A stretch of 64,000 nt of DNA, taken from NCBI RefSeq assembly GCF_000763945.1, contig NZ_JQFJ01000002.1, positions 2,035,501 to 2,099,500 of the forward strand, written 5' to 3'. A program made the position numbers and the translations under genes. Each line of letters starts with the position of its first letter. Positions within the stretch are counted from its first letter, which is position 1. The notes below the pieces were generated by a model that had not been told where the DNA came from, did no database searches, and saw only the letters and a program-made list of their open reading frames with translations. This stretch comes from Sphingopyxis sp. MWB1 (GTDB taxonomy: Bacteria > Pseudomonadota > Alphaproteobacteria > Sphingomonadales > Sphingomonadaceae). Of this stretch, positions 1 through 64,000 are shown in pieces.

Positions 1-39
1 ATGGCGGCAGGGGAAGGCGCCCCGCCGCTGGGCGGCTAG
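1..39 (+). CDS. Possible 3' end of a plus-strand gene (partial)
   Basis: Frame 1 is open from the left edge to a TAG at 37-39 and would encode a glycine/proline-rich tail of about 12 residues. If real, it is the C-terminus of a gene converging on the TonB receptor. Twelve codons cannot show coding, and no family can be named. Confidence 0.25.
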   Translation: MAAGEGAPPLGG

Positions 40-46
40 CGCCACG

Positions 47-78
47 AAAAAGGGAGGCCGCCCGCAAGCCGCCTCCCT
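47..78 (-). terminator. Rho-independent terminator of the TonB-receptor gene
   Basis: The arms AGGGAGGC (51-58) and GCCTCCCT (71-78) are perfectly complementary around a 12-nt loop. On the minus strand the hairpin is followed by five T's (positions 51-47). It lies 25 nt past the stop codon at 103. Confidence 0.75.
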
Positions 79-102
79 CTGCAAAATCCCGTTGGCCCTG
101 CT

Positions 103-2448
103 TTAGAAACTGAGCGTTCCGGTCACGAACAATTGGCGCGGATTGCCGTAAAAGGCGGTGAGCGTGCCTTCCTTGCCCAGCGAGGGCTGCGGCAGGCCGC
201 CGGCCCCAGGAATGATCGCTCCGGTCACCGGATCGGTCACGACAAAAGTATAGCCCGAGGTTTTATACTCCTTATCGAGCAGATTCTTGCCGAACAGGCC
301 GATGCTCCAGCGATCATCGGGCGCGGTATAGACAAGGCTCGCGTCGAGCAGCGCGAAGCCCTTTTGATCAATATAGGGGTTGGGAATTTCAAACTGATAG
401 GTTTTGCTGCGATAGGATAAGGTGGTACCAAAGCTGACATCGCCTTCGCCCACCGGGGTGGTATAGGACAGCGTGCCGCTGGCGGTCCATTTGGGCGTAT
501 TCTGCACCTTGCGATGATCGGCCACATCGGTCGGAACGCCGCCGATATTGGTCACATATTCCTTATATTCCGCGTCGATATAGCCGAGCGCGGTCGACAG
601 CGTCAGCCGGTCGCCGACGGCGGCCATATCCTCGGCCAGTCGCGCGCGGCCTTCAAATTCCAGCCCCTTGAACGTCGCCTTCCCCGCATTGGAAACCACA
701 CCGCAGAAGGTCTGTACGCCATTCACGCTGCAGGCAACCGAACCGGGGATCTGGACATCGCTGTAATCGGCATAAAAGCCAGCCAGCGCGACCGACAGCC
801 GCCCGTCCATCAAATTGCCCTTGTAGCCCAGCTCATAGCTGTCGACCTGTTCGGGAAGGAAGCTCAAAAAGGCCGCGACTTCCTCATCGGTCGGCTGGCC
901 CGGGATCTGCGCCGGCGCGTTGACCCCGACACCGCGCGGGTCGAAGCCGCCGCCCTTGAACCCCTGCGAATAGCTCGCATAAATATTATGATCGGGAGTC
1001 GGCTTGAACGACAGCGACGCGCGCGGGGTGAATTTGTTGAAGCTGCGGCTGCCGTCAAAATCGGTGCTCGGCGGGCCAAAGGGGACACCCGCGCCCCCAA
1101 ACACCGGCGACCCGCCGCCCAGATAATTTTGCCGCAGGATCGAGGCGCTGCGCTTGTCCCAGGTATAGCGCCCGCCCAGCGACAGGCTGATCTGGTCGGT
1201 GAAATCATAGGTCAGATCGCCAAAGATGGCGGAGGTCTGTGTATCGACATCGGCCTGGGTAAAGGCCGCGAAGCCCGGCGCGGTGGTATAAAGGCGCACG
1301 TCGAACAAGGTATCGGCGCTGGCATCGAGATAATAAAAGCCGATCAGACCTTTCAGCCGTTCGCCTTCATAGAGAATCTGAAATTCCTGGCTGATCTGTT
1401 CATTGCGATAAAAACCCGGCACATCGAGGTCGACAGCGGGCAGCGCATCGAAATCGATCGGCGTCGCCGTATCATCCTTGCGCCACGCGCTGATCGAGCG
1501 CAGCGTCACCGTGTCGCTGAGTTCGGCGCTGATATTGAGCGCCAGGCCATAGGCTTCGATTTCCTGTTCGGGATCATTCAGGCCGCCGCGCGTATCGAAA
1601 ACATCGTCGAGCACGGGCGCACCCGATGCCGCGCCGGGGATCAGCCGGTGTCCGCCACGCGGATTGCTCTTGTCCTTGGTATAATCGCCTGAAATGCGGA
1701 TCAGCACCGGCGCGCCATAGCCGCCCATTTCGACCGTGCCGCGCCCGGCCCACACATCCTTGTTATAATTTTCAAGGCCCGTGGTCAGATTGTCGCCAAA
1801 GCCGCCGCGCGACAGGCGCGCACCCGACACGCCGACGCGCAGCAGCTCGCTGATCGGCGCGCTGGCGGTGACGACCAGATCGGCCTGATTATAGGTGCCA
1901 TAGCTGGCCTTGATCTTCAACGCCGGGTCCTGCGGCAGCATCTTCGTCACATATTTGACGGCGCCACCGATGGTGTTGCGGCCATAAAGCGTGCCCTGCG
2001 GCCCGCGCAGCACCTCGATCCGCTCGACATCATAAATGTCGAGCACAGCGGCCTGCGGACGGTTGAGATAGACATCGTCGAGATAGATGCCGACGCCCTG
2101 TTCAAACCCCGACACCGGGTCCTGCTGTCCCACACCGCGAATGAAGGCCGACAGGGTCGAATTGGTGCCGCGCGATGCCTCCAGCGTCGTATTCGGCGTC
2201 GTCTGGCCAATGTCGGTGATGTCCATCGCGCCGGCCTTGGCAAGCGCATCGCCCGAGTAGGCGGTCAGCGCGACGGGCACATCGACCAGCCGTTCGTCGC
2301 GGCGCCGCGCGGTGACGATGATCGCATCTTCGTCCTTATCGGTGCTGGCGCCTGCCTGCACGGCGAAAACCGGCGGCGTAAAGGCCAGGGTGGAGATGGC
2401 GCTGGTAGCCAAAATGGCACGGCGGACCTGACAGGCGAAAGGACGCAT
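103..2448 (-). CDS. TonB-dependent outer-membrane receptor
   Basis: This is a 781-residue outer-membrane beta-barrel receptor that would use TonB energy to import a large substrate. A signal peptide (MRPFACQVRRAILATSAIS...) leads to a TonB-box-like segment IIVTARRRDERL near residue 42. A plug follows with typical motifs (RGVGQQDPVSG, VERIEVLRGPQGTLYGRNT), then a long barrel ending in aromatic LFVTGTLSF. The ATG at 2448 was chosen because GGGAGAG sits about 7 nt upstream and the signal peptide begins there; an in-frame start at 2559 only adds an implausible leader. A TetR-family gene is divergent and may regulate it. The ligand cannot be read from sequence; nothing marks it as a siderophore receptor. 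Confidence 0.9.
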   Translation of the reverse strand: MRPFACQVRRAILATSAISTLAFTPPVFAVQAGASTDKDEDAIIVTARRRDERLVDVPVALTAYSGDALAKAGAMDITDIGQTTPNTTLEASRGTNSTLSAFIRGVGQQDPVSGFEQGVGIYLDDVYLNRPQAAVLDIYDVERIEVLRGPQGTLYGRNTIGGAVKYVTKMLPQDPALKIKASYGTYNQADLVVTASAPISELLRVGVSGARLSRGGFGDNLTTGLENYNKDVWAGRGTVEMGGYGAPVLIRISGDYTKDKSNPRGGHRLIPGAASGAPVLDDVFDTRGGLNDPEQEIEAYGLALNISAELSDTVTLRSISAWRKDDTATPIDFDALPAVDLDVPGFYRNEQISQEFQILYEGERLKGLIGFYYLDASADTLFDVRLYTTAPGFAAFTQADVDTQTSAIFGDLTYDFTDQISLSLGGRYTWDKRSASILRQNYLGGGSPVFGGAGVPFGPPSTDFDGSRSFNKFTPRASLSFKPTPDHNIYASYSQGFKGGGFDPRGVGVNAPAQIPGQPTDEEVAAFLSFLPEQVDSYELGYKGNLMDGRLSVALAGFYADYSDVQIPGSVACSVNGVQTFCGVVSNAGKATFKGLEFEGRARLAEDMAAVGDRLTLSTALGYIDAEYKEYVTNIGGVPTDVADHRKVQNTPKWTASGTLSYTTPVGEGDVSFGTTLSYRSKTYQFEIPNPYIDQKGFALLDASLVYTAPDDRWSIGLFGKNLLDKEYKTSGYTFVVTDPVTGAIIPGAGGLPQPSLGKEGTLTAFYGNPRQLFVTGTLSF

Positions 2449-2666
2449 CTTCAACTCTCCCATGTGGCGGGCAGGCGTTCGCCGCCCCTTATGTCTTTTT
2501 GGGCATGGACCTTGCCAAGCCGCGCCGCTCCCAATAATGAAAGATGAACCATGTTTCAATTTTTAAAGCATGGCAGGCGCTTTTTCTGCTTGCCACTGCG
2601 ACCCAAAAGCCACGATGGGGGCAGTCAAAGCGTTGAAACGACGTCGGGGCGGAGAGGTGAAGGCGA

Positions 2667-3308
2667 ATGAGCGAGCGGCGATCAGAACCCGCAGAGCGCG
2701 GGGAAGCGGGGGTAAATCCCGACAAGATGCCGCGCACCGAACGCGGCCGGCGCACCCTGCAGAAATTGCTCGACGCGGCGGCGGCGGAATTTGGCGAGCG
2801 CGGCTTTCACGACGCGTCGATCAGCGCGATCACCCGCCGCGCGGGCACGGCGCTGGGCAGCTTTTATACCTATTTCGATTCGAAAGAGGAGATCTTTCAG
2901 GCACTTGTCCGCTACATGAGCGAGCAATTGCGTGACCATGTCACCCCACTGGTCCAAGCCGCACCTGACGAAATTGGTGCCGAGCGTGTCGGCCTTGAAT
3001 CTTTCCTCGGCTTTGTGCGCGAGCATAAGGAAATTTACCGCATCATCGACGAGGCCGAATTCGTCGATTACGCCAGCTATCGTCGCCATTATGAAACCAC
3101 GGTCGAACGCATCCGCCAACGGCTGGAGGCAGGCGCGGCGCGCGGCGACATTCGCGCCGACGCGGGCGAAGTTCACGCGTGGGCCATCGCCGGCATGAAT
3201 GTCTTTCTGGGCATGCGCTATGGCCTGTGGGACGAAAGCGCCGATATCGCCGATGTCGCCGATGTCGCCAACGACTTGCTGGCGAACGGCCTGAAAAAGC
3301 GCGACTGA
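2667..3308 (+). CDS. TetR/AcrR-family transcriptional regulator
   Basis: This 213-residue protein has an N-terminal TetR DNA-binding domain at about residues 25-75. It shows the expected helices (RRTLQKLLDAAAAEFGERGFHDASISAITRRAGTALGSFYTYFDSKEEIF), followed by an all-helical ligand-binding domain. The C-terminus carries an IAD/VAD repeat (SADIADVADVANDLL), visible in the DNA as repeated gatatcgccgatgtcgcc. A GGAGAGG ribosome-binding site precedes the ATG. It is divergent from the TonB-receptor gene with about 220 nt between starts, which suggests it controls that gene; its inducer is unknown. Confidence 0.88.
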   Translation: MSERRSEPAERGEAGVNPDKMPRTERGRRTLQKLLDAAAAEFGERGFHDASISAITRRAGTALGSFYTYFDSKEEIFQALVRYMSEQLRDHVTPLVQAAPDEIGAERVGLESFLGFVREHKEIYRIIDEAEFVDYASYRRHYETTVERIRQRLEAGAARGDIRADAGEVHAWAIAGMNVFLGMRYGLWDESADIADVADVANDLLANGLKKRD

Positions 3309-3318
3309 CCCCCCTCCC

Positions 3319-3393
3319 GTCATCCCGGGCTTGACCCGGGACCCGCCCAATTTTTTGTGGGCAAGGCAGGCCCCGGATCAAGTCTGGGGTGAC
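3319..3393. repeat. REP-like palindromic intergenic element
   Basis: The left arm GTCATCCCGGGCTTGACCCG and the right arm (reverse complement GTCACCCCAGACTTGATCCG) are imperfect inverted copies around a roughly 28-nt spacer. Sequences of this kind are common dispersed intergenic repeats in sphingomonads and other alphaproteobacteria. It lies between the convergent TetR gene and metW and could fold into a bidirectional terminator. Confidence 0.7.
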
Positions 3394-3433
3394 GAGGAAA
3401 CATTTTCGCTAGCGGTTCATCCTCATCGGCGCA

Positions 3434-4033
3434 TCACCCGCGCGCAATCTGGAAAATGGCATGTTCGGCGCGCCAGCTTGCCGCCGCGGCGCTGGTGGGG
3501 CGGTCGCCGTTCAGATACCAGGCGCCCTCGACCGCAATATTCTTCGCCGCGACCAACTCGCGAAAATCGCTGACCGTTACATGGTGGATGTTCGGCGTTT
3601 CATACCAAGCGATGGGCAGCAGCCGGGTCACCGGCATCCGCCCGCCCCAGAGCAGGGCGAGCCGCACCCGCCAATGGGCGAAATTGGGAAAGCTGACAAA
3701 GGCGCGCGGCGCGATGCGCAGCAGCTGGTCCAATATGCGGTCGGGGCGCTGCGATGTTTGCAGGGTCTGCGACAAAATGGCGAAATCGAAACTGTCGTCG
3801 GGGTAATCGGCAAGGTCGCGGTCGGCATCGCCCTGCACCACCGCCAGCCCGCGCTCCATCGCGGCGGCGACATTGGCGGCGTCGATCTCAAGGCCGCGCA
3901 CATCGGCCGCCTTGCTGTCGCGCAGCGCGGCCATCAGCGTGCCGTCGCCGCACCCGATATCGAGTATGCGCGCGCCATGCGGCACCTCAGCGGCGATCAG
4001 GGCAAGGTCGGGGCGCAAGGGGCTGTGGCTCAT
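3434..4033 (-). CDS. metW: MetW methyltransferase-like protein
   Basis: This 199-residue class I SAM-methyltransferase-fold protein of the MetW family is encoded directly after metX, the usual arrangement. The SAM-binding motif [13 protein letters not shown] is near residues 23-35, followed by the acidic GLEID loop and the family-specific segment [21 protein letters not shown]. The start at 4033 overlaps the metX stop by ATGA (4030-4033), implying translational coupling; a longer in-frame start at 4069 lies inside metX. In other bacteria MetW works with MetX in homoserine acylation for methionine synthesis; its exact chemistry cannot be shown from sequence. Confidence 0.92.
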
Positions 4034-5148
4034 CGCCCTGCCTCGATAAAGCCTGCCATCAGCCGCCACATTTCAGGCGAATCGAGCAGAAAGGCGTCAT
4101 GGCCAAAGGGGCTCGACAATTCGACGAAGCTTGCCTGCGCGCACGCGGCGTGGAGCGCCTGAACGATGCGGCGCGATTCGCTGGTCGGATAAAGCCAGTC
4201 CGAATCAAAGCTGACGAGGCCAAAACGCACCGGTGAATCGCGAAAGGCTTCGGCGAGCCGCCCGCCATGCGGTTCGGCAAGGTCGAAATAATCCATCGCG
4301 CGGGTGATATAGAGATAGGAATTGGCGTCGAAGCGGTCGACGAAGCTGATCCCCTGATGCCGCAAATAAGATTCGACCTGAAAATCGGCATCAAAGCCAA
4401 AGGTTTTGGTCTCGCGGTCCTGAAGCTGGCGCCCGAATTTGGCGGTCAGCCCTGCTTCGGACAAATAGGTGATGTGCGCCGCCATGCGCGCGACCGACAG
4501 CCCCTTCACCGGCACCCGCCCGCTCGCATAATAATCGCCGCCCTGCCAGTCGGGATCGGCCATGATCGCCTGCCGCCCGACCTCGTGAAAGGCGATATTC
4601 TGCGCCGAATGGCGCGCGGCCGACGCAATGATCAGCGCGCGGTCGACGCGGTCGGGATAATGCGCGGCCCAGCACAGTGCTTGCATCCCGCCCATCGACC
4701 CGCCGATGACGGCATGCAGCTGGCCAATGCCCAGCTCGTCGAGCAGTATCGCTTGCGCGCGCACCATGTCGCCGATTGTCACCACCGGAAAATTCATGCC
4801 AAAGGCGCTACCGGTTGCGGGGTCCAGGCTGGCGGGGCCGCTCGACCCCAGACAGCTGCCGATCACATTGGCGCAGATGACATGATAGCGGTCGGTATCG
4901 ACCACGCCGCCGGGGCGGACCACCTTGCTCCACCAGCCGGGCTTTCCCGTCACCGGATGGGTCGAGGCGACATATTGGTCCATCGTCAGCGCGTGACAGA
5001 TCAGGATCACATTGTCGCGCGCCTCATTCAGCGGTCCATAGCGTTCAAAGGCGATGACCGGCCGCTCCAGCACCGCGCCGCTGTCGAGCGTCAGCGGCCT
5101 TTCGAGCGAAAGGCTGTTATGCTGAACATCTCGGGTGCGCGTCGCCAT
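4030..5148 (-). CDS. metX: Homoserine O-acyltransferase MetX
   Basis: This 372-residue alpha/beta hydrolase-fold enzyme acylates L-homoserine in methionine biosynthesis. The nucleophile elbow GGSMGG places the catalytic serine at about residue 151. The acid and base fit SFDSDWLYP and FGHDAFLLD near the C-terminus. The early segment [11 protein letters not shown]...GWW and the [17 protein letters not shown] block are typical of MetX. Family members use acetyl-CoA or succinyl-CoA, and the acyl donor is not assigned here. It forms an operon with metW and is divergent from hisC, with 78 nt between the starts. Confidence 0.94.
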
Positions 5149-5226
5149 GATGTGCGGGGGCTAAGCGCGCGCGCTGGGTGTGTCAACGTGCTGGACTCAG
5201 CGCCCTTGCGCGTTAAACGGGCGGGC

Positions 5227-6333
5227 ATGACCGATATCAATCCCACTTTGCAGCCCAAGCCGTGGATCAGCGGCATCGCCCCCTATGTCCCCGGCAAGGC
5301 GGCGGGGGCCGATGGACGCCCACTCATCAAGCTGTCGGCGAATGAAAATCCGCTCGGGACCGGCGACAAGGCGCGTGAGGCTTTTCGCGCCGCCGCCGAC
5401 GATCTGGCGCGCTATCCCGACCCTGGCGCTGCGGCGCTGCGCGAGGCAATTGCCGCCAAATATGACCTTGATCCCGCGCGCGTCATCTATGGCACCGGAT
5501 CCGACGAGCTGCTCCATCTTGCCGCCAGCGCCTATGCCGGGCCGGGCGATGAAGTGCTCTATGTCCGTTATGGCTTTGTCGTCTATGAAATCGCCGCGCG
5601 GCGGGTCGGGGCGGTGCCGGTCGAGGCGTCGGACACGGATTATGCCACTGACGTCGATGCGCTGCTCGCGGCGGTGACCGACCGCACCCGCGTCGTCTAT
5701 CTGGCCAATCCGAATAACCCCACCGGAACGCTGGCCTCGCGCGAGGATGTGGCGCGGCTCCACGCGGCACTGCCCGCCGATGTGCTGTTCGTGATCGACC
5801 AGGCCTATGCCGAATATCTGACGCCCGATCAGGATGACGGCGGGTTGGAGCTGGCCAAAAGCGCCCCCAATGTCCTCGTCACCCGCACATTTTCGAAGAT
5901 CCACGGCCTTGCCGCTGAACGCATCGGCTGGGGCTATGCCAGCGCCGAGGTAATCGGCGCACTGCACAAGATTCGCGCCCCCTTCAACGTCACGCGCTGC
6001 GGTCAGGCAGCGGCGATTGCTGCGCTGGGTGATGATGAATTTGTCACCCGCAGCCGCGAGCATAATGAAAAATGGCGCCGCTGGCTGGCCGACGAAATGG
6101 AAAGCCTTGGCAATCATGGCGTGCGCGTCGTTCCATCGGCGGCCAATTTCCTGCTCGTCCTGTTCGAAGGCGAAGTGAGTGCCGAAACGGTCAACGCGCG
6201 ACTGATGAAGGCGGGCTATATCGTGCGCTGGCTCCCCGGACAGGGGCTGCCCCATGCGCTGCGCATGACCATTGGCACCGAAGAGGAAACGCGCGGCCTC
6301 GCCGCCGCGGTGCGCGCGGCGCTCACAGCCTGA
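5227..6333 (+). CDS. hisC: Histidinol-phosphate aminotransferase
   Basis: This 368-residue fold-type I PLP aminotransferase performs the histidinol-phosphate step of histidine synthesis; some members also act on aromatic keto acids. Visible motifs are [10 protein letters not shown] near 35-44, [10 protein letters not shown] near 158-167, the cofactor aspartate in VIDQAYAEY, and the Schiff-base lysine in [16 protein letters not shown] at about residue 224. The reading frame stays open far upstream over metX, but the ATG at 5227 gives the family-typical N-terminus. Its stop overlaps the next start (TGATG). Pairing with prephenate dehydrogenase may indicate an aromatic-amino-acid role as well. 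Confidence 0.92.
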
Positions 6334-7241
6334 TGACGCATCGCATCGAGCGGCTTTGTGTCATCGGCCTAGGCCTGATCGGCTCGTCAGTGGCGCGCGC
6401 GGTAAAGGCGCGCCTGCCCGATGTGATCGTGATCGGCCATGATGCGAGCGAGGCGGTGCGGGGCGAAGCCCGCGCGCTCGGCTTTTGCGACGACATTGCG
6501 GACAGCGCCGACGCGGCGGTCACCGACGCCGATCTGGTGATCCTCGCGGTGCCGGTGGGCCGCATGGCCGACGCCGCGCGCGCCATGGCGCCGGGGCTGC
6601 GCGCCGATGCGATCATCTCCGACGTCGGCTCGTCCAAGGCGGGGGTTGCCGCCGCCCTGCGCGCTGCGCTGCCCGATCATGCTATCATCCCCGCGCATCC
6701 GGTCGCGGGCACCGAAAACAGCGGCCCGGCGGCGGGCTTTGCCACCTTGTTCGACGGACGCTGGTGCATTCTCACCCCAGCGAGCGATGCTGCGCCCGAC
6801 GCCGTGGCGGCGCTGACGACCTTTTGGAAAGCGCTCGGCGCGCGCGTCGAAGCCATGGACGCCGCGCATCATGACCTGGTGCTCGCGGTCACCAGCCATT
6901 TGCCGCATCTGATTGCCTACACCATCGTCGGCACCGCGAGCGAGCTGGAGGAAGTGACCGAAAGCGAGGTCATCAAATATTCCGCCGGCGGCTTTCGCGA
7001 CTTCACCCGCATCGCCGCCAGCGATCCGGTGATGTGGCGCGATGTGTTTCTGGCGAACAAGGACGCGGTTCTCGCGACGCTGCAGCGCTTCAACGAGGAT
7101 CTGACGGTGCTGCAACAGGCGATCCGCCGCGGCGACGGGGAAAAGCTGGAACAATGGTTCACCCGTACCCGCACCATTCGCCGCTCGATCATCGCCGAAG
7201 GGCAGGATGATCCCGCGCCCGATTTCGGCCGCAAGCACTAG
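6333..7241 (+). CDS. Prephenate/arogenate dehydrogenase (TyrA family)
   Basis: This 302-residue enzyme carries out oxidative decarboxylation of prephenate or arogenate in tyrosine synthesis. An N-terminal Rossmann fold has GLGLIGSS at about residues 12-19. The motifs DVGSSK, AHPVAGTENSGP and SHLPHLIAYTI are characteristic, and the C-terminal helical domain contains SAGGFRDFTRIAASDPVMW. The start codon overlaps the hisC stop by one base, so the two are translationally coupled. The chorismate-mutase domain of enteric TyrA is absent. Substrate choice (prephenate or arogenate) is not resolved, so no symbol is given. Confidence 0.92.
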   Translation: MTHRIERLCVIGLGLIGSSVARAVKARLPDVIVIGHDASEAVRGEARALGFCDDIADSADAAVTDADLVILAVPVGRMADAARAMAPGLRADAIISDVGSSKAGVAAALRAALPDHAIIPAHPVAGTENSGPAAGFATLFDGRWCILTPASDAAPDAVAALTTFWKALGARVEAMDAAHHDLVLAVTSHLPHLIAYTIVGTASELEEVTESEVIKYSAGGFRDFTRIAASDPVMWRDVFLANKDAVLATLQRFNEDLTVLQQAIRRGDGEKLEQWFTRTRTIRRSIIAEGQDDPAPDFGRKH

Positions 7242-7264
7242 TCACAAGCCGGCCCCCCCTTTCC

Positions 7265-7346
7265 GTTCGTGTCGAGTGAAGTCGAGACACCCCGCGGGCG
7301 CGCACTCACGCCGGGCATGTCGACTTCGCTTGATGCGAGCGGGGTT
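7265..7346. repeat. REP-like palindromic element between convergent genes
   Basis: The region contains GTGTCGAGTGAAGTCGAGACAC and, about 45 nt later, the related inverted sequence around ATGTCGACTTCGCTTGATGC. Elements with a TCGAGCGAAGTCGAGA core are frequent intergenic repeats in sphingomonad genomes. It fills most of the gap between the convergent dehydrogenase and acyltransferase genes and may end transcription from both. Confidence 0.6.
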
Positions 7347-7352
7347 CAGGGC

Positions 7353-8078
7353 TTAGGCCTCGGTCGCCAGCAACGCCTCGGGCGGGTTGAGCGCATTGAT
7401 TGCGCGCCAAACCCGCGCTTCGGCTTCGTCGCGCGGCAGGCCGGCCGGAATTTTCTCTCCCACCTTATAGGTGATCGTCCCCGACCATTTGATCCAGCGG
7501 CGCGGGGGATAGATCATCCCGCTATCGACCGCGACGGGGATGACATCGACGCCCAGTAAACGGTACATGCCTGCAAATCCCGCGCGCAGCGGCGGCGCTT
7601 CGCCATGGGGGACGCGCGTGCCTTCGGCGAAGAGCACCAGGGGCCGCCCTGCGCTCAGCGCTGCTTTCGCCGCTCCCAGCATTGCCCGCATCGCGCGGCC
7701 ACCGCCGTCGCGGTCTACGGGGATCAGGCCATAGAAGCGCGCTGCCTGCCCCCAGATAGGGATGGAGAAAAGCTCCTCCTTGGCAAAGACAGCCGGGTGC
7801 TGAAACAACAAGGGTTGATCGACCGTTTCAAAGGCCGATTCATGCTTGAATATATACAGCACCGGAACATCGGGCAAATCGCCGACCACCTGCACCCGCT
7901 GGCCGAGCAGTATGCGGCAAATTATCCGGTGAAAGCGCGCCCAAAAGCGAACAAAGGCCCGGGTTCCGCGATGCGATATCGGCATGGAAAGGACCGCGCC
8001 GATCGAGCAGATGGCGCTCATCAATATGAAAGCGATCCAGAACAGGATCGAACGGGCAAGGGCGATGACAAATCTCAT
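7353..8078 (-). CDS. plsC: 1-acyl-sn-glycerol-3-phosphate acyltransferase (PlsC family)
   Basis: This 241-residue membrane enzyme would acylate lysophosphatidate in phospholipid synthesis. An N-terminal hydrophobic stretch (ALARSILFWIAFILMSAIC) is followed by the acyltransferase histidine motif, here KHESAFET, so HX4E rather than the textbook HX4D. Then come a PVDRDGGGRAM segment and the glycerophosphate-binding FAEGTR motif. The ATG at 8078 was preferred to one at 8180 because the longer form overlaps ydcF and adds a non-membrane leader. It is the last gene of the ftsE-ftsX-ydcF-plsC operon. Confidence 0.88.
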   Translation of the reverse strand: MRFVIALARSILFWIAFILMSAICSIGAVLSMPISHRGTRAFVRFWARFHRIICRILLGQRVQVVGDLPDVPVLYIFKHESAFETVDQPLLFQHPAVFAKEELFSIPIWGQAARFYGLIPVDRDGGGRAMRAMLGAAKAALSAGRPLVLFAEGTRVPHGEAPPLRAGFAGMYRLLGVDVIPVAVDSGMIYPPRRWIKWSGTITYKVGEKIPAGLPRDEAEARVWRAINALNPPEALLATEA

Positions 8079-8088
8079 GGGTCGGCGC

Positions 8089-8619
8089 CTATAGCCCCAA
8101 TTGCCCGCCGACCAGCCCGGCAAGATATTTATGATATTCGCGGAACAGGGTAGCGAAACTCGGCTGACTGCGCACGGCATCGGGCACCAGGGTCACGCCT
8201 TCGCCGATCGCCCGGCTGATTTCATATTCGGCGCGGCGCATATGCCAGTCTGTGGTGACCAGCCGGACGGTCCGATAGTTGCGCCGCGCAACCCAGGCGG
8301 CGACCTCGGTCGCGTTCGACCTGGTATCTTCGGCATCAAAGCCCAGCGCGATGCAACAATCGAACAGCTTTTGCGGGCGCTTATATTCCGCGGCCAGCTC
8401 ATGCGGCTTCACCTCGCGCGCGACCCCGCTGATCAGCAGCCGCTTCGCCTGGCCTTCCTCCAACAGCTCCAACGCCCGGTCGATCCGCCCCGGCCCGCCG
8501 GTCAGAACGACGATTGCGTCGGTCTTCTGCGCGTCGGCAGGCAAGGGCAGAAGCAGCGCAAACCAGGCAAAGCCCAGCACCCAGGCGAGGAACAGAAGGG
8601 AAATGAGGCGCTTGATCAT
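8089..8619 (-). CDS. YdcF/DUF218 family envelope protein
   Basis: This 176-residue protein has one N-terminal membrane anchor (about residues 5-24) and a DUF218 domain. Typical features are DAIVVLTGGPGRIDRALELL, LLISGV, EDTRSNATE and TTDWHMRRAEYE. The family is associated with cell-envelope functions, and some members act on lipid or peptidoglycan intermediates, but no reaction can be assigned. Its start overlaps the ftsX stop by four bases, which ties it to the division operon. Confidence 0.85.
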   Translation of the reverse strand: MIKRLISLLFLAWVLGFAWFALLLPLPADAQKTDAIVVLTGGPGRIDRALELLEEGQAKRLLISGVAREVKPHELAAEYKRPQKLFDCCIALGFDAEDTRSNATEVAAWVARRNYRTVRLVTTDWHMRRAEYEISRAIGEGVTLVPDAVRSQPSFATLFREYHKYLAGLVGGQLGL

Positions 8620-9524
8620 AGAATCTTCTTGAGCGCGGCGAGCAGCGTCTGGCGCGCCGTCAGGGCAGCAAGCGCGATAGCCAATAGCGGAAGCGCCAGC
8701 AAGAGCAGCCAGCCTGTCATCCCCAGCGACGCCGTCGCCGCCAGCCCCGATGTGACGTCAGACCATTGCCAGCCGATCAGCATCAATATCGCCGCCGCCA
8801 CGCTGGTGCCCAGCGCAATGCCATAGGCGGTGTCGATGGCGATCCGCCGCTGGAACAGGCGGGTTATCTGCCGGTCGGTCGCGCCGATCAGGTGCAGCAT
8901 TTCGATGGTCGCATAATGGGTGCCCAGCGCCGCGCGCGCCGTCATGATGACCACCGCCGCGCTCGCCAGCGTCATCAACAGCACCAGCCCGCCCGCCAGC
9001 CAGGCCAGCGACCGGATCAGCTGCGCGACCGGCCCCAGCCATTCGGCATGGGGGATCAGCCGCGCGCCCGGCGCAATATCCTCGGTCAGCGTACGCAGGC
9101 TGGCAAGCTGGCTGGCGCGGTTTCCTGGGGTCAGATCAATATCGACCAGCGCGGGAATGGGCAGCGAACGCATCGCGGGATCGGGGCCTTCCACGCCGCC
9201 GAACCATTGGCCCAGCGTCTCCATCAGCTCTTCGTCGGCCACCCGGTGGACGGCGCCTGCAAAAGCTTCGCCGCTCAGCGCTTCTTGCAGCCGGTCGGCC
9301 TGCTGCGCGCGCAGATCGGGGTCGGCGGTCACAATCTGTACGGTAACCCGCCCTTCAATCGCTTCGCCGATGGCATTGGCGGAGCGCGCAAGGCCGATTC
9401 CGGCCGCTGCCGACAAAAGGGTCAACAGCATCAAAATCGCGATCACCCACGGCGTCGGCCCCGACAGGCGGCGGTCGGGAAGCAGGCGGCGGTGCTGGGC
9501 TGGAACGCGGGGAATGATCATCAC
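8616..9524 (-). CDS. ftsX: Cell-division protein FtsX
   Basis: This 302-residue protein is the permease-like partner of FtsE. A cytoplasmic N-terminus precedes a first membrane helix (WVIAILMLLTLLSAAAGIGLA, about 26-46). A periplasmic domain of about 120 residues follows, then a cluster of three helices, with MLHLIGATDRQITRLFQRRIAID between helices as in FtsX/MacB-type proteins. FtsEX controls peptidoglycan hydrolases at the septum in other bacteria. Ten bases separate it from ftsE, and it overlaps ydcF. Confidence 0.92.
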   Translation of the reverse strand: MMIIPRVPAQHRRLLPDRRLSGPTPWVIAILMLLTLLSAAAGIGLARSANAIGEAIEGRVTVQIVTADPDLRAQQADRLQEALSGEAFAGAVHRVADEELMETLGQWFGGVEGPDPAMRSLPIPALVDIDLTPGNRASQLASLRTLTEDIAPGARLIPHAEWLGPVAQLIRSLAWLAGGLVLLMTLASAAVVIMTARAALGTHYATIEMLHLIGATDRQITRLFQRRIAIDTAYGIALGTSVAAAILMLIGWQWSDVTSGLAATASLGMTGWLLLLALPLLAIALAALTARQTLLAALKKIL

Positions 9525-9533
9525 CGTCAGGCC

Positions 9534-10226
9534 CTACGCCCGGTTCGGCGGAAAGCGCAGCGCGCCGGTCGGATCGGCCAGCCGCCCCTTTTCCAGCCGC
9601 ATCATCTGGGCATTGTCGATCCGGCTGATCAGGTGGATGTCGTGGGTGGCGACAACCACGGTGGTGCCCAGGCGGTTGAGCGCCTCGAACAGGCCTAAAA
9701 GACGCATCGCCATTTCGGGATCCACGTTACCCGTCGGTTCGTCGGCGACCAGCAATTGGGGACGCGCAATCACTGCGCGGGCAATGGCGACGCGCTGCTG
9801 TTCGCCGCCCGACAGGGTGGCGGGAAGGGCGTGGGCGCGCGCATCCAGCCCGATCCAGCTCAACATTTCGCCCACTGGCCCCGCCAGATCGGCCTCCTCC
9901 ACCCCCGCGATTCGCAAGGGCAGGGCGATATTGTCGCGCGCCGATAAATGGGGGATGAGGCGGAAATCCTGAAACACGACGCCGATGCGGCGGCGAAAGC
10001 CCGGCATGCGATGGCGCGGCATCGACACCAGATCTTCCCCGAAAAGGCGGACGATCCCTCGGCTCGGGCGCTGTGCGAGGTACAGCATTTTCAGCAGCGA
10101 GGTTTTGCCTGCGCCCGACGGGCCGGTCAGAAAGTAAAAGCTGCCCGGTTGCAAATTAAAGCTGATATCGCTCAGAACCTCGCCGTCGGGTCCGTAACGC
10201 AAACCGACCCCGTCAAACTCAACCAT
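9534..10226 (-). CDS. ftsE: Cell-division ATP-binding protein FtsE
   Basis: This 230-residue ABC ATPase partners FtsX at the division site. It has Walker A GPSGAGKT (about 35-42), Q-loop VFQDFRLIPHLS, signature LSGGEQQRVAIARA, Walker B LLVADEPT and the switch histidine in VVVATHD. The N-terminus MVEFDGVGLRYG matches the usual FtsE start, so 10226 was chosen; in-frame ATGs at 10262 and 10301 would add basic leaders of 12 and 25 residues. It is divergent from the zinc-ribbon gene. Confidence 0.92.
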   Translation of the reverse strand: MVEFDGVGLRYGPDGEVLSDISFNLQPGSFYFLTGPSGAGKTSLLKMLYLAQRPSRGIVRLFGEDLVSMPRHRMPGFRRRIGVVFQDFRLIPHLSARDNIALPLRIAGVEEADLAGPVGEMLSWIGLDARAHALPATLSGGEQQRVAIARAVIARPQLLVADEPTGNVDPEMAMRLLGLFEALNRLGTTVVVATHDIHLISRIDNAQMMRLEKGRLADPTGALRFPPNRA

Positions 10227-10420
10227 GGCGCCGCCGGCGCGCGCCGACCTTCGCTCGGTCATGACGCCAAAAGGGCGCTCATAAGCGCGCTTTGTTGCCA
10301 TATCATCTGGTTGGTCCCACCGCCCATGGGGACGCCGTGTCGCACGGCTCTTGTCTCAGGACAAGGCGGAAGCGTCACGCGATGCTTGCAACGGTGCGAA
10401 TCAGCGTGTTTAGAGGGGCC

Positions 10421-11293
10421 ATGATCTTAGCCTGCCCGTCCTGTCATACCCGCTATGTCGTTCCCGATACGGCGATCGGCCCCGCCGGTCGCACGGTGCG
10501 CTGCGCCAATTGTCGGCATAGCTGGTTTCAGGAACCCGCGTCGGGCTTGCCCGCGCGGGGCGGCGATTCGGTGGCCGAGGTGGCTACGCCTGCGTCCGCT
10601 CCTGTCGAGGACCCCTCGCCGCCTTCGCCCACGCCTACTGCGGCGGCGGCCCGCCCGGCCCCTTCGCCCGCGCCGGCGGGGCGTGCCGCGCCGCTTCCGG
10701 GGGATGCCGAGGGTCACTCGGCGGGCGTCGAGCCGGAACGGGTCACACCGCCACCCCCGCAAGCCTTTGCCGAGACGCCCGCGCGGGAGGTCAGGGCATC
10801 GGCCTATGCGGGGATGGCCGGGGCGACCGCGCCCGAAGAGCCGTTGCCTTTCCGCCGTCCCCGCCGCAATCCGGCGCGCCGCTGGACGATGATCGCCGGG
10901 ATTGCGGCGGTGCTGATGGTCGCCGCGACCGCCAGCCTTGCCTATTTCGGCCTTCCCGGCTGGGCGCAGGGGCTCGGCATTGGCGGCGTGGCGGGCGAGC
11001 CCGATCTGGTGATCGAGTTGCCGCCCAATCAGGACCATCGCGAATTGTCGGACGGCACCATCTATTTTGCCGCTTCGGGCGTGATCATCAATCCGACCGA
11101 CCGCGAACAGCGCGTTCCCCCGATCCTCGCCGAATTGCGCGATGCGCAGGGGACGATTGTCTACAGCTGGACGATAAAGCCGCCGGTGCGGACGTTGCCG
11201 CCCAATGAAAAGGTCAGCTTCAGCGAAGCAAAGCTGGATATTCCGCGACGTGCGACCGAATTGACGGTCAGCTGGGCCTTGCCCAAATCCTAG
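10421..11293 (+). CDS. MJ0042-type zinc-ribbon, single-pass membrane protein
   Basis: This 290-residue protein starts with an MJ0042-type zinc ribbon: CPSC near residues 5-8 and CANC near 28-31. A long Ala/Pro-rich linker follows, then one membrane helix ([25 protein letters not shown]) and an exported DUF3426-like domain with [18 protein letters not shown] sequence and [21 protein letters not shown] just upstream supports the ATG at 10421. Such proteins are common next to ftsEX in alphaproteobacteria; the function is unknown, and a regulatory or sensing role is only a guess. Confidence 0.82.
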
Positions 11294-11518
11294 CCGCGGA
11301 ACCTCCGGCGCGCCGCCGACTTTGTTTGAGCAACATCGAATATCTGGGCGTTGGAGGAGCGCCCGGCAACCTTGCCATGCCGCGAAAACCAAGCATGCTG
11401 TGTGTCTTCGACTTAACTATTTGATATTAATGTAGACTATTCTGAGCTCATCTCTGCCCCAGCCATCGCTGCGTGACACTTTCGGCAACTTCCGCAAACC
11501 CAATCAGAGCGGCCGCCC

Positions 11519-12586
11519 TTACAGGCTCAGCGCCGCCGCCAGCGAGAGAAGAAAGCTGGCCAGCGTTGCAACGATGATTGGGCCAAAGCTGCGCCAGCCC
11601 TGATCCAGTAACAGGGCCAGCTTGGCTTTCATCGCCGTCGCGACAATGGCGAGTAGCAGCAGCGCCTGCGCGCCCACCCCGGCGGCATCATGGGCGACCT
11701 GCGGAATGTCCAGCAGGGAATTAACGGCCGCTAAAGCCAGAAAGCCGACGATAAACCAAGGCAGCCGCAAAGATATGCGCGCTTTGCCCTCGCCTTGGCT
11801 ACTCCGACTCAGCCAGAAACCCACCAGCATCAGCATGGGAGCCAAAAGGGCCACACGTGTCAGTTTGACGATGGTCGCGACTTCGCCTGCGGGCTGAGAA
11901 AAGGAAAAGCCGCCGCCAATGGCCTGGGCAACGTCATGGACCGACGCCCCAATCAGGAAACCGGCCTGTGCATCGGAAAGGTGCAATTGCGCGGCAAGCA
12001 CCGGATATAGCGTCATCGCCAGCGCGCTCGCCACGGTGATGCCGACCAGCGTCAGGGTAAAGCGCGCCTGATCGACCTTCTTGTCGCCGATCAGCGACCA
12101 TAGCGCCAGCGCGGCGGATGCCCCGCAGATTGCCGTGGCGCCGCCTGCCAAAAGGGCACTGTGCCTATCCTGCGTGAAAAACCGGGCGGTCGCGACTGTG
12201 ATCCCGATAACGGCCACCATGATCAGGATCAGAAAAGCAAAGGGCAGGGGGCCAAGCTCGATGATCTGGTTCGCGGTCACCCGCGCGCCCACCAGCACGA
12301 TGCCGATACGCAATGCCGTCTGGGACATCAGGTCCAGGCCGGCATGGGTGCGTGGGTCCTGGGACAAAAAGCTGAGAGCGAGGCCGATCAACAGTCCGAT
12401 CAGGACGATGGGAACCGAATAATGATCCGACAGCCATGCCGCAGCAAGCGCCGCTATGCCCGTCACCAAAACGCCCGGAAGATAATCGCGCCACCGCCGA
12501 CCCGCGGGCGCTGCAGGCGCAAGCTGCATCTCTCCGTAAAGATCGGCAGCCATCGGCCACTCTTCCGCATTCTTCCGCCGCGTCAT
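11519..12586 (-). CDS. YeiH-family putative sulfate/anion exporter (UPF0324)
   Basis: This 355-residue polytopic membrane protein has about ten hydrophobic helices. It carries the family motifs GGATAICGASAALALW, the KKVDQARFTLT region and GFLIGASVHDVAQAIGGGFS. The family (PF03601) is annotated as putative sulfate exporters, but substrates are largely unproven. An AAGGAT site supports the ATG at 12586; 12553 is an alternative start. It is convergent with the zinc-ribbon gene across a 225-nt gap with no clear gene and no strong terminator. Confidence 0.85.
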   Translation of the reverse strand: MTRRKNAEEWPMAADLYGEMQLAPAAPAGRRWRDYLPGVLVTGIAALAAAWLSDHYSVPIVLIGLLIGLALSFLSQDPRTHAGLDLMSQTALRIGIVLVGARVTANQIIELGPLPFAFLILIMVAVIGITVATARFFTQDRHSALLAGGATAICGASAALALWSLIGDKKVDQARFTLTLVGITVASALAMTLYPVLAAQLHLSDAQAGFLIGASVHDVAQAIGGGFSFSQPAGEVATIVKLTRVALLAPMLMLVGFWLSRSSQGEGKARISLRLPWFIVGFLALAAVNSLLDIPQVAHDAAGVGAQALLLLAIVATAMKAKLALLLDQGWRSFGPIIVATLASFLLSLAAALSL

Positions 12587-12671
12587 GGCTTATCCTTTGG
12601 CATATCGGCAGGGGAGCGTCGATAGCCCATTGCTGGGAAGCCAACAGCTTGCTAAACGCCCCGCTCAATCA

Positions 12672-12748
<77 letters not shown>

Positions 12749-12840
12749 TTACCGAACAAAAGAGAGAATAGCGGTCGTGGTTTGCGTGCCGCCAGGGCGG
12801 CATTCCGCGGCACCGCATCTTCGAATCCTAGATGTGGGTT

Positions 12841-13983
12841 TCATCCAATGTGCCGTTCGATGGTTTCGTGGAAACGTGCAAGCGCGCCCTCAAATCGTCC
12901 GAAGATAAAGCTGTGGTTAGCACCGGATGCGAGCCCTGCCTGAATGCTTTCTGCGATGGCGAAATCTTCGTTCAGCGTCTTCATCGTAATGTGATGATTT
13001 TGACGCCAATGTTCGGCCTCTCTACCTTCGGCCAAAGAGCCGTGGCGCGGCGCAAGTGTTGCTAGTCTCAATACTGTCCTGTTCGGAGCCACGGGCTGAC
13101 TGCTGATCCATATGACATGGTCTTGCTGGACCAGAAATTGCGTCGTGGGAAACAGGGTATAAATCAGATTGGCATGATCGCGCAGACGCCACTGACCGCG
13201 CGAATTCATGGCGAGTTCGGCCATGGAGGTCCGGGGCAATATGGACCGTATGTGCGGACCAAAACACTGATAGGTAGAGAGATTGTCTTCAAAATACGGA
13301 GCAATCGTTGCGCGGTGAGCGGTGCGAAAATGATAGGACTCGATGCCGCCTTCGATAATGATTTTCCAATTGGCGGCACAGTCCAGCTCGTCCTCCATGG
13401 CAATATGCATGTCGGCCATGTTCAGTTCGGTCAGTTCATCGGCGAGCGGGGCGAAATAGTCATCGAAATCAAAAAATCCTTCTGGCTGCAAAACAACCCA
13501 GATCAGCCCAAAGGCCTCTGCTGTGGGCAATTCGCTCAAGCGAATATCCTGTTTTTCCATTCCAGGAAAACCGCTTGAAAAATGCGGCGCGCCGACAAGT
13601 TCGCCCGAATTGGCGTAGGTCCATGCATGATAGGGACAGATGAAGCGTCGCTTGCACCCGGATTGTTCTTCAACCAGGCGAGCGCCCCGGTGGCGGCATA
13701 CATTCAGGAAGGCGCGGGCCTTTCCTTTCTCATCGCGAGTCAGCAAAAGGGGCAGGCCTTGTATGTCGCGGCGGATAAAGGCGCCGGGTCCCGGAAGTTC
13801 ACTTTCATGAGCGCAGCCATGAGGCAGCTGGCGGAATATTGTTTCCTCTTCCTGCCGAAAGCGCGTGTCGTCCTGATAAATGATCGTGGGACTATGGGTG
13901 ATTTCTGAGTCAAGATAGGCCGTTTTCGCATTTTTCAGCGCACGCAATTCGTCCATCAGCCTCAACTGTGATGCATGGTCCAT
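12841..13983 (-). CDS. Rieske-type aromatic-ring-hydroxylating oxygenase, large subunit
   Basis: This 380-residue oxygenase component has a Rieske 2Fe-2S site (CRHRGARL ... CPYHAWTY) and a C-terminal catalytic domain. The mononuclear-iron ligands fit the ANWKIIIEGGIESYHFRTAHR segment plus a downstream acidic residue (LNEDFAI). It resembles the alpha subunits of aromatic dioxygenases and Rieske demethylases; the substrate is unknown. AAGGAG lies 7 nt before the ATG at 13983. No small subunit, ferredoxin or reductase gene is adjacent, so electron-transfer partners must lie elsewhere. GC content looks 8-10 points lower than the neighbours, suggesting acquisition. Expression is probably repressed by the divergent TetR gene. 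Confidence 0.9.
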   Translation of the reverse strand: MDHASQLRLMDELRALKNAKTAYLDSEITHSPTIIYQDDTRFRQEEETIFRQLPHGCAHESELPGPGAFIRRDIQGLPLLLTRDEKGKARAFLNVCRHRGARLVEEQSGCKRRFICPYHAWTYANSGELVGAPHFSSGFPGMEKQDIRLSELPTAEAFGLIWVVLQPEGFFDFDDYFAPLADELTELNMADMHIAMEDELDCAANWKIIIEGGIESYHFRTAHRATIAPYFEDNLSTYQCFGPHIRSILPRTSMAELAMNSRGQWRLRDHANLIYTLFPTTQFLVQQDHVIWISSQPVAPNRTVLRLATLAPRHGSLAEGREAEHWRQNHHITMKTLNEDFAIAESIQAGLASGANHSFIFGRFEGALARFHETIERHIG

Positions 13984-13992
13984 AACAAACTC

Positions 13993-14030
13993 CTTACCGA
14001 GTGGTAAGTATTGACTTGCCAAGTGGTAAG
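13993..14030. promoter_or_regulatory. Twin palindromic operators over the oxygenase promoter
   Basis: CTTACCGAGTGGTAAG (13993-14008) is a perfect inverted repeat, and CTTGCCAAGTGGTAAG (14015-14030) is the same site with one change. Their centres are 22 bp apart, two helical turns. On the minus strand a -35 TTGACA (14036-14031) and a -10-like AATACT (14012-14007) flank the second palindrome with an 18-bp spacer, so bound repressor would cover the promoter. Confidence 0.8.
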
Positions 14031-14046
14031 TGTCAAGCGCTGCCCA

Positions 14047-14682
14047 ATGAACTCTTTGTCATCTCCTTCATTGACTACCCGCGAGCGCATAGTGGCCGAA
14101 GCGCGGACCCTATTCGCTGAGCGCGGCTTTTATGGCGTGAGTATCGCTCAGATCGCCGCAGAAATGGGCCTGACCAAGCAGGCATTGCTGCACCATTTCG
14201 GAACCAAGGAAAAACTCTACGGATGTGTGTTGGAAGAAATTGCCAATGAACTGGCGACAATACGCCCGACGGAGGATGCCTCTCATGATCCTGTAGAACG
14301 ATTGGCTGACTATTTTGTCGCAATGCTGGCGGGCGATCCGGGGGAGAATGAGCGCTATCGATTGCTGATGCGGGAGATATTGGACAATCGTGGACGCGCC
14401 AAAAATGCGCATCATTGGTTTCTGAGGCCGTTTCTTGAAGAGCTAACTCGGTTGATGCGGAAAGTTCCTTCCTGGTCTGAGGCGCCGGAGGAGATAATAT
14501 TGGCGGCACTTATCCAGATTTTGGGAGCGGTAAACTATCACGCCGTGTCCCGTCCCACCTTTGGAGCCATATTTGGCGGAGAGGTGGTGGGGGCGGTGGA
14601 TGGTATTTTTATCGCTCAGTTTCGCCGGCTGATTGAGGCGGTTTTGCGGGCTGGCCCTGTTCAGGGAGCGATTGGGGGCTGA
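14047..14682 (+). CDS. TetR-family repressor of the oxygenase gene
   Basis: This 211-residue protein has an N-terminal TetR helix-turn-helix (TTRERIVAEARTLFAERGFYGVSIAQIAAEMGLTKQALLHHFGTKEKLY) and a helical ligand domain. The ATG at 14047 was chosen because the upstream in-frame TTG at 14011 lies inside the operator region. It is divergent from the Rieske oxygenase gene with 63 nt between starts, all of it taken up by two palindromic operators. This points to repression of both genes, probably relieved by the oxygenase substrate or a relative of it. Confidence 0.9.
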   Translation: MNSLSSPSLTTRERIVAEARTLFAERGFYGVSIAQIAAEMGLTKQALLHHFGTKEKLYGCVLEEIANELATIRPTEDASHDPVERLADYFVAMLAGDPGENERYRLLMREILDNRGRAKNAHHWFLRPFLEELTRLMRKVPSWSEAPEEIILAALIQILGAVNYHAVSRPTFGAIFGGEVVGAVDGIFIAQFRRLIEAVLRAGPVQGAIGG

Positions 14683-14896
14683 ATTCGGGCGCGCCGCAAA
14701 GAAGTTTCGGCATGTTCACTGCGGCCTGTCGCCGCGTTCCGCCTCGCGCAGAAAAGGCGTAAAGCGTTACTTGCAGCGATTTTCGCGCTAATTTCGCCAA
14801 AAAAGGGCTAGGCGCGCCGAGATTCAGCAAAATGCCTGTCCCTATTGTCCGATCAGCCGTCTATCTGTTTCAAGCGCCATTTATATTGGGTTCAAA

Positions 14897-15400
14897 ATGC
14901 AATCATCCGTGGACCGGCTCGACTTGGGGCGCCGCTGGCGTCCGGCGTTGCTGTCCTATTTTTTGCGCCGGGTACGGGATCATGCCGAGGCGGAGGATCT
15001 GACGCAGGAATTGCTTGCAAAGCTGTTGAAGCATGAAGGGGAAAATTTTGTCGCGCCCGAGGCATATATTTTCCAGATGGCATCCAACCTGCTCGCCGAC
15101 AGAGCAAGACGGATACGGGTGCGGGCGCAATATCGCGAAATGGTGGGGCGCGCTGACGATATCGGGATCGACCCGCTGGATCCGTTTCGGGTGGCGGCGG
15201 GGCGCGCGGAATTGTCGGCGCTTGCCGACGCAATCGCGGTGCTGCCGGAACGAACGCGCCATATTTTCATTCTGTATCGACTGGAAAATCTGGGACAGGA
15301 CAAGATTGCAGAAAATTTCGGCATATCGGTCAGCGCGGTCAAGAAACATGTCGCGCGCGCCATGGCCGCTATCATGCGCCAGATGAGGAAGACGCCATGA
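14897..15400 (+). CDS. ECF RNA polymerase sigma factor (FecI-like)
   Basis: This 167-residue ECF sigma factor has region 2 at about residues 15-80 (ALLSYFLRRVRDHAEAEDLTQELLAKLL) and region 4 at about 110-160 (LPERTRHIFILYRLENLGQDKIAENFGISVSAVKKHVARAM). It is the first gene of a fecI-fecR-receptor group and overlaps fecR by ATGA. By analogy with FecI, it would be released when the receptor binds its ligand and FecR relays the signal. The 214-nt gap upstream contains no gene I can identify. Confidence 0.9.
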   Translation: MQSSVDRLDLGRRWRPALLSYFLRRVRDHAEAEDLTQELLAKLLKHEGENFVAPEAYIFQMASNLLADRARRIRVRAQYREMVGRADDIGIDPLDPFRVAAGRAELSALADAIAVLPERTRHIFILYRLENLGQDKIAENFGISVSAVKKHVARAMAAIMRQMRKTP

Positions 15401-16407
15401 TCCTCGAAGAACAGGCTGACTTGAGCGATCCGGCGGATATGGCAGCACTATGGTGCATGCGTCTTTCAGAAGGTGCGTTGAGCGATAGCGAATGGGATAT
15501 GTTCGAGGCGTGGCTCGCCCATCCGGAGAATGCATCGCTTTTTGAACAGGCGTCGAGCATCTGGAGGGCTTCGGGAGAGGTTGGCGACTGGCCGCAACTG
15601 ATCGCCTTGCGTACGGAAGCTTTGAACGATTATCGCAAACGCGGCGACCGGAACGGGATGAAAAGGCGCGCGCATTTGCTGTTCGCCAGCGCGGCCATGC
15701 TGATCCTGGCCGTGTCGGTAAGCCTGATCTGGTATTTTCAGCGGCCGGAGGCTTATGAAACCCGCGTGGGCGAGCGGCAGATTGCGGTGCTGGATGATGG
15801 GTCGCGCGCGTCGCTCGATGCGGTCACCGCGCTCAAGGTGCGGATGAAAGGCGATGGCCGTGAAGTGGAGCTTTTACACGGGCGCGCCAAATTTGACGTC
15901 GCCAAGGACCCTTTGCGTCCGTTCACCGTCGCTGTGGGCGACAAGCTTGTCGTCGCGATTGGCACATCCTTCAGCGTCGAACTGATCGACGGCGAGGTGC
16001 ATGTCATTCTGTATGAAGGGGAGGTGGAGGTACGCGATCGCGACGATCTGCCCCCCGCAGGCGCGGCACCGCAGGCCGAACGCCATGTGCTGACACCGGG
16101 CAGTGAATTGACCGACGCGGTGGGCCGGGCGAAGCCCGCCGAGATTACACGCCCCGACCTCGCCCAATCGCTCAGCTGGGAAACGGGCCTCCTCAACTTC
16201 GATGCCGAACCGCTGGCGACGGCTGTTGAACGCATGAACCGCTATTCGGCGCGCAAAATCCGTCTGGCCGATACATCGCTGGCCGCCATTCCGGTCGATG
16301 GATTGTTTCAGGCGGGGGACATAGACGCCTTTGCCGAAGGATTGTCTGCACTTCATCCGCTGCGTTCGCGGGCCGCGCGTGATGGAATCATATTAGAAAG
16401 CGAGTGA
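15397..16407 (+). CDS. FecR-family anti-sigma/signal-relay protein
   Basis: This 336-residue protein has a cytoplasmic N-terminal DUF4880-type domain (ALWCMRLSEGALSDSEWDMFEAWLAHPENASLFEQASSIW). One membrane helix lies near residues 90-110 (LLFASAAMLILAVSVSLIWYF). A periplasmic FecR domain follows (VGERQIAVLDDGSRASLDAVTALKV, LLHGRAKFDVAKDPLRPFTV), and the C-terminus resembles an STN-interacting region. The start overlaps the sigma-factor gene by four bases. It should hold the sigma factor and receive the signal from the downstream receptor. Confidence 0.9.
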   Translation: MILEEQADLSDPADMAALWCMRLSEGALSDSEWDMFEAWLAHPENASLFEQASSIWRASGEVGDWPQLIALRTEALNDYRKRGDRNGMKRRAHLLFASAAMLILAVSVSLIWYFQRPEAYETRVGERQIAVLDDGSRASLDAVTALKVRMKGDGREVELLHGRAKFDVAKDPLRPFTVAVGDKLVVAIGTSFSVELIDGEVHVILYEGEVEVRDRDDLPPAGAAPQAERHVLTPGSELTDAVGRAKPAEITRPDLAQSLSWETGLLNFDAEPLATAVERMNRYSARKIRLADTSLAAIPVDGLFQAGDIDAFAEGLSALHPLRSRAARDGIILESE

Positions 16408-16499
16408 ATATTTCCGAATAACATGTCCCTCCCTCTTCCTCGTGCGTCCTAAGATTATTCGAAGACCGGGTGAGCCGGCTTTATAACAGGGGGGACGAC

Positions 16500-19400
16500 A
16501 TGAGTTTTTTTCACCGGGCGCTGTGCACGTCGATCGCATCGGGCGCTGTAGCTGCTGCAACCGTGGCCGTTCCGGCCATGGCGCAGGAGCGCCTGTACCA
16601 ATTTTCCATCCCGGCGCAGGATATGCCGACCAGCTTGCGCGCCTTTGCGCGCACGGCAGGCCAGCAGGTGACCTTTGACCGCAGGGAGCTGCAGGGCAAG
16701 CGGGCGCCAGCACTCAAGGGTCATTATTCGGCGCGCGAAGGCATGTCCCGACTGCTCGCCGGATCCGGGCTGGACGCGAACTGGGGCCGGTCGGGGGTTA
16801 TTGTCGTGCGGCCCCTGGCATCGCGGCCAGTGGCTGCCAGTAATTTTGCCGAACCCGTGCTATCGACGTCGGGGGCATCGGGGGATGCGCCGCGGGACGA
16901 TATTGTCGTTACCGGCTCGCGCATTGCGCGCAATGTGGTCACCGATTCCCCCGTGCCGGTGGTGGCGATCGGCGAGGACGATCTGCAAGCGTCGGGCGCA
17001 ACCGAATTGTCCGAAGTTCTGACCGACTATCCCGCCGTCACGCCCACGCTGAACCTGGCCAATTCGACCAACCAGATCAACGCATCGGGCATCTCCTCGG
17101 TGAATTTGCGCAGCCTGGGGTCGAACCGTACACTGACCCTGATCGACGGGCGACGGACCGTGTCGAACGTCCTCACTTCCAACTCGGTCAGCCTCAGCTC
17201 GATTCCGCAATTATTTGTCAGCCGGGTGGAAATCATTACCGGGGGCGCATCGGCGGTTTATGGCGCTGATGCGGTTGCCGGGGTGGTCAATATCATCACG
17301 CGCGATGGCTATAGCGGCGTCCGGGTCGGCGGCCGCGTGGGCCTGTCGTCGCAGGGTGACTCCTTTCGCGGCAATCTCGATTTTCTGGCGGGTGAGCGTT
17401 TTCTGGATGACCGGCTTTCGGTCATGATCGGCGCAAGCTATGAAAAGGAAGCCGGGGTGATGGCGCGGCAGCGCAAGCGCTCGCTGGAATCCATTTCCTA
17501 TTCGCTCGCCGCCGATGCCGATCCGCTCAATCAGGGCGACCTGGGGATCGACCGGCCGGCGCTCAGCAGCAATGTGCCGGGCGGTCGTTTCCATTCCAGT
17601 TCGACGCCGGGCGGCGGCTATTTCTATTATGACGCCAATGGAAATCTGGCGCAAAGCAACGATCTGGCCGTTTATGGCTGGGAATTCCGTCCCGACCTGC
17701 AGTTCAGCACCCCGCGCACGTCCTATATCGCTGCGGGCAAGATCGGTTATGATCTGGGCGGCGGCGTCGAATTTTTCGGCCATGTCCAATATTCGAAGAT
17801 TGATACCGAAACCGAACGCGGTGGGGGCGAAACAGCATCAAATTCCAGCAGCTATGGCTTGCAGGATGAATTTGAGCTGGGCCGCATTTCCCGCAACAAT
17901 CCCTTCGTTCCTGCCGCGATCCGCGCGGTAACCGGATCATCGGGCATCCCCTGGCGTCGGCGCTTTGTCGAAATGGGCACCTATACCATCGCCAATGACC
18001 GCCAAACGTGGCGCGGCTGGACTGGTCTCAAAGGCGAGGCCGGAAACTGGAATTGGGAAATCAGCTATGGCTATGGCCGTTTCCATCAAGACCAGATCCG
18101 CACCAACCTTTTGAATTACGACAAGTTGAAAAAGGCGCTGAACGCCGAATTTGATCCGGCGGCTCCGGGCGATCTGTCGCGCGTGCGCTGTGTGGATGCC
18201 GCGGCGCGGGCGGACGGCTGCGTGCCCATCAATCTCTTCGGTCCGGGGTCGATCACGCCTGCCGCAGCCGACTATGTCCGCACGGGCATGGAGCTTGATG
18301 CGCTGGTGACGCAGAATGTGCTGCAAGCCTATGCCAGCGGCGATCTGTTCGAATTGCCCGCAGGCCCCGTGGCCGTCGCCTTTGGCGGCGAATATCGGCG
18401 CGACTGGCAGCGGTCGATCACCGACGAAGTGACGCGCCAGGGCTTTGGTTCTGCGTCGTTCATCGCCGAATATGAAGGCAATATCAAAGCGAAGGAAGTG
18501 TTCGCGGAGGCGAGCATTCCGATCCTTGCCGACCAGCCCTTCTTCCACCGGCTCACGCTCGACCTCGCCGCGCGCTATGGCAGCTATAATATCCGCAATG
18601 TGGGGCGGATGTTCAGCTATCGTGCGGGCGGCGAATGGGCGCCGGTGGAGGATCTGCGCTTTCGCGGACAATATGCCCGCGCCCAGCGTGCGCCGACGGT
18701 GACCAATCTTTATTCGCCCCAGCGCGACGATGCCGACCGGGTCGTCGATGTGTGCGATGGTGTCACGGCCGCCACGACGGGAACCATTGCGGTCAACTGC
18801 CGCTCGGTCTCCGGCATCGCCGCGGCGATTGCGGCGGATGGTGTGTTTCGCCAGATTTCGACCTCGATCGAGGGGCCCTCGGCGGGCAACCCCGACCTCA
18901 AAGAAGAAACCGCCGATACGCTGACGCTGGGGGTGGTGGCGACGCCGACCTTCCTGCCGGGCCTGTCGATGACCTTCGACTATTTCAAGATCAAGATCCG
19001 CGACGCCATCGGCTCGCTCGACGGCGATGAACTGCTGCGCGAATGCTATGGCAATCCCGAAGGCATCACCGATAATTTCTTTTGCAATGAAATTACTCGC
19101 GATCCCGATGGCCAGCTCCGCCGGGTGGTCAACCGCGATCTCAATCTGAACAAGATCGTCCGATCGGGCTTCGATGTAGGCGTCGATTATCGCTTTGATG
19201 CGCCCGAATGGCTGGCGGGTGACGGCCGGTTCGATCTGCGCCTGCTCTATTCGCGCCTGCTTGATTTCAAGACCATTTTCGATGGCGTGAATGGCGTTTC
19301 AGTAAGCGATGAAAAGGGGCAGATTGGTGCCTGGCGCAATCAGGGGCAGGTCCAGCTCGGCTATCGCGAGGGCGGCCTGCGCCTGCGGTGGAAAGCGCGC

Positions 19401-19691
19401 TATACGGGCAAGGCGGTCGACAGCAATGAACGCCTCGCCATCGCCCGCGAGGCGGGGTCGAATCCGCCCTTCCTTCATGTCGGCGATCGCTGGCGGCATG
19501 ATTTCTATGCCAGCATGGAGGTGCCGGCGGGTGACCGTGAATTGCGGCTTTATGCGGGCGTGAACAATGCCTTCAACAGCACCAGTCCCTTCCTGCCATC
19601 GGGCACGGTGTCGGGCAGTTCGCAAAATATCGCGGGCGAATATGATGTGATCGGCCGTTATTTCTATACCGGCTTCGAAGCGAAATTCTGA
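16500..19691 (+). CDS. TonB-dependent receptor with N-terminal STN signalling domain
   Basis: This is a 1063-residue outer-membrane receptor/transducer. A signal peptide (to about AMA-QE) is followed by an STN domain at about 30-105 (LYQFSIPAQDMPTSLRAFARTAGQQVTFD). Next come a TonB box (DDIVVTGSRI), the plug and a long barrel ending YTGFEAKF. An AGGGGGG site 6 nt upstream fixes the ATG at 16500. The STN domain and the fecI/fecR genes in front mark a trans-envelope signalling system. The length and SGISSVNLRSLGSNRTLTLIDGRR-type plug resemble sphingomonad/Caulobacter receptors for organic substrates more than classic ferric-citrate FecA; the ligand is unknown. Confidence 0.92.
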   Translation: MSFFHRALCTSIASGAVAAATVAVPAMAQERLYQFSIPAQDMPTSLRAFARTAGQQVTFDRRELQGKRAPALKGHYSAREGMSRLLAGSGLDANWGRSGVIVVRPLASRPVAASNFAEPVLSTSGASGDAPRDDIVVTGSRIARNVVTDSPVPVVAIGEDDLQASGATELSEVLTDYPAVTPTLNLANSTNQINASGISSVNLRSLGSNRTLTLIDGRRTVSNVLTSNSVSLSSIPQLFVSRVEIITGGASAVYGADAVAGVVNIITRDGYSGVRVGGRVGLSSQGDSFRGNLDFLAGERFLDDRLSVMIGASYEKEAGVMARQRKRSLESISYSLAADADPLNQGDLGIDRPALSSNVPGGRFHSSSTPGGGYFYYDANGNLAQSNDLAVYGWEFRPDLQFSTPRTSYIAAGKIGYDLGGGVEFFGHVQYSKIDTETERGGGETASNSSSYGLQDEFELGRISRNNPFVPAAIRAVTGSSGIPWRRRFVEMGTYTIANDRQTWRGWTGLKGEAGNWNWEISYGYGRFHQDQIRTNLLNYDKLKKALNAEFDPAAPGDLSRVRCVDAAARADGCVPINLFGPGSITPAAADYVRTGMELDALVTQNVLQAYASGDLFELPAGPVAVAFGGEYRRDWQRSITDEVTRQGFGSASFIAEYEGNIKAKEVFAEASIPILADQPFFHRLTLDLAARYGSYNIRNVGRMFSYRAGGEWAPVEDLRFRGQYARAQRAPTVTNLYSPQRDDADRVVDVCDGVTAATTGTIAVNCRSVSGIAAAIAADGVFRQISTSIEGPSAGNPDLKEETADTLTLGVVATPTFLPGLSMTFDYFKIKIRDAIGSLDGDELLRECYGNPEGITDNFFCNEITRDPDGQLRRVVNRDLNLNKIVRSGFDVGVDYRFDAPEWLAGDGRFDLRLLYSRLLDFKTIFDGVNGVSVSDEKGQIGAWRNQGQVQLGYREGGLRLRWKARYTGKAVDSNERLAIAREAGSNPPFLHVGDRWRHDFYASMEVPAGDRELRLYAGVNNAFNSTSPFLPSGTVSGSSQNIAGEYDVIGRYFYTGFEAKF

Positions 19692-19699
19692 CCCCCCTC

Positions 19700-19739
19700 C
19701 ATACGCCCCTGCCGGGCCTTCGCTCGGCAGGGGCGTATG
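19700..19739. terminator. Bidirectional hairpin between convergent genes
   Basis: CATACGCCCCTGCCG (19700-19714) and CGGCAGGGGCGTATG (19725-19739) form a perfect 15-bp stem with a 10-nt loop. It occupies the gap between the receptor stop (19691) and the carboxylase stop (19741). There is no T-run on either side, so termination is inferred from stem strength and position. Confidence 0.65.
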
Positions 19740-19740
19740 A

Positions 19741-21579
19741 CTATGCTTCGGGTTCGACCCGAACCAGCAACGCCTCCACCTGAACCTGGGCGCCGGCGGC
19801 GACATTCAGTTCGGCGACCACCCCGTCAAAGGGGGCGGTGAGGCCATGCTCCATCTTCATCGCTTCCAGCGTTAGCAGCTTCTGGCCCCGCGCGACGCGG
19901 TCCCCTGCCGCCACATCGACGGCAATCACCTTTCCGGGCATGGGCGCCAATATGTCGCCGTCACCTGCTCCGTCGCCCGCGCCGCCTTTGGCGCGCCACG
20001 GGGTGAGCTGCCACACGGCGCCCGTTTCGGCGACCAGCATGGCCGGGGCGGGATTGTCCGCTCCCGGTCCGTGCAGCGTGACGTCGACCCTTTTGCCGTC
20101 GAGCAGGAAAGGCGCGGTGCGAACCGGCGGGGCGTTGAGGCGCAAGCCTGCATGGGGCGAGGCGGGGACCATCGCCATCGCGGCCTTTGTCAGAGCCTGC
20201 GGCGAGGGTTCGGGCGCCGCGCTCATCGCTTCGCCGTCGCGGCCGATCAGCCCGGTGTCGACCGCTCCGGCAGCAAAATCGGGATGATCGAGCGCGCGGA
20301 TCAGAAAGCGGGCGTTGGTCCTGACCGGCCAGATGGCCGAATCTTCGAGCATTTCGGACAGGAGCTCGCGCGCCTCGTCGCGGTCTTCGCCATGAGCGAT
20401 AAGCTTGGCGATCATGGGGTCGTAAAAGGGGGAGACCTCGGCCCCTTCATAGACGCCGGTATCGACCCGGCCGATATGGTCGGGAAGCTGGAACAGATCG
20501 AGCGAGCCGGTCGAAGGAAGAAAGCCCGTCGCGGGATCTTCGGCATAGAGCCGCGCTTCCATCGCCCAGCCGTCGATGGCGAGTTCATCCTGCGTCAGCG
20601 GGATCGGCTCGCCCGATGCGACGCGCAGCTGCCATTCGACGAGGTCGACGCCGGTGATCTCCTCGGTCACTGGATGTTCGACCTGCAGCCGCGTGTTCAT
20701 TTCCATGAACCAGATGCGGTCGGCGCGCAGGCCCTCCGATGCGTCGGCGATGAATTCGATCGTTCCCGCGCCGACATAATCGACCGCCTTTGCGGCGCGG
20801 ACAGCGGCAGCGCAAAGCTCGGCGCGCGTCGCCTCGTCCATGCCGGGGGCGGGGGCTTCCTCGATCACCTTCTGGTGGCGGCGCTGGAGCGAGCAGTCGC
20901 GCTCGAACAGGTGGACGACATTGCCGTGCGTGTCGCCGAACACCTGCACCTCGATATGGCGCGGGGTGAGGATATATTTTTCGATCAGCACATGGTCGTT
21001 GCCGAACGACGCCGCTGCCTCGCGCTGGCACGAGGCAAGCGCGTCGGCGAAGTCGGCGGCGCTGTCGACCTTGCGCATCCCCTTGCCGCCCCCGCCCGCG
21101 ACCGCTTTGATCAGAACCGGATATCCGATGTCGGCGGCCTGCTCGGCGAGGAAGGCGGGATCCTGATTCTCGCCCATATAGCCCGGCGTCACCGGCACCC
21201 CGGCGTCGGCCATCAGTTTCTTGGCGGCGTCCTTGAGGCCCATCGCCGTGATGGAGGCGGGCTTTGGCCCGACCCAGATCAGCCCCGCGTCGATCACTGC
21301 CTGGGCGAACGCGGCATTTTCCGAAAGGAAGCCATAGCCCGGATGGATCGCTTCGGCCCCGGTCGCTTTTGCGGCGGCAATGATCTTGTCACCGACCAGA
21401 TAAGATTCGCGCGCGGGCGACGGCCCGATATGCACCGCCTCGTCGGCCTCGCGCACATGCAGCGCCTTGGTATCGGCGTCCGAATAGACCGCAACGGTCC
21501 GGATACCCATCTCGCGCGCGGTGCGGATGATCCGGCAGGCGATCTCGCCGCGATTGGCGATGAGGAGGGATTGGATCAC
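19741..21579 (-). CDS. Methylcrotonyl-CoA carboxylase, biotin-carrying alpha subunit
   Basis: This roughly 612-residue biotin-dependent carboxylase subunit has a biotin carboxylase domain (IQSLLIANRGEIACRI start, ATP-grasp glycine loop KAVAGGGGKGMRKV, EMNTRLQVEHPVTE) and a C-terminal biotinyl domain whose lysine lies in LEAMKMEHG. It carboxylates biotin for 3-methylcrotonyl-CoA in leucine degradation; the adjacent isovaleryl-CoA dehydrogenase and beta-subunit genes favour this over propionyl-CoA carboxylase. The GTG at 21579 gives the family N-terminus with GGAAAG upstream; the alternative TTG at 21597 adds six residues. Confidence 0.9.
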   Translation of the reverse strand: MIQSLLIANRGEIACRIIRTAREMGIRTVAVYSDADTKALHVREADEAVHIGPSPARESYLVGDKIIAAAKATGAEAIHPGYGFLSENAAFAQAVIDAGLIWVGPKPASITAMGLKDAAKKLMADAGVPVTPGYMGENQDPAFLAEQAADIGYPVLIKAVAGGGGKGMRKVDSAADFADALASCQREAAASFGNDHVLIEKYILTPRHIEVQVFGDTHGNVVHLFERDCSLQRRHQKVIEEAPAPGMDEATRAELCAAAVRAAKAVDYVGAGTIEFIADASEGLRADRIWFMEMNTRLQVEHPVTEEITGVDLVEWQLRVASGEPIPLTQDELAIDGWAMEARLYAEDPATGFLPSTGSLDLFQLPDHIGRVDTGVYEGAEVSPFYDPMIAKLIAHGEDRDEARELLSEMLEDSAIWPVRTNARFLIRALDHPDFAAGAVDTGLIGRDGEAMSAAPEPSPQALTKAAMAMVPASPHAGLRLNAPPVRTAPFLLDGKRVDVTLHGPGADNPAPAMLVAETGAVWQLTPWRAKGGAGDGAGDGDILAPMPGKVIAVDVAAGDRVARGQKLLTLEAMKMEHGLTAPFDGVVAELNVAAGAQVQVEALLVRVEPEA

Positions 21580-21598
21580 AACGCAGAAACTTTCCAAG

Positions 21599-22024
21599 TT
21601 ATTTGCATAGGGAAATGATCCCCAAAATTAGCCCGACAACACCCAATATTACCGAGGTTGCACCGAGGCGGGCTGCCACTCTGGGCATTGCGTCGGTTGC
21701 GTCCCAAGCCCAGCGGAACTCGTCGACAAGATTGGCTTTCCTGATCTCGAAAGCCTGGGAGGAACCCGCACTTATTTTCAGCTTGTCTCGTGTTGCTGAA
21801 TCGAGCGATATTTCATCATTCATAACACCGGCGGGACCACGCGCGACCACCCGAGCGGTATTGTTTCCGACTTTAATCACAACCACACGTCCAGCCCGCA
21901 GCAACACACCGTCAAAGGTGCGATACTGCTTATGAAAGCGCGCGATATCGCTCATGACGTCTCTGAGCGGCGCCTCGATAACTTTGAGCGTCACGACCTT
22001 GTGGTTCTTCGCAGCCATCATCAC
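21599..22024 (-). CDS. Small membrane protein of unknown function inside the leucine operon
   Basis: I do not recognise this 141-residue protein. About 110 polar residues ([34 protein letters not shown]...) are followed by one C-terminal membrane helix ([20 protein letters not shown]), so it looks like a tail-anchored or C-terminally anchored protein. It starts over the stop of the carboxylase beta gene (22021) and ends about 20 nt before the alpha gene, so it is probably co-transcribed. GC content looks clearly lower (about 50-53% by eye) than the flanking genes, suggesting recent insertion. It is not part of the known methylcrotonyl-CoA carboxylase enzyme. Confidence 0.65.
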
Positions 22025-23619
22025 ATCCTGAACACGCCGAACCCGCGGTCTTCGACCGGGGCGTTCAGCGTGGCGGCAAATGCCAGCCCGAGCACGTCGC
22101 GCGTCTGCGCGGGGTCGATGATGCCATCGTCCCAGAGACGCGCGGTGGCGTGATAGGGGTTGCCTTCATCCTCATATTTCTGGCGGATTGGCGTCTTGAA
22201 GGCTTCGGCCTCCTCCGGCGTCCATTTGTCGGCGTCGCGGTGGACGGTCGCCAGCACCGAAGCTGCCTGCTCGCCGCCCATCACGCTGATCCGGCTGTTC
22301 GGCCAGCTGAACAGGAAGCGGGGCGAATAGGCGCGGCCGCACATGCCATAATTGCCCGCGCCAAAGCTGCCGCCGATCAGCACGGTGATCTTGGGCACCG
22401 TCGCGGTCGCGACTGCCGTCACCAGCTTGGCGCCATGCTTGGCGATCCCCTCGGCCTCATATTTGCCGCCGACCATGAAGCCCGAGATATTCTGGAGGAA
22501 GAGCAGCGGAATGCGGCGCTGTTGCGCGAGCTCGATGAAATGCGCGCCCTTTTGCGCGCTTTCGCTGAACAGCACGCCATTGTTGGCGAGGATCGCGACG
22601 GGGATGCCCCAGATATGCGCGAAGCCGCAGACGAGCGTGCTGCCGTACTGCGCCTTGAACTCATGAAACTCGGATGCGTCGACGATCCTCGCGATGACTT
22701 CGTGGACGTCATAGGGCGCGCGGACATCTTCGGGGATGATGCCGTAAAGCTCTTCGGGGTCATATTTGGGCGGGCGGGGCTCGGCCATCGCGACTTTGAA
22801 CCCCTCCTCTGCGCCGAGGTGACTGACGATGTCGCGAACGATCGTCAGCGCATGTTCGTCATTCTCGGCGAGATGATCGACGACGCCCGATTTGCGCGCG
22901 TGGAGGTCGCCGCCGCCCAAGTCTTCGGCGCTGATTTCCTCGCCCGTCGCAGCTTTCACGAGCGGCGGGCCGGCAAGAAAGATCGTGCCCTGATTGCGGA
23001 CAATCACGCTCTCGTCGCTCATCGCGGGGACATAGGCGCCGCCCGCGGTGCAGCTGCCCATCACGCAGGCGATCTGCGGAATGCGCTTCGCCGACATAGT
23101 GGCCTGGTTGAAAAAGATGCGGCCAAAATGGTCGCGGTCGGGAAAAACCTCGGCCTGGTGCGGCAGGTTCGCGCCGCCGCTGTCGACGAGGTAGATGCAC
23201 GGCAGGCGGTTCGCCTCGGCAATCTCCTGCGCGCGGAGATGCTTCTTGACCGTCATCGGATAGTAAGTGCCGCCCTTTACGGTCGCGTCGTTGCAGACGA
23301 TCATCGCCTGCCGGCCCGACACGCGCCCGATGCCCGCGATCATCCCCGCGCCCGGAATTTCGCCGTCATACATGTCGCACGCCGCAAGCTGCCCGATTTC
23401 AAGGAAGGGCGAGCCCGGATCGAGCAGCCGCTCGACGCGCTCGCGCGGGAGCAGCTTGCCGCGCGCGACATGGCGTTCGCGCGATTTCTCGCTGCCGCCA
23501 AGCGCCGCCTCGGCGACGCGGGTGCGCAATTCTTCGGCCAACGCGCGGTTATGCGCGGCGCGGGCCTGCGCCTGCGGATCGTCGGCGTTATAGAGCGTCG
23601 GCAGGACCGGCGCACTCAC
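22021..23619 (-). CDS. Methylcrotonyl-CoA carboxylase, carboxyltransferase beta subunit
   Basis: This 532-residue carboxyltransferase has typical MCC-beta features: [69 protein letters not shown] and [23 protein letters not shown]. It moves carboxyl from biotin to 3-methylcrotonyl-CoA in leucine catabolism. The GTG at 23619 overlaps the dehydrogenase stop (GTGA, 23616-23619) and gives the expected length; an in-frame start at 23727 lies inside the upstream gene. The alpha subunit is encoded downstream, separated by the small membrane-protein gene. Confidence 0.93.
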
Positions 23620-24785
23620 GCCCCGGCCCCGATCAGTTCGCGGCCGATCAGCATGCGGCGGATTTCGTTGGTCCCCGCGCCGATGTCGAGCAGCTTGGCA
23701 TCGCGCCAATAGCGTTCGACCGGCCAATCCTTTGTATAGCCCGCGCCGCCCAGCGCCTGAATCGCTTCGCCCGCGACTTTCACCGCGCTCTCGCTCGCGA
23801 GCAAGATCGCGCCCGCCGCGTCAAAGCGTGTCGTCTGGCCAGCATCGCAAGCCTTGGCGACATTATAGACATAGGAGCGCGCCGACTGGAGCATGACATA
23901 CATGTCGGCGATCTTCGCCTGCATCAGCTGGAAGGAGCCGATGGGTTTTCCAAACTGTTTGCGCTCGCGCACATAGGGGATGACCGTATCGAGACACGCC
24001 TGCATGATGCCAAGCTGAAGCCCGGCAAGCACGACCCGCTCATAATCGAGCCCCGACATCAGCACGCCGACGCCGCCATTTTCGGGGCCCATCACCTGTT
24101 CTTCGGACACTTCGCAATCGGTGAAGACCAGTTCGGCGGTCGGGGAACCGCGCATCCCCACCTTGTCGATCTTTTGCCCGATGCTGAACCCCGGCATATC
24201 CTTTTCGATCAGAAAGGCGGTGATGCCGCGCGATCCCGCTTCGGGCGAGGTTTTGGCATAGACAACCAGCGTGTCAGCATGGCCCGCATTGGTGATCCAG
24301 AACTTCGTGCCGTTGAGGACGTAACCGCTGCCCTTCTTCTCGGCTTTCAGCTTCATCGACACAACGTCGCTGCCCGCGCCGGCTTCCGACATGGCGAGGC
24401 TGCCGACATGTTCGCCCGAAATCAGCTTGGGGAGATATTTCGCCTTCTGTTCGGCACTGCCCCAGCGGCGGATCTGATTGACGCAGAGGTTCGAATGCGC
24501 GCCATAAGACAGGCCGATCGCGGCGCTCGCCCGGCTGACTTCCTCGACCGCGATGACATGCTCCAGATAGCCGAGGCCAAGGCCGCCCCATTCCTCCTCG
24601 ACGGTGATGCCATGGAGGCCGAGCGCGCCCATCTGCGTCCACAGCTCGTTGCGCGGGAACCAGTCGTCGGCATCGGTCTTTGCCGCGAGCGGAGCAATTT
24701 GCTCATCGGCAAAGCGGGCGGTGGTTTCGCGGATCATGTCGGCGGTTTCGCCGAGCGCAAAGTCGAAATCGGGGGTTGCGCGCAT
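23616..24785 (-). CDS. Isovaleryl-CoA dehydrogenase
   Basis: This 389-residue acyl-CoA dehydrogenase oxidises isovaleryl-CoA to 3-methylcrotonyl-CoA with FAD. It has [36 protein letters not shown] and the C-terminal [27 protein letters not shown]. The catalytic base fits the glutamate in [11 protein letters not shown], in the middle of the protein, which is the isovaleryl-type position rather than the C-terminal position of most acyl-CoA dehydrogenases. It is the first gene of the leucine operon and is divergent from a LysR gene. Confidence 0.93.
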
Positions 24786-24873
24786 CGAACACCTGTTCTG
24801 TTGGAAAGAGAAGTTATCCCCCTTTTGCCAGAAATGCCGGTAACTGAAAAATTGAAAACAACCGGCCCTTCAT

Positions 24874-24888
24874 ATAGATTTTATCTAT
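24874..24888. promoter_or_regulatory. Perfect palindrome at the LysR gene start (candidate operator)
   Basis: ATAGATTTTATCTAT is a perfect 15-bp inverted repeat (arms ATAGAT/ATCTAT) overlapping the LysR start codon at 24887. It lies in the 101-nt AT-rich gap between the LysR gene and the leucine operon. LysR proteins often bind palindromes of this size in the divergent promoter they control. Confidence 0.5.
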
Positions 24889-25786
24889 GATAAAGCGTTC
24901 TCACATTCATGCCTTCCTCGCGGTAGTGGAAGCAGGCAGCTTCACCCATGCCGCCACCCGTGTGCGCGTGACGCAGCCCACGCTGTCTGCCGCTATTGCC
25001 GATCTGGAACGGCTGGTGGGGGCCATATTATTTATCCGCAACCGGCGGCAGGTGCGTCTGACCGAGGCTGGGGGGCGTTTTCTTCCCATTGCGCGGGAGC
25101 TGGAGCGTGGCTTTCGCTCCGCCGATGCCTTTGGCCGGGATGGCGGCGATGATTGGCCGACGCTGAAGCTGGGAGCGATCCGGTCGGTGTCAGGCGAAAT
25201 GCTGCAATCATTGGCTGAAAAATTGGCAGATGATTTCGGCATTGAATTGATCGAGGGGAGCGATTCGGAGCTGCGGGCAGCCCTGGGCAATGGACGGATC
25301 CATGCAGCTCTAACCCTCTTGCGTCCGGGGGAAGCGGGGCCGCAAATAAAGCCACTGATTGCTGAGCCCTATGTGATGCTGGTCGCGGCCGGGCATCGAC
25401 TGGCGGGGGGAGGCGAGGTGGCGCCCGATGAACTGGCGGCCGAGACAATGATTGCCCGCCGCTCTTGCGAGTTGCTCGACGTAACGAGCCGCTTTTTTAC
25501 GCGGCACGGTGTGCGCCCCCGCTTTGCCCTGCGAAGTGAAAGCGACGATCGCTGTCTGCGCATGGTGGCGGCGGGTGTGGGGATCACGACCGCTCCGCTC
25601 TCCCTGGCCATTGATGGGACGGTTGCAGTACGCGTGAGGGGATATGATTATAGTCGGCATCTCGGCTTGCTCATCGACCCAAATTGGTTGAGCGAAACGG
25701 AGGGGGGTGCGCGCCTGGAGAAATTCCAAACGGCATGGCTGGCGGCGCTCTCTTCCCTTGAGTTAAGAAAAACTAACGGCCTGTAA
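24887..25786 (+). CDS. LysR-family regulator, divergent from the leucine operon
   Basis: This 299-residue LysR protein has an N-terminal winged helix (HIHAFLAVVEAGSFTHAATRVRVTQPTLSAAIADLERLVGAILFIRNRRQVRLTEAG) and a periplasmic-binding-protein-like effector domain. The start at 24887 lies within a perfect palindrome. Its position suggests control of the isovaleryl-CoA dehydrogenase and carboxylase operon. Many proteobacterial leucine operons instead use a MerR-type LiuR regulator, so a LysR partner is less usual. The effector is unknown. Confidence 0.88.
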   Translation: MIKRSHIHAFLAVVEAGSFTHAATRVRVTQPTLSAAIADLERLVGAILFIRNRRQVRLTEAGGRFLPIARELERGFRSADAFGRDGGDDWPTLKLGAIRSVSGEMLQSLAEKLADDFGIELIEGSDSELRAALGNGRIHAALTLLRPGEAGPQIKPLIAEPYVMLVAAGHRLAGGGEVAPDELAAETMIARRSCELLDVTSRFFTRHGVRPRFALRSESDDRCLRMVAAGVGITTAPLSLAIDGTVAVRVRGYDYSRHLGLLIDPNWLSETEGGARLEKFQTAWLAALSSLELRKTNGL

Positions 25787-25813
25787 CGAGGCGTTCAGCC
25801 GAATAGCGGTGGA

Positions 25814-25823
25814 ATGACGTCAT
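25814..25823. promoter_or_regulatory. ATGACGTCAT palindrome upstream of the LuxR-type gene
   Basis: A perfect 10-bp palindrome followed by an AT-rich TATTATAT stretch lies in the 146-nt gap between the LysR stop and the GTG at 25933. It could be an operator or part of a promoter for the following gene group. Nothing beyond its symmetry and position supports this. Confidence 0.3.
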
Positions 25824-25932
25824 ATTATATGGCGGATTCTTCTGGGCTTTTTCTCTCTCATGACCTCACCGCAGAGAGGATGCCTCTGCGCCGTCGCTTG
25901 ATTTCAATCCCCGATGCTCTATGCCCTGAACT

Positions 25933-26412
25933 GTGCAAGGCGATCCTGACAATCAAGGCGATCTTCTGTCGGCCGTGCAGATCGAAACCTTGCGCCATGT
26001 ATTCGAGCACAAGAATTCCAAGCAAATTGCCCGTATCATGGGTGTCTCACCCCATACGGTGGATGAGCGTATCAGGCGGTCGTTAAAAAAACTTAACGTT
26101 TCGAACCGGGTAGAAGCTGCAAAATTGCTCGCAGCCCGTGGTATATTCGACCATGTTACCCCCTATCAGCCTTTGACATATCAATCGCTTGAGCTTGGCG
26201 GTTCGACCAACCCCGTCGATCCCACGGCCCGACGCGGTTCGTTGCGGCGAATTTTCGATATTGGAGCGCCCTTTCCAACTGCGTCGCAGCCGGCCAACCG
26301 GCATGGATTGATGGAAAGGATTATCTGGCCGATTCTGATCGCTCTCGCGACCATATTGGCCTTTTCCGCCCTCTATTCGATCCTGATCGGTCTTGGCCGG
26401 GTCCTGGCCTGA
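25933..26412 (+). CDS. LuxR-type HTH protein with C-terminal membrane helix
   Basis: This 159-residue protein has a LuxR-like helix-turn-helix at about residues 15-70 (LRHVFEHKNSKQIARIMGVSPHTVDERIRRSLKKLNVSNRVEAAKLLAARG). A linker of about 55 residues leads to one membrane helix at the C-terminus (IIWPILIALATILAFSALYSILIGLG). There is no receiver or ligand domain. The GTG at 25933 is the first possible start after an in-frame stop at 25927; no strong ribosome-binding site is seen, so the start is uncertain. A DNA-binding domain fixed to the membrane suggests direct coupling of an envelope signal to transcription. It heads a group of small unknown genes. Confidence 0.78.
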   Translation: MQGDPDNQGDLLSAVQIETLRHVFEHKNSKQIARIMGVSPHTVDERIRRSLKKLNVSNRVEAAKLLAARGIFDHVTPYQPLTYQSLELGGSTNPVDPTARRGSLRRIFDIGAPFPTASQPANRHGLMERIIWPILIALATILAFSALYSILIGLGRVLA

Positions 26413-26413
26413 T

Positions 26414-26449
26414 GGTTGATGCCAAAAGGTTGACGCCAAAAGGTTGACG
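26414..26449. repeat. 14-bp tandem repeat, 2.6 copies
   Basis: GGTTGATGCCAAAA (26414-26427), GGTTGACGCCAAAA (26428-26441) and GGTTGACG (26442-26449) lie head to tail immediately after the HTH gene stop and about 50 nt before the next ATG. The unit contains TTGACG, which could act as a -35 element or as repeated regulator sites. Confidence 0.8.
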
Positions 26450-26498
26450 AATGTCGAGGGAGGGAACCCGGGGCATTCTCTATTGAAGGGAATAGACG

Positions 26499-26867
26499 AT
26501 GCTGAACCAACGTCTGAACGCCGCGAAGAAAATTGCGAGCGAATTGCACGATGCTGAAGATGCTGTGGATGAAGTCATGATCCGCATCGCCCGTTTGGCG
26601 GCGACGCTGCCCGCTGCCCGGCGCGATACCAATATGTCAGCGCTTGTCGGTCAGGATGCGATGGCTAAGATCACCCGGGCCCTGGCTGCGACGGGCGAGG
26701 TGCGACAACTTCTTACCGACGCGCATATCGCGCTGACGGTTACCCAAAAGGAAATCGGTCTGGGGGCACGGATGTTCGGGGCCGGGGTCAAGCCGCCTGC
26801 ATCGGCGCAACTCGCTGAAAATGGTGAGGCTAATGTTGTTGCCGGAGCCTTTGCCCAGGCAAGCTGA
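26499..26867 (+). CDS. Predicted helical protein of unknown function
   Basis: I do not recognise this 122-residue protein. It is rich in Ala, Glu and Leu with few helix breakers up to about residue 95 (LNAAKKIASELHDAEDAVDEVMIRIARLAATL...), so it is probably a helical bundle or coiled coil, with a short disordered tail. There is no signal peptide or membrane segment. A GAAGGG site precedes the ATG. It follows a tandem repeat and sits between the membrane-anchored HTH gene and a membrane-protein gene, 21 nt before the latter. Confidence 0.7.
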   Translation: MLNQRLNAAKKIASELHDAEDAVDEVMIRIARLAATLPAARRDTNMSALVGQDAMAKITRALAATGEVRQLLTDAHIALTVTQKEIGLGARMFGAGVKPPASAQLAENGEANVVAGAFAQAS

Positions 26868-26888
26868 GCCACCGGGGGATATCGGCTC

Positions 26889-27299
26889 ATGGCAACCATT
26901 GCGATTTACTATCTCGTTCTGCTGATCACAGTGGCCGTCGCGATATTTCGCGGCGGCCAACTGGAGCGATGGGCCGCTTATACGGCGCTTGCCGCTTCCC
27001 TCGCCACCACTTTGCTGGAGCCAGCTCCTGCCTGGACCAATGTCGAGATTGACATTTTCATAATCGACATTCTGGTTTTGCTGGTCTTTTGGGCAATTGC
27101 GCTGAAGACGCAGCGTTTCTGGCCCTATTGGATCACGGGATGGCAGTTGATCTCTATTTTCGGCCATGTTCAAAAAATGATGTTTTCTGAAATCTTGGCC
27201 CAGCCTTACGCTCTACTTTCCATGTATATTTCCTATCCCATCCTTCTGGTCATTCTTTACGCCTCGGGATCGACCCGAAAAGTGGAGCGGCTGGCATAG
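26889..27299 (+). CDS. Small polytopic membrane protein of unknown function
   Basis: This 136-residue protein has about four hydrophobic segments: IAIYYLVLLITVAVAIF near the start, AAYTALAASLATTLL, IDIFIIDILVLLVFWAIAL and LLSMYISYPILLVILYASG. No family motif is recognised. It follows the helical protein by 21 nt and precedes the MarR-type gene by 24 nt, so the genes are probably co-transcribed. Confidence 0.7.
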   Translation: MATIAIYYLVLLITVAVAIFRGGQLERWAAYTALAASLATTLLEPAPAWTNVEIDIFIIDILVLLVFWAIALKTQRFWPYWITGWQLISIFGHVQKMMFSEILAQPYALLSMYISYPILLVILYASGSTRKVERLA

Positions 27300-27323
27300 C
27301 GAGGGGTTTGGCCAAAGGGGGCC

Positions 27324-27827
27324 ATGGTCATGACGCAATTTAGCAGAAACACAGCATTGGAACCGCAGGTCGAACAACTCGATTCCCTGCGCGCCCGGCG
27401 GGAGGCGGTGGCAGAGGCGGTGGCGGAGGCGCGGCTGATCGGTTCCATCCCCACCGACCCTTTGTGCAACAATCTTATCGATCAGCTCAGCCTGTGTATC
27501 GAAATGCGCCGTTTGCGGAAAAGCCATTTTGGTCCCATCGCGTTGACCGGGCCGACCTGGGATATGATGCTGGACCTTATGCTTGCCGTTAGCCGTGACC
27601 GGGATCTGAGCGCGAGCGACCTCGCGACGGGGGCGAATGTTCCGCTTTCTTCCGGCTTGCGGATGATCGCTACATTGGAACAGGCAAATCTGGTCCGGCG
27701 CTTCATTGATGAACGCGACCGGCGACGCACGCTGGTTCGGCTCACCGACCATGGCTTCGAACGCATGGCCAGCTATTTCGAGCGCCTCCGCTTCGAACGG
27801 CATCGGAGCGGTCGAACCGCAGCATGA
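27324..27827 (+). CDS. MarR-type winged-helix regulator
   Basis: This 167-residue protein has a C-terminal winged helix of MarR type: LDLMLAVSRDRDLSASDLATGANVPLSSGLRMIATLEQANLVRRFIDERDRRRTLVRLTDHGFERM. The N-terminal 60 residues carry an unusual Ala/Glu-rich helix (RREAVAEAVAEARLIG). A start three codons later than MVM is possible. It ends the four-gene group, 39 nt from the convergent fliA gene. Target and effector are unknown. Confidence 0.8.
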   Translation: MVMTQFSRNTALEPQVEQLDSLRARREAVAEAVAEARLIGSIPTDPLCNNLIDQLSLCIEMRRLRKSHFGPIALTGPTWDMMLDLMLAVSRDRDLSASDLATGANVPLSSGLRMIATLEQANLVRRFIDERDRRRTLVRLTDHGFERMASYFERLRFERHRSGRTAA

Positions 27828-27865
27828 CAGCAAGGCGCACCGCGCAGATTGCGAGGGACGCGGGG

Positions 27866-28618
27866 TTAGCCGATATCCGTCATGCCTCGCATCATCTGAT
27901 CGATTTTCTTCATGGCGTCGCGTTTGATCTGACAAACACGAGCCGCGCTGACATCAAGCGTCAATCCGATTTCGTGCAGGTTTAGCTCTTCAAAGAAATA
28001 GAGCTGCAGCACCATTTGCTCGCGCTCCGACAGGCGGTGGATACAGCGGCGCAGGGCCTTTTCCAGATCCTCCTGCTCCAGCCGTACATCGGCATTGTCC
28101 TCATCATCCATCAGCAACAAGTCGCCGCCTTCGACCATTTCCTCGATCGAAGAGGAGCGACCGTGGGTCGCGCTACGCTCCAGCATGAAATATTCCTCGG
28201 CCGACATATCCAATGCGGCCGCCATTTCACCTGCACTTGGCGTCCGCATCAACTGCTGCTGCAATTGGTGACGAACAGCCTGAATGCGTTTGCTGGCGTT
28301 CATGGCCGACCGTCCCACATCGGCCTCTCGGCGCAGCTGATCGATCATCGCCCCCCTGATGCGCGTTGTGGCATAGGTGGCGAAAGCAAAGCCGCGCTCC
28401 TCATATTGGCGGCTCGCTTCAATCAGCGCGATCAGCCCCGTCTGGATAAGATCGTCCAATTCGCTGGACCGGGACACGCGTGAGAAAACCTGCCAGGCAA
28501 TCTTGCGGACCAGGGGCGCATATTCTTCGACCAGCCTCTCGACGCTGTCCCCATAGCCATGCGGCCGGGGTGGGCGCGGGCTGACGCCGACAAATTGTTC
28601 GGCGGGTTCAATTCTCAT
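27866..28618 (-). CDS. fliA: Flagellar sigma factor FliA (sigma-28)
   Basis: This 250-residue sigma factor directs late flagellar promoters. Region 2 includes VEEYAPLVRKIAWQVFSRV...ELDDLIQTGLIALIEASRQYEERGFAFATYATTRIRGAMIDQLR. Region 3 follows, and region 4 is SEREQMVLQLYFFEELNLHEIGLTLDVSAARVCQIKRDAMKKI. The ATG at 28618 overlaps the 3' end of flhA by 11 nt. It is the third gene of a sigma-54-promoted operon with the transglycosylase and flhA genes. Four matching candidate promoters (before flgM, motA, fliD and fliC) and an flgM gene are in the window. Confidence 0.95.
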   Translation of the reverse strand: MRIEPAEQFVGVSPRPPRPHGYGDSVERLVEEYAPLVRKIAWQVFSRVSRSSELDDLIQTGLIALIEASRQYEERGFAFATYATTRIRGAMIDQLRREADVGRSAMNASKRIQAVRHQLQQQLMRTPSAGEMAAALDMSAEEYFMLERSATHGRSSSIEEMVEGGDLLLMDDEDNADVRLEQEDLEKALRRCIHRLSEREQMVLQLYFFEELNLHEIGLTLDVSAARVCQIKRDAMKKIDQMMRGMTDIG

Positions 28619-30731
28619 GCGATTGATCCTCCATCTGGGCTTCGGCCCCATCGGCAAGACGCGGCGTCTCTGCGCCGATCGTCGCGACGATCTCGGTTTG
28701 TTTGCTGGCAGGGATTTCGAGGTAGGAAATCACCGCTACGTCGGGGAAAGTTGCGCGCACAAGCCGCGAAAGGGCGGCGCGGCAAATGGGCGAGGCGACG
28801 AGCGCAAAGCTGCGTGTGGATAGGAGCAAGGGCTCGACGGCCTGCCCGATCTGCTCGACGATCTTCATCGCCATGCCATGTTCAAAGGGCCATTCGGCGC
28901 CGGGATTGGCGCGCACGGCCTTGTTGAGCAGCACTTCAATATCGGGGCTGAAGGTGACGACGGGCAGCGGCATGCGGCTCGGCACGATCGTCTGGACGAT
29001 CAGCGCGCCGATGCGCTGGCGTACTGCCTCGACCAGCTCGTCATCGCCAAGCTGTTGCTGCGACAGCGCGACCATCGCTTCTGCAATTTTGCGGAAATCG
29101 CGCAGCGGGACGCGCTCGACGAGCAGCGCCTTGCACAGCGCGGCGACGCGCGGCAGCGCATAGCCTTGCGGGCTGAGATTCTGGGCAAGCTGCGGATAAT
29201 GCGCCTTCAGATTGTCGATCAGCGCTTGCGCGTCGTCGATGCCGAACAGTTCAGAAGCCGAAGCAATGATGCTGTTGTTGAGGTGCGTGGCGACGACCGT
29301 TGCCGGATCGACCACCGTATAGCCTGCCGCAATGGCGTCATTCTGCAAGGCCTTTGGAATCCAAAGGGCGTCGAGGCCGAAGGTCGGGTCTTTGCACGGA
29401 CGACCGCTAATCTGCGTGACGAGATCACCCGAATCCAGCGCCAGCATTTCATTGGGGAAGACTTCATCTTCGCCGATGACGACCCCGGCGACCGAGATGC
29501 GATAGGCATTTCCGGGCAGCGACAGATCGTCTGCGACCTTTACCGCCGGGACGACGAAACCCAGTTCTTTCGACAATTGGCGGCGGATGCCGGTGATCCG
29601 CGTCATCAGTGGCGCGCCCTTGCGCTCGTCCACCATATTGACGAGGGCATAGCCGATCTCGAGCTGGCAGGGGCTGGTGTCGCTGACGTCCGACCATTCG
29701 ATATGATGCGGGTCGGGCGCGGGCGCGGCGGGTTCGGGCGCGGCTTCTGCCTCGGCCTGCGCGCGCTTCATCTGCCAGCCGACCGCGATGCTGAGCGCTG
29801 CGGCGGGCAGGATCAGTATTTGCGGCATGGCAGGAACCATGCCCAGGGCAAAGAGGATGCCGCCAACCGCAAACCAGATATGCGGGGCAGAAAATTGGCT
29901 GCCGATCTGGCCCGACAGGTCAAAGGGCGATGCAACGCGGGTTACGATGGCGGCGGCGGCGATCGACAAGAGCAGCGCCGGGATTTGCGCGACCAGCGCA
30001 TCGCCGATCGCCAGCGTGACATAGGTCGCGCCTGCCTCTGAAAAGCCCAGGCCGTGGCTGGCCATACCGAGAATGAGACCGCCGACGATGTTGACGAACA
30101 GGATGAGCAGGCCCGCAATCGCGTCGCCCTTCACAAATTTGGACGCACCGTCCATCGACCCGTAAAAATCGGCCTCGGTCGCCACTTCCTGGCGGCGCGC
30201 CTTGGCTTCTTCGGGGGTGAGCAGTCCGGCGTTGAGGTCGGCGTCAATTGCCATCTGCTTGCCGGGCAAAGCGTCGAGGGTGAAGCGCGCCGACACTTCG
30301 GACACGCGCCCCGCGCCTTTGGTAATCACCACCAGATTGATGATCATCAATACGGTGAACACGAACAGGCCGACGACATAATCGCCGCCGATCAGCACCT
30401 GGCCGAACGCTTCGATGACATGGCCGGCAGCATGCGTGCCTTCATGCCCGCTGACGAGGACCACGCGCGTCGAGGCAACGTTGAGCGCCAGCCGGAACAG
30501 GGTCGCCAACAGAAGAACGGTTGGAAAGGCCGAGAAATCGAGCGGCTTCGATGCCTGAAGCGCGACCATCAGGATCAGCAGGCTGATCATGATATTGCCC
30601 ACAAAACTAATGTCGAGGATCAGCGGCGAGACCGGGACCACCATCAGGGCGACGACGATGAGCATCGCGGCCGGCAGGGCGGACGTCGCCGCGATCCGGG
30701 CGGCGTTGCGGGGGTTGAAACCAGCGGTCAT
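28608..30731 (-). CDS. flhA: Flagellar export-gate protein FlhA
   Basis: This 707-residue inner-membrane protein forms the export gate. About eight N-terminal membrane helices carry the FHIPEP-family signature FRLALNVASTRVVLVSGHEGTHAAG. The cytoplasmic FIPEP-type loop has GRVSEVSARFTLDALPGKQMAIDADLNAGLLTPEEAKARRQEV. The C-terminal half is the cytoplasmic ring domain (IRRQLSKELGFVVPAVKVADDL, VVDPATVVATHLNNSI). Its ATG overlaps the transglycosylase stop (ATGA), and its 3' end overlaps fliA. Confidence 0.97.
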   Translation of the reverse strand: MTAGFNPRNAARIAATSALPAAMLIVVALMVVPVSPLILDISFVGNIMISLLILMVALQASKPLDFSAFPTVLLLATLFRLALNVASTRVVLVSGHEGTHAAGHVIEAFGQVLIGGDYVVGLFVFTVLMIINLVVITKGAGRVSEVSARFTLDALPGKQMAIDADLNAGLLTPEEAKARRQEVATEADFYGSMDGASKFVKGDAIAGLLILFVNIVGGLILGMASHGLGFSEAGATYVTLAIGDALVAQIPALLLSIAAAAIVTRVASPFDLSGQIGSQFSAPHIWFAVGGILFALGMVPAMPQILILPAAALSIAVGWQMKRAQAEAEAAPEPAAPAPDPHHIEWSDVSDTSPCQLEIGYALVNMVDERKGAPLMTRITGIRRQLSKELGFVVPAVKVADDLSLPGNAYRISVAGVVIGEDEVFPNEMLALDSGDLVTQISGRPCKDPTFGLDALWIPKALQNDAIAAGYTVVDPATVVATHLNNSIIASASELFGIDDAQALIDNLKAHYPQLAQNLSPQGYALPRVAALCKALLVERVPLRDFRKIAEAMVALSQQQLGDDELVEAVRQRIGALIVQTIVPSRMPLPVVTFSPDIEVLLNKAVRANPGAEWPFEHGMAMKIVEQIGQAVEPLLLSTRSFALVASPICRAALSRLVRATFPDVAVISYLEIPASKQTEIVATIGAETPRLADGAEAQMEDQSHEN

Positions 30732-31561
30732 GCGGCTCCTCCCGAAAGAGTGGAGAGCCGGCGGTAGGCGTCAGCAGCAAAACCCATCGACAATTTTTTC
30801 GGCATGGGTTGAATATCCATCATCTGAAGGGGCGGACGCCCGCCGCCGCCACTGCCCGCGCCATCGGCGACGGCATTCTGACTGGAGGCCATCTGCCAGC
30901 TTGGAGGCGCGGCGTAGGGCTGGGGGGCGACAGGGCCGCCGGCATCCAGCTTTGCGCGAAAGCGTTCGCGAATCTCGGAAAGGCTGCGCGCCCGCCCGTC
31001 GGAAGCATAGAAGATCGCCCGATTGGCCGCCGCAGCCTCGGGCATCATGGGCGCGGCGCTCTGGTCGGGATCGGCGGCAAGCGCGGTCAGAAAGCGGACC
31101 GCACCCGCACTGCCCAGGAAATGGGCGAGGTAAAGATCGACCGGTTCAGCACGGCGACCGATACGGCTTTCCACATAGTCGCGATTATCGGCGGTGAAGG
31201 CCGCCGCCATGGCAGAAGCCGCCGCGGGGTTGTCGCGCAGATCATATATTTGCTGGCGTAGCGCGGGATCGCTGACCGAGAAGCGCCCCGATGCATCGCG
31301 AGTGATCGCGTCCGCTGCCCAGGCAAGTCCATGGCTGGCGCCATGGCGGTCGAGGGTCGCGAGCCAGGTCTGGCGTGTAAACTGAAAAAGACCCCGCGCC
31401 GAAGAGGTTGCGGCCTGGGCGGTAGGGTTATAGCCGCTCTCAACCCGCGCGACATCGACCAGATAGTCAAAGGCGATTCCGGTGCGTGCCGACGCCTGCT
31501 GGACCGCGTTGACCACGGGGGCCGCGATGCGCTGGGCGGATGGGTTGTTGATCGTGCTCAT
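30728..31561 (-). CDS. Flagellar-associated lytic transglycosylase (SLT domain)
   Basis: This 277-residue protein has an N-terminal SLT/lysozyme-like domain. The catalytic glutamate lies in VARVESGYNPTA and is followed by SSARGLFQFTRQTWLATL. The C-terminal third is Pro/Gly-rich (DGAGSGGGGRPPLQ). There is no obvious signal peptide, so secretion may be through the flagellar apparatus. It is the first gene of the operon with flhA and fliA, behind a sigma-54-type promoter. It probably supplies the peptidoglycan-cutting activity missing from the short FlgJ, opening the wall for the rod. Confidence 0.88.
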   Translation of the reverse strand: MSTINNPSAQRIAAPVVNAVQQASARTGIAFDYLVDVARVESGYNPTAQAATSSARGLFQFTRQTWLATLDRHGASHGLAWAADAITRDASGRFSVSDPALRQQIYDLRDNPAAASAMAAAFTADNRDYVESRIGRRAEPVDLYLAHFLGSAGAVRFLTALAADPDQSAAPMMPEAAAANRAIFYASDGRARSLSEIRERFRAKLDAGGPVAPQPYAAPPSWQMASSQNAVADGAGSGGGGRPPLQMMDIQPMPKKLSMGFAADAYRRLSTLSGGAA

Positions 31562-31593
31562 AGCTTTGGTTCCGCTGGTTCAGCGAAATCAAA

Positions 31594-31608
31594 GCAACCA
31601 TCGTGCCA
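31594..31608 (-). promoter_or_regulatory. Sigma-54 promoter of transglycosylase-flhA-fliA
   Basis: The minus strand reads TGGCACGATGGTTGC, matching TGGCAC-N5-TTGC with the invariant GG and GC ten bases apart. It lies 32 nt before the ATG at 31561, placing transcription start near 31582. Confidence 0.85.
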
Positions 31609-31640
31609 ACTTTTATAATGGGAGGTTTTCTAGAGTTTAA

Positions 31641-31946
31641 TCAGTAGGATAAGGCAACGCCGCGGGGTTGGGCGCCGCGCAGCTCGCGATTTTTGTCAAT
31701 CCTCTGACGCGTCCAGTTTTTCAGAATATTGACGCGGATAGCCGCGGCTTCCAGTTGCGAAAGCGTGCGAGAGATAAGGGCGTGCGCGCGATTCTCTTCG
31801 CCAGCGGGGATATTTGTTCCCCGCAACAGAATGACGGCGGCGGCCAGTTCCTCGGTCGCAGTGACAATGGCCCCGGCATCTTGACCATCCAGGGCCGTGA
31901 TAAGAGCCTGGAGCTGCTTTTCCACCGTATCAATCTGGCTCTGCAT
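31641..31946 (-). CDS. flgN: FlgN-like flagellar chaperone
   Basis: This 101-residue, mostly helical protein lies directly downstream of flgM; the ATG overlaps the flgM stop (TGATG, 31944-31948). FlgN chaperones FlgK and FlgL before export. Sequence similarity in this family is weak and no strict motif exists, so the assignment rests on size, helical character (IDTVEKQLQALITALDGQDAGAIVTATEELAAAV) and the flgM-flgN arrangement. Confidence 0.7.
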   Translation of the reverse strand: MQSQIDTVEKQLQALITALDGQDAGAIVTATEELAAAVILLRGTNIPAGEENRAHALISRTLSQLEAAAIRVNILKNWTRQRIDKNRELRGAQPRGVALSY

Positions 31947-32248
31947 CACTGCCCACCTGCACGAAAGCGCAGCATCGCATCCGCAATCTTGTCCACATTG
32001 ACGCTATAGCTGCCGTCCGCAATGGCGTTACGCAGCGTGGCGATACGGCCCACATCGACCGGCGGGCCTTGTTCGGCGAGCTCGCTCGAGAGGCTGATCA
32101 GCCGGGGCGTTGATACGGCTTCGGCGGCCGGTTTCACCGGTGCGGCTGAACGCATGGGCGTCGCTCCGTCGCTAGGGACCCGATGTAGCGCGCTCGTACG
32201 AACGACGCCGCCGGCGGCGTAAAGCCCGATTCCATTGTCCGTCGCCAT
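31946..32248 (-). CDS. flgM: Anti-sigma-28 factor FlgM
   Basis: This 100-residue protein has the FlgM layout: a low-complexity exported N-terminal half and a C-terminal sigma-binding part, VDVGRIATLRNAIADGSYSVNVDKIADAMLRF. It holds FliA inactive until exported through the finished hook. GGAGG five bases before the ATG at 32248 decides the start over 32260. It has its own sigma-28-type promoter at 32297-32325, downstream of the flgA terminator, so FliA would raise its own inhibitor. Confidence 0.9.
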   Translation of the reverse strand: MATDNGIGLYAAGGVVRTSALHRVPSDGATPMRSAAPVKPAAEAVSTPRLISLSSELAEQGPPVDVGRIATLRNAIADGSYSVNVDKIADAMLRFRAGGQ

Positions 32249-32296
32249 ATGCGCCTCCATCCTTTACCGCCCCGAAAGGCGACATGCTACGAAGCT

Positions 32297-32325
32297 CTTA
32301 ACGGCGGAAGATTCGTGGGATTAAG
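32297..32325 (-). promoter_or_regulatory. Sigma-28 (FliA) promoter of flgMN
   Basis: The minus strand reads CTTAATC, 13 nt, then GCCGTTAAG. The same elements with identical spacing occur before fliD and fliC, and a weaker copy before motA. It lies between the flgA terminator and flgM. Confidence 0.82.
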
Positions 32326-32354
32326 TCGGCTTTCGGGAAAAAGCGCAAAAGAAA

Positions 32355-32388
32355 GCCCGGCACCGTCGAAAAAGTGACGGTGCCGGGC
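32355..32388 (-). terminator. Rho-independent terminator after flgA
   Basis: GCCCGGCACCGTC (32355-32367) and GACGGTGCCGGGC (32376-32388) form a perfect 13-bp stem with an 8-nt loop, followed on the minus strand by TTTCTTTT. It lies 26 nt past the flgA stop and insulates flgA from flgMN. Confidence 0.9.
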
Positions 32389-32413
32389 CTGATTGATGGC
32401 CTGAAGGCGAGGT

Positions 32414-32929
32414 TCAATCCGACAGGCGAGCTCGGCCCGGGCCGGTGACGCGGGCGGATAGCATATGCTTGCGGTCGTCGCCTCGCAGGGCGATGGTCTC
32501 GCCGAGCCGCCCGTCTTCGGCAGCAATGGCGGAATAGCTTACCGAAAAACTGGCGGTGTCGATCGTCACCCGCACATTGTCTCCGCGCCGGATTACCGGG
32601 GCGGCCGCGGCCGGGCGAGCAAAGCTTGCCGCATGTGGCGAAGCGCCGGGCGCGTTGACCATCGGGACGCGCAGGCGCCAGCCCAGCGAGGAGCAGCGCA
32701 CCGCGAGCGCATTGGCGTCAATGGCAGTGATCGAAGCCTGTTCGGGGCAGCGCGCCAATTTGATGCGCCGGTCGATGGGCTGCGCGCTGCGTCCCATGGC
32801 ATTGGCCACCATCTGGGTCAGCGTGTCGATCGTTTGCCAATCTTCATAAGGCTGCTCGGCGTGGCTCGCGGGGGCGAGCGGAAGGCTGACCAAGCTGGCA
32901 GCCGCAAGGGCAAAGCTGGTGCGCAACAT
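32414..32929 (-). CDS. flgA: P-ring assembly chaperone FlgA
   Basis: This 171-residue periplasmic protein assists FlgI assembly into the P ring. A signal peptide (MLRTSFALAAASLVSLPLAPASHA) is followed by the FlgA/SAF-type fold. RRIKLARCPEQ is present with paired cysteines, and the C-terminal part has VIRRGDNVRVTIDTASFSVSYSAIAAEDGRLGETIALR. AAGGAGA before the ATG at 32929 supports the start. It is a single-gene unit with a sigma-54 promoter upstream and a terminator downstream, divergent from flgB. Confidence 0.92.
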   Translation of the reverse strand: MLRTSFALAAASLVSLPLAPASHAEQPYEDWQTIDTLTQMVANAMGRSAQPIDRRIKLARCPEQASITAIDANALAVRCSSLGWRLRVPMVNAPGASPHAASFARPAAAAPVIRRGDNVRVTIDTASFSVSYSAIAAEDGRLGETIALRGDDRKHMLSARVTGPGRARLSD

Positions 32930-32990
32930 AATCCGTCTCCTTCGAATCAACGGTGCTTCCACCGGACGAAAATCATCAGTCCATGGTTAT

Positions 32991-33005
32991 GCAGGAACTG
33001 TGCCA
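32991..33005 (-). promoter_or_regulatory. Sigma-54 promoter of flgA
   Basis: The minus strand reads TGGCACAGTTCCTGC, matching the consensus except for C in place of the first T of TTGC. It lies 62 nt before the flgA ATG. Confidence 0.75.
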
Positions 33006-33135
33006 TACCAGTGTGCAGCCTGCTTCCAGGGCGGCGCGGGTCGCCCCGTCATTTTTTTGACGAGGGCCAGCCCCGTCCGCTTTCGGCGCCGCAGATCGAT
33101 CAGAAAAGGGCGTAAAATCAAGCGCAAATCTGATT

Positions 33136-33150
33136 TGGCACGTCCGTTGC
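33136..33150 (+). promoter_or_regulatory. Sigma-54 promoter of the flgBCDEFGHIJKL operon
   Basis: TGGCACGTCCGTTGC is a full match to the sigma-54 consensus. It lies 66 nt before the flgB start, placing transcription start near 33162. It is divergent from the flgA promoter, about 130 nt away. Confidence 0.88.
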
Positions 33151-33216
33151 ATCATTCTCTTCGTTTCCGCACGTCCGCGCTGGCCAGCCCAGCCGGATCG
33201 CGAAAGAAGGATCAGG

Positions 33217-33558
33217 ATGATGGCATCGGAAAAGCTATTCGGCATGCATGCAACCGCGCTGCAATTGCGCAGCCAGCGCATGATGATGCTCGCCTCGAAC
33301 ATCGCCAATGCTGCGACGCCCAATTACAAGGCGCGCGACCTTGATTTCGCCAAGGCGCTGGATCTTGCCAAGCAGGGCGGCCCTACGGACGGCGCGATCA
33401 AATATCGCGTACCGGTTCAGCCTTCGCTCGACGGTAACACCGTCGAAATGGCGACCGAGCAGACCGCCTTTGCCGAGAATGCGCTCGCCTATCGGTCGAG
33501 CCTCGCCTTCCTTTCGGGGCGCATCAACACGCTGACGCGCGCGATCAAGGGAGAATAG
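33217..33558 (+). CDS. flgB: Flagellar proximal rod protein FlgB
   Basis: This 113-residue rod subunit has the conserved axial-protein N-terminus [28 protein letters not shown] and C-terminal helix. Family members are about 110-140 residues. The start is ATG-ATG, so 33220 is equally possible; GAAGGATCAGG lies just upstream. It is the first gene of the hook-basal-body operon. Confidence 0.93.
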
Positions 33559-33560
33559 GA

Positions 33561-33965
33561 ATGAACGGCAGTTTCTCCGTATTCGATATCAGCGGGCGCG
33601 CCATGTCGGCGCAGCTCGTCCGCCTGAATACAACGGCATCGAATCTGGCCAATGCCGGGACGGTTGCGGGCAGCGAGGGGGAGGCGTTTCGTGCGCTGAA
33701 ACCCGTCTTTCGCACCGTCACCGACGCCCATGGCCGCGCCACGGTGCAGGTCGACCAGGTCGCCTCTTCCAAAATGGCGCCGTCGAAACGGCACGATCCC
33801 ACCAACCCGCTCGCCGATGCGGAGGGCAATGTGTGGGAGGCCGCGGTCGATAGCGCGGCGGAACTGGTCGAGATGGTCGAAACCGCCCGCCAATATCAGA
33901 ATAATGTCCAGGTCCTCGAAACCGCGAAAGGCCTGATCAACGAAACGCTGAGGATGGGACAATAA
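33561..33965 (+). CDS. flgC: Flagellar rod protein FlgC
   Basis: This 134-residue rod subunit has an N-terminal axial motif (LNTTASNLANAGT) and a C-terminal EAAVDSAAELVEMVETARQYQNNVQVLETAKGLINETLRMGQ, typical of FlgC. Two bases separate it from flgB and two from flgD. Confidence 0.94.
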   Translation: MNGSFSVFDISGRAMSAQLVRLNTTASNLANAGTVAGSEGEAFRALKPVFRTVTDAHGRATVQVDQVASSKMAPSKRHDPTNPLADAEGNVWEAAVDSAAELVEMVETARQYQNNVQVLETAKGLINETLRMGQ

Positions 33966-33967
33966 TC

Positions 33968-34279
33968 ATGACGACAACCAGCGCCATTAACGGATCGGAC
34001 CTGCCGACCGTCCCGAAAAACAGCGGGATGCAATTGGGGCAGGGCGATTTTCTGCGTCTTATGACCGCCCAGCTGTCGCAGCAGGATCCGTTCAACCCCG
34101 TCGATAATACCGAGATGGTCGCGCAGATGGCGCAATTTTCGAGCCTGGCGGGCGTCAGCGAAACCAATGTGATGCTGAAGAATATCGCCGAGCTTTTGAA
34201 AACCCAGACCGATCTTCTGAAAGACATAAAGGCAGCGGGCAATCCGCCTGCCACCCAAACCCCTGCTGAGGAAGGATAA
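33968..34279 (+). CDS. flgD: Hook-cap protein FlgD, minimal form
   Basis: At 103 residues this is less than half the usual FlgD length (about 220-230). The conserved N-terminal scaffold is complete: GQGDFLRLMTAQLSQQDPFNPVDNTEMVAQMAQFSSLAGV. After it only a helical stretch and a Pro/Thr-rich tail remain; the C-terminal Ig-like/Tudor-like domains are missing. The following gene starts 6 nt after the stop, so there is no remnant of the lost part. It should still cap the growing hook. Confidence 0.9.
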   Translation: MTTTSAINGSDLPTVPKNSGMQLGQGDFLRLMTAQLSQQDPFNPVDNTEMVAQMAQFSSLAGVSETNVMLKNIAELLKTQTDLLKDIKAAGNPPATQTPAEEG

Positions 34280-34284
34280 CAGCC

Positions 34285-35112
34285 ATGTCATTTTATACGT
34301 CGCTTTCGGGCCTGAAGGGCGCCCAGACCGATATGTCGGTCATCTCGAACAATATCGCCAACGCCAGCTCGACCGGCTTCAAGCGTAGCCGCGCCCAATT
34401 TGGCGACCTCTTCGCTTCATCGCCGACCCAGTCGACCCGCATGATCGCGGGGCAGGGCCAGCGCCTCAATGGCGTGATGCAGCAATTCACCCAGGGCACG
34501 ATCGAGGCGAGCGAAAAGACGCTCGACCTCGCCATTGCCGGTGAAGGCATGTTCATGGTGAAGGGCGAGCCGCCCCGCGAGGCCGTGACCTATACGCGCA
34601 ACGGTTCGTTCAGCGTCACCAGCGACCGTCAGGTCGTCGATACCACGGGCGCGAAGCTTCAGCTTCTTCCCGTCGACGCCAATGGCGAAGTGACCGACCG
34701 CACGCTTGCGGGTGCCTATGACTTCATTCTGCCTTCGGGCGCGCCGAGCGATCCGACCTCTGGCCTGGTCAATGTCTCGGTCGGCCTCGACGGGCTCGTG
34801 ACCGCGACCTTTGCCAATGGCGAGGATCAGATGCTGGGCAAGGTGGCGATGGCGACCTTCCCTGCGATGGAAGGGCTGCGCCCGGTGGGCGACGCGCATT
34901 GGCAGTCGACGGGCGACAGCGGCCCGCCGACCATCGATGCTGCGACCAATGGCCCGATGGGATCGATCCGCTCGGGCGCGCTTGAACGCTCGAACGTCGA
35001 TATCACCGAAGAGCTGGTGCTGCTGATGGCCGCCCAGCGCAACTTCCAGGCCAATGCCAAGGCGATCGAAGGCTCGTCGAGCCTGACGCAGACCATCATC
35101 GGGCTGCGTTGA
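34285..35112 (+). CDS. flgE: Hook protein FlgE, short form
   Basis: This 275-residue hook protein has the FlgE N-terminus (SFYTSLSGLKGAQTDMSVISNNIANASSTGFKRSRAQFGDLF) and the C-terminal ALERSNVDITEELVLLMAAQRNFQANAKAIEGSSSLTQTIIGLR. Common FlgE proteins are about 400 residues or more; here the outer D2-like region appears absent or very small. FlgG of this operon is almost as long (262). Position after flgD and the ASSTGFKRSR motif support FlgE rather than a second FlgG. Confidence 0.88.
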   Translation: MSFYTSLSGLKGAQTDMSVISNNIANASSTGFKRSRAQFGDLFASSPTQSTRMIAGQGQRLNGVMQQFTQGTIEASEKTLDLAIAGEGMFMVKGEPPREAVTYTRNGSFSVTSDRQVVDTTGAKLQLLPVDANGEVTDRTLAGAYDFILPSGAPSDPTSGLVNVSVGLDGLVTATFANGEDQMLGKVAMATFPAMEGLRPVGDAHWQSTGDSGPPTIDAATNGPMGSIRSGALERSNVDITEELVLLMAAQRNFQANAKAIEGSSSLTQTIIGLR

Positions 35113-35147
35113 CGCATCGCTGATCGCCGCCTGTCGGGAGATCCTTC

Positions 35148-35891
35148 ATGGACCGTCTTATCTATACCAGCCTCACCGGAATGCGCGGCAGCATGTCGCG
35201 TCAGACGGCGATTGCCAACAATCTGGCCAATGCCCAGACGCCGGGCTTTCGCGCCGATATGGCGGAGGCGCAGTCGCTCTGGCTCAAGGGCGGCGGCATG
35301 GGAACGCGGGCCATGGCCTCCGAAGAGGTGATCGGCGCCGACATGCGTCTCGGCACGATCACCGAAACGGGGCGCGACCTCGACGTCGCGATGCAGGGCG
35401 ATGCGCTGCTCGTGGTCCAGGCGCCCGATGGCGACGAAGCCTATACGCGGCGCGGCGATCTGCAATTATCGGCGAGCGGGCTGGTGACGACGGGCGATGG
35501 GCATCCGGTTCAGGGGATGCAGGGTCCGCTGACCTTGCCTCCCGCGGATGCCGTCAAGATCGACGCCGATGGCCGCGTCTGGATTGTGCCCGCTGGCGGT
35601 GATCCGGAAAACCCGCAGGAGGTCGACCGCATCCGCCTTGCCACTCCCGCCGGGTCGGACATCGTCAAGGGCCTCGATAATCTGTTTCGCGTCAAGGACG
35701 GCGGCATTTTGCCCGACGACCCTGAGGCGCGCCTGATTACCCGTTCGATCGAAGGATCGAATGTTTCCGCCACCACCGCGCTCGTCGAGATGATCGAGGC
35801 GAGCAAGAGCTGGGACACGCAACTTCGCCTCGTCAGCAGTGCGCGCGACATGGACAATGCCAGCGCCAATCTGATGCAGCTTCCCCGATAG
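35148..35891 (+). CDS. flgF: Flagellar proximal rod protein FlgF
   Basis: This 247-residue axial protein has N-terminus MDRLIYTSLTGMRGSMSRQTAIANNLANAQTPGFRADMAEAQSL and C-terminus SIEGSNVSATTALVEMIEASKSWDTQLRLV, both diagnostic of FlgF. It sits between flgE and flgG as expected, and GGGAGATCC precedes the ATG. Confidence 0.94.
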   Translation: MDRLIYTSLTGMRGSMSRQTAIANNLANAQTPGFRADMAEAQSLWLKGGGMGTRAMASEEVIGADMRLGTITETGRDLDVAMQGDALLVVQAPDGDEAYTRRGDLQLSASGLVTTGDGHPVQGMQGPLTLPPADAVKIDADGRVWIVPAGGDPENPQEVDRIRLATPAGSDIVKGLDNLFRVKDGGILPDDPEARLITRSIEGSNVSATTALVEMIEASKSWDTQLRLVSSARDMDNASANLMQLPR

Positions 35892-35902
35892 GAGTTTAGG
35901 AT

Positions 35903-36691
35903 ATGAGCTTCGGTGCTCTTCACGTCGCCCGCACGGGGCTTGATGCCCAGGGCTTTCGCATGCAGGTGATCGCCAACAATCTGGCGAACGTCAACACCAC
36001 GGGATTCAAGCGCGACCGCGCCAATTTCGAAACCTTGAGCTACCAGATGGTGACCCAGCCGGGCGCGCCCTCGGCAGCGGAAAACCGCTATGCCACCGGG
36101 CTTAACCTCGGCACCGGGGTCGCGCTGGCGGGGACTGCGCGCATCGACACGCAGGGGACATTTGCCGCCACCGGCAACAACCTCGACATGGCGATTGACG
36201 GGCCGGGCTATTTTCAGGTGCAAATGCCCGACGGACGCATCGGCTATACGCGCGCGGGCAATTTCGGGCGCGCCGCCGACGGCACCATCGTCACCTCCGA
36301 CGGCAAGCCGCTCGAACCGCAAATCCAGATTCCCGAAGACGCGACCAATGTGTCGATTGGCGCTGACGGCACGGTCTCGGCGAGCGTTCCGGGGCAGGCC
36401 GAGGTCGTCGAACTTGGCCGCATCGAAATCGCCCGCTTTGCCAATCCGGCGGGGCTGCAGGCGATTGGCGACAATCTGCTCGTCGAAACCGCCGCCTCCG
36501 GCCAGCCCATCGTGGGCGCAGCCGGCGAGGAAGGGCGCGGCAGCCTGCGCGGCGGCATGCTCGAAGGGTCGAACGTCAATGTCGTCGAAGAGCTTGTCGA
36601 CATGATCGAGACGCAGCGCGCCTATGAGGTCAATTCAAAGATGATCCAGGCCACTGACGAGATGATGAAAAATGCAACGCAAACGCTCTGA
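35903..36691 (+). CDS. flgG: Flagellar distal rod protein FlgG
   Basis: This 262-residue rod protein has N-terminus ALHVARTGLDAQGFRMQVIANNLANVNTTGFKRDRANFETLSYQ and C-terminus GMLEGSNVNVVEELVDMIETQRAYEVNSKMIQATDEMMKNATQTL, nearly canonical for FlgG. Its 3' end overlaps flgH by 20 nt. Confidence 0.96.
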   Translation: MSFGALHVARTGLDAQGFRMQVIANNLANVNTTGFKRDRANFETLSYQMVTQPGAPSAAENRYATGLNLGTGVALAGTARIDTQGTFAATGNNLDMAIDGPGYFQVQMPDGRIGYTRAGNFGRAADGTIVTSDGKPLEPQIQIPEDATNVSIGADGTVSASVPGQAEVVELGRIEIARFANPAGLQAIGDNLLVETAASGQPIVGAAGEEGRGSLRGGMLEGSNVNVVEELVDMIETQRAYEVNSKMIQATDEMMKNATQTL

Positions 36692-37340
36692 TCTGATCGG
36701 CCTCGGCTTGATCGCGCTCGCGCTGGTGCCTTCCGGTGCCGACGCGCGCGACAAGCCCGAGGCCGATGCGTTCGCGGCCTCCATGCCGCTTCCGCCGCCT
36801 CCGCCCCCGGCCAATGGCGCAATTTTTCAGGGCGCCTACACCCCCCTCACCTCGGGCGGGCGCGCCGGACAGATTGGCGATATTCTGACCATCCAGCTCG
36901 TCGAGCGGACGATGGCGTCGAAAAGCAACGCTGCGGGCACCCAGCGGGGCGGCAGCGTCGGGCTTTCGCCGCCGAGCACCGGACCCTTGTCGCTGTTCAA
37001 TCCCAGCGACATTGGCATGGGCGGCGACCAGCAGTTTCAGGGCAAAGGGCAGGCATCGCAGTCGAACCTGCTCGCCGGGGAAATCAGCGTCACCGTTGCC
37101 GGCGTCTATCCCAATGGCACCTTGTTCGTGCGCGGCGAAAAGCTGATCACCCTCAATCGCGGTGACGAGCGCGTCCAGATTTCAGGCATTGTCCGCCCGA
37201 TGGATATCGGCCCCGACAACCGGGTGCTTTCGACCCGCGTGGCCGATGCCCAGATCCGTTATGTCGGCAAGGGGGAAATTGCGCGCGCGAGCCGCCAGGG
37301 CTGGCTGCAGCGCTTCTTCTCCATGATCAGCCCCTTTTAA
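36672..37340 (+). CDS. flgH: L-ring protein FlgH without lipobox cysteine
   Basis: This 222-residue outer-membrane L-ring subunit is recognised by SLFNPSDIGMGGDQQFQGKGQASQSNLLAGEISVTVAGVYPNGTLFVRGEKLITLNRGDERVQISGIVRPMDIGPDNRVLSTRVADAQIRYVGKGEI. Standard FlgH is a lipoprotein with a cysteine after the signal peptide. Here the leader MQRKRSDLIGLGLIALALVPSGADA ends in an ordinary signal-peptidase-I-like ADA site, and the whole protein has no cysteine. A proline run follows. The start lies inside the end of flgG. Confidence 0.92.
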   Translation: MQRKRSDLIGLGLIALALVPSGADARDKPEADAFAASMPLPPPPPPANGAIFQGAYTPLTSGGRAGQIGDILTIQLVERTMASKSNAAGTQRGGSVGLSPPSTGPLSLFNPSDIGMGGDQQFQGKGQASQSNLLAGEISVTVAGVYPNGTLFVRGEKLITLNRGDERVQISGIVRPMDIGPDNRVLSTRVADAQIRYVGKGEIARASRQGWLQRFFSMISPF

Positions 37341-37356
37341 ACCGAAGGATATTCAC

Positions 37357-38466
37357 GTGGCCCAGCGTCCCCGTCTCTTCGCTCTCATCGCCTTGCTGAT
37401 GGCAGGCCTGTTCCTGTCCGCGCCCGCTTCGGCGGAACGGATCAAGGATATAGGGCAGTTCCAGGGCCTGCGCGCCAACCAGCTCACCGGCTATGGCATT
37501 GTCGTGGGCCTCGCTGGCACGGGCGACGACAGCCTCGATTATTCGACGCTGGGGATGAAGGGTGCGGTCTCGCGCTTTGGCCTCACCCTCCCGCCGGGGG
37601 TGAACCCGGCGCTCAAAAATGCTGCGGCGGTGATGATCACCACCGAATTGCCGCCCTTTGCCAAGCCCGGCCAGCGTCTCGACATCACTGTGTCGGCGAT
37701 CGGCAAGGCGAAAAGCCTGCGCGGCGGCACGCTCGTGCTCGCGCCGCTCTATGGCGCCGATGGACAGATTTATGCGATGGCGCAGGGCAATCTGGTGATT
37801 GGCGGGCTTGGGGTTGACGCTGCCGACGGATCGAAACTCACCGTGAATGTCCCTTCCAGCGGACGCATCGCGGGCGGCGCGACGGTCGAGCGCGCCGTCG
37901 ATACGGGTTTTACGAACCTCGACTGGCTGACTTTCAACCTGCATCAATTTGACGCGACCAATGCCAAGCGGGTGACCGACGCGATCAACGCGGCCATTCC
38001 GGGCACGGCGTCGATGATCGATGGGGCCAGCATTGCCATCCGCGCCAGCGGCAATGGCGATGACCGGATGCGGCTGATGTCGCGGATCGAAAATCTCGAT
38101 GTGCGGCGCGCGGAACCTCCGGCGAAAGTCATCGTCAATGCGCGCACCGGGACGGTCGTGATCAACGGCGCGGTGCGGGTCGGAACGGCGGCCGTGACGC
38201 ATGGCAAGCTGACCGTCTCGGTCAAGGAATCGCCGATGGTGGTGCAGCCCGCACCCTTTAGCCGCGGCCAGACCGCCATCGAAGAATCGAGCGAGATCGA
38301 AGTGACCGAAGAGGCGCGTCCGGTCTTCATGATGGAACCCAATGCGTCGCTGTCCGAACTGGTCGATTCGATCAACCGGCTCGGCGTGTCCCCCGGCGAC
38401 CTTGTCGCCATCCTCGAGGCGCTGAGCCAGGCTGGCGCGCTCACAGCAGAATTGGTGATCATATGA
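37357..38466 (+). CDS. flgI: P-ring protein FlgI
   Basis: This 369-residue periplasmic P-ring subunit has a signal peptide (to about APASA-ERIKDIGQ). It has the family sequences RANQLTGYGIVVGLAGTGDD, ALKNAAAVMITTELPPFAKPGQRLDITVSAIG, NARTGTVVINGAVRVG and PNASLSELVDSINRLGVSPGDLVAILEALSQAGALTAELVII. It overlaps flgJ by four bases. Confidence 0.97.
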   Translation: MAQRPRLFALIALLMAGLFLSAPASAERIKDIGQFQGLRANQLTGYGIVVGLAGTGDDSLDYSTLGMKGAVSRFGLTLPPGVNPALKNAAAVMITTELPPFAKPGQRLDITVSAIGKAKSLRGGTLVLAPLYGADGQIYAMAQGNLVIGGLGVDAADGSKLTVNVPSSGRIAGGATVERAVDTGFTNLDWLTFNLHQFDATNAKRVTDAINAAIPGTASMIDGASIAIRASGNGDDRMRLMSRIENLDVRRAEPPAKVIVNARTGTVVINGAVRVGTAAVTHGKLTVSVKESPMVVQPAPFSRGQTAIEESSEIEVTEEARPVFMMEPNASLSELVDSINRLGVSPGDLVAILEALSQAGALTAELVII

Positions 38467-38759
38467 GTCCCATTTCTTCTCCTTCGCTTTCATCGCCGTC
38501 CCCTGCCGCTTCGGGCGGGGGGGATGACGGGCTTCGCAAAGCTGCCGAGGCTTTTGAGGCGGTGATCCTGCGCCAGTTGATGGCGTCGATGCGGCAGGCC
38601 AAGCTTGGCGACGACATCATGGGGTCGAGCGCGACCGATAATTTCCGCGAAATGGCCGACGCGCGCACTGCCGACAGCATGGCGAGCCTTCGCCAGTTCG
38701 GCATTGCCGACATGGTCGAACGCCAGTTTCGCGGGCTTGCCAATGGAGCCGGACAGTGA
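38463..38759 (+). CDS. flgJ: Rod-binding protein FlgJ, N-terminal domain only
   Basis: This 98-residue protein corresponds to the rod-cap half of FlgJ (LRKAAEAFEAVILRQLMASMRQAKLGDDIMGSSATDNFREMADARTADSMASLRQFGIADMVERQF). The C-terminal muramidase domain of enteric FlgJ is absent; a separate transglycosylase is encoded at 30728-31561. It overlaps flgI (ATGA) and flgK (GTGA). Confidence 0.9.
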   Translation: MSPISSPSLSSPSPAASGGGDDGLRKAAEAFEAVILRQLMASMRQAKLGDDIMGSSATDNFREMADARTADSMASLRQFGIADMVERQFRGLANGAGQ

Positions 38760-40081
38760 GCGACCTTCTGAGCATTGGCGCGAGCGGGCTTCGCGCCTAT
38801 TCGCGAGCCTTGTCGACGATTGGCGATAATATCGCCAATGCCCAGACCCCGGGCTATGCCCGCCGCTCGCTGGAATTGCATCAGGCGCAGGCGGGCAGCA
38901 ATATGATGCTCTATCGCGGCGCGGTAAATCCCGGCGGCGTCGATATTTCGGGCATCAGCCGTTCGGTCGATGCCTGGCTGATCGAGGATTCGCGCATTTC
39001 GGGAAGCGATGCGGAACGTTCTGCGACGCGGCTTGCCTGGCTTGAACGGGTGGAGGGCGCGCTCAGCAACGAAACCAACGGGATTTCGACCGCGCTCACC
39101 AAATTATATACCACCGCCGACCAGCTGACCGCCGACCCCAACAACCAGACGCTGCGCGCACAGTTTCTGCAGGCGGTCGATGATGTCGCCTCGGGCTTTC
39201 GCACGGCGGCGGGGCGCTTGTCGGACATGGCGCAGGGGGTCGAAGCTTCGGCCGCTGCCGTCACCGATGCCTTCAACACCGACCTTGCCGCGCTGGAGGA
39301 AATCAACATCGGCCTGCGCAAGGCGCGGCCCGGCTCGACCAATCAGGCTAGCCTGCTCGACGAGCGCGACCGGCTGATCGACAAATTATCGGCGGCGGCG
39401 GGGGTCACAGCCAGCTTCGATGATCGCGGCACGGTAACGCTGCGCGCTTCGGCCTCCGGCGATCTTCTGGTGGGCGGAGGCACCGTCAACCCGATTGCCG
39501 TCTCGGCGGCGGCCGATGGCCGCCTTTCCTATACAATTGGCGGCGCGCCGATTCCCATTGCCACCGGTGCGCTCGCCGGCCTGTCGCAAGCCGCCGACCA
39601 TGTCGCCGACCAGCGGGCGGCGCTCGACACGATGGCAAGCGACTTTGCCACTCAGCTCAACGCCGCGCACCAGGCCGGTTTCGACAAGGCTGGCAATCCA
39701 GGTGTCGCGCTTTTCTCGGGTGCGAGCGCCGCCACGCTTACGGCCAATGCGCTGAACCCCGATCAGGTCGCTGTCGCCGATGGCGGCAGCAGCAATGGCA
39801 ATATGCTCGCCTTTGCCGCCATGCGCGGGGCAGGCGGGCCGGAGGATCGCTGGTCGGGCCATCTGGCGACGCAGGCGCAGGCGACCGCTTCGGCGCGCGC
39901 GCAGGACGCCGCCGCGAACACCCGCGCCGATGCCGCTTATGCGGCGCGCAGCGCGGTCAGCGAGGTCGATATCGACCGCGAAGCGGCCGATCTGTTGCGC
40001 TTCCAGCAGGCCTATTCCGCTGCCGCCCGGACCATTCAGGTCGCGCGCGAAACCATGCAGACTTTGCTGAACTCGCTCTAG
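38756..40081 (+). CDS. flgK: Hook-filament junction protein FlgK
   Basis: This 441-residue hook-associated protein 1 has N-terminus SDLLSIGASGLRAYSRALSTIGDNIANAQTPGYARRSLELHQA and C-terminus SAVSEVDIDREAADLLRFQQAYSAAARTIQVARETMQTLLNSL. The start is GTG at 38756, overlapping the flgJ stop, with GGAG 8 nt upstream. Length is at the short end for FlgK. Confidence 0.94.
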   Translation: MSDLLSIGASGLRAYSRALSTIGDNIANAQTPGYARRSLELHQAQAGSNMMLYRGAVNPGGVDISGISRSVDAWLIEDSRISGSDAERSATRLAWLERVEGALSNETNGISTALTKLYTTADQLTADPNNQTLRAQFLQAVDDVASGFRTAAGRLSDMAQGVEASAAAVTDAFNTDLAALEEINIGLRKARPGSTNQASLLDERDRLIDKLSAAAGVTASFDDRGTVTLRASASGDLLVGGGTVNPIAVSAAADGRLSYTIGGAPIPIATGALAGLSQAADHVADQRAALDTMASDFATQLNAAHQAGFDKAGNPGVALFSGASAATLTANALNPDQVAVADGGSSNGNMLAFAAMRGAGGPEDRWSGHLATQAQATASARAQDAAANTRADAAYAARSAVSEVDIDREAADLLRFQQAYSAAARTIQVARETMQTLLNSL

Positions 40082-40094
40082 AAGGACGCCGACG

Positions 40095-40925
40095 ATGATT
40101 AACGCCGTAGGCAATCGCATGACCCGCGAAATTGCGCGCCAGCAAAAGCTGGCGGAGCAGCTTGAACGCACCCAGATCCAGATTTCGACGGGCAAACAGC
40201 TTCAGCGCATGTCCGACGATGCCGTGGCCGCGCGGCGGATTTCGACGATCGGCAAGACGCAGGCGAGCATGGACAGCTGGGCGACCAATATCGCCTCGGC
40301 CCAGGCGCAGGTGTCGCAGGCCGATGGCGTGCTGAAATCGGCGAGCAATCTCCTCAGCCGCGCGCACGAACTGACCCTCTCGGCGGTCAGCGATTCGATG
40401 AATCCGGCGGACCGCGCGGCGATTGCCACCGAACTCAATGCCATTGCCGACGAACTCGATGGCCTGGCCGCCACCCGCGATTCGAATGGCGACCCACTGT
40501 TCGCTGCCGGAACCGCGCGTGTCATTCGGTTTGATTCGGATGTCAGCTTTGCGCCCGTTCCTTCGGCCGCCGATGTTTTCGTTATCGGTGGGAACAGTCT
40601 TTCGACGAGCCTGCGCGACGCGGCCACCGCGGTCGCGGCCAGTGACAAGGCGGGAATGAACGCCAGCCTGACCACCTTGGATGCAGGCATCGCGCATATC
40701 GCGAACCGCAACGCCACGGTCGGCCTCTCGGCCGGGCGGCTCGACCGGATCGAGGACAGTCTGGCGACGCGGGGCATTGCGATTGCCGATGAACGCTCGA
40801 CGCTGGAGGATACCGATCTTTCCATCGCCATCGCCCAGCTCAACGCCCAGGATCTGACGCTCAGCGCCGCCCAGGCGGCCTTTGCGAAGATCAATCGTCA
40901 GACCTTGCTCGATATTTTGCGCTGA
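40095..40925 (+). CDS. flgL: Hook-filament junction protein FlgL
   Basis: This 276-residue hook-associated protein 3 has a flagellin-like N-terminus (MTREIARQQKLAEQLERTQIQISTGKQLQRMSDDAVAARRI) and C-terminus (RSTLEDTDLSIAIAQLNAQDLTLSAAQAAFAKINRQTLLDIL). It is the last gene of the flg operon. No terminator hairpin is evident after it. Confidence 0.93.
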   Translation: MINAVGNRMTREIARQQKLAEQLERTQIQISTGKQLQRMSDDAVAARRISTIGKTQASMDSWATNIASAQAQVSQADGVLKSASNLLSRAHELTLSAVSDSMNPADRAAIATELNAIADELDGLAATRDSNGDPLFAAGTARVIRFDSDVSFAPVPSAADVFVIGGNSLSTSLRDAATAVAASDKAGMNASLTTLDAGIAHIANRNATVGLSAGRLDRIEDSLATRGIAIADERSTLEDTDLSIAIAQLNAQDLTLSAAQAAFAKINRQTLLDILR

Positions 40926-40929
40926 CGCC

Positions 40930-40957
40930 CTCAATAATCCGGCGCTGCTGCCGTTAC
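40930..40957 (+). promoter_or_regulatory. Sigma-28 (FliA) promoter of motAB
   Basis: CTCAATA, 13 nt, then GCCGTTAC. The -10 part matches the fliC, fliD and flgM copies, the -35 part matches in 5 of 7 bases, and the spacing is identical. It lies 60 nt before the motA ATG. Confidence 0.68.
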
Positions 40958-41017
40958 AGATAAAGACGTCCCTGTTTGGACGGGCTTCGCAAGGGGCCCG
41001 AATGGAGTTGCCCGCGC

Positions 41018-41881
41018 ATGTTTCCCGCTATCGGCATTGTCGTTTTGCTGTTGCTGGTCTTTGGTGGCTTTGCGCTGTCGGGAGGAAATCTCGCGCCCGT
41101 CATGCATGCCTTGCCGCACGAGATGCTGATCATCGGCGGAGCGGCGGCGGGATCGCTGATCATCGGCAACTCGGGCCGCGACCTGAAAGCGCTGGGACGC
41201 GGGCTCGGCAAAGTGTTCAAGGGACCGCAATATCAAAAGCAGGATTATCTCGACGTTATCCTGCTCGTCTCCACCCTCATGAAGATGATGCGGACCGAAG
41301 GACCGGTCGCGGTCGAACCGCACATCGAAGATCCGCAAAACTCCACGCTGTTTCAGCAATATCCCAAGCTTTTGAAGGATGACACGCTCATCCACCTCAT
41401 CTGCGACACGCTGCGCCTTGTCGTCGTCTCCTCGGGCACGCTTGAGCCCCATGCGGTCGAGGAGGTGATGGATAATGCGGTGAAAAGCCATCATCATCAT
41501 GCGATCAAACCCGCCGAAGGCTTGCAGAGCCTCGCCGATGCTTTGCCCGCGCTGGGCATTGTCGCTGCGGTTCTGGGCGTGGTGAAAACCATGGGCTCGA
41601 TCGACAAGCCCCCCGAAGTGCTGGGCGGCATGATCGGTTCGGCGCTGGTCGGCACTTTCCTTGGCGTCCTGCTCGCTTATGGTCTTGTCGGCCCCTTCGC
41701 GACCCGCGCCAAGACGGTGATCGAGGCGGACGCGGCCATTTATCATACGGTGAAACAGCTCATCATCGCCTCGCTTCACGGTCACCCGCAGCCCTTGGTG
41801 ATCGAGGCGGCGCGGTCTGGCGTCGAACATGCCAACCAGCCGAGCTTTGCCGAAGTGTTTGACGGAATGCGGGGCCGCTGA
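41018..41881 (+). CDS. motA: Flagellar motor stator protein MotA
   Basis: This 287-residue stator subunit has four membrane helices. The conserved cytoplasmic loop and helices 3-4 read GLQSLADALPALGIVAAVLGVVKTMGSIDKPPEVLGGMIGSALVGTFLGVLLAYGLVGPFA, containing the conserved prolines. The histidine-rich SHHHHAIKP precedes the conserved loop. The ATG at 41018 begins the first hydrophobic helix; an upstream in-frame start at 40976 would add 14 polar residues. It overlaps motB by one base (TGATG). Confidence 0.95.
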   Translation: MFPAIGIVVLLLLVFGGFALSGGNLAPVMHALPHEMLIIGGAAAGSLIIGNSGRDLKALGRGLGKVFKGPQYQKQDYLDVILLVSTLMKMMRTEGPVAVEPHIEDPQNSTLFQQYPKLLKDDTLIHLICDTLRLVVVSSGTLEPHAVEEVMDNAVKSHHHHAIKPAEGLQSLADALPALGIVAAVLGVVKTMGSIDKPPEVLGGMIGSALVGTFLGVLLAYGLVGPFATRAKTVIEADAAIYHTVKQLIIASLHGHPQPLVIEAARSGVEHANQPSFAEVFDGMRGR

Positions 41882-42747
41882 TGGCGGCGCGTCCCAACAC
41901 CCCGCCGCGCCCGATCATCGTCAAAAAGGTGATCGAGGGCGGGCATGGCGGCCACCATGGCGGCGCGTGGAAGGTTGCCTATGCCGACTTCGTGACGGCG
42001 ATGATGGCCTTCTTCTTGCTGATGTGGCTGCTTGGCGCCACGACCGAAAAGCAGAGGAAGGCGCTCGCCGATTATTTCGCGCCGACCATCGTGCAGACCA
42101 AACAGGATTCGGCGGGTTCGAAGGGGCTGTTCGGCGGCGAATCTCTTGTGTCGGTCGACAAATATCCGCACCGCCAGGGGCAAACGGGCACACGCACCAT
42201 GACCATCCCGCGCGACGCCACGGGCGGCCCGCGCGAAGCCTCGGGGCGCGAGCGGGAGAATGAACGGCGCCGCTTCCAGCTTCTCGCCCAGTCGCTCAAC
42301 GAAAAGCTTTTGTCCAAATCCGAACTCAAGCGGCTCGCACGCAACCTGCGCTTCACCGAAACGATGGAAGGGCTAAGGATCGATGTCGTCGATGACGCCG
42401 ACCTTTCGATGTTCCAGCTTGGTACCAGCGAGCTGACGCCGGCCGGCGCGCGCCTGTTCAGCGAGATCGCCACGGTGGTGGCGGCGGTGCCGAACCAGCT
42501 CATGATCCGCGGCCATACCGATTCGGCGCCCTGGTCGGCGGGGTCGGGCACGAATAATTGGCGACTGTCGGTCGACCGCGCCGAAGTGACGCGCAATTAT
42601 CTGGAGTATCGCGGCATCGGGACCGAGCGTTTTCAGCGAATCGAAGGGGTCGCGGATCGCGAACCCCATATCCCGTCCGACCGCCTTGATCCGCGCAACC
42701 GCCGTATTTCCATCACTTTGGGCTGGCGATTGGCGGGGGATAATTAG
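41881..42747 (+). CDS. motB: Flagellar motor stator protein MotB
   Basis: This 288-residue stator subunit has one membrane helix near the N-terminus, with the proton-accepting aspartate in YADFVTAMMAFFLLMWLLG. The plug/linker and an OmpA-like peptidoglycan-binding domain (LMIRGHTDSAPWSAGSGTNNWRLSVDRAEVTRNYL, PSDRLDPRNRRISITLGW) follow. The presence of this aspartate, as in proton-driven stators, suggests proton rather than sodium coupling; that is inference. Confidence 0.95.
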   Translation: MAARPNTPPRPIIVKKVIEGGHGGHHGGAWKVAYADFVTAMMAFFLLMWLLGATTEKQRKALADYFAPTIVQTKQDSAGSKGLFGGESLVSVDKYPHRQGQTGTRTMTIPRDATGGPREASGRERENERRRFQLLAQSLNEKLLSKSELKRLARNLRFTETMEGLRIDVVDDADLSMFQLGTSELTPAGARLFSEIATVVAAVPNQLMIRGHTDSAPWSAGSGTNNWRLSVDRAEVTRNYLEYRGIGTERFQRIEGVADREPHIPSDRLDPRNRRISITLGWRLAGDN

Positions 42748-42771
42748 TGCCAGTTTGGCTGCATCAACTCT

Positions 42772-42789
42772 GTTAACCGCATGGTTAAC
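42772..42789. promoter_or_regulatory. GTTAACC-GCAT-GGTTAAC palindrome upstream of the sigma-54 activator (CtrA-like)
   Basis: This is a perfect 7-bp inverted repeat with a 4-nt centre. It contains the CtrA half-site TTAACCAT on the minus strand (42781-42788) and two TTAA boxes 8 nt apart; the Caulobacter CtrA box has 7. It lies about 140 nt before the activator gene. No sigma-54 or sigma-28 box is seen here, so this is the candidate entry point of the cascade. Confidence 0.5.
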
Positions 42790-42929
42790 CCCAATCTGCT
42801 GCCAAAATGGCGATAAAATCATGATTTGAAGGGGTTGAGAGCCCTTGGATAATCTTTTGTTTACCATTTTCGTCAATTTCTCTCTCCCGAGGGAAGCGCC
42901 CGTCTGCGGCGCGGTGGAGATTGAAGACG

Positions 42930-44054
42930 ATGACTGCGGGGAAGAATAATCAGGATCTGGCGCTCGAAGCGCTCATCATCGGCAGCAGCCCGGCGACAAG
43001 CCATCTGCGCGAGATGATTCGCCGGGTGGCGCGCTCCAATGCGTCGGTCATGCTCTGCGGCCCGTCGGGGTCGGGCAAGGAGCTGGTCGCGCGGGCCATT
43101 CACGATATGGGCGCGCGGGCTGAAAAGCCTTTTGCTGCCATCAACTGCGGTGCCATTCCCGCCGAACTGATCGAATCCGAATTATTCGGGCACGAAAAAG
43201 GCTCCTTCACCGGCGCCACCTCGCGTCGCCTCGGCCATTTCGAAGCGAGCGAAGGCGGCACCATCTTTCTCGACGAAATTGGCGACATGCGCTTCGACAT
43301 GCAGGTCAAGCTGCTCCGCGTGCTCGAAGAGCGGACGATCGTTCGCGTCGGCAGCAGCGAGGTTCGCAATGTCGACGTGCGCGTCATTTCGGCCACCCAT
43401 CAGGATCTGGGCGCCGCCATCGCCGATGGCCGCTTTCGCGAGGATCTTTTCTTCCGCCTCGGCGTCGTCGTGCTGCAGGTGCCGAGCCTCGCCAGCCGGG
43501 TCGAGGATATTCCGGCGCTGATCCGTCATTTCCAGCGCAAGATGCCGGCGTCGGCCAAATGCCAGTTTGACCAGGGCGCGCTGTCGGTGCTGATGCAGCA
43601 TCGCTGGCCCGGCAATGTCCGCGAACTGCGCAATTTCGTCGAACGGGCGAGCGTTCTTTACGGCGGCGAAACGCTGGGCGCGGAGGAAGTGGCTTTGCTG
43701 CTCAATCCCACGGCGCAATTCACGCTGCCGCTTGAAGCTGCTTCGGCGAGGACGGCCAATGAGGCGGCCTATGCCCTCGATACCGAGGCTGATGCGGATG
43801 CGGAGGCTGATGTCGATATGGCCGCAGAGGCTGCAGAGGCTCCCGTTCCGGTTGCCAAGGCGCCCACGCCTGCACCCGGTCGCCCCATCGACCTGAAGCG
43901 CGAGATAGAGAATATCGAGCTGGAGCAGATCCACGTCGCGCTCGAACTCGCCGATGGCATTATTTCAGAGGCTGCGCGTCTGTTGACCTTGAAGCGCACG
44001 ACCCTGATCGAGAAAATGCGCAAATATGGTGTGCAACAGGCGCAGGCCGCCTGA
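42930..44054 (+). CDS. Flagellar sigma-54-dependent activator (FleQ/FlbD-like)
   Basis: This 374-residue enhancer-binding protein begins almost directly with the AAA+ domain: Walker A GPSGSGKE, the sigma-54-contact loop as GSFTGA (usual GAFTGA), Walker B GGTIFLDEIGDM, and arginine finger region REDLFFRLGVVVLQVP. It ends in a Fis-type HTH (EQIHVALELADGIISEAARLLTLKRTTLIEKMRKYG). No receiver or FleQ N-terminal domain is present. A linker of about 60 residues is rich in Ala, Asp, Glu and Pro, from a degenerate DNA repeat. The ATG at 42930 has GGAG upstream; a TTG lies three codons earlier. It probably drives the four sigma-54 promoters of the cluster. Confidence 0.9.
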   Translation: MTAGKNNQDLALEALIIGSSPATSHLREMIRRVARSNASVMLCGPSGSGKELVARAIHDMGARAEKPFAAINCGAIPAELIESELFGHEKGSFTGATSRRLGHFEASEGGTIFLDEIGDMRFDMQVKLLRVLEERTIVRVGSSEVRNVDVRVISATHQDLGAAIADGRFREDLFFRLGVVVLQVPSLASRVEDIPALIRHFQRKMPASAKCQFDQGALSVLMQHRWPGNVRELRNFVERASVLYGGETLGAEEVALLLNPTAQFTLPLEAASARTANEAAYALDTEADADAEADVDMAAEAAEAPVPVAKAPTPAPGRPIDLKREIENIELEQIHVALELADGIISEAARLLTLKRTTLIEKMRKYGVQQAQAA

Positions 44055-44102
44055 TCATTTCCTACTTCCTTTTGGGCGGATAATGGGCGGCCAGCTCTTG
44101 CC

Positions 44103-44519
44103 TCAGGCCGCGGCGGCGTTCGCTTGCGGACTGCGAAGCTGACGCCATGCATTGCTGACGGTGAGTAGCCCTTCGAGCAATTCCTTCAGCATATCCTCGC
44201 TGTTCGCGGCGACGGCTTCGTCCAGCTTGCGGCGCATGCTGCGATAGACGCGCGACAGCGACGCCGCGACGTCACCGCCCGCCTCATGGTCCAGCCCGGC
44301 ATCGAGCCCGATCAATATCGCGCGCGCGCGATGTGCGGGATCGGTCGCGGAAATGCGCTGGCCTTGGCGGATCATTGCGCCCAGCACGCCCAGCGAGACT
44401 TCGAGCTCGTCGTAGAGCATCGTCACCAGTTCGACCGGATCGGCGGCGGCGGCGCGGCTTTCCTGTTGCAGGCGGCGGTAAACACCTGTTGCACGGACGG
44501 AGGATGCGGTGGCAGTCAC
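44103..44519 (-). CDS. fliS: Flagellin chaperone FliS
   Basis: This 138-residue cytoplasmic chaperone prevents early flagellin assembly. It has the typical DPVELVTMLYDELEVSLGVLGAMIRQGQRISATDPAHRARAILIGLDAGLDHEAGGDVAASLSRVYRSMRRKLDEAV. It follows fliD by 11 nt and is convergent with the sigma-54 activator gene. Confidence 0.92.
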   Translation of the reverse strand: MTATASSVRATGVYRRLQQESRAAAADPVELVTMLYDELEVSLGVLGAMIRQGQRISATDPAHRARAILIGLDAGLDHEAGGDVAASLSRVYRSMRRKLDEAVAANSEDMLKELLEGLLTVSNAWRQLRSPQANAAAA

Positions 44520-44530
44520 GGTCGGCAGCC

Positions 44531-45898
44531 CTATTTATACTGATTATTCCACATCTCGATCTGCTGCTCGAGATAGGATTGGGTGGCCTTGAAGGCGGCC
44601 AGCTTGGCATCGAGCGAGCCATATTGCTTCTCGAGCCGCGCGCGATAGGCTTCCTCCCGCGTCTCAACCTTGTCGAGCTGGTCCATCAGCGTTTCGCTAC
44701 GATCGGTCAGCGATTTGTTGACGCGTTCCAGCACGCCATTCTCGCCGGTGGCGGCATCGCGCAGCCGGTCGAGCACCACGGCAATGCCGGGTTCATTGCC
44801 TTCATTATGCGTGGCGTCGCGGCGGGGGTTGAACATCGCTTCGACCGCGCCGGCGTCTTCGGCCAATATCTTGTCGAGCTTGGTGCGGTCGAGGGTCAGA
44901 AGCCCTTCCTTGTTCGTTGAAACGCCGATGTCAGCCAGCTTGTTGATGCTGCCATGACCGGTCAGCACCTGGCTGATCAGTCCGCCCAGCTCATTTTCCA
45001 GCTGACGCAGCGAGGAGGTGGAGCCGGGCATGGAGGCCGCGGCTTTGACGCTCTTTTTCAATTGATTATACACATCGACAAAATCGCCGACCGTCTGCCG
45101 CAACATGTCGAGCGGGCGGCTCGCGCCCAGGTCCACGCCCTGACCGGGCGCGGCCTTTTTCAGTGTCAGCGACATGCCGGGGACAACATCGTCAATGATG
45201 TTGGAGGCGCGGCTGAAAGCAACGCCATCGACGGTAAATTCGGCGTTGGCGGCGCTTTGGCCCATCGTCATGCCGCCATTGGTGGCAAAGGCGGCGAGTC
45301 CCGGATCGGCACCGCCATCAGCGGTCAGCGTGAATGCATTGTCCGCGCCATTGGCGCCTTTCAGGATCAGGCGGTGCCCACCCTGATCGGCAATGATTGA
45401 CGCCGTGACGCCAGCGTCACTGGCATTGATCGCTGCCGCCAGCCCGTCAAGGCTGTCGTTGGTGCCGTCGATGGTGATCGCATGATCGGTGCCGCCGATG
45501 CTCAGCGTCATATTGCCCTGCCCAATAGGGGCGGTGCGATCGGCGACGACGCCCGAATAGCTGGTTTGCGCGCGGGCAAGCTGGGAAACAACCAGCGTCG
45601 CCGAAAAACTGTCGGCGGCAACCCCGGCGCGCGAGGTCGCCGACAAAATGCTTTCGTCGGACACGGTCGGAATGCTGCGCAGCGTCCCGTCAGAGATCAT
45701 CTGCGCGAGCGAATCGGCAAAGCCCATCAGATCGGACCGGGCCTGCGCAACCGCGCTGATCCGCGCCTGATTCTGCTGTTGCAAGGCAGAGATGCGCGCA
45801 ACCTTTGGCTGGCGCGACGCTTGGGCCAGGTCGGCGACCAGCTGCTTGGTATCAATGCCCGACCCAAAGCCGAGCGCATTGGCGATTGAACTGACCAT
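44531..45898 (-). CDS. fliD: Filament cap protein FliD
   Basis: This 455-residue cap protein has N-terminus ANALGFGSGIDTKQLVADLAQASRQPKVARISALQQQNQARISAVAQARSDLMGFADSL and a C-terminal FliD domain. The C-terminus includes LADIGVSTNKEGLLTLDRTKLDKIL and a helix ending KATQSYLEQQIEMWNNQYK. It has its own sigma-28-type promoter 20 nt before the ATG and is followed by fliS. It belongs with filament genes although it physically follows flhB. Confidence 0.95.
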   Translation of the reverse strand: MVSSIANALGFGSGIDTKQLVADLAQASRQPKVARISALQQQNQARISAVAQARSDLMGFADSLAQMISDGTLRSIPTVSDESILSATSRAGVAADSFSATLVVSQLARAQTSYSGVVADRTAPIGQGNMTLSIGGTDHAITIDGTNDSLDGLAAAINASDAGVTASIIADQGGHRLILKGANGADNAFTLTADGGADPGLAAFATNGGMTMGQSAANAEFTVDGVAFSRASNIIDDVVPGMSLTLKKAAPGQGVDLGASRPLDMLRQTVGDFVDVYNQLKKSVKAAASMPGSTSSLRQLENELGGLISQVLTGHGSINKLADIGVSTNKEGLLTLDRTKLDKILAEDAGAVEAMFNPRRDATHNEGNEPGIAVVLDRLRDAATGENGVLERVNKSLTDRSETLMDQLDKVETREEAYRARLEKQYGSLDAKLAAFKATQSYLEQQIEMWNNQYK

Positions 45899-45917
45899 GG
45901 CAATATCCTTCGCATCC

Positions 45918-45946
45918 CTTAACGGCGGCGCGCGCGAAAGATTAAG
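45918..45946 (-). promoter_or_regulatory. Sigma-28 (FliA) promoter of fliDS
   Basis: The minus strand reads CTTAATC, 13 nt, then GCCGTTAAG, identical in both boxes and spacing to the flgM copy. It lies in the 93-nt gap between flhB and fliD, separating fliDS from the long fli operon. Confidence 0.82.
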
Positions 45947-45991
45947 GGGCGGGTTCGCGATTCCGATCGTCAGCCGGTCCCCAAACGGCGG

Positions 45992-47131
45992 TTAAGCGCC
46001 GCGGCGGCCTTCGGGGTCGAAATGATGCGATGGCGGTATATCGACCACCGGCGGCGCGGTGCCTTCGGCGACCGCCTGTTCCAGCCGGAAGACAAAGGCG
46101 AGGACGGTCGCGACGGCGACGAACAATTCCTCGGGGATCACCCGGCCCGCGCGCGAGGTGAAGTAGATGGCGCGGGTCAGCTGCGGATATTCGAGCACGG
46201 GCACATTGGCATCGCGCGCCAGTTCGCGGATCGACAGCGCAACGTCGCCGCGCCCGCGCGCGACGACGACCGGCGCGGCGTCGGTGCCGGGGCGATAGCG
46301 CAGCGCGACGGAAAAATGGGTGGGGTTGGTCAGCACGACTGTCGCCTCGGTCACCGCCTTGCGCGCCGATCCGCTCATAATCTCATGCTGGCGCTGGCGC
46401 TGCGCCTGCTTGAGTTCGGGCGCGCCGTCAGACTGGCGCATTTCCTCCTTGATCTGCTGCTTGGTCATCATCAGCCGCTTGTTGCGCTGGTGCCATTGGG
46501 CGGGAACGTCGATCAGCGCGATGACGACCAGTCCCCCGGCGAGCGCCAGCATCGCATGACCAATGGCCTTTCCGGCAAGGCCAATCGCGCCGATCAGGTC
46601 GGCGGCGGCCAGGTTCATGATCGCGGGCAGGCTTTGCACCACGAGCCAATAGCCGATGGTGCCGAGCAGCAGCACTTTCGCCAGCGCTTTCCCCAGCTCG
46701 ATCGCGCCTTGCAGCCCGAAAATGCGTTTCAACCCGTTGATCGGGTTGATGCGATTGCCCTTGAAGGCGAGCGCCTTGCCGCGCCAGCCCCAGGACCCCA
46801 GCATCGCGGGGCCAGCGAGCGCGGCGCCCAGCGCCAGCGCGAACAGGCTGATCAGCGGCAAGAGGATATCGACGCCATTGCGCAGCAGCGCCTGTGCGGG
46901 GTCGAAATCGGCGACATCGGCGGCGCTCAGTGTCAGCCCCCGGCGCACCAGATCGCTCGCCGACTGGACGAACCAACCCCCCGCCGCGAGGATCCATCCG
47001 GCGGCGGCGAGCATCATCAGCGCGGTGGCGAGTTCGCGCGACATCAAAACATCGCCCTCGCGCTTGGCATCGGCGCGCTTCTTGGGCGTCGCCTGTTCGG
47101 TTTTCTGGTCCTGGTCGGGCTGGCTCGCCAT
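45992..47131 (-). CDS. flhB: Flagellar export-switch protein FlhB
   Basis: This 379-residue inner-membrane protein controls substrate specificity of export. Four membrane helices are followed by a cytoplasmic domain with the autocleavage motif NPTH (VVLTNPTHFSVALRYRPG). The N-terminus DQDQKTEQATPKKRADAKREGDV is typical. It is the last gene of the fliE-to-flhB operon and starts 5 nt after fliR. Confidence 0.96.
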   Translation of the reverse strand: MASQPDQDQKTEQATPKKRADAKREGDVLMSRELATALMMLAAAGWILAAGGWFVQSASDLVRRGLTLSAADVADFDPAQALLRNGVDILLPLISLFALALGAALAGPAMLGSWGWRGKALAFKGNRINPINGLKRIFGLQGAIELGKALAKVLLLGTIGYWLVVQSLPAIMNLAAADLIGAIGLAGKAIGHAMLALAGGLVVIALIDVPAQWHQRNKRLMMTKQQIKEEMRQSDGAPELKQAQRQRQHEIMSGSARKAVTEATVVLTNPTHFSVALRYRPGTDAAPVVVARGRGDVALSIRELARDANVPVLEYPQLTRAIYFTSRAGRVIPEELFVAVATVLAFVFRLEQAVAEGTAPPVVDIPPSHHFDPEGRRGA

Positions 47132-47136
47132 GCCGC

Positions 47137-47916
47137 CTATCCTGCCGCCAACATGCGTGCCACATCAAGCGCGTCGGACAATATGCGCGCCACCGCTTCG
47201 GCCATCACCGGGGTGCCCACCGCAAGCAGGATGACCCCGGCGAGCAGCGTTGCCGGAATGCCGACCGCAAACAGGTTGAGCGCAGGCGCCGAGCGGCCGA
47301 TCACGCCCATGATGATCTGGACCAGAATCAGCACAAAGCCCACGGGCAGGGCAATGGTCAGCCCGGCGGCGAACATCAGGCTGCCAAAACGCAACAGCCG
47401 CCCGATGGCATCAAAGGACGGAAAGGCCCCGCCCGGCGGCAGCGCGGCATAGCTGTCGACGATGATCTCGATCAGCAGCAAATGCCCGTCGGCGGCGAGG
47501 AACAGTGCGGTGGCGAGCATCGACAGAAATTGCCCGACCGCGGTGCTCATCCGTCCGCTGGTCGGATCGACCATGGCTGCAAAGCCGAGGCCCATGGCAT
47601 TGCTGATCGCTTCACCTGCGAGCAGCGCGGCGGCCAATCCCATTTGCAGCACGAAGCCCATGGCAAGGCCAATCACGACTTCGCCCAAAATGAAGAGAAA
47701 TCCGGGGAAGGAGACAAGGCCTTCGGGCGGCAGCGCGACATTGGCTGCCGCGACCGCGGGAACTCCGACCGCGAGCGCGATCACCAGCCGCAATTGCACG
47801 GGTACATTGGCGGCGCCAAAGACCGGCGCGGCGATAAAGGCGGCGCCGGGACGGATCATCCCCAGCATCCAAAGCTGGAGCATGGCCTCGATATTGGGGA
47901 TGTCGGCGGGATTCAT
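47137..47916 (-). CDS. fliR: Flagellar export protein FliR
   Basis: This 259-residue polytopic membrane protein has family sequences RPGAAFIAAPVFGAANVPVQLRLVIALAVGV, GLGFAAMVDPTSGRMSTAVGQFLSMLATALFL and RSAPALNLFAVGIPATLLAGV. The ATG at 47916 was chosen over one at 48021 because the longer form overlaps fliQ. It forms the core export channel with FliP and FliQ. Confidence 0.94.
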   Translation of the reverse strand: MNPADIPNIEAMLQLWMLGMIRPGAAFIAAPVFGAANVPVQLRLVIALAVGVPAVAAANVALPPEGLVSFPGFLFILGEVVIGLAMGFVLQMGLAAALLAGEAISNAMGLGFAAMVDPTSGRMSTAVGQFLSMLATALFLAADGHLLLIEIIVDSYAALPPGGAFPSFDAIGRLLRFGSLMFAAGLTIALPVGFVLILVQIIMGVIGRSAPALNLFAVGIPATLLAGVILLAVGTPVMAEAVARILSDALDVARMLAAG

Positions 47917-47935
47917 CGGGCGGTTCGCTCGCGCC

Positions 47936-48205
47936 TCAGCGGACGAGGCCCGGTATCTGGGCGTAAAGCTCGCGGGTGAAATCGGTGAGCAGCACCAAGA
48001 TGCTGCCGCCAAAGATCGCAAGGCACACCGCCGCGACGATCAGCTTGGGGACAAAGGTCAGCGTCTGCTCGTTGATCGAGGTCGCCGCCTGCACCATCCC
48101 CAGAAACACGCCGATGATCAGCACGGGCAGCAACAGCGGCGCCGCCGCAAGGGCGAGCACCCACAGCGCCTGCTGCGCCACTCCGACGAAATAATCGGCC
48201 TCCAC
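47936..48205 (-). CDS. fliQ: Flagellar export protein FliQ
   Basis: This 89-residue protein has two membrane helices and the FliQ sequence LLIIGVFLGMVQAATSINEQTLTFVPK. It lies 3 nt after fliP and 19 nt before fliR, the usual order. Confidence 0.94.
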   Translation of the reverse strand: MEADYFVGVAQQALWVLALAAAPLLLPVLIIGVFLGMVQAATSINEQTLTFVPKLIVAAVCLAIFGGSILVLLTDFTRELYAQIPGLVR

Positions 48206-48208
48206 CGC

Positions 48209-48979
48209 CTATGTCCCCACAAAGGATGAAGCGAGCGACCCCATCGTCAGCGCCCAGCCGTCGACGAGTACAAAGAGCAGCAGCTTGAACGGCATGGATA
48301 TGATCGTCGGCGACAACATCATCATGCCCAGCGACATCAACGCGGATGCGACGATCAAGTCGATGACGAGGAAGGGCAGAAAGATCAGAAAGCCGATCTG
48401 GAACGCGGTTTTCAGCTCGCTGGTGACAAAGGCGGGAAGCAGGATGGAAAAGGGCACATCCTTGGGGCTGGCATAGCTTGGCGCCTTGGCGATTTTGGCA
48501 AACATCATCAAATCGGTCTTGCGCGTCTGCGCCAGCATGAAGCCGTGCAGCGCATCGCCCGACCGCACAACCGCCTCGCCAATGTCGATCTGTTCCTGGC
48601 CATAAGGCTCGACCGCGACGCGGTTGATCTCGCTGATCACCGGCTGCATCACAAAGAGCGAAAGAAACAGGCTGAGCCCTACCAGAACCTGGTTCGGCGG
48701 CGTCTGTTGCAGCCCCAGCGCATGGCGCAGGATGGAAAGGACGATGATGATCCGGGTAAAGCTGGTCATCATCAAAAGCAGCGACGGCAATACCGTCAGC
48801 AAGCTCATCAGGACGAGGATCTGGAGCGACAGGCTCAGCGGGCGGCCATCGCCCCCGATTTCGGCCATGGCGCGATTAAGCCCCTCGGCGGTATCCTGCG
48901 CCGATGCCGCCGGCGCAACCGCCAGCAGCGCGGCCCCGCCCGCCAGCGCGGCAAGCCGCCACAAGGTGCGGCGATCCAT
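48209..48979 (-). CDS. fliP: Flagellar export protein FliP
   Basis: This 256-residue membrane protein has a cleavable signal peptide (MDRRTLWRLAALAGGAALLAVAPAASAQ), as known for FliP, and conserved sequences MTSFTRIIIVLSILRHALGLQQTPPNQVLVGLSLFLSLFVMQPV and FVTSELKTAFQIGFLIFLPFLVIDLIVASALMSLGMMMLSP. The start at 48979 gives a compact signal peptide 8 nt after fliO; an ATG at 48997 overlapping fliO is equally possible. Confidence 0.94.
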   Translation of the reverse strand: MDRRTLWRLAALAGGAALLAVAPAASAQDTAEGLNRAMAEIGGDGRPLSLSLQILVLMSLLTVLPSLLLMMTSFTRIIIVLSILRHALGLQQTPPNQVLVGLSLFLSLFVMQPVISEINRVAVEPYGQEQIDIGEAVVRSGDALHGFMLAQTRKTDLMMFAKIAKAPSYASPKDVPFSILLPAFVTSELKTAFQIGFLIFLPFLVIDLIVASALMSLGMMMLSPTIISMPFKLLLFVLVDGWALTMGSLASSFVGT

Positions 48980-48986
48980 CGCCCAA

Positions 48987-49262
48987 TCAATCGACATGGA
49001 AATCGCCCTGACTGTCGTCGGCCAGGCGGGTGATGCCATTGCGCGATACCGCAACCAAAATGCGCTGGCCGGCAAATTCCACCACCGCCAGCTTCGATCC
49101 GGGGCCGAGGGGAAGGACCCCGACCATCTGGATCGGCTGATCGGGGCGCGGTCCGGTCAGCGGCACGCCCATCTGGACGCGTTTCCACAGCCACAGGCTG
49201 CCCCACGCCATGGCGCCGATGATCGGCAACAGGATCAGCAGGCGCAGGATATATTCGAGCAT
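48987..49262 (-). CDS. fliO: Flagellar protein FliO
   Basis: This 91-residue protein has one N-terminal membrane helix (YILRLLILLPIIGAMAWGSLWLW) and a small cytoplasmic domain with VGVLPLGPGSKLAVVEFAGQRILVAVS, the FliO pattern. The ATG overlaps the fliN stop by one base. FliO helps assemble FliP. Confidence 0.9.
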   Translation of the reverse strand: MLEYILRLLILLPIIGAMAWGSLWLWKRVQMGVPLTGPRPDQPIQMVGVLPLGPGSKLAVVEFAGQRILVAVSRNGITRLADDSQGDFHVD

Positions 49263-49600
49263 CAGCCCCTCCGCTCAAGCCCGGCGAGGCTGCGCTCGGG
49301 CGCGACCACTTCGGCGACCTTGATGCCATAGCGTCCCTCGACGCTGACGATCTCGCCCTTGGCGATCAGCGTGCCATTGGCATAAATATCGAGCAGATCG
49401 GTTGCCGCGCGATCGAGTTCGATCACGCTGCCTTCGGACAGGGTCAGCAGTTCGGACAAGGTCATCGACGTCGATCCCACCTCAACCGACACGCGCAGCG
49501 ACACGCCCGCGAGCAGGTCGAAATTGGGCGCGGCGGCAATATCCTTGTTTCCCCGCCTTTCCGGCGGCGGTGCGGCGGGCGCTTCGCTGATGTCAGTCAT
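49262..49600 (-). CDS. fliN: Flagellar switch protein FliN
   Basis: This 112-residue C-ring protein has an SpoA domain: LAGVSLRVSVEVGSTSMTLSELLTLSEGSVIELDRAATDLLDIYANGTLIAKGEIVSVEGRYGIKVAEVV. It overlaps fliM by 8 nt and fliO by 1. Confidence 0.95.
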   Translation of the reverse strand: MTDISEAPAAPPPERRGNKDIAAAPNFDLLAGVSLRVSVEVGSTSMTLSELLTLSEGSVIELDRAATDLLDIYANGTLIAKGEIVSVEGRYGIKVAEVVAPERSLAGLERRG

Positions 49601-50522
49601 GATCCGGTCCTTCCTCGAGCTGTTCGATCAAGATGGCGGCATTGCCATTCGCCTCGCCGATGCTGCCAATGGCAAAGCTGCGGTCTGCGACGGTGACGGG
49701 CACATGGCGCGGCATATTGATGGGGATGACGTCGCCCGCTTCGAGCGACAAAAGCTTGGCAAGGCTGATCTCGGGGCGCGCCAGCACCGACCGCACGGGC
49801 AGGCGCACATTCTTCAGCGCCTTGTTCAATCCCGCATTCCAGACAGGGTCGCGCAGCGGCGCGGCCTCGACCGCCGGTTCGGCGTCGGCAATGCCGCGCA
49901 GCGCCGCCAGCGGATAGGCGCAGGCGATGCTGCGATCCTCCAGCGGGGCGCCGCGCAGGGTAAAGCGCTGGACCAGCAGCTCATCGCCCGCGCGCACCGC
50001 GGCCAGCTTGGCCGCGTCGGGGGTTACGCAGTCGAGCTGCGGTTCGATCTCCAGCCGGTCGCGCCAAGCGGCAGCAAGCTGCAACCCCATGTCGCGGCCC
50101 AGCCGGGCGGCAAAGCGCTCCTCGGCATCGGTCAGTTCCTCGCGCTTGGCGGGTAATTTTCCTTTGCCGCCATAGAAAATGTCGACGAGCTGCAGCACCA
50201 GCATCCGCGATCCGGACAAAAGGATCGGCCCTTTGAGCGGCGGGGCATGATAGCGCCAGAAAAGCGCGGCGTCGGACGCCTTGGTCCATTCGGCCATGCT
50301 CATCCGCTCGGTGCCCGCCCGTTCCACCTGAACCTGGGGGGCGCCCAGCGCGCGGACAAGATCGCGCAGCGAGCGCGCAAATTGCGTCGCCACCGCGTCC
50401 ATCGCCGGAAAAGCATAGCCATCCGGCGACTTGCGCAGCAGCAAGGACGCCTTGACGTCAGCGTCCGCGTCAGACGTTTTGGGTCTTTCGACCGACCGGG
50501 GAGGCTTGGTTTCGATTGTCAC
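49593..50522 (-). CDS. fliM: Flagellar switch protein FliM (no visible CheY-binding motif)
   Basis: This 309-residue C-ring protein has a divergent middle domain with a GGKG loop (DIFYGGKGKLPAKREELTDAEERFAARLGRDMG) and a C-terminal SpoA domain (LPVRSVLARPEISLAKLLSLEAGDVIPINMPRHVPVTVADRSFAIGSIG). The N-terminus is a charged stretch (MTIETKPPRSVERPKTSDADADVK) without the LSQDEIDALL-type segment that binds CheY-P in many bacteria. It overlaps fliL by 4 nt. Confidence 0.9.
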   Translation of the reverse strand: MTIETKPPRSVERPKTSDADADVKASLLLRKSPDGYAFPAMDAVATQFARSLRDLVRALGAPQVQVERAGTERMSMAEWTKASDAALFWRYHAPPLKGPILLSGSRMLVLQLVDIFYGGKGKLPAKREELTDAEERFAARLGRDMGLQLAAAWRDRLEIEPQLDCVTPDAAKLAAVRAGDELLVQRFTLRGAPLEDRSIACAYPLAALRGIADAEPAVEAAPLRDPVWNAGLNKALKNVRLPVRSVLARPEISLAKLLSLEAGDVIPINMPRHVPVTVADRSFAIGSIGEANGNAAILIEQLEEGPDHD

Positions 50523-51124
50523 TGGATCACCAGGCTCGTGAAATAAACATTATCAATGCCGCCGAAACCCTCTTTTTCACGCAGCACATCATTTATCGCG
50601 GCGGTAAGCTGGCGTTGAAGCCGCTGCTTGCCCTGCGACGTTGAAAGCCACGCCGGATCCTGTTCCGCAAGCACCATAAGCACGGCAGAGCGAATGGGAA
50701 CAGCCTGTCTTTTGATGTTATTGATAACTTTACCGTCGTAAAAGGTCGAAAGGCTGATTCCGATCTGCAAAAATCCCGACCCGTCGGCCAAATTGGTCGT
50801 GAAGGCCTCCTCGATCGGATAATAGGTGATCTCATATTTGCGCGGATCGACCTTGAACCGGTCGTTGGGCACCGACACGGTGCCGACCTTCAGCGGCGCT
50901 TCCTTGTCCTTGCCGTCGGCGACGGGCTCCATCTCCTTTTCGCTGCGCACGACCAGCTTGGGATAATGATCCTCCGGCTTGGCCTCATGCGCCGACAGGG
51001 CGCCGAAATAAATGCCCGCACCCGCGCCCGCGCCGATCAGCACGAGGGCGCTGACGGTCAGCATCAGCATTTTCTTCAGCTTGCCCTTTTTCTTGGGCTC
51101 GGTCTCATTTTTGTCTTTTGACAT
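50519..51124 (-). CDS. fliL: Flagellar basal-body-associated protein FliL
   Basis: This 201-residue protein has one membrane helix after a Lys-rich N-terminus (KKKGKLKKMLMLTVSALVLIGAGAGAGIYFGAL). The periplasmic domain includes YYPIEEAFTTNLADGSGFLQIGISLSTFYDGKVINNIKRQAVPIRSAVLMVLAEQ. FliL supports stator function. It lies 14 nt after fliK. Confidence 0.93.
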   Translation of the reverse strand: MSKDKNETEPKKKGKLKKMLMLTVSALVLIGAGAGAGIYFGALSAHEAKPEDHYPKLVVRSEKEMEPVADGKDKEAPLKVGTVSVPNDRFKVDPRKYEITYYPIEEAFTTNLADGSGFLQIGISLSTFYDGKVINNIKRQAVPIRSAVLMVLAEQDPAWLSTSQGKQRLQRQLTAAINDVLREKEGFGGIDNVYFTSLVIQ

Positions 51125-51138
51125 GGCTCGGCTCCTGT

Positions 51139-52596
51139 TCAGGCAAAGCGGCCGCGCCGGTCATCGGCGGGCGGCGCGCTGCGGGCGCGCTCGGGCGCGC
51201 CATCGGTTGCGGTTTCAATCAGATGGGCGGTGTCGGGGGCGGGCTGACGGCCCTGTCCCTGCTGCGACTGGCGCCCGGCCTCTCCCGGCGTATGCGTCAC
51301 TTCGGCGCCCGCGACGCGAACACCTTGCTGGCGCAGATCCTCGACCAGCCTCCCCTGTGCGGCATGAACGATGGCGGCGGTCGATTCATGCTGGGTATCC
51401 AGCTTCAGCGACACTCCGGCATCGCCCTGTGTCATGGCGACGTCCAGACGGCCCAGATGCTTCGGCATCAGGCGAAAGCTGATGTCGCCGCTCGCCGATT
51501 TTGTCGCGGCAATATCGCGCGCGAGCTGTTCGATCCACGCGTCGTCGCTGCCAAGGTCGAGCGTGCGCTCGGTCACCGGGGTCGGAGTAGTGGCGGCCTG
51601 CACCAGGTTTGAGACCCCGCTGGCCGGGGCGCCTGGCTGCGAAAAGACGATGGTCATCGACGCGCTCATATCGGGGGCGCTGCTGCGGACCGGGGCCGGA
51701 GCCTCGGTCAGGGTGCGGGCCTGCGCCGAACTGCCGGGAACGGCGCCTGGCACCCGCACGGTGACAAGCGGTTCTGCCCTATCCTTGCCGACGCCCAGCC
51801 CATCCGCGATGGTGGCGCTGGTCGGCGCTTTGGGTGTGGCGTCGGCGGGGGCGCCCTTGTCTTTCGGCGTCAGCGCTGCCGCGGCTTGGGCCTGCACGGC
51901 CTGCCCCGTCCCTGCAGGGCCATTATGGGCTGCCATAGCGGGGTCTGCGGACATTTTGGCGGCCGGAGCAGGGGCTGCGCCGCGCTCCATTGTCACGGCG
52001 GCGGAGATATTCTTGTCGGTGAGAATGGCCATGATTTCGCCGCGTGCCTCAGGGGCGAGCGCGGCCGCGTCCACGGCCTTGCCAGCACCCGGCGTTTCGG
52101 TCTTGATCGCGCCATCGCCGTCCAACGTGCCTTCGGTTCCCGGTTCGGCCGGGGAGGCTGTGGTTTCATCGCCGTCGTTCGCGGAAGGAACGGTGGGCTT
52201 GCCGGTCTGGTGGGCGGGTGCCTGTCCGATGGCGGCGACAAGCTCCGCGGCTGCGGCCGCAGCGCTATCGGGTGTTGCAGGAACGGCGGGTGCGGCGGCT
52301 TCGCTGGGCTTGGCCGGTCCCGCTTCCGGAAGAAGCGCTACGTCCCCTCCGGGGGGCGTGCCTGTTTCGGCGCCCTTGTTTCCCGGCACAATCGTCTGAC
52401 CCTCGGCAGGCGCTTCTTGCGCCGACAGCAGCGCGGTCAAAGTGGGATGGGCCGCGCCCTCGCCGGGCGCAGCCTGCATCAAGCGGGCAAAGCTGCCTTT
52501 GCCGTCCGGAACGCCATCCTGTCCGATGGTCGCCAGAAAGGCGGCAAAGCCTTGCGGCATTGACGGCTGTGGACCGGTGGAAAGAAGATTCATCAC
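51139..52596 (-). CDS. fliK: Hook-length control protein FliK
   Basis: This 485-residue protein has a long Ala/Pro/Gly/Thr-rich N-terminal region and a conserved C-terminal hook-length domain: SASGDISFRLMPKHLGRLDVAMTQGDAGVSLKLDTQHESTAAIVHAAQGRLVEDLRQQGVRVAGAEV. FliK is an exported ruler that triggers the FlhB switch. It overlaps fliJ by 4 nt. Confidence 0.9.
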   Translation of the reverse strand: MMNLLSTGPQPSMPQGFAAFLATIGQDGVPDGKGSFARLMQAAPGEGAAHPTLTALLSAQEAPAEGQTIVPGNKGAETGTPPGGDVALLPEAGPAKPSEAAAPAVPATPDSAAAAAAELVAAIGQAPAHQTGKPTVPSANDGDETTASPAEPGTEGTLDGDGAIKTETPGAGKAVDAAALAPEARGEIMAILTDKNISAAVTMERGAAPAPAAKMSADPAMAAHNGPAGTGQAVQAQAAAALTPKDKGAPADATPKAPTSATIADGLGVGKDRAEPLVTVRVPGAVPGSSAQARTLTEAPAPVRSSAPDMSASMTIVFSQPGAPASGVSNLVQAATTPTPVTERTLDLGSDDAWIEQLARDIAATKSASGDISFRLMPKHLGRLDVAMTQGDAGVSLKLDTQHESTAAIVHAAQGRLVEDLRQQGVRVAGAEVTHTPGEAGRQSQQGQGRQPAPDTAHLIETATDGAPERARSAPPADDRRGRFA

Positions 52597-53036
52597 AGGA
52601 CGCCCCCTTCGATCAGGCGCAGCCGCATGCCCTGCCCCTGAAAGGGGCGGTTGGCGTCGCGGCGGCGCTCGGCTTCGGCTTCCGCCGCCTGACGGCTGCG
52701 TTCATACAGGCGATTGGCCGATTCCTCCTTGACCATCGCGGCCTGTGCCAGCGCGCTCATCTGGTCGCGGCGGGCGCTGGCATCATCCAGCGGCTTGGCC
52801 AGGCTTTCCTTGGCGGTGTCGAGCCGGATCCCCAATTCGCCGATCGAGTTGAGCGCGCGGCCGGTCGCCGCCCCCTTGGCCATGGCGAGTTCGGTGCGCA
52901 GGCTCTCAAGGCGCTTGGCCAGTTCGACCAGATTGGCTAGCTCGCCCGAGGCGCGGGCCAGATTGGCCTCCGCCCGTTGATGTTCGACGGTGCGCACGCG
53001 AATGATACGTTGGCGGCGTGCGGTACGGGCGTTCAT
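52593..53036 (-). CDS. fliJ: Flagellar export protein FliJ
   Basis: This 147-residue, highly charged coiled-coil protein (VEHQRAEANLARASGELANLVELAKRLESLRTELAMAKGAA..., KEESANRLYERSRQAAEAEAERRRDANR) lies between fliI and fliK. FliJ fits the stalk of the export ATPase. Assignment is from size, coiled-coil character and position; overlaps of 4 nt occur on both sides. Confidence 0.85.
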   Translation of the reverse strand: MNARTARRQRIIRVRTVEHQRAEANLARASGELANLVELAKRLESLRTELAMAKGAATGRALNSIGELGIRLDTAKESLAKPLDDASARRDQMSALAQAAMVKEESANRLYERSRQAAEAEAERRRDANRPFQGQGMRLRLIEGGVL

Positions 53037-54364
53037 GCAGAATATCCTTCGATCAAGCTTTGGCGGGATGTTTCGAAATCGACCCGGACGCCGGGCGCTT
53101 GCGTGACAAAGGCAAGCTGGTCGGCGCGGCGGGCAATGGCTTCGTCGAGTATGGGGTCGCTGCCGGCGGTGTAGGCGCCCATCAGCATCAGGTCGCGATT
53201 CTCTTCATAAGCGGACCAGAGCTGGCGAAAGCGGGCGGCGGCGGCGGCGTGCGGCGCATCGACCGAATCGGCCATGGTGCGCGACAGCGAGCGCGCGACA
53301 TCAATGGCGGGATAGACGCCCTGTTCGGCCAATTGCCGCGACAGGATGATATGGCCGTCGACGATGGCGCGCGCGCTGTCGACCACCGGATCCTCAATAT
53401 CGCCGCCATCGGCGAGCACGGTGTAGAGCGCAGTGACCGATCCGCCGGTTTCGCGGTCGATCCCGGCCCGCTCGACCAGCGAGGGGATGAGGGCAAAGAC
53501 CGACGGCGGATAGCCTTTCATCGTCGGCGGCTCGCCCAAAGTCAGGCCGATCTCGCGCTGGGCATGGGCAACGCGGGTCAGGCTGTCGATCAACAGCAGC
53601 ACCTTCTTGCCTTCGTCGCGAAAGGCTTCGGCGATGGCGGTCGCGCGCATCGCGGCGCGCAGGCGCAGCAGCGGGGGATGATCGGCGGGAACGGCGACGA
53701 CGACCGATTTCTTGCGTACCGCAGGCGGCAGCTTGGTTTCGACAAAATCGCTGACCTCGCGGCTGCGTTCGCCGATCAGGCCGACGACAATGACGTCGCA
53801 TTCGGTTCCGGCAATCATCTGTCCCATCAGAACCGATTTGCCGACGCCCGACCCCGCAATGATCGCAACGCGCTGGCCTTCGCCAACGGTCAGCAGGCCG
53901 TTGATGGCGCGCACGCCCATGTTGAGCGGTTTGGTGACGCGACCCCGGCGCAGCGGATTGACCTTGCGCCCGGCCAGCGGCCATTGGAATTGCGATTTGA
54001 CCGCGGGCCGGCCATCGAGCGGCTGGCCCTGCGCGTCGATGATCCGTCCCAGCAGCGCCTTGCCGCACGGCACCATGCTCGATGCGCCATGCGGCTCAAC
54101 GGGTGCGCCGGTGACGAGCGGCTGGTTGGTGTCAAAAGGCAGGACCAGGCTGCGGTGTCCGCGAAAGCCGACGACCTCGCCATTCACATAATCGCCCGTT
54201 GCCGATTTGATGCGGACATTGCTGCCCAGCGGCTGCGGAAAGCCGGATACCTCGAGCATAATGCCTTCATGCGCGACCAGCGTGCCGACGCGGCGCGGCG
54301 ATGCGTGCGTCAGATCGACGGAATCGAGCAATTGGCGCGCGGTCATGGCGAGGCGGCGGGTCAT
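53033..54364 (-). CDS. fliI: Flagellar export ATPase FliI
   Basis: This 443-residue F1-like ATPase has Walker A GSGVGKSVLM, Walker B VLLLIDSLTRVAHAQREIGL, GEPPTMKGYPPSVFALIPSLVERAG, and the C-terminal SRQSLIEGY. It energises export with FliH and FliJ. Its ATG overlaps the fliH stop by 4 nt. Confidence 0.97.
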   Translation of the reverse strand: MTRRLAMTARQLLDSVDLTHASPRRVGTLVAHEGIMLEVSGFPQPLGSNVRIKSATGDYVNGEVVGFRGHRSLVLPFDTNQPLVTGAPVEPHGASSMVPCGKALLGRIIDAQGQPLDGRPAVKSQFQWPLAGRKVNPLRRGRVTKPLNMGVRAINGLLTVGEGQRVAIIAGSGVGKSVLMGQMIAGTECDVIVVGLIGERSREVSDFVETKLPPAVRKKSVVVAVPADHPPLLRLRAAMRATAIAEAFRDEGKKVLLLIDSLTRVAHAQREIGLTLGEPPTMKGYPPSVFALIPSLVERAGIDRETGGSVTALYTVLADGGDIEDPVVDSARAIVDGHIILSRQLAEQGVYPAIDVARSLSRTMADSVDAPHAAAAARFRQLWSAYEENRDLMLMGAYTAGSDPILDEAIARRADQLAFVTQAPGVRVDFETSRQSLIEGYSA

Positions 54365-54984
54365 GCCACCTCTCCCGGATGGCCCAGCGCGGCGCGCAGT
54401 TCATCCAGATAAACGGCGCGGCCATGTTCGATCCAGCCGGCCGATGTTTCGATGCGGATGGTGCCGCGCGGCATGGCCGGATCGGCCTCGACCGGCAGCT
54501 TGACCGGACAGTCGACCAGCAGCGCGGCGTCGGCGGGATTGACCCACAGGGTGCGCGCCTTGTCGGCTTCGGCGACCATGGCGGCGGCGGTTTCGGCCTG
54601 TTGCTGCAACCAGTCGGCGTTGATGGGTGCATCTTCGACAATCTGCCGCACCAGCCGCTCGACCGTTTCGGCGATCAGCTGCGCCAGCTCTTCGCTCGGC
54701 TCATCCTGCAAGGCTTCGGCGGCGGCGACCAGCGCAAGCAACTGATGCCGCTCGGCATTATGCGCCGCTTCCGCCAGTCGCTGCCCTTCGGCCAGGCCGC
54801 GTGCAAAGGGATCGTCGGCCTGTTCCGGGGTCGCGGCCTCGGGCGCGGCGCGGTCCGCGGGCATGGGGGCCGATGCGGGTGCATGCGGCGCGGCAAAGGA
54901 CAGCGGACGAAAGCCGCTGCTTTGCGCCATGGCAGCGGCCAGCGCGCCGGGGGCAAAGGCGGTGGGGGCGCTGCGATCAGACAT
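54361..54984 (-). CDS. fliH: Flagellar export regulator FliH
   Basis: This 207-residue protein has an Ala/Pro-rich N-terminus, a helical middle (FARGLAEGQRLAEAAHNAERHQLLALVAAAEALQDEPSEELAQLIAETVERLVRQIV) and a C-terminal ATPase-binding domain (RTLWVNPADAALL...PRGTIRIETSAGWIEHGRAVYLDELRAAL). The ATG at 54984 overlaps fliG by 8 nt; an upstream start at 55005 is possible. It is the FliI stator in the export apparatus. Confidence 0.9.
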   Translation of the reverse strand: MSDRSAPTAFAPGALAAAMAQSSGFRPLSFAAPHAPASAPMPADRAAPEAATPEQADDPFARGLAEGQRLAEAAHNAERHQLLALVAAAEALQDEPSEELAQLIAETVERLVRQIVEDAPINADWLQQQAETAAAMVAEADKARTLWVNPADAALLVDCPVKLPVEADPAMPRGTIRIETSAGWIEHGRAVYLDELRAALGHPGEVA

Positions 54985-56026
54985 AATCGTCGCCTGCGCC
55001 CGCAATCATGATCTCGCCCGAAGCCGCCATCTGGCGGACGATCTGCATGATCGCCTTTTGTGCTTCGTCGACATCGGTGCGCTTCACCATCGTCATTTCG
55101 GCCATTTCGTCGCGGATCGTTTCCGATGCGCGTTTCGACATGGTCGACAGGCACAGATCGACCATTTCCTCGTCGGTGCCCTTGAGCGCGATCGCCAGTT
55201 CGGCGGCATCGACACTGCGCAGCACGGTGCCGAGGCTCTTCTTGTCGAGGTCGCGCAGATTTTCGAAGATGAACATTTCCTCTTCGATGATCTGGGCCAG
55301 CGCCTTGTCATGCTTCTTGAGCGCGCGGATCGTGCGTTCCGACAATTGCTTGGGCATTTGCTTCATGATCTTGGCGACGTCGCTGGGGCCGCCGATCGCT
55401 TTCTTGGCGACGCGCTGGCCATCGGCATTGGCGGCGGACAGCACCGCCTCCAGATCCTCGATCGCAGCCGCGGGGACCGAGCTCAGCTGTGCCGCGCGCA
55501 GCACCAGATCGGCCTGCAAGGTTTCGTCGAGCGTTTCGATGGCACGCGCGGCGACATCGGGCACCAGCACCGACAGGATCAGCGCGCCGACCTGCGGATG
55601 CTCGCTGGCGAGCAGCCCGCTGATCGCCTCGACATCCATCCAGCGCAGCATTTCGAGCGAAGCGGCGCTGCGCTGCGGCGCGACGGCGGCCAATATATTG
55701 TCGGCGCGGACATTGCCCACCGCCTGATTGATCACGGTGCGAATGCGCGTGTCGGCTCCGATGGCGAGCGCGCTCACACCGCGGCTTTGCACGACAAACT
55801 GGCCCAGCGCCTGTTCGATCTGCGCTTCGCTCGCATTGGCGGTATCGAACATCGACTTGGCAAGCTGGCGCACCTCTTCGGGGTCGAGATGCTTGAGGAT
55901 TGTCGCCGCCTCGCTTTCATCGAGCAGCATCAGCAATATGGCGGCGGCCGACGAACCATCGACCAGGGGCTTGCTGGTGGGTGCGGCTTCTTCGAGGGCG
56001 ATTTCGGCAACCTCAGGCACGGGCAC
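54977..56026 (-). CDS. fliG: Flagellar switch/torque protein FliG
   Basis: This 349-residue rotor protein has N-terminal GSSAAAILLMLLDESEAATILKHLDPEEVRQLAKSM, middle EHPQVGALILSVL, and C-terminal torque-domain helices FIFENLRDLDKKSLGTVLRSVDAAELAIALKGTDEEMVDLCLSTMSKRASETIRDEMAEM, with the charged residues that face MotA. It overlaps fliF by 14 nt and fliH by 8. Confidence 0.96.
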   Translation of the reverse strand: MPVPEVAEIALEEAAPTSKPLVDGSSAAAILLMLLDESEAATILKHLDPEEVRQLAKSMFDTANASEAQIEQALGQFVVQSRGVSALAIGADTRIRTVINQAVGNVRADNILAAVAPQRSAASLEMLRWMDVEAISGLLASEHPQVGALILSVLVPDVAARAIETLDETLQADLVLRAAQLSSVPAAAIEDLEAVLSAANADGQRVAKKAIGGPSDVAKIMKQMPKQLSERTIRALKKHDKALAQIIEEEMFIFENLRDLDKKSLGTVLRSVDAAELAIALKGTDEEMVDLCLSTMSKRASETIRDEMAEMTMVKRTDVDEAQKAIMQIVRQMAASGEIMIAGAGDDYV

Positions 56027-57674
56027 CCTCCTGCATCAGCTGGCGCACGACCAGCGCGGCGCGTTCGGAATCCTGCCGGACAAAGGCCCGCACCAGATTG
56101 GCGCGATCTTCATAGCTGGGGGCGGCCTCAATCATTTCGAGCGTGATTTCGCCGCCATTGTCGCTGTTGCCGCTCGGCAGCGCCGGGCGCGTTTCCGTGG
56201 CAGCGAGCAGCGATTCCTCGAGCGCGCTTTCGCGTTCGGCGCGCGCGCGGGCGCGTTCCTTCGCGGCCTTGATCAGCGGGCGTCCGATGAAGAGAAAGGC
56301 GAGCAGCGCGGCGAGAATGGCGCCGCCTTGCTTGACGAGCGGCAGGAACCAGCTTTCCTCGTAAAAGGCGGGCGGCGTTTCCTCCACCTTCACAAAGGGG
56401 CGCTGATTGATCGCGACAGTGTCGCCGCGCGCTTCGTCAAAGCCGACCGCGCCTTTCACCAGCGCGTCGATCTTGGCGAGATCGGCTTGGGTCAGCGCTT
56501 TCTGGCCCTGATTGAGCGCCACCGCGACCGACACGCGGCGCAGGCGGCCCTGCGGCTGATGCGTCACCGAAATTTCGCGGCCCACTTCATAAGCGCGCGA
56601 GGCATTTTCATTGCTCTGCGTTTCCGTTCCGCCCCCGGCGGCGACCGGCGCGGGCGCCTGATCGACGACGGTGGTGGCCTGCGGCGGCTGGTTGGAAAGC
56701 GCGCCGGGAATGCCGACTGCGGGCGGCGTGCCCTGACCCGACACCGATCGCGTGATCTGCTCGCGGGTCAGCGCGCGGTCATTTTCGGGGAAGCTTTCGC
56801 GGGTCGCCTGGCTTTCGGACATGTCGACATCGGCGTGGACCTCGACCGAAAAATTGCCCGCGCCCAGCATGGGGCGCAGCAGCGTGTCGAGCGCCGCGCG
56901 AAAGCGGTCCTCGATCTGGGTCTGGAGCTGAAAGGCCTTCATGTCGCTGCTCGTCGCCGAATCGGACAGCAGCGCACCGCGCTGGTCGATCACCGACACC
57001 TGCTCGGCATTCATGCCCGGAACCGACGAAGCGACGAGGAAACGGATCGCCTGCACCTGTCCATCGGACAGCGTGCGACCATTTTGCAGCGTCAGCATCA
57101 CCGATGCGGTGGCCGGCTTGTCCTCGCGCACGAACAGGCTGGGTTCGGCGGCGGCAATATGGACGCGCGCGTTTTTCACCGCGTCGATCGCCTCGATGGT
57201 GCGGGCAAGATCGGCCTCGCGGGCTCCTCTCAACGTTTCGCCTTCGATCGCGCGGCTCGACCCCATGGGCAGCGCGGCGATCATGCTGTCGCCCGTGGGC
57301 TGGGCGCGGGGCAGGCCCTGTCCGGCCAGCGTCATGCGCGCCTGATGCAACTTGTCGGCATCGACCGTCAGCGCGCCGGTGGCGGGGTCGATTTCATGGG
57401 CAATGCCCGATGATTGCAGCGCTTCGGCCACAGCGGCCTTGTCGCTATCGTCCAGGCCGGAAAATAAGGGGGCCTGCGGTGCCGCTTGCGTCAGGAACCA
57501 GGCAAGCGCGGCGATGCCGATCGCGCTGGTGGTGGCGATGGCGGGCAGGGCCCGCTGCACGGCGGGCTGGCGGGTAAACTGACGGAGCGGCGCGAACCGC
57601 TCACCGATGCCGGGCGCGGGAAGCTGCGCCGGCGAAGATGTGTCGAGTGGGGCAAGAGCTTGAGCGTTGGACAT
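56013..57674 (-). CDS. fliF: MS-ring protein FliF
   Basis: This 553-residue inner-membrane ring protein has two membrane helices (about 44-65 and about 445-465). Between them lie YscJ-like ring-building domains (ALFSGLDDSDKAAVAEALQSSGIAHEIDPATGALTVDADKLHQARMTLAGQGLP, RTIEAIDAVKNARVHIAAAEPSLFVREDKPATASVMLTLQNG). The C-terminal FliG-binding tail ends in VRQDSERAALVVRQLMQEG. It follows fliE by 3 nt. Confidence 0.96.
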   Translation of the reverse strand: MSNAQALAPLDTSSPAQLPAPGIGERFAPLRQFTRQPAVQRALPAIATTSAIGIAALAWFLTQAAPQAPLFSGLDDSDKAAVAEALQSSGIAHEIDPATGALTVDADKLHQARMTLAGQGLPRAQPTGDSMIAALPMGSSRAIEGETLRGAREADLARTIEAIDAVKNARVHIAAAEPSLFVREDKPATASVMLTLQNGRTLSDGQVQAIRFLVASSVPGMNAEQVSVIDQRGALLSDSATSSDMKAFQLQTQIEDRFRAALDTLLRPMLGAGNFSVEVHADVDMSESQATRESFPENDRALTREQITRSVSGQGTPPAVGIPGALSNQPPQATTVVDQAPAPVAAGGGTETQSNENASRAYEVGREISVTHQPQGRLRRVSVAVALNQGQKALTQADLAKIDALVKGAVGFDEARGDTVAINQRPFVKVEETPPAFYEESWFLPLVKQGGAILAALLAFLFIGRPLIKAAKERARARAERESALEESLLAATETRPALPSGNSDNGGEITLEMIEAAPSYEDRANLVRAFVRQDSERAALVVRQLMQEGARA

Positions 57675-57677
57675 GGA

Positions 57678-58019
57678 TTACACCGGCATGTTCATGATGT
57701 CGCGATAGGCGGAGAGCAGTTTGTTTCGAACCTGCAGCGTCGTTTCAAAGCCGAGCGAGGCTTTCTGCCGCTCGATCATCACGCTGACGATGTCGTGCGT
57801 GTCGCCGCGCTCATAGGCTTCGGTCATAGCGCCTGCCTTGGCCTGCTGATTATTGACTTGCTGCAGGGCGTTCGAAATCGCGGCACCGAAATCGGGCGTG
57901 CCCTCGGCACCTGCCGCACTGTCGAGGCCGCCGCGTCCGGCCGCCCGCTGAAGCGCTTCATTCTGATTGAGGATCGAACTGCGCATTTGCAGCAATCGGC
58001 TCTGGTCAATCGTGCTCAT
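57678..58019 (-). CDS. fliE: Hook-basal-body protein FliE
   Basis: This 113-residue rod/MS-ring adaptor has TPDFGAAISNALQQVNNQQAKAGAMTEAYERGDTHDIVSVMIERQKASLGFETTLQVRNKLLSAYRDIMNMPV, typical of FliE. It is the first gene of the fliE-to-flhB operon, with a sigma-54 promoter upstream, and is divergent from fliC. Confidence 0.95.
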   Translation of the reverse strand: MSTIDQSRLLQMRSSILNQNEALQRAAGRGGLDSAAGAEGTPDFGAAISNALQQVNNQQAKAGAMTEAYERGDTHDIVSVMIERQKASLGFETTLQVRNKLLSAYRDIMNMPV

Positions 58020-58070
58020 AAGCTTTCATCCATCCTGTCGGCGGCGATACACCGCACACCCCGATATAAT

Positions 58071-58085
58071 GCAATCGACGTGCCA
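58071..58085 (-). promoter_or_regulatory. Sigma-54 promoter of the fliE-to-flhB operon
   Basis: The minus strand reads TGGCACGTCGATTGC, a full consensus match. It lies 51 nt before the fliE ATG, with transcription start expected near 58059. Confidence 0.88.
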
Positions 58086-58172
58086 AGCTGGAATAAGTCA
58101 ATGAATTCCGTCATTTATGGATGGGTGCTCCTGCCTCGATAGTCAGGTCGGCATTTTTTTGACGCCGGTTCG

Positions 58173-58200
58173 CTTAATCCCCGTCTCGCCCCGCCGTTAT
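58173..58200 (+). promoter_or_regulatory. Sigma-28 (FliA) promoter of fliC
   Basis: CTTAATC, 13 nt, then GCCGTTAT, with the same spacing as at flgM, fliD and motA. It lies 66 nt before the fliC ATG. Confidence 0.82.
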
Positions 58201-58266
58201 TGCATTCGTGACCGCTCGCCGAGCCCTCACACCACGGGAATGGCCATTGAGCCGGAAAGGAAGATC

Positions 58267-59085
58267 ATGACTGTCATCAACACCAATGTTAGCGCGCTTC
58301 GCGCCCAGAACAGCTCGCGTGTTGCGGGCCAGATGCAGGCCCAGGCGATGGAACGCCTGTCGAGCGGCAAGCGCATCAACAGCGCGAAGGACGACGCCGC
58401 TGGCCTCGCCATCGCAACCCGCATGGACGCCACCGTCCGCGGCCTGAACCAGGCTGTGCGCAATGCCAATGACGGCATTTCGCTGGCGCAGACCGCCGAA
58501 GGCGCGATGCAGGGCATTTCGGACATTCTGGTCCGTATGCGCGAACTGGCGGTTCAGTCGGCCAACGGCACGAACGGCACCACCGACCGTTCGGCGATCC
58601 AGACCGAAGTTACCGCGCTGATCTCGCAGATTGGCGACATCGCGACGCGCACCGACTTCAACGGCAACAAGCTGCTCAACGGCAGCGTCGCCGCTGGCTT
58701 CGACATTCAGACCGGCGTTGCTTCGGGTGAAACGGTGAACATCACCATCGCCGACCTGCAGGCTGCGGCGCTGGGCGTTGCCGCTCTCGACATGTCGACG
58801 GCGGCTGGTGCTTCGGGCGCGCTTGGCACGCTCGACACCGCGATCCAGACCGTTGCGACGCAGCGCGCCAACCTCGGTGCCCAGCAGAACCGCCTGAGCG
58901 CGGCTGTCGATAATTTGACATCGACCGTCACCAATCTGTCGGAATCGAAATCGCGCGTCGAAGACGCTGACTTCTCGGCGGAATCGACGAAGCTTGCTGC
59001 GGCTGGCATCCTGTCGCAGGCATCGACCGCGATGCTCGCTCAGGCGAACCAGAGCCAGCAGGGCGTGATGAATCTTCTCCGCTAA
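58267..59085 (+). CDS. fliC: Flagellin
   Basis: This 272-residue flagellin has a conserved N-terminal D0/D1 ([52 protein letters not shown]) and C-terminus ([50 protein letters not shown]). The central variable region is nearly absent, giving a small flagellin as in many alphaproteobacteria. GGAAAGGAAG precedes the ATG at 58267; the frame extends upstream to 58117 but that part overlaps the promoter. It is a single-gene unit with a strong terminator. Confidence 0.95.
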
Positions 59086-59135
59086 GCGGCGATAGATCAG
59101 CCAAAACCAACCGGTCTCCTGTACCGGCTGAACCA

Positions 59136-59167
59136 GCGCCCCGGCCTTATGGTCGGGGCGCTTTTTT
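59136..59167 (+). terminator. Rho-independent terminator of fliC
   Basis: GCGCCCCGGCC (59136-59146) pairs with GGTCGGGGCGC (59151-59161) around a TTAT loop with one G-T wobble, followed by six T's. Confidence 0.93.
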
Positions 59168-59206
59168 CATATGGGGAGCCGCTATTTCTCTACTGTAGCA
59201 GGGTGT

Positions 59207-59226
59207 GTCCCCGCGAAGGCGGGGAC
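59207..59226. repeat. Short palindromic repeat GTCCCCGC-GAAG-GCGGGGAC
   Basis: A perfect 8-bp stem with a GAAG loop. This sequence is a common dispersed intergenic repeat in sphingomonads and related alphaproteobacteria. It sits between the fliC terminator and the 3' end of the efflux operon. Confidence 0.65.
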
Positions 59227-59295
59227 CCATCGCCTGCCACCGCCATTTTTGCGCCAACTGCCAGGGGGAATTGCATCTTCGCCCCTGACCAGGCT

Positions 59296-60696
59296 TCAGC
59301 CGGGGCTATCCTCTCCCGCACCGCCATCGCCGCCCAGCGCGCGGAACAGCGCGATGCGGGTCTGGACCAGCAATGTTTGCACCGCAATCTCGCCCTGCCG
59401 CGCCGCCAACAGGCTGCGCTGGGCATCCAGATTATCGAGGAAACTGTCGATCCCGCCCCTGTAACGCGCTTCGGTCAGCCGCGCTGTGTCTTCCGCCGCT
59501 GCGCGGTTGGCGGTGGCCGCGCGCAATCGCTCGGCGATTGTGCCTTGGACCGCCAGCGCGTCGGCGACGTCGCGAAAGGCGGTCTGGATCGCGCCTTCAT
59601 AGCGGGCGAGCGCGGCATCGCGTTCGGCTTCGCTCACCGCCACGCCCGCGCGGCGGGCGCCAAAATCGAAAATGGGCGCGCTGGCATTGGCGCCCGCAGA
59701 CCAGTTCCAGCCGCTACCCCTGAACAGCCCGGTCAGGGCATCGCTTGCCACGCCGACCAGCGCGGTCAGCGACAGGGTGGGGAACAGCCGCGCGCGCGCC
59801 GCACCAATATCGGCATGGGCCGCGCGCAGCCGATATTCGGCCGCGATGACATCGGGGCGGCGCAGCAGGACGGATGACGACAGCCCCGCGGGCGGAAGCC
59901 TGATCGCTGGCGCGGCATCGTCCAGCCCGGACGGCAAGAGCGCGGGGTCCAGCGGGCCGCCAAGCAACAGGCGCAGCCGGTTTTCCTCCTGTGCCAGCGC
60001 GCTTTTCTGCGCGGCAATTTCCTGCTCGGCGGTCGCCAAAATCTGTTCGGCGCGGCGCAGGTCGGTGCGCGGCGCAATGCCGCCATCCAGCCGCGCGCGC
60101 GTCAACCGCACGCTTTCGCGCGCATTGGCGGCACTTTCTTCGGCAATGGCCAGCCGGTCGCGCGCGGCGCCATAGGCGGTCCAGCTTTCGGCGAGATCAG
60201 CGATCAGCGCCAGCCGGACGGTGCGCGCCGCCGCCTCGCTCGCCAGCGCGCGGCTGCGTTCGGCGTCGGCGGCATTGGCCAGCCGCCCGAACAGATCAAG
60301 TTCAAAGGCGCTGATGCCTGCCCCCAGCGAAAAATCGCCGCCGCCGCCATTATCGCGCTCGGCATAGCCGCTTCCCGCGCTCGCGCCGATGGTGGGAAGC
60401 CGCGCCGCCCGCGCGCCTTGAGCCGCCGCCCGCGCGGCAGCCACATTGGCAAAGGCGACGCGCAGGTCGCGATTGCCGCCAAGGCTTTGCTCGATCAGCG
60501 CCTGCAACCGCACATCGCTAAAAATGCTGCGATAAGAAGGGATGGGGGATGCCGCCGCGCCCTCCGGCGCCGGATAGGCCTCGCCGCTGGGCCAGCTTGG
60601 CGGGACCGGCGGCGCGGGCAAAATGGTTTCGGGCGCGAGCGAACAGCCCGCTGCGATCAGGGGCAGGGCGATGGCGCAGGCCGCACGCGCGATCAT
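59296..60696 (-). CDS. RND efflux outer-membrane factor (NodT/OprM-type lipoprotein)
   Basis: This 466-residue TolC-like protein has a lipoprotein signal peptide with lipobox LIAAGC (Cys at about residue 18). The duplicated outer-membrane-efflux repeats show NRDLRVAFANVAAARAAAQGARAARLPTIGASAGSGYAERD, FGRLANAADAERSRALASEAAARTVRLALIADLAESW and RRPDVIAAEYRLRAAHADIGAARARLFPTLSLTALVG. It overlaps the pump gene by 4 nt and is the last gene of the operon. Substrates are not predictable. Confidence 0.93.
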   Translation of the reverse strand: MIARAACAIALPLIAAGCSLAPETILPAPPVPPSWPSGEAYPAPEGAAASPIPSYRSIFSDVRLQALIEQSLGGNRDLRVAFANVAAARAAAQGARAARLPTIGASAGSGYAERDNGGGGDFSLGAGISAFELDLFGRLANAADAERSRALASEAAARTVRLALIADLAESWTAYGAARDRLAIAEESAANARESVRLTRARLDGGIAPRTDLRRAEQILATAEQEIAAQKSALAQEENRLRLLLGGPLDPALLPSGLDDAAPAIRLPPAGLSSSVLLRRPDVIAAEYRLRAAHADIGAARARLFPTLSLTALVGVASDALTGLFRGSGWNWSAGANASAPIFDFGARRAGVAVSEAERDAALARYEGAIQTAFRDVADALAVQGTIAERLRAATANRAAAEDTARLTEARYRGGIDSFLDNLDAQRSLLAARQGEIAVQTLLVQTRIALFRALGGDGGAGEDSPG

Positions 60697-63600
60697 GCTT
60701 CCGCCTCCCCCTTTTTGCCGCGCCGTCCGAAATGCGCGCGCACCGCCGCCAGCCCATCGCGCACGCCGCGCCGGACGAGAACGAAGAAGAGCGGGATGAA
60801 GAAAATGGCGAGCAGGGTCGCGGTCAGCATCCCCCCGATCACCGATGTGCCGATGGCAACCCGGCTGTTGGCGCCTGCCCCGCTCGCCAGTGCCAGCGGG
60901 ATAACGCCAAAGATAAAGGCAAAGCTGGTCATCAAGATGGGGCGCAGGCGAATGCGCGCCGCGGCGATGGCGGCTTCGATGACGCGCTTGCCTTTCTTCT
61001 CTTCCTGCTCGGCAAATTCGATCATCAAAATCGCATTTTTGGATGCGAGCCCCATGGTCGTCAGCAGGCCGATCTGCAGATAGACGTCATTTTCCAGCCC
61101 GCGCAGCGTCACCGCAAAGACCGCGCCGACCAGCCCGAGTGGAATGACGAGCAGCACCGCGACCGGGATCGACCAGCTTTCGTAAAGCGCGGCGAGGCAC
61201 AGGAAGACGACAAGCAGCGACAGCGCATAAAGCAGCGGCGCCTGTCCCGACGACAGCCGCTCTTCAAAGGAGGCGCCCGACCAGGCGGTGCTGGTGCCGG
61301 GGATCTCGGCCGCCATGCGTTCCATTTCTTCCATCGCCTCACCCGAACTGGTGCCGGGCGCGGCCTGCCCCGAAATTTCAAAGGCGGGGACCCCCTGAAA
61401 GCGGGAGGTGCTGCTGGGCGTCGTCGCCCAGTCGATGGTGGAGAAGGCAGAAAAAGGCGCCATCTCGCCATTGGCAGATCGGACATACCATTGGCTGATG
61501 TCTTCGGGCTTGGCGCGATAGGGGGCATCGCCCTGGACATAGACGCGCTTCACCCGGCCATCGTCGATGAAGTCATTGACATATCGCCCGCCCCAGGCCG
61601 TCGCCAGCGTCGCATTGACGTCATTATTGTTGAGGCCATAGGCGGTCAGCCGCTGGGTATCGACGTCGATCTTCAGCGTCGCCACATCGGGAAGGTCGCT
61701 CAGCCTTACCGACGTCAGCCGCGGATTTTGCTCGGCCATGGCGAGCAATTTGTCGCGCGCTTCGGCAAATTGCTCGCGCGACAGGCCGCTGCGGTTCTGA
61801 AACTGCATGGTAAAGCCCGACGTGTCGCCCAGCCCGCGGACCGCGCCCGGCACCAGCGCGAAAATCTGGGCATCGCGTTGCCCCGCCATCGCCTTGCGAA
61901 GACGGTCGGCAATGGCATCGGCGCTGTTTTCCTCTCCCGGACGCTCGTCCCAATGGACAAGGTTGAGGAAGCCCTGCCCCGTATTCTGTCCCGCCGCCCC
62001 GCGCCCGCCGCCCGCGAGCAGGAACAGCGCCTGAATATTGTCTTTTTCTTCGCTCAACAGATATTTTTCGAGGCTATCGCGCACTTCCAGCGTGCGTTCC
62101 TGCGTCGCGCCCGCCGGCAGGCGAAACTGCACCGCAACCCGGCCCTGGTCCTCATTCGGCAGAAAACCACCGGGAAGCCGCAAAAACATAAAGGCCAGCA
62201 ACGCCAATATAATCAGATAGAGCGCTAAAAACCGCCCCCTACGATCCACAACTTTCGTGACATTGGCGGCATAGCGCTGGGTCATGGCGTCAAAGCGTGT
62301 GTTGAACCAATGTTTCGCGGCCTCGAAACGCACCGCGGCTTTGGGAAAGCGGTGGGGCGCCGCGCCCTGCTCTGCCTTGGGTTTTAACAGCGTTGAAGTG
62401 AGCGCCGGGCTCAGGATCAGCGCGACGAGCACCGACAGACCCATCGCCGACACGATGGTGATCGAAAATTGACGATAGATGACGCCGGTCGATCCCCCGA
62501 AAAAGGCCATGGGCAAGAAAACGGCGGACAGCACGAGCCCGATGGCGATCAACGCGACCTGTAATTCCTTCATCGACAGGATGGTGGCTTCCCGTGCGGT
62601 CATGCCGGGGTTTTCTTCCATCAACCGCTCGACATTCTCGACCACGACAATAGCGTCATCGACCAACAGGCCGATGGCGAGCACCAGTCCGAACAGGGTC
62701 AGCGTATTGATGCTGAACCCGGCGATATAGAAAATGGCGAAGGTGCCGAGCAGCACAACCGGCACGGCAATGGCCGGGATCAGCGTCGCGCGCCAGCTCT
62801 GCAAAAAGATGAACATGACGAGCACGACCAGCAGGATCGCCTCGAACAGCGCTTTTTGAACCTCACTTACCGACAATTTGATGAAGGCGGTCGAATCATT
62901 GGCATAGGTGTAGGAAAGCCCGTCTGGAAAATCGGCGGCGAGCGCGTCCATGCGGGCCTTCACCCGTTCGGCGGTCTCCAGGGCATCCGCGCCCGGCGAT
63001 AGGGAGATCGACATCCCGGCCCCGGGATGCCCATTGACGCGGCTGACCGTGCCATAGCTTTCGGCCCCAATTTCGACGCGAGCGACATCCTTGATCCGAA
63101 CGCTCGATCCGTCGTTGAGCGTCTTGAGGATGATATTCTCAAATTCTTCCGGGGTCCGAAGCCGCGACTGGGCGGTGACGGTGGCGTTCAGCAACTGCCC
63201 CTCGGGGGCAGGCAATCCGCCCACTTCACCCGCCGCGACTTCGCTGTTCTGCGCATTGATCGCCGACACAATGTCGCCGGGCATCAGCGAAAAGGCCGCC
63301 AGCCGCTGCGGGTTCAGCCAAATGCGCATCGCATGCGGCGAACCAAAGACATTGACGTCGCCTACGCCATCGACCCGCGACAGCGGGTCCTGGATGTAGG
63401 ATGTGAGAAAGTCCGAAACATCCTGATTGGACCGCGTGTCCGTCTCATCATAAACGGCGACGAGCAAGAGCCCGTCGGAATTGGATTTGGTGACCCGTAC
63501 GCCTTGGCTCTGCACTTGGGCGGGCAGACGGGAAATGGCCGACTGAATTTTATTCTGGACCTGCACCTGCGCAATGTCGGGGTCGGTGTCCTTGGAGAAG

Positions 63601-63878
63601 ATGGCGGTAATGCTCGCCTGTCCGCGCGAGCTTGATTGCGAATTGAAATAGAGCAAACCGTCGATACCGGTCAGCTGCTGTTCCAAAATTTGCGTGACGC
63701 TATTTTCAATCGTCTCGGCTGAAGCGCCGGGGTAAGTGGCGCGAATATTGACCTGTGTGGGGGCAATGTCGGGATATTGTTCGATGGGCAGGGCCGACAG
63801 CGCCCCCAGCCCGCCCAGCATGACGATGATCGCAAGCACCCAGGCAAAGATCGGCCGGTCGATGAAAATGCGCGACAT
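60693..63878 (-). CDS. RND multidrug efflux pump (HAE1/AcrB family)
   Basis: This 1061-residue inner-membrane pump starts MSRIFIDRPIFAWVLAIIVMLGG. It has two six-helix halves and porter loops, and the proton-relay aspartates lie in LVLAIGLLVDDAIVVVENVERLM. The C-terminal half includes FVTLRGLENDVYLQIGLLTTMGLASKNAILMIEFAEQ-like sequence and RLRPILMTSFAFIFGVIPLA. It moves drugs or metabolites to the adaptor and the outer-membrane factor encoded on either side. Confidence 0.96.
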   Translation of the reverse strand: MSRIFIDRPIFAWVLAIIVMLGGLGALSALPIEQYPDIAPTQVNIRATYPGASAETIENSVTQILEQQLTGIDGLLYFNSQSSSRGQASITAIFSKDTDPDIAQVQVQNKIQSAISRLPAQVQSQGVRVTKSNSDGLLLVAVYDETDTRSNQDVSDFLTSYIQDPLSRVDGVGDVNVFGSPHAMRIWLNPQRLAAFSLMPGDIVSAINAQNSEVAAGEVGGLPAPEGQLLNATVTAQSRLRTPEEFENIILKTLNDGSSVRIKDVARVEIGAESYGTVSRVNGHPGAGMSISLSPGADALETAERVKARMDALAADFPDGLSYTYANDSTAFIKLSVSEVQKALFEAILLVVLVMFIFLQSWRATLIPAIAVPVVLLGTFAIFYIAGFSINTLTLFGLVLAIGLLVDDAIVVVENVERLMEENPGMTAREATILSMKELQVALIAIGLVLSAVFLPMAFFGGSTGVIYRQFSITIVSAMGLSVLVALILSPALTSTLLKPKAEQGAAPHRFPKAAVRFEAAKHWFNTRFDAMTQRYAANVTKVVDRRGRFLALYLIILALLAFMFLRLPGGFLPNEDQGRVAVQFRLPAGATQERTLEVRDSLEKYLLSEEKDNIQALFLLAGGGRGAAGQNTGQGFLNLVHWDERPGEENSADAIADRLRKAMAGQRDAQIFALVPGAVRGLGDTSGFTMQFQNRSGLSREQFAEARDKLLAMAEQNPRLTSVRLSDLPDVATLKIDVDTQRLTAYGLNNNDVNATLATAWGGRYVNDFIDDGRVKRVYVQGDAPYRAKPEDISQWYVRSANGEMAPFSAFSTIDWATTPSSTSRFQGVPAFEISGQAAPGTSSGEAMEEMERMAAEIPGTSTAWSGASFEERLSSGQAPLLYALSLLVVFLCLAALYESWSIPVAVLLVIPLGLVGAVFAVTLRGLENDVYLQIGLLTTMGLASKNAILMIEFAEQEEKKGKRVIEAAIAAARIRLRPILMTSFAFIFGVIPLALASGAGANSRVAIGTSVIGGMLTATLLAIFFIPLFFVLVRRGVRDGLAAVRAHFGRRGKKGEAEA

Positions 63879-63883
63879 GAACG

Positions 63884-64000
63884 CTAGCCGCTCTTGGCGC
63901 CGGCATTTCCGCCGGAACCGGTCCCACCTTCACCCGCCTCGCTGTCGGGGGCGGTGCGCTGGGCTTTGCTCGCGGAAACGGGCCGAACGGGGGCGTCGTG
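63884..64000 (-). CDS. RND periplasmic adaptor, C-terminal end (partial)
   Basis: The minus strand is open from the window edge to a TAG at 63884-63886 and encodes 38 residues rich in Gly, Ser and Ala (VSASKAQRTAPDSEAGE...AGAKSG). This is a low-complexity tail as often ends membrane-fusion proteins. It lies 5 nt before the pump start. The call as adaptor is from operon position only. Confidence 0.6.
   Translation of the reverse strand, partial: HDAPVRPVSASKAQRTAPDSEAGEGGTGSGGNAGAKSG

Follow-up and report, generated by a model that had tools for sequence, protein, structure and literature searches.

The 64,000-nt stretch of Sphingopyxis sp. MWB1 DNA analysed here (the window) carries flagellar genes, and the question that it raises is whether a box recurring before its late genes is a promoter of the flagellar sigma factor FliA (sigma-28), and which other genes of the organism may share it.

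Four boxes before late flagellar genes

The window contains three exact copies of CTTAATC-N13-GCCGTTA, and 100 dinucleotide shuffles contained none. The three FliA-type sites precede flgM (32299..32325, minus strand, CTTAA-N15-GCCGTTA), fliD (45920..45946, minus strand) and fliC (58173..58199, plus strand, with the fliC ATG at 58267). A fourth site, CTCAATA-N13-GCCGTTA, is placed directly 3' of the flgL stop codon and before motAB (40930..40956, plus strand, CTCAA-N15-GCCGTTA), and is two mismatches away from the exact motif. The sequence-only reading had already named these four sites; all exist, but the ends it gave them were off by 1-2 bases. With up to three mismatches to CTTAATC-N13-GCCGTTA the window holds 5 matches against 2.4 expected, while a lenient pattern returns the four sites only.

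The window encodes both a sigma factor and its antagonist. FliA (27866..28657, minus strand, open reading frame as listed, start codon provisional) scored 213.1 bits with TIGR02479 (cut-off 189.6); sigma-70 regions 2, 3 and 4 were matched, and the closest solved chains by sequence are FliA. The anti-sigma factor FlgM (31946..32260, minus strand) scored 46.5 bits with TIGR03824 (cut-off 40.75). It is adjoined by a small gene (31641..31949, minus strand) that is FlgN-like by position only, lies beside flgM in relatives too, and gave no match to NCBIfam or Pfam at E<=0.001. Among the genes behind the boxes, motA (41018..41881, plus strand) scored 355.6 bits with TIGR03818 (cut-off 303.8), its ATG at 41018 being picked by eye in an open reading frame listed from 40976. 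Models for motB (41881..42747, plus strand; 224 bits, cut-off 277), for the filament cap gene fliD (44531..45898, minus strand; NCBIfam FliD models) and for the flagellin gene fliC (58267..59085, plus strand; the flagellin models shown) matched under their cut-offs.

The early gene blocks carry a different signal. Exact sigma-54-type sites, TGGCAC-N5-TTGC, were found at three places: before the SLT-flhA-fliA block (31594..31608, minus strand), before flgB (33136..33150, plus strand) and, pointing away from fliC, before the gene block that extends to fliF (58071..58085, minus strand); allowing one mismatch gave 8 matches against 6.25 expected. The gene at 42921..44054 (plus strand) encodes a sigma-54 activator with Sigma54_activat and HTH_8 domains and no matched receiver domain, and is a candidate activator of the early operons. 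Sigma-54 and this activator would switch on the early operons, fliA among them, and FlgM would hold FliA in check up to hook completion; export of FlgM would then free FliA to read the sites at fliC, fliD, flgM and motA.

Conservation and the recognition rule

Of the 105 upstream regions of fliC, fliD, flgM and motA read in 28 Sphingopyxis genomes, 102 have the site at the homologous position, invariably with N15, and none of the 105 has a spacing of N11-N14 or N16-N19. The flgM site is kept in 28/28 relatives' loci (TCCGTTA in 20, GCCGTTA in 8), the fliD site in 25/25 and the motA site in 27/27 (CTCAA in 25, CTAAA in 2); the fliC site was recovered in 24 of 25 by CTHAA-N15-[GT][CT]CGT[TC]A and in 22 of 25 by GCCGTTA. 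For 18 further genes of the cluster, 382 upstreams were read in these genomes and gave no site (hand sum), with 0/27 each for flgK and flgL, which bears out the view that no such site precedes an early operon. The flagellar-cluster DNA of the relatives (54 loci, 1.06 Mb) holds 107 lenient matches, of which 104 precede one of the four genes and 3 precede second fliC copies, versus 2 matches for the pattern read backwards. A more distant set comprised five genomes of other sphingomonads and two of the same genus whose FliA is divergent. Here an N15 site was found before 5 of 11 late genes, with no other spacing, and a matching site was absent from the other 6; early and middle genes of this set gave 0/38.

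Counts over whole genomes carry less information than this positional conservation. The exact motif has 4 matches in the MWB1 genome, three in the window and one outside. At up to two mismatches there are 8, versus 23 for the pattern read backwards, so that the motA site does not reach significance by sequence alone; what makes it significant is that it is kept in all the relatives' loci. CTNAA-N15-GCCGTTA gave 5 matches in the own genome and 5 in the backwards control. Across 36 same-genus genomes, CTTAA-N15-GCCGTTA gave 97 matches versus 67 backwards, and therefore counts alone are no proof of this box; position and homology are. FliA was detected at E<=1e-30 in 35/36 same-genus genomes and in 0/24 genomes of other families, and TTAATC-N13-GCCGTTA in 22/36 and 1/24, respectively, a loose co-occurrence by genome counts. 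Genome G018, an assembly that is 85% complete, has the motif and no FliA match.

Comparison of the homologous sites yields the rule CT(T/C/A)AA-N15-(G/T)CCGTTA. It keeps the sigma-28 geometry of E. coli (TAAA-N15-GCCGATAA), but in the -10 element a T replaces the A, and the -35 reads TTAA or TCAA. The resemblance to the enteric consensus noted earlier is thus exact in geometry but not in these bases. The proposed 13-nt spacing is indeed invariant, but 13 is no special feature, being the canonical E. coli 15 counted from TTAA. CTTAATC as the -35 was over-specified: positions 6 and 7 vary among relatives and the conserved part is CT(T/C/A)AA, so that neither the "13 nt" nor the final TC belongs to the rule. 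Among E. coli FliA sites, variants with TTAA, TCAA and ACCG occur (PMC4183435).

The TTAA words also invite a different explanation, in which CtrA binds them as half-sites and controls a promoter that another sigma factor reads. CtrA sites have the form TTAA-N7-TTAA. When the -10 is followed by A, TTAA is indeed present in both elements, but the two words are then 19 nt apart instead of 7, and the fliC and motA boxes in the window, GCCGTTAT and GCCGTTAC, lack the second TTAA. The -35 of motA is moreover TCAA or TAAA, and the conserved CCG part is left unexplained. Control of flagella by CtrA is reported for alphaproteobacteria including S. melonis (PMC6472365), yet we regard a CtrA origin of these boxes as very improbable.

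The sites, their conservation, spacing and gene context, and the presence of FliA and FlgM, are established directly. Conservation, invariant spacing and the two regulators encoded in the window support the assignment made by the sequence-only reading, and the four sites are very probably the sigma-28 promoters from which this Sphingopyxis transcribes its late flagellar genes, fliC, fliD, flgM and motAB. We infer from these features that FliA binds the four sites, that transcription there depends on it and that it is timed accordingly. Across the same-genus genomes read, this conserved alphaproteobacterial FliA-FlgM pair is accompanied by a precise rule for its promoters, so that the late regulon can be put to a direct test.

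Candidate targets outside the cluster

The motif had also been offered for a genome-wide search, for example for chemotaxis genes. The scan did recover the late-gene sites, but its leads were c-di-GMP genes and one pilin rather than chemotaxis genes. The 97 CTTAA-N15-GCCGTTA matches of the 36 same-genus genomes, tallied by hand, fall before fliC, fliD or flgM (76), a DUF4402 gene (13), a diguanylate cyclase gene (5), a PilZ gene (2) and a pilin gene (1). Among chemotaxis genes the search covered the three methyl-accepting chemotaxis protein (MCP) genes of the own genome, which gave the idea no support: their loci contain no lenient match and two weak matches with one substitution allowed, and none of the 5 strict-box matches lies there. 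An HD-GYP gene was dismissed as a target, its site occurring in one genome only (G026).

The diguanylate cyclase gene, whose GGEEF motif is intact, has TTAA-N17-CGTTA-N8-ATG in 47 of 50 copies and N18 in the other 3. The box ends exactly 8 nt 5' of the ATG, and the mRNA is predicted to be leaderless. For the PilZ gene a related site exists in part of the genus: of 30 loci, 9 have nYCGTTA, 11 more RCCGTAA, 2 TTTAA (own genome included) and 8 nothing. It is rather likely, judging from the shared layout, that FliA also reads the same-geometry promoter yielding the leaderless cyclase mRNA, coupling completion of the flagellum to c-di-GMP. A second sigma factor that prefers similar sequences could instead serve the cyclase and PilZ sites, leaving FliA the flagellar sites only. 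GCCGTTA is found in just 5 of 30 cyclase sites and absent from 25, the majority being without the G of GCCG, and the site is missing from the cyclase orthologs of four genomes (two Novosphingobium, one Sphingobium, one Sphingomonas), although each of these encodes a sigma factor of the FliA family, which scores over the cut-off in the last two. Against this, the -35 word, the spacing and the CGTTA core are identical in cyclase and flagellar sites, and the five promoters with GCCGTTA are canonical, so we consider a second sigma factor rather unlikely.

The fourth exact match of the genome precedes an Flp pilin gene, and here we lean, on balance, to the explanation that the match arose by chance out of an older upstream element that is conserved. 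Within 350 nt before the pilin, the relatives' loci show the lenient box in 0/29 and (A/G)TTAACC in 26/29, the own genome having CTTAATC in its place, and this match is the sole non-recurrent one among the 97; the pilin is thereby ruled out as a conserved target for the genus. Yet all 14 specified bases match exactly, in the correct orientation and 86 nt 5' of the first possible pilin ATG, and in S. granuli the Flp pilus genes share their regulation with flagellar genes, cpaA rising along with them (PMC6472365). The DUF4402 gene has CTHAA-N15-[GT]CCG[TA]TA in 16 of 30 loci; since this site is 230-244 nt upstream and a second, better conserved block lies nearer the gene, DUF4402 is only a possible FliA target.

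With FliA as the reader of the cyclase promoter, the switch may aid the change from swimming to sticking. More tentatively, hook completion could release FliA to express the filament, cap and stator together with the cyclase from its leaderless mRNA, PilZ in part of the genus and perhaps the Flp pilin in the own species, a timer that raises c-di-GMP and prepares a motile cell to quit swimming. If true, the flagellar sigma factor would raise c-di-GMP, opposite to E. coli, whose FliA regulon includes the c-di-GMP hydrolase gene yhjH. The cyclase promoter offers a test case both for a c-di-GMP rise upon flagellar completion and for leaderless expression of a signalling enzyme.

Relation to known flagellar systems

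A FliA-FlgM late regulon is a known kind of system that is little described in Alphaproteobacteria. In the open-access literature, surveyed by titles and abstract beginnings with subscription papers mostly outside its scope, we found no FliA promoter defined in sphingomonads. E. coli FliA targets include flgM and the flagellin, cap and motor genes, the kinds of gene that carry the box in Sphingopyxis. The class 3 promoters of E. coli, TAAAGTTT-n11-GCCGATAA (PMC2859248), have a TNAA-to-GCCG distance of 15 nt, identical to that of the Sphingopyxis sites, whereas the -10 is GCCGTTA(A) in Sphingopyxis and GCCGATAA in E. coli. E. coli has a FliA site at flgKL (PMC4183435), in contrast to the flgK and flgL upstreams of Sphingopyxis. 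Unlike the E. coli regulon, Sphingopyxis shows no site at its 3 MCP genes, and where E. coli has yhjH and ycgR, the c-di-GMP candidates of Sphingopyxis are genes for a cyclase and for a PilZ protein.

The Caulobacter-type flagellar hierarchy of alphaproteobacteria employs CtrA, sigma-54 and FlbD and, to our knowledge, neither FliA nor FlgM. Like it, the Sphingopyxis cluster has a sigma-54 activator and sigma-54-type sites before early gene blocks; unlike it, the cluster encodes FliA and FlgM, and its late genes carry a sigma-28 site. RpoE6-Asf6 of Azospirillum brasilense is likewise an alphaproteobacterial alternative sigma/anti-sigma pair acting on a flagellin (PMC12826043), but RpoE6 is an ECF sigma factor, unlike the FliA of Sphingopyxis.

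Motif sites in the window and a proposed early/late order

Four FliA (sigma-28) promoters of the form CTTAATC-N13-GCCGTTA had been proposed in the sequence-only reading, and the sites exist: exact matches precede flgM (32299-32325, minus strand), fliD (45920-45946, minus strand) and fliC (58173-58199, plus strand), and a variant with two mismatches precedes motA (40930-40956, plus strand). The exact motif was absent from all 100 shuffles, against three occurrences in the window itself. The fliA gene lies at 27866-28657 (minus strand), and its product scored 213.1 bits (cut-off 189.6) and contains sigma-70 regions 2, 3 and 4. In the profile search FlgM and MotA were above their family-model cut-offs and MotB was below its own; the FliD and flagellin models were matched with scores below cut-off. 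A further gene (31641-31949, minus strand), flanked by flgM and the SLT gene, is FlgN-like by position and had no family match.

Exact sigma-54-type sites (TGGCAC-N5-TTGC) were found before the SLT-flhA-fliA block (31594-31608), before flgB (33136-33150) and before the block leading to fliF (58071-58085); with one mismatch allowed, the total of this pattern in the window is at chance level. Together with a sigma-54 activator encoded at 42921-44054, the three exact sites suggest an order in which sigma-54 would serve the early genes and sigma-28 the late ones.

Positional conservation of the late promoter

The whole genome contains four exact copies of the motif, the three flagellar ones and a fourth before a Flp pilin gene. 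With up to two mismatches, 8 matches stood against 23 for the backwards pattern (the same motif read in reverse, as a chance control), and the relaxed form CTNAA-N15-GCCGTTA gave 5 against 5. Sequence alone gives a mixed case, and position is the deciding evidence.

We read parts of the flagellar cluster in 28 genomes of the same genus, 1.06 Mb of DNA in 54 loci. CT(T/C/A)AA-N15-(G/T)CCGTTA was present in 102 of the 105 readable upstreams of fliC, fliD, flgM and motA, in which spacings of 11-14 and 16-19 gave no site, and in none of the 382 upstreams of 18 other cluster genes (flgA, flgB, flgK, flgL, flhA, flhB, fliA, fliF, fliG, fliI, fliL, fliM, fliP, fliR, motB, the SLT gene, the FlgN-like gene and the sigma-54 activator), which bears out the proposed restriction to late genes. 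A fliK-like gene, its upstream unreadable, was kept outside this control. With a slightly wider -10, the site precedes flgM in 28/28, fliD in 25/25, motA in 27/27 and fliC in 24/25 cases. All of this DNA together gave 107 matches to a more lenient form, CT(T/C/A)AA-N15-nYCGTTA, 104 of them before these four genes and the remaining 3 before second fliC copies; read backwards, it matched twice, neither time near these genes. The second fliC copies occur in three relatives (loci L254, L253 and L155), each with its own promoter copy.

The rule obtained differs from the original wording: conservation does not extend to the last two bases (TC) of CTTAATC, and the spacing, counted from TTAA to GCCG, is 15 nt.

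Candidate targets outside the flagellar cluster

Our 60-genome set comprised 36 same-genus genomes, our own included, and 24 others. TTAATC-N13-GCCGTTA matched 39 times against 0 backwards, in 22 of the 36 and 1 of the 24, and FliA was found at E<=1e-30 in 35 of the 36 and 0 of the 24. CTTAA-N15-GCCGTTA gave 97 matches against 67 backwards in the same-genus genomes; counted by hand, 76 stand before fliC, fliD or flgM, 13 before a secreted-protein gene (DUF4402), 5 before a diguanylate cyclase gene, 2 before a PilZ gene and 1, in our own genome, before the Flp pilin gene. The DUF4402 gene had no match at E<=1e-8 in our own genome; in relatives (L189-L218) its upstreams share a block, GTTAACCAtg...TTGCTGGCAAAGcCTGAAC, that is well conserved and lies some 100-150 nt ahead of the start. 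Chemotaxis genes, suggested as further members, gained no support, the lenient pattern being absent from the 3 MCP loci of our own genome, with the proviso that a strict genome-wide pattern would miss degenerate -10 boxes of the cyclase kind.

Of these leads, it is the cyclase promoter that merits following. Our own cyclase, a GGEEF-domain protein encoded outside the window (contig 2, 740589 onward; L219, 1590 onward), is preceded by CTTAA-N15-CCCGTTA-N8-ATG. Among same-genus copies, nTTAA-N15-nnCG(T/A)TA stands exactly 8 nt before the ATG in 30 of 31, the last being longer by one base; the -10 reads CTCGTTA in 12, CCCGTTA in 10, GCCGTTA in 5 and otherwise in 3. A second set, not independent of the first because species are shared, comprised 55 loci with a relative of our cyclase, most from Sphingopyxis. 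This points to Sphingopyxis as the genus, as does the copy of same-genus genome G022 (L188), whose upstream sequence is the one found in Sphingopyxis granuli NBRC 100800 (L293). Of the 53 loci that were scored, 49 matched (44 assigned to Sphingopyxis, 5 only at higher rank). The four others, from Novosphingobium (2), Sphingobium and Sphingomonas, had no lenient match in 400 nt around the start. Of the unscored loci, L340 is partial and L330 shows by eye CTTAA-N15-GCCGTTC 8 nt before an ATG. In the 49 plus our own copy, T at -34, AA at -32/-31 and CGTTA at -13 to -9 are invariant (50/50), the spacing to CG is N17 in 47 and N18 in 3, and the information content averages 0.42 bits across the spacer, compared with 0.18 over the region -100 to -40. 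Every copy inspected has the GGEEF motif, and no RxxD I-site was seen before it.

Sigma-28 transcripts begin some 7 nt downstream of the -10 octamer, and since the box lies 8 nt before the ATG, the cyclase mRNA is predicted to be leaderless, beginning at or next to the ATG. The promoter might instead be read by a factor other than FliA: its boxes mostly lack the G of GCCG, and the site is missing from the cyclase orthologs of four genomes outside the genus, though a FliA-family factor is encoded there.

The PilZ gene is a weaker candidate: only some members of the genus have a site, which lies about 236 nt upstream (of 30 upstreams, nYCGTTA in 9, RCCGTAA in 11, TTTAA in 2 including our own, none in 8). 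The fourth exact copy (contig 2, 1432304; L001, 1501-1527) precedes the first of two tandem Flp/Fap pilin genes (L001, 1614-2150), 86 nt before its first possible ATG. No lenient box occurred within 350 nt upstream in 29 relatives' pilin loci, 26 of which carry (A/G)TTAACC in that stretch, and the site in our own genome may have been gained recently or have arisen by chance. Several relatives (L016, L020, L021, L024 and others) share conserved GTTAACCTTCCTGTG and GGGAACTATA elements ahead of their homologous pilin gene. Flp pilus and flagellar genes are described as coregulated in S. granuli (PMC6472365), which does not show FliA control of the pilus genes.

Relation to known sigma-28 systems

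Around fliA in five other sphingomonad genomes and two same-genus genomes with divergent FliA (G015, G017), CT(T/A/C)AA-N15-(G/A)nCG(T/C)T was found in 5 of 11 late upstreams, with no late match at other spacings, and in none of the 38 upstreams of early and middle genes. The geometry of the promoter probably predates the genus, whereas its exact -10 probably does not.

The genes fliA and flgM are already annotated in S. granuli (PMC6472365). Citations in PMC8921679 point to a putative sigma-28 in S. wittichii and to fliA in Sphingomonas sp. A1; for Sphingomonas sp. WG, that paper reports none in the flagellar clusters. A search of an open-access library showed no paper that, judged by title and abstract opening, defines a FliA promoter in sphingomonads. 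The sequence-only reading is correct and useful; the system is of an ordinary kind, hardly described so far in this bacterial group. The E. coli sigma-28 consensus, TAAAGTTT-n11-GCCGATAA (PMC2859248), has the same 15-nt TTAA-to-GCCG distance, and ChIP-mapped E. coli FliA sites include TTAA, TCAA and ACCG variants (PMC4183435). The consistent difference lies in the -10, which reads GCCGTTA here and GCCGATA in E. coli.
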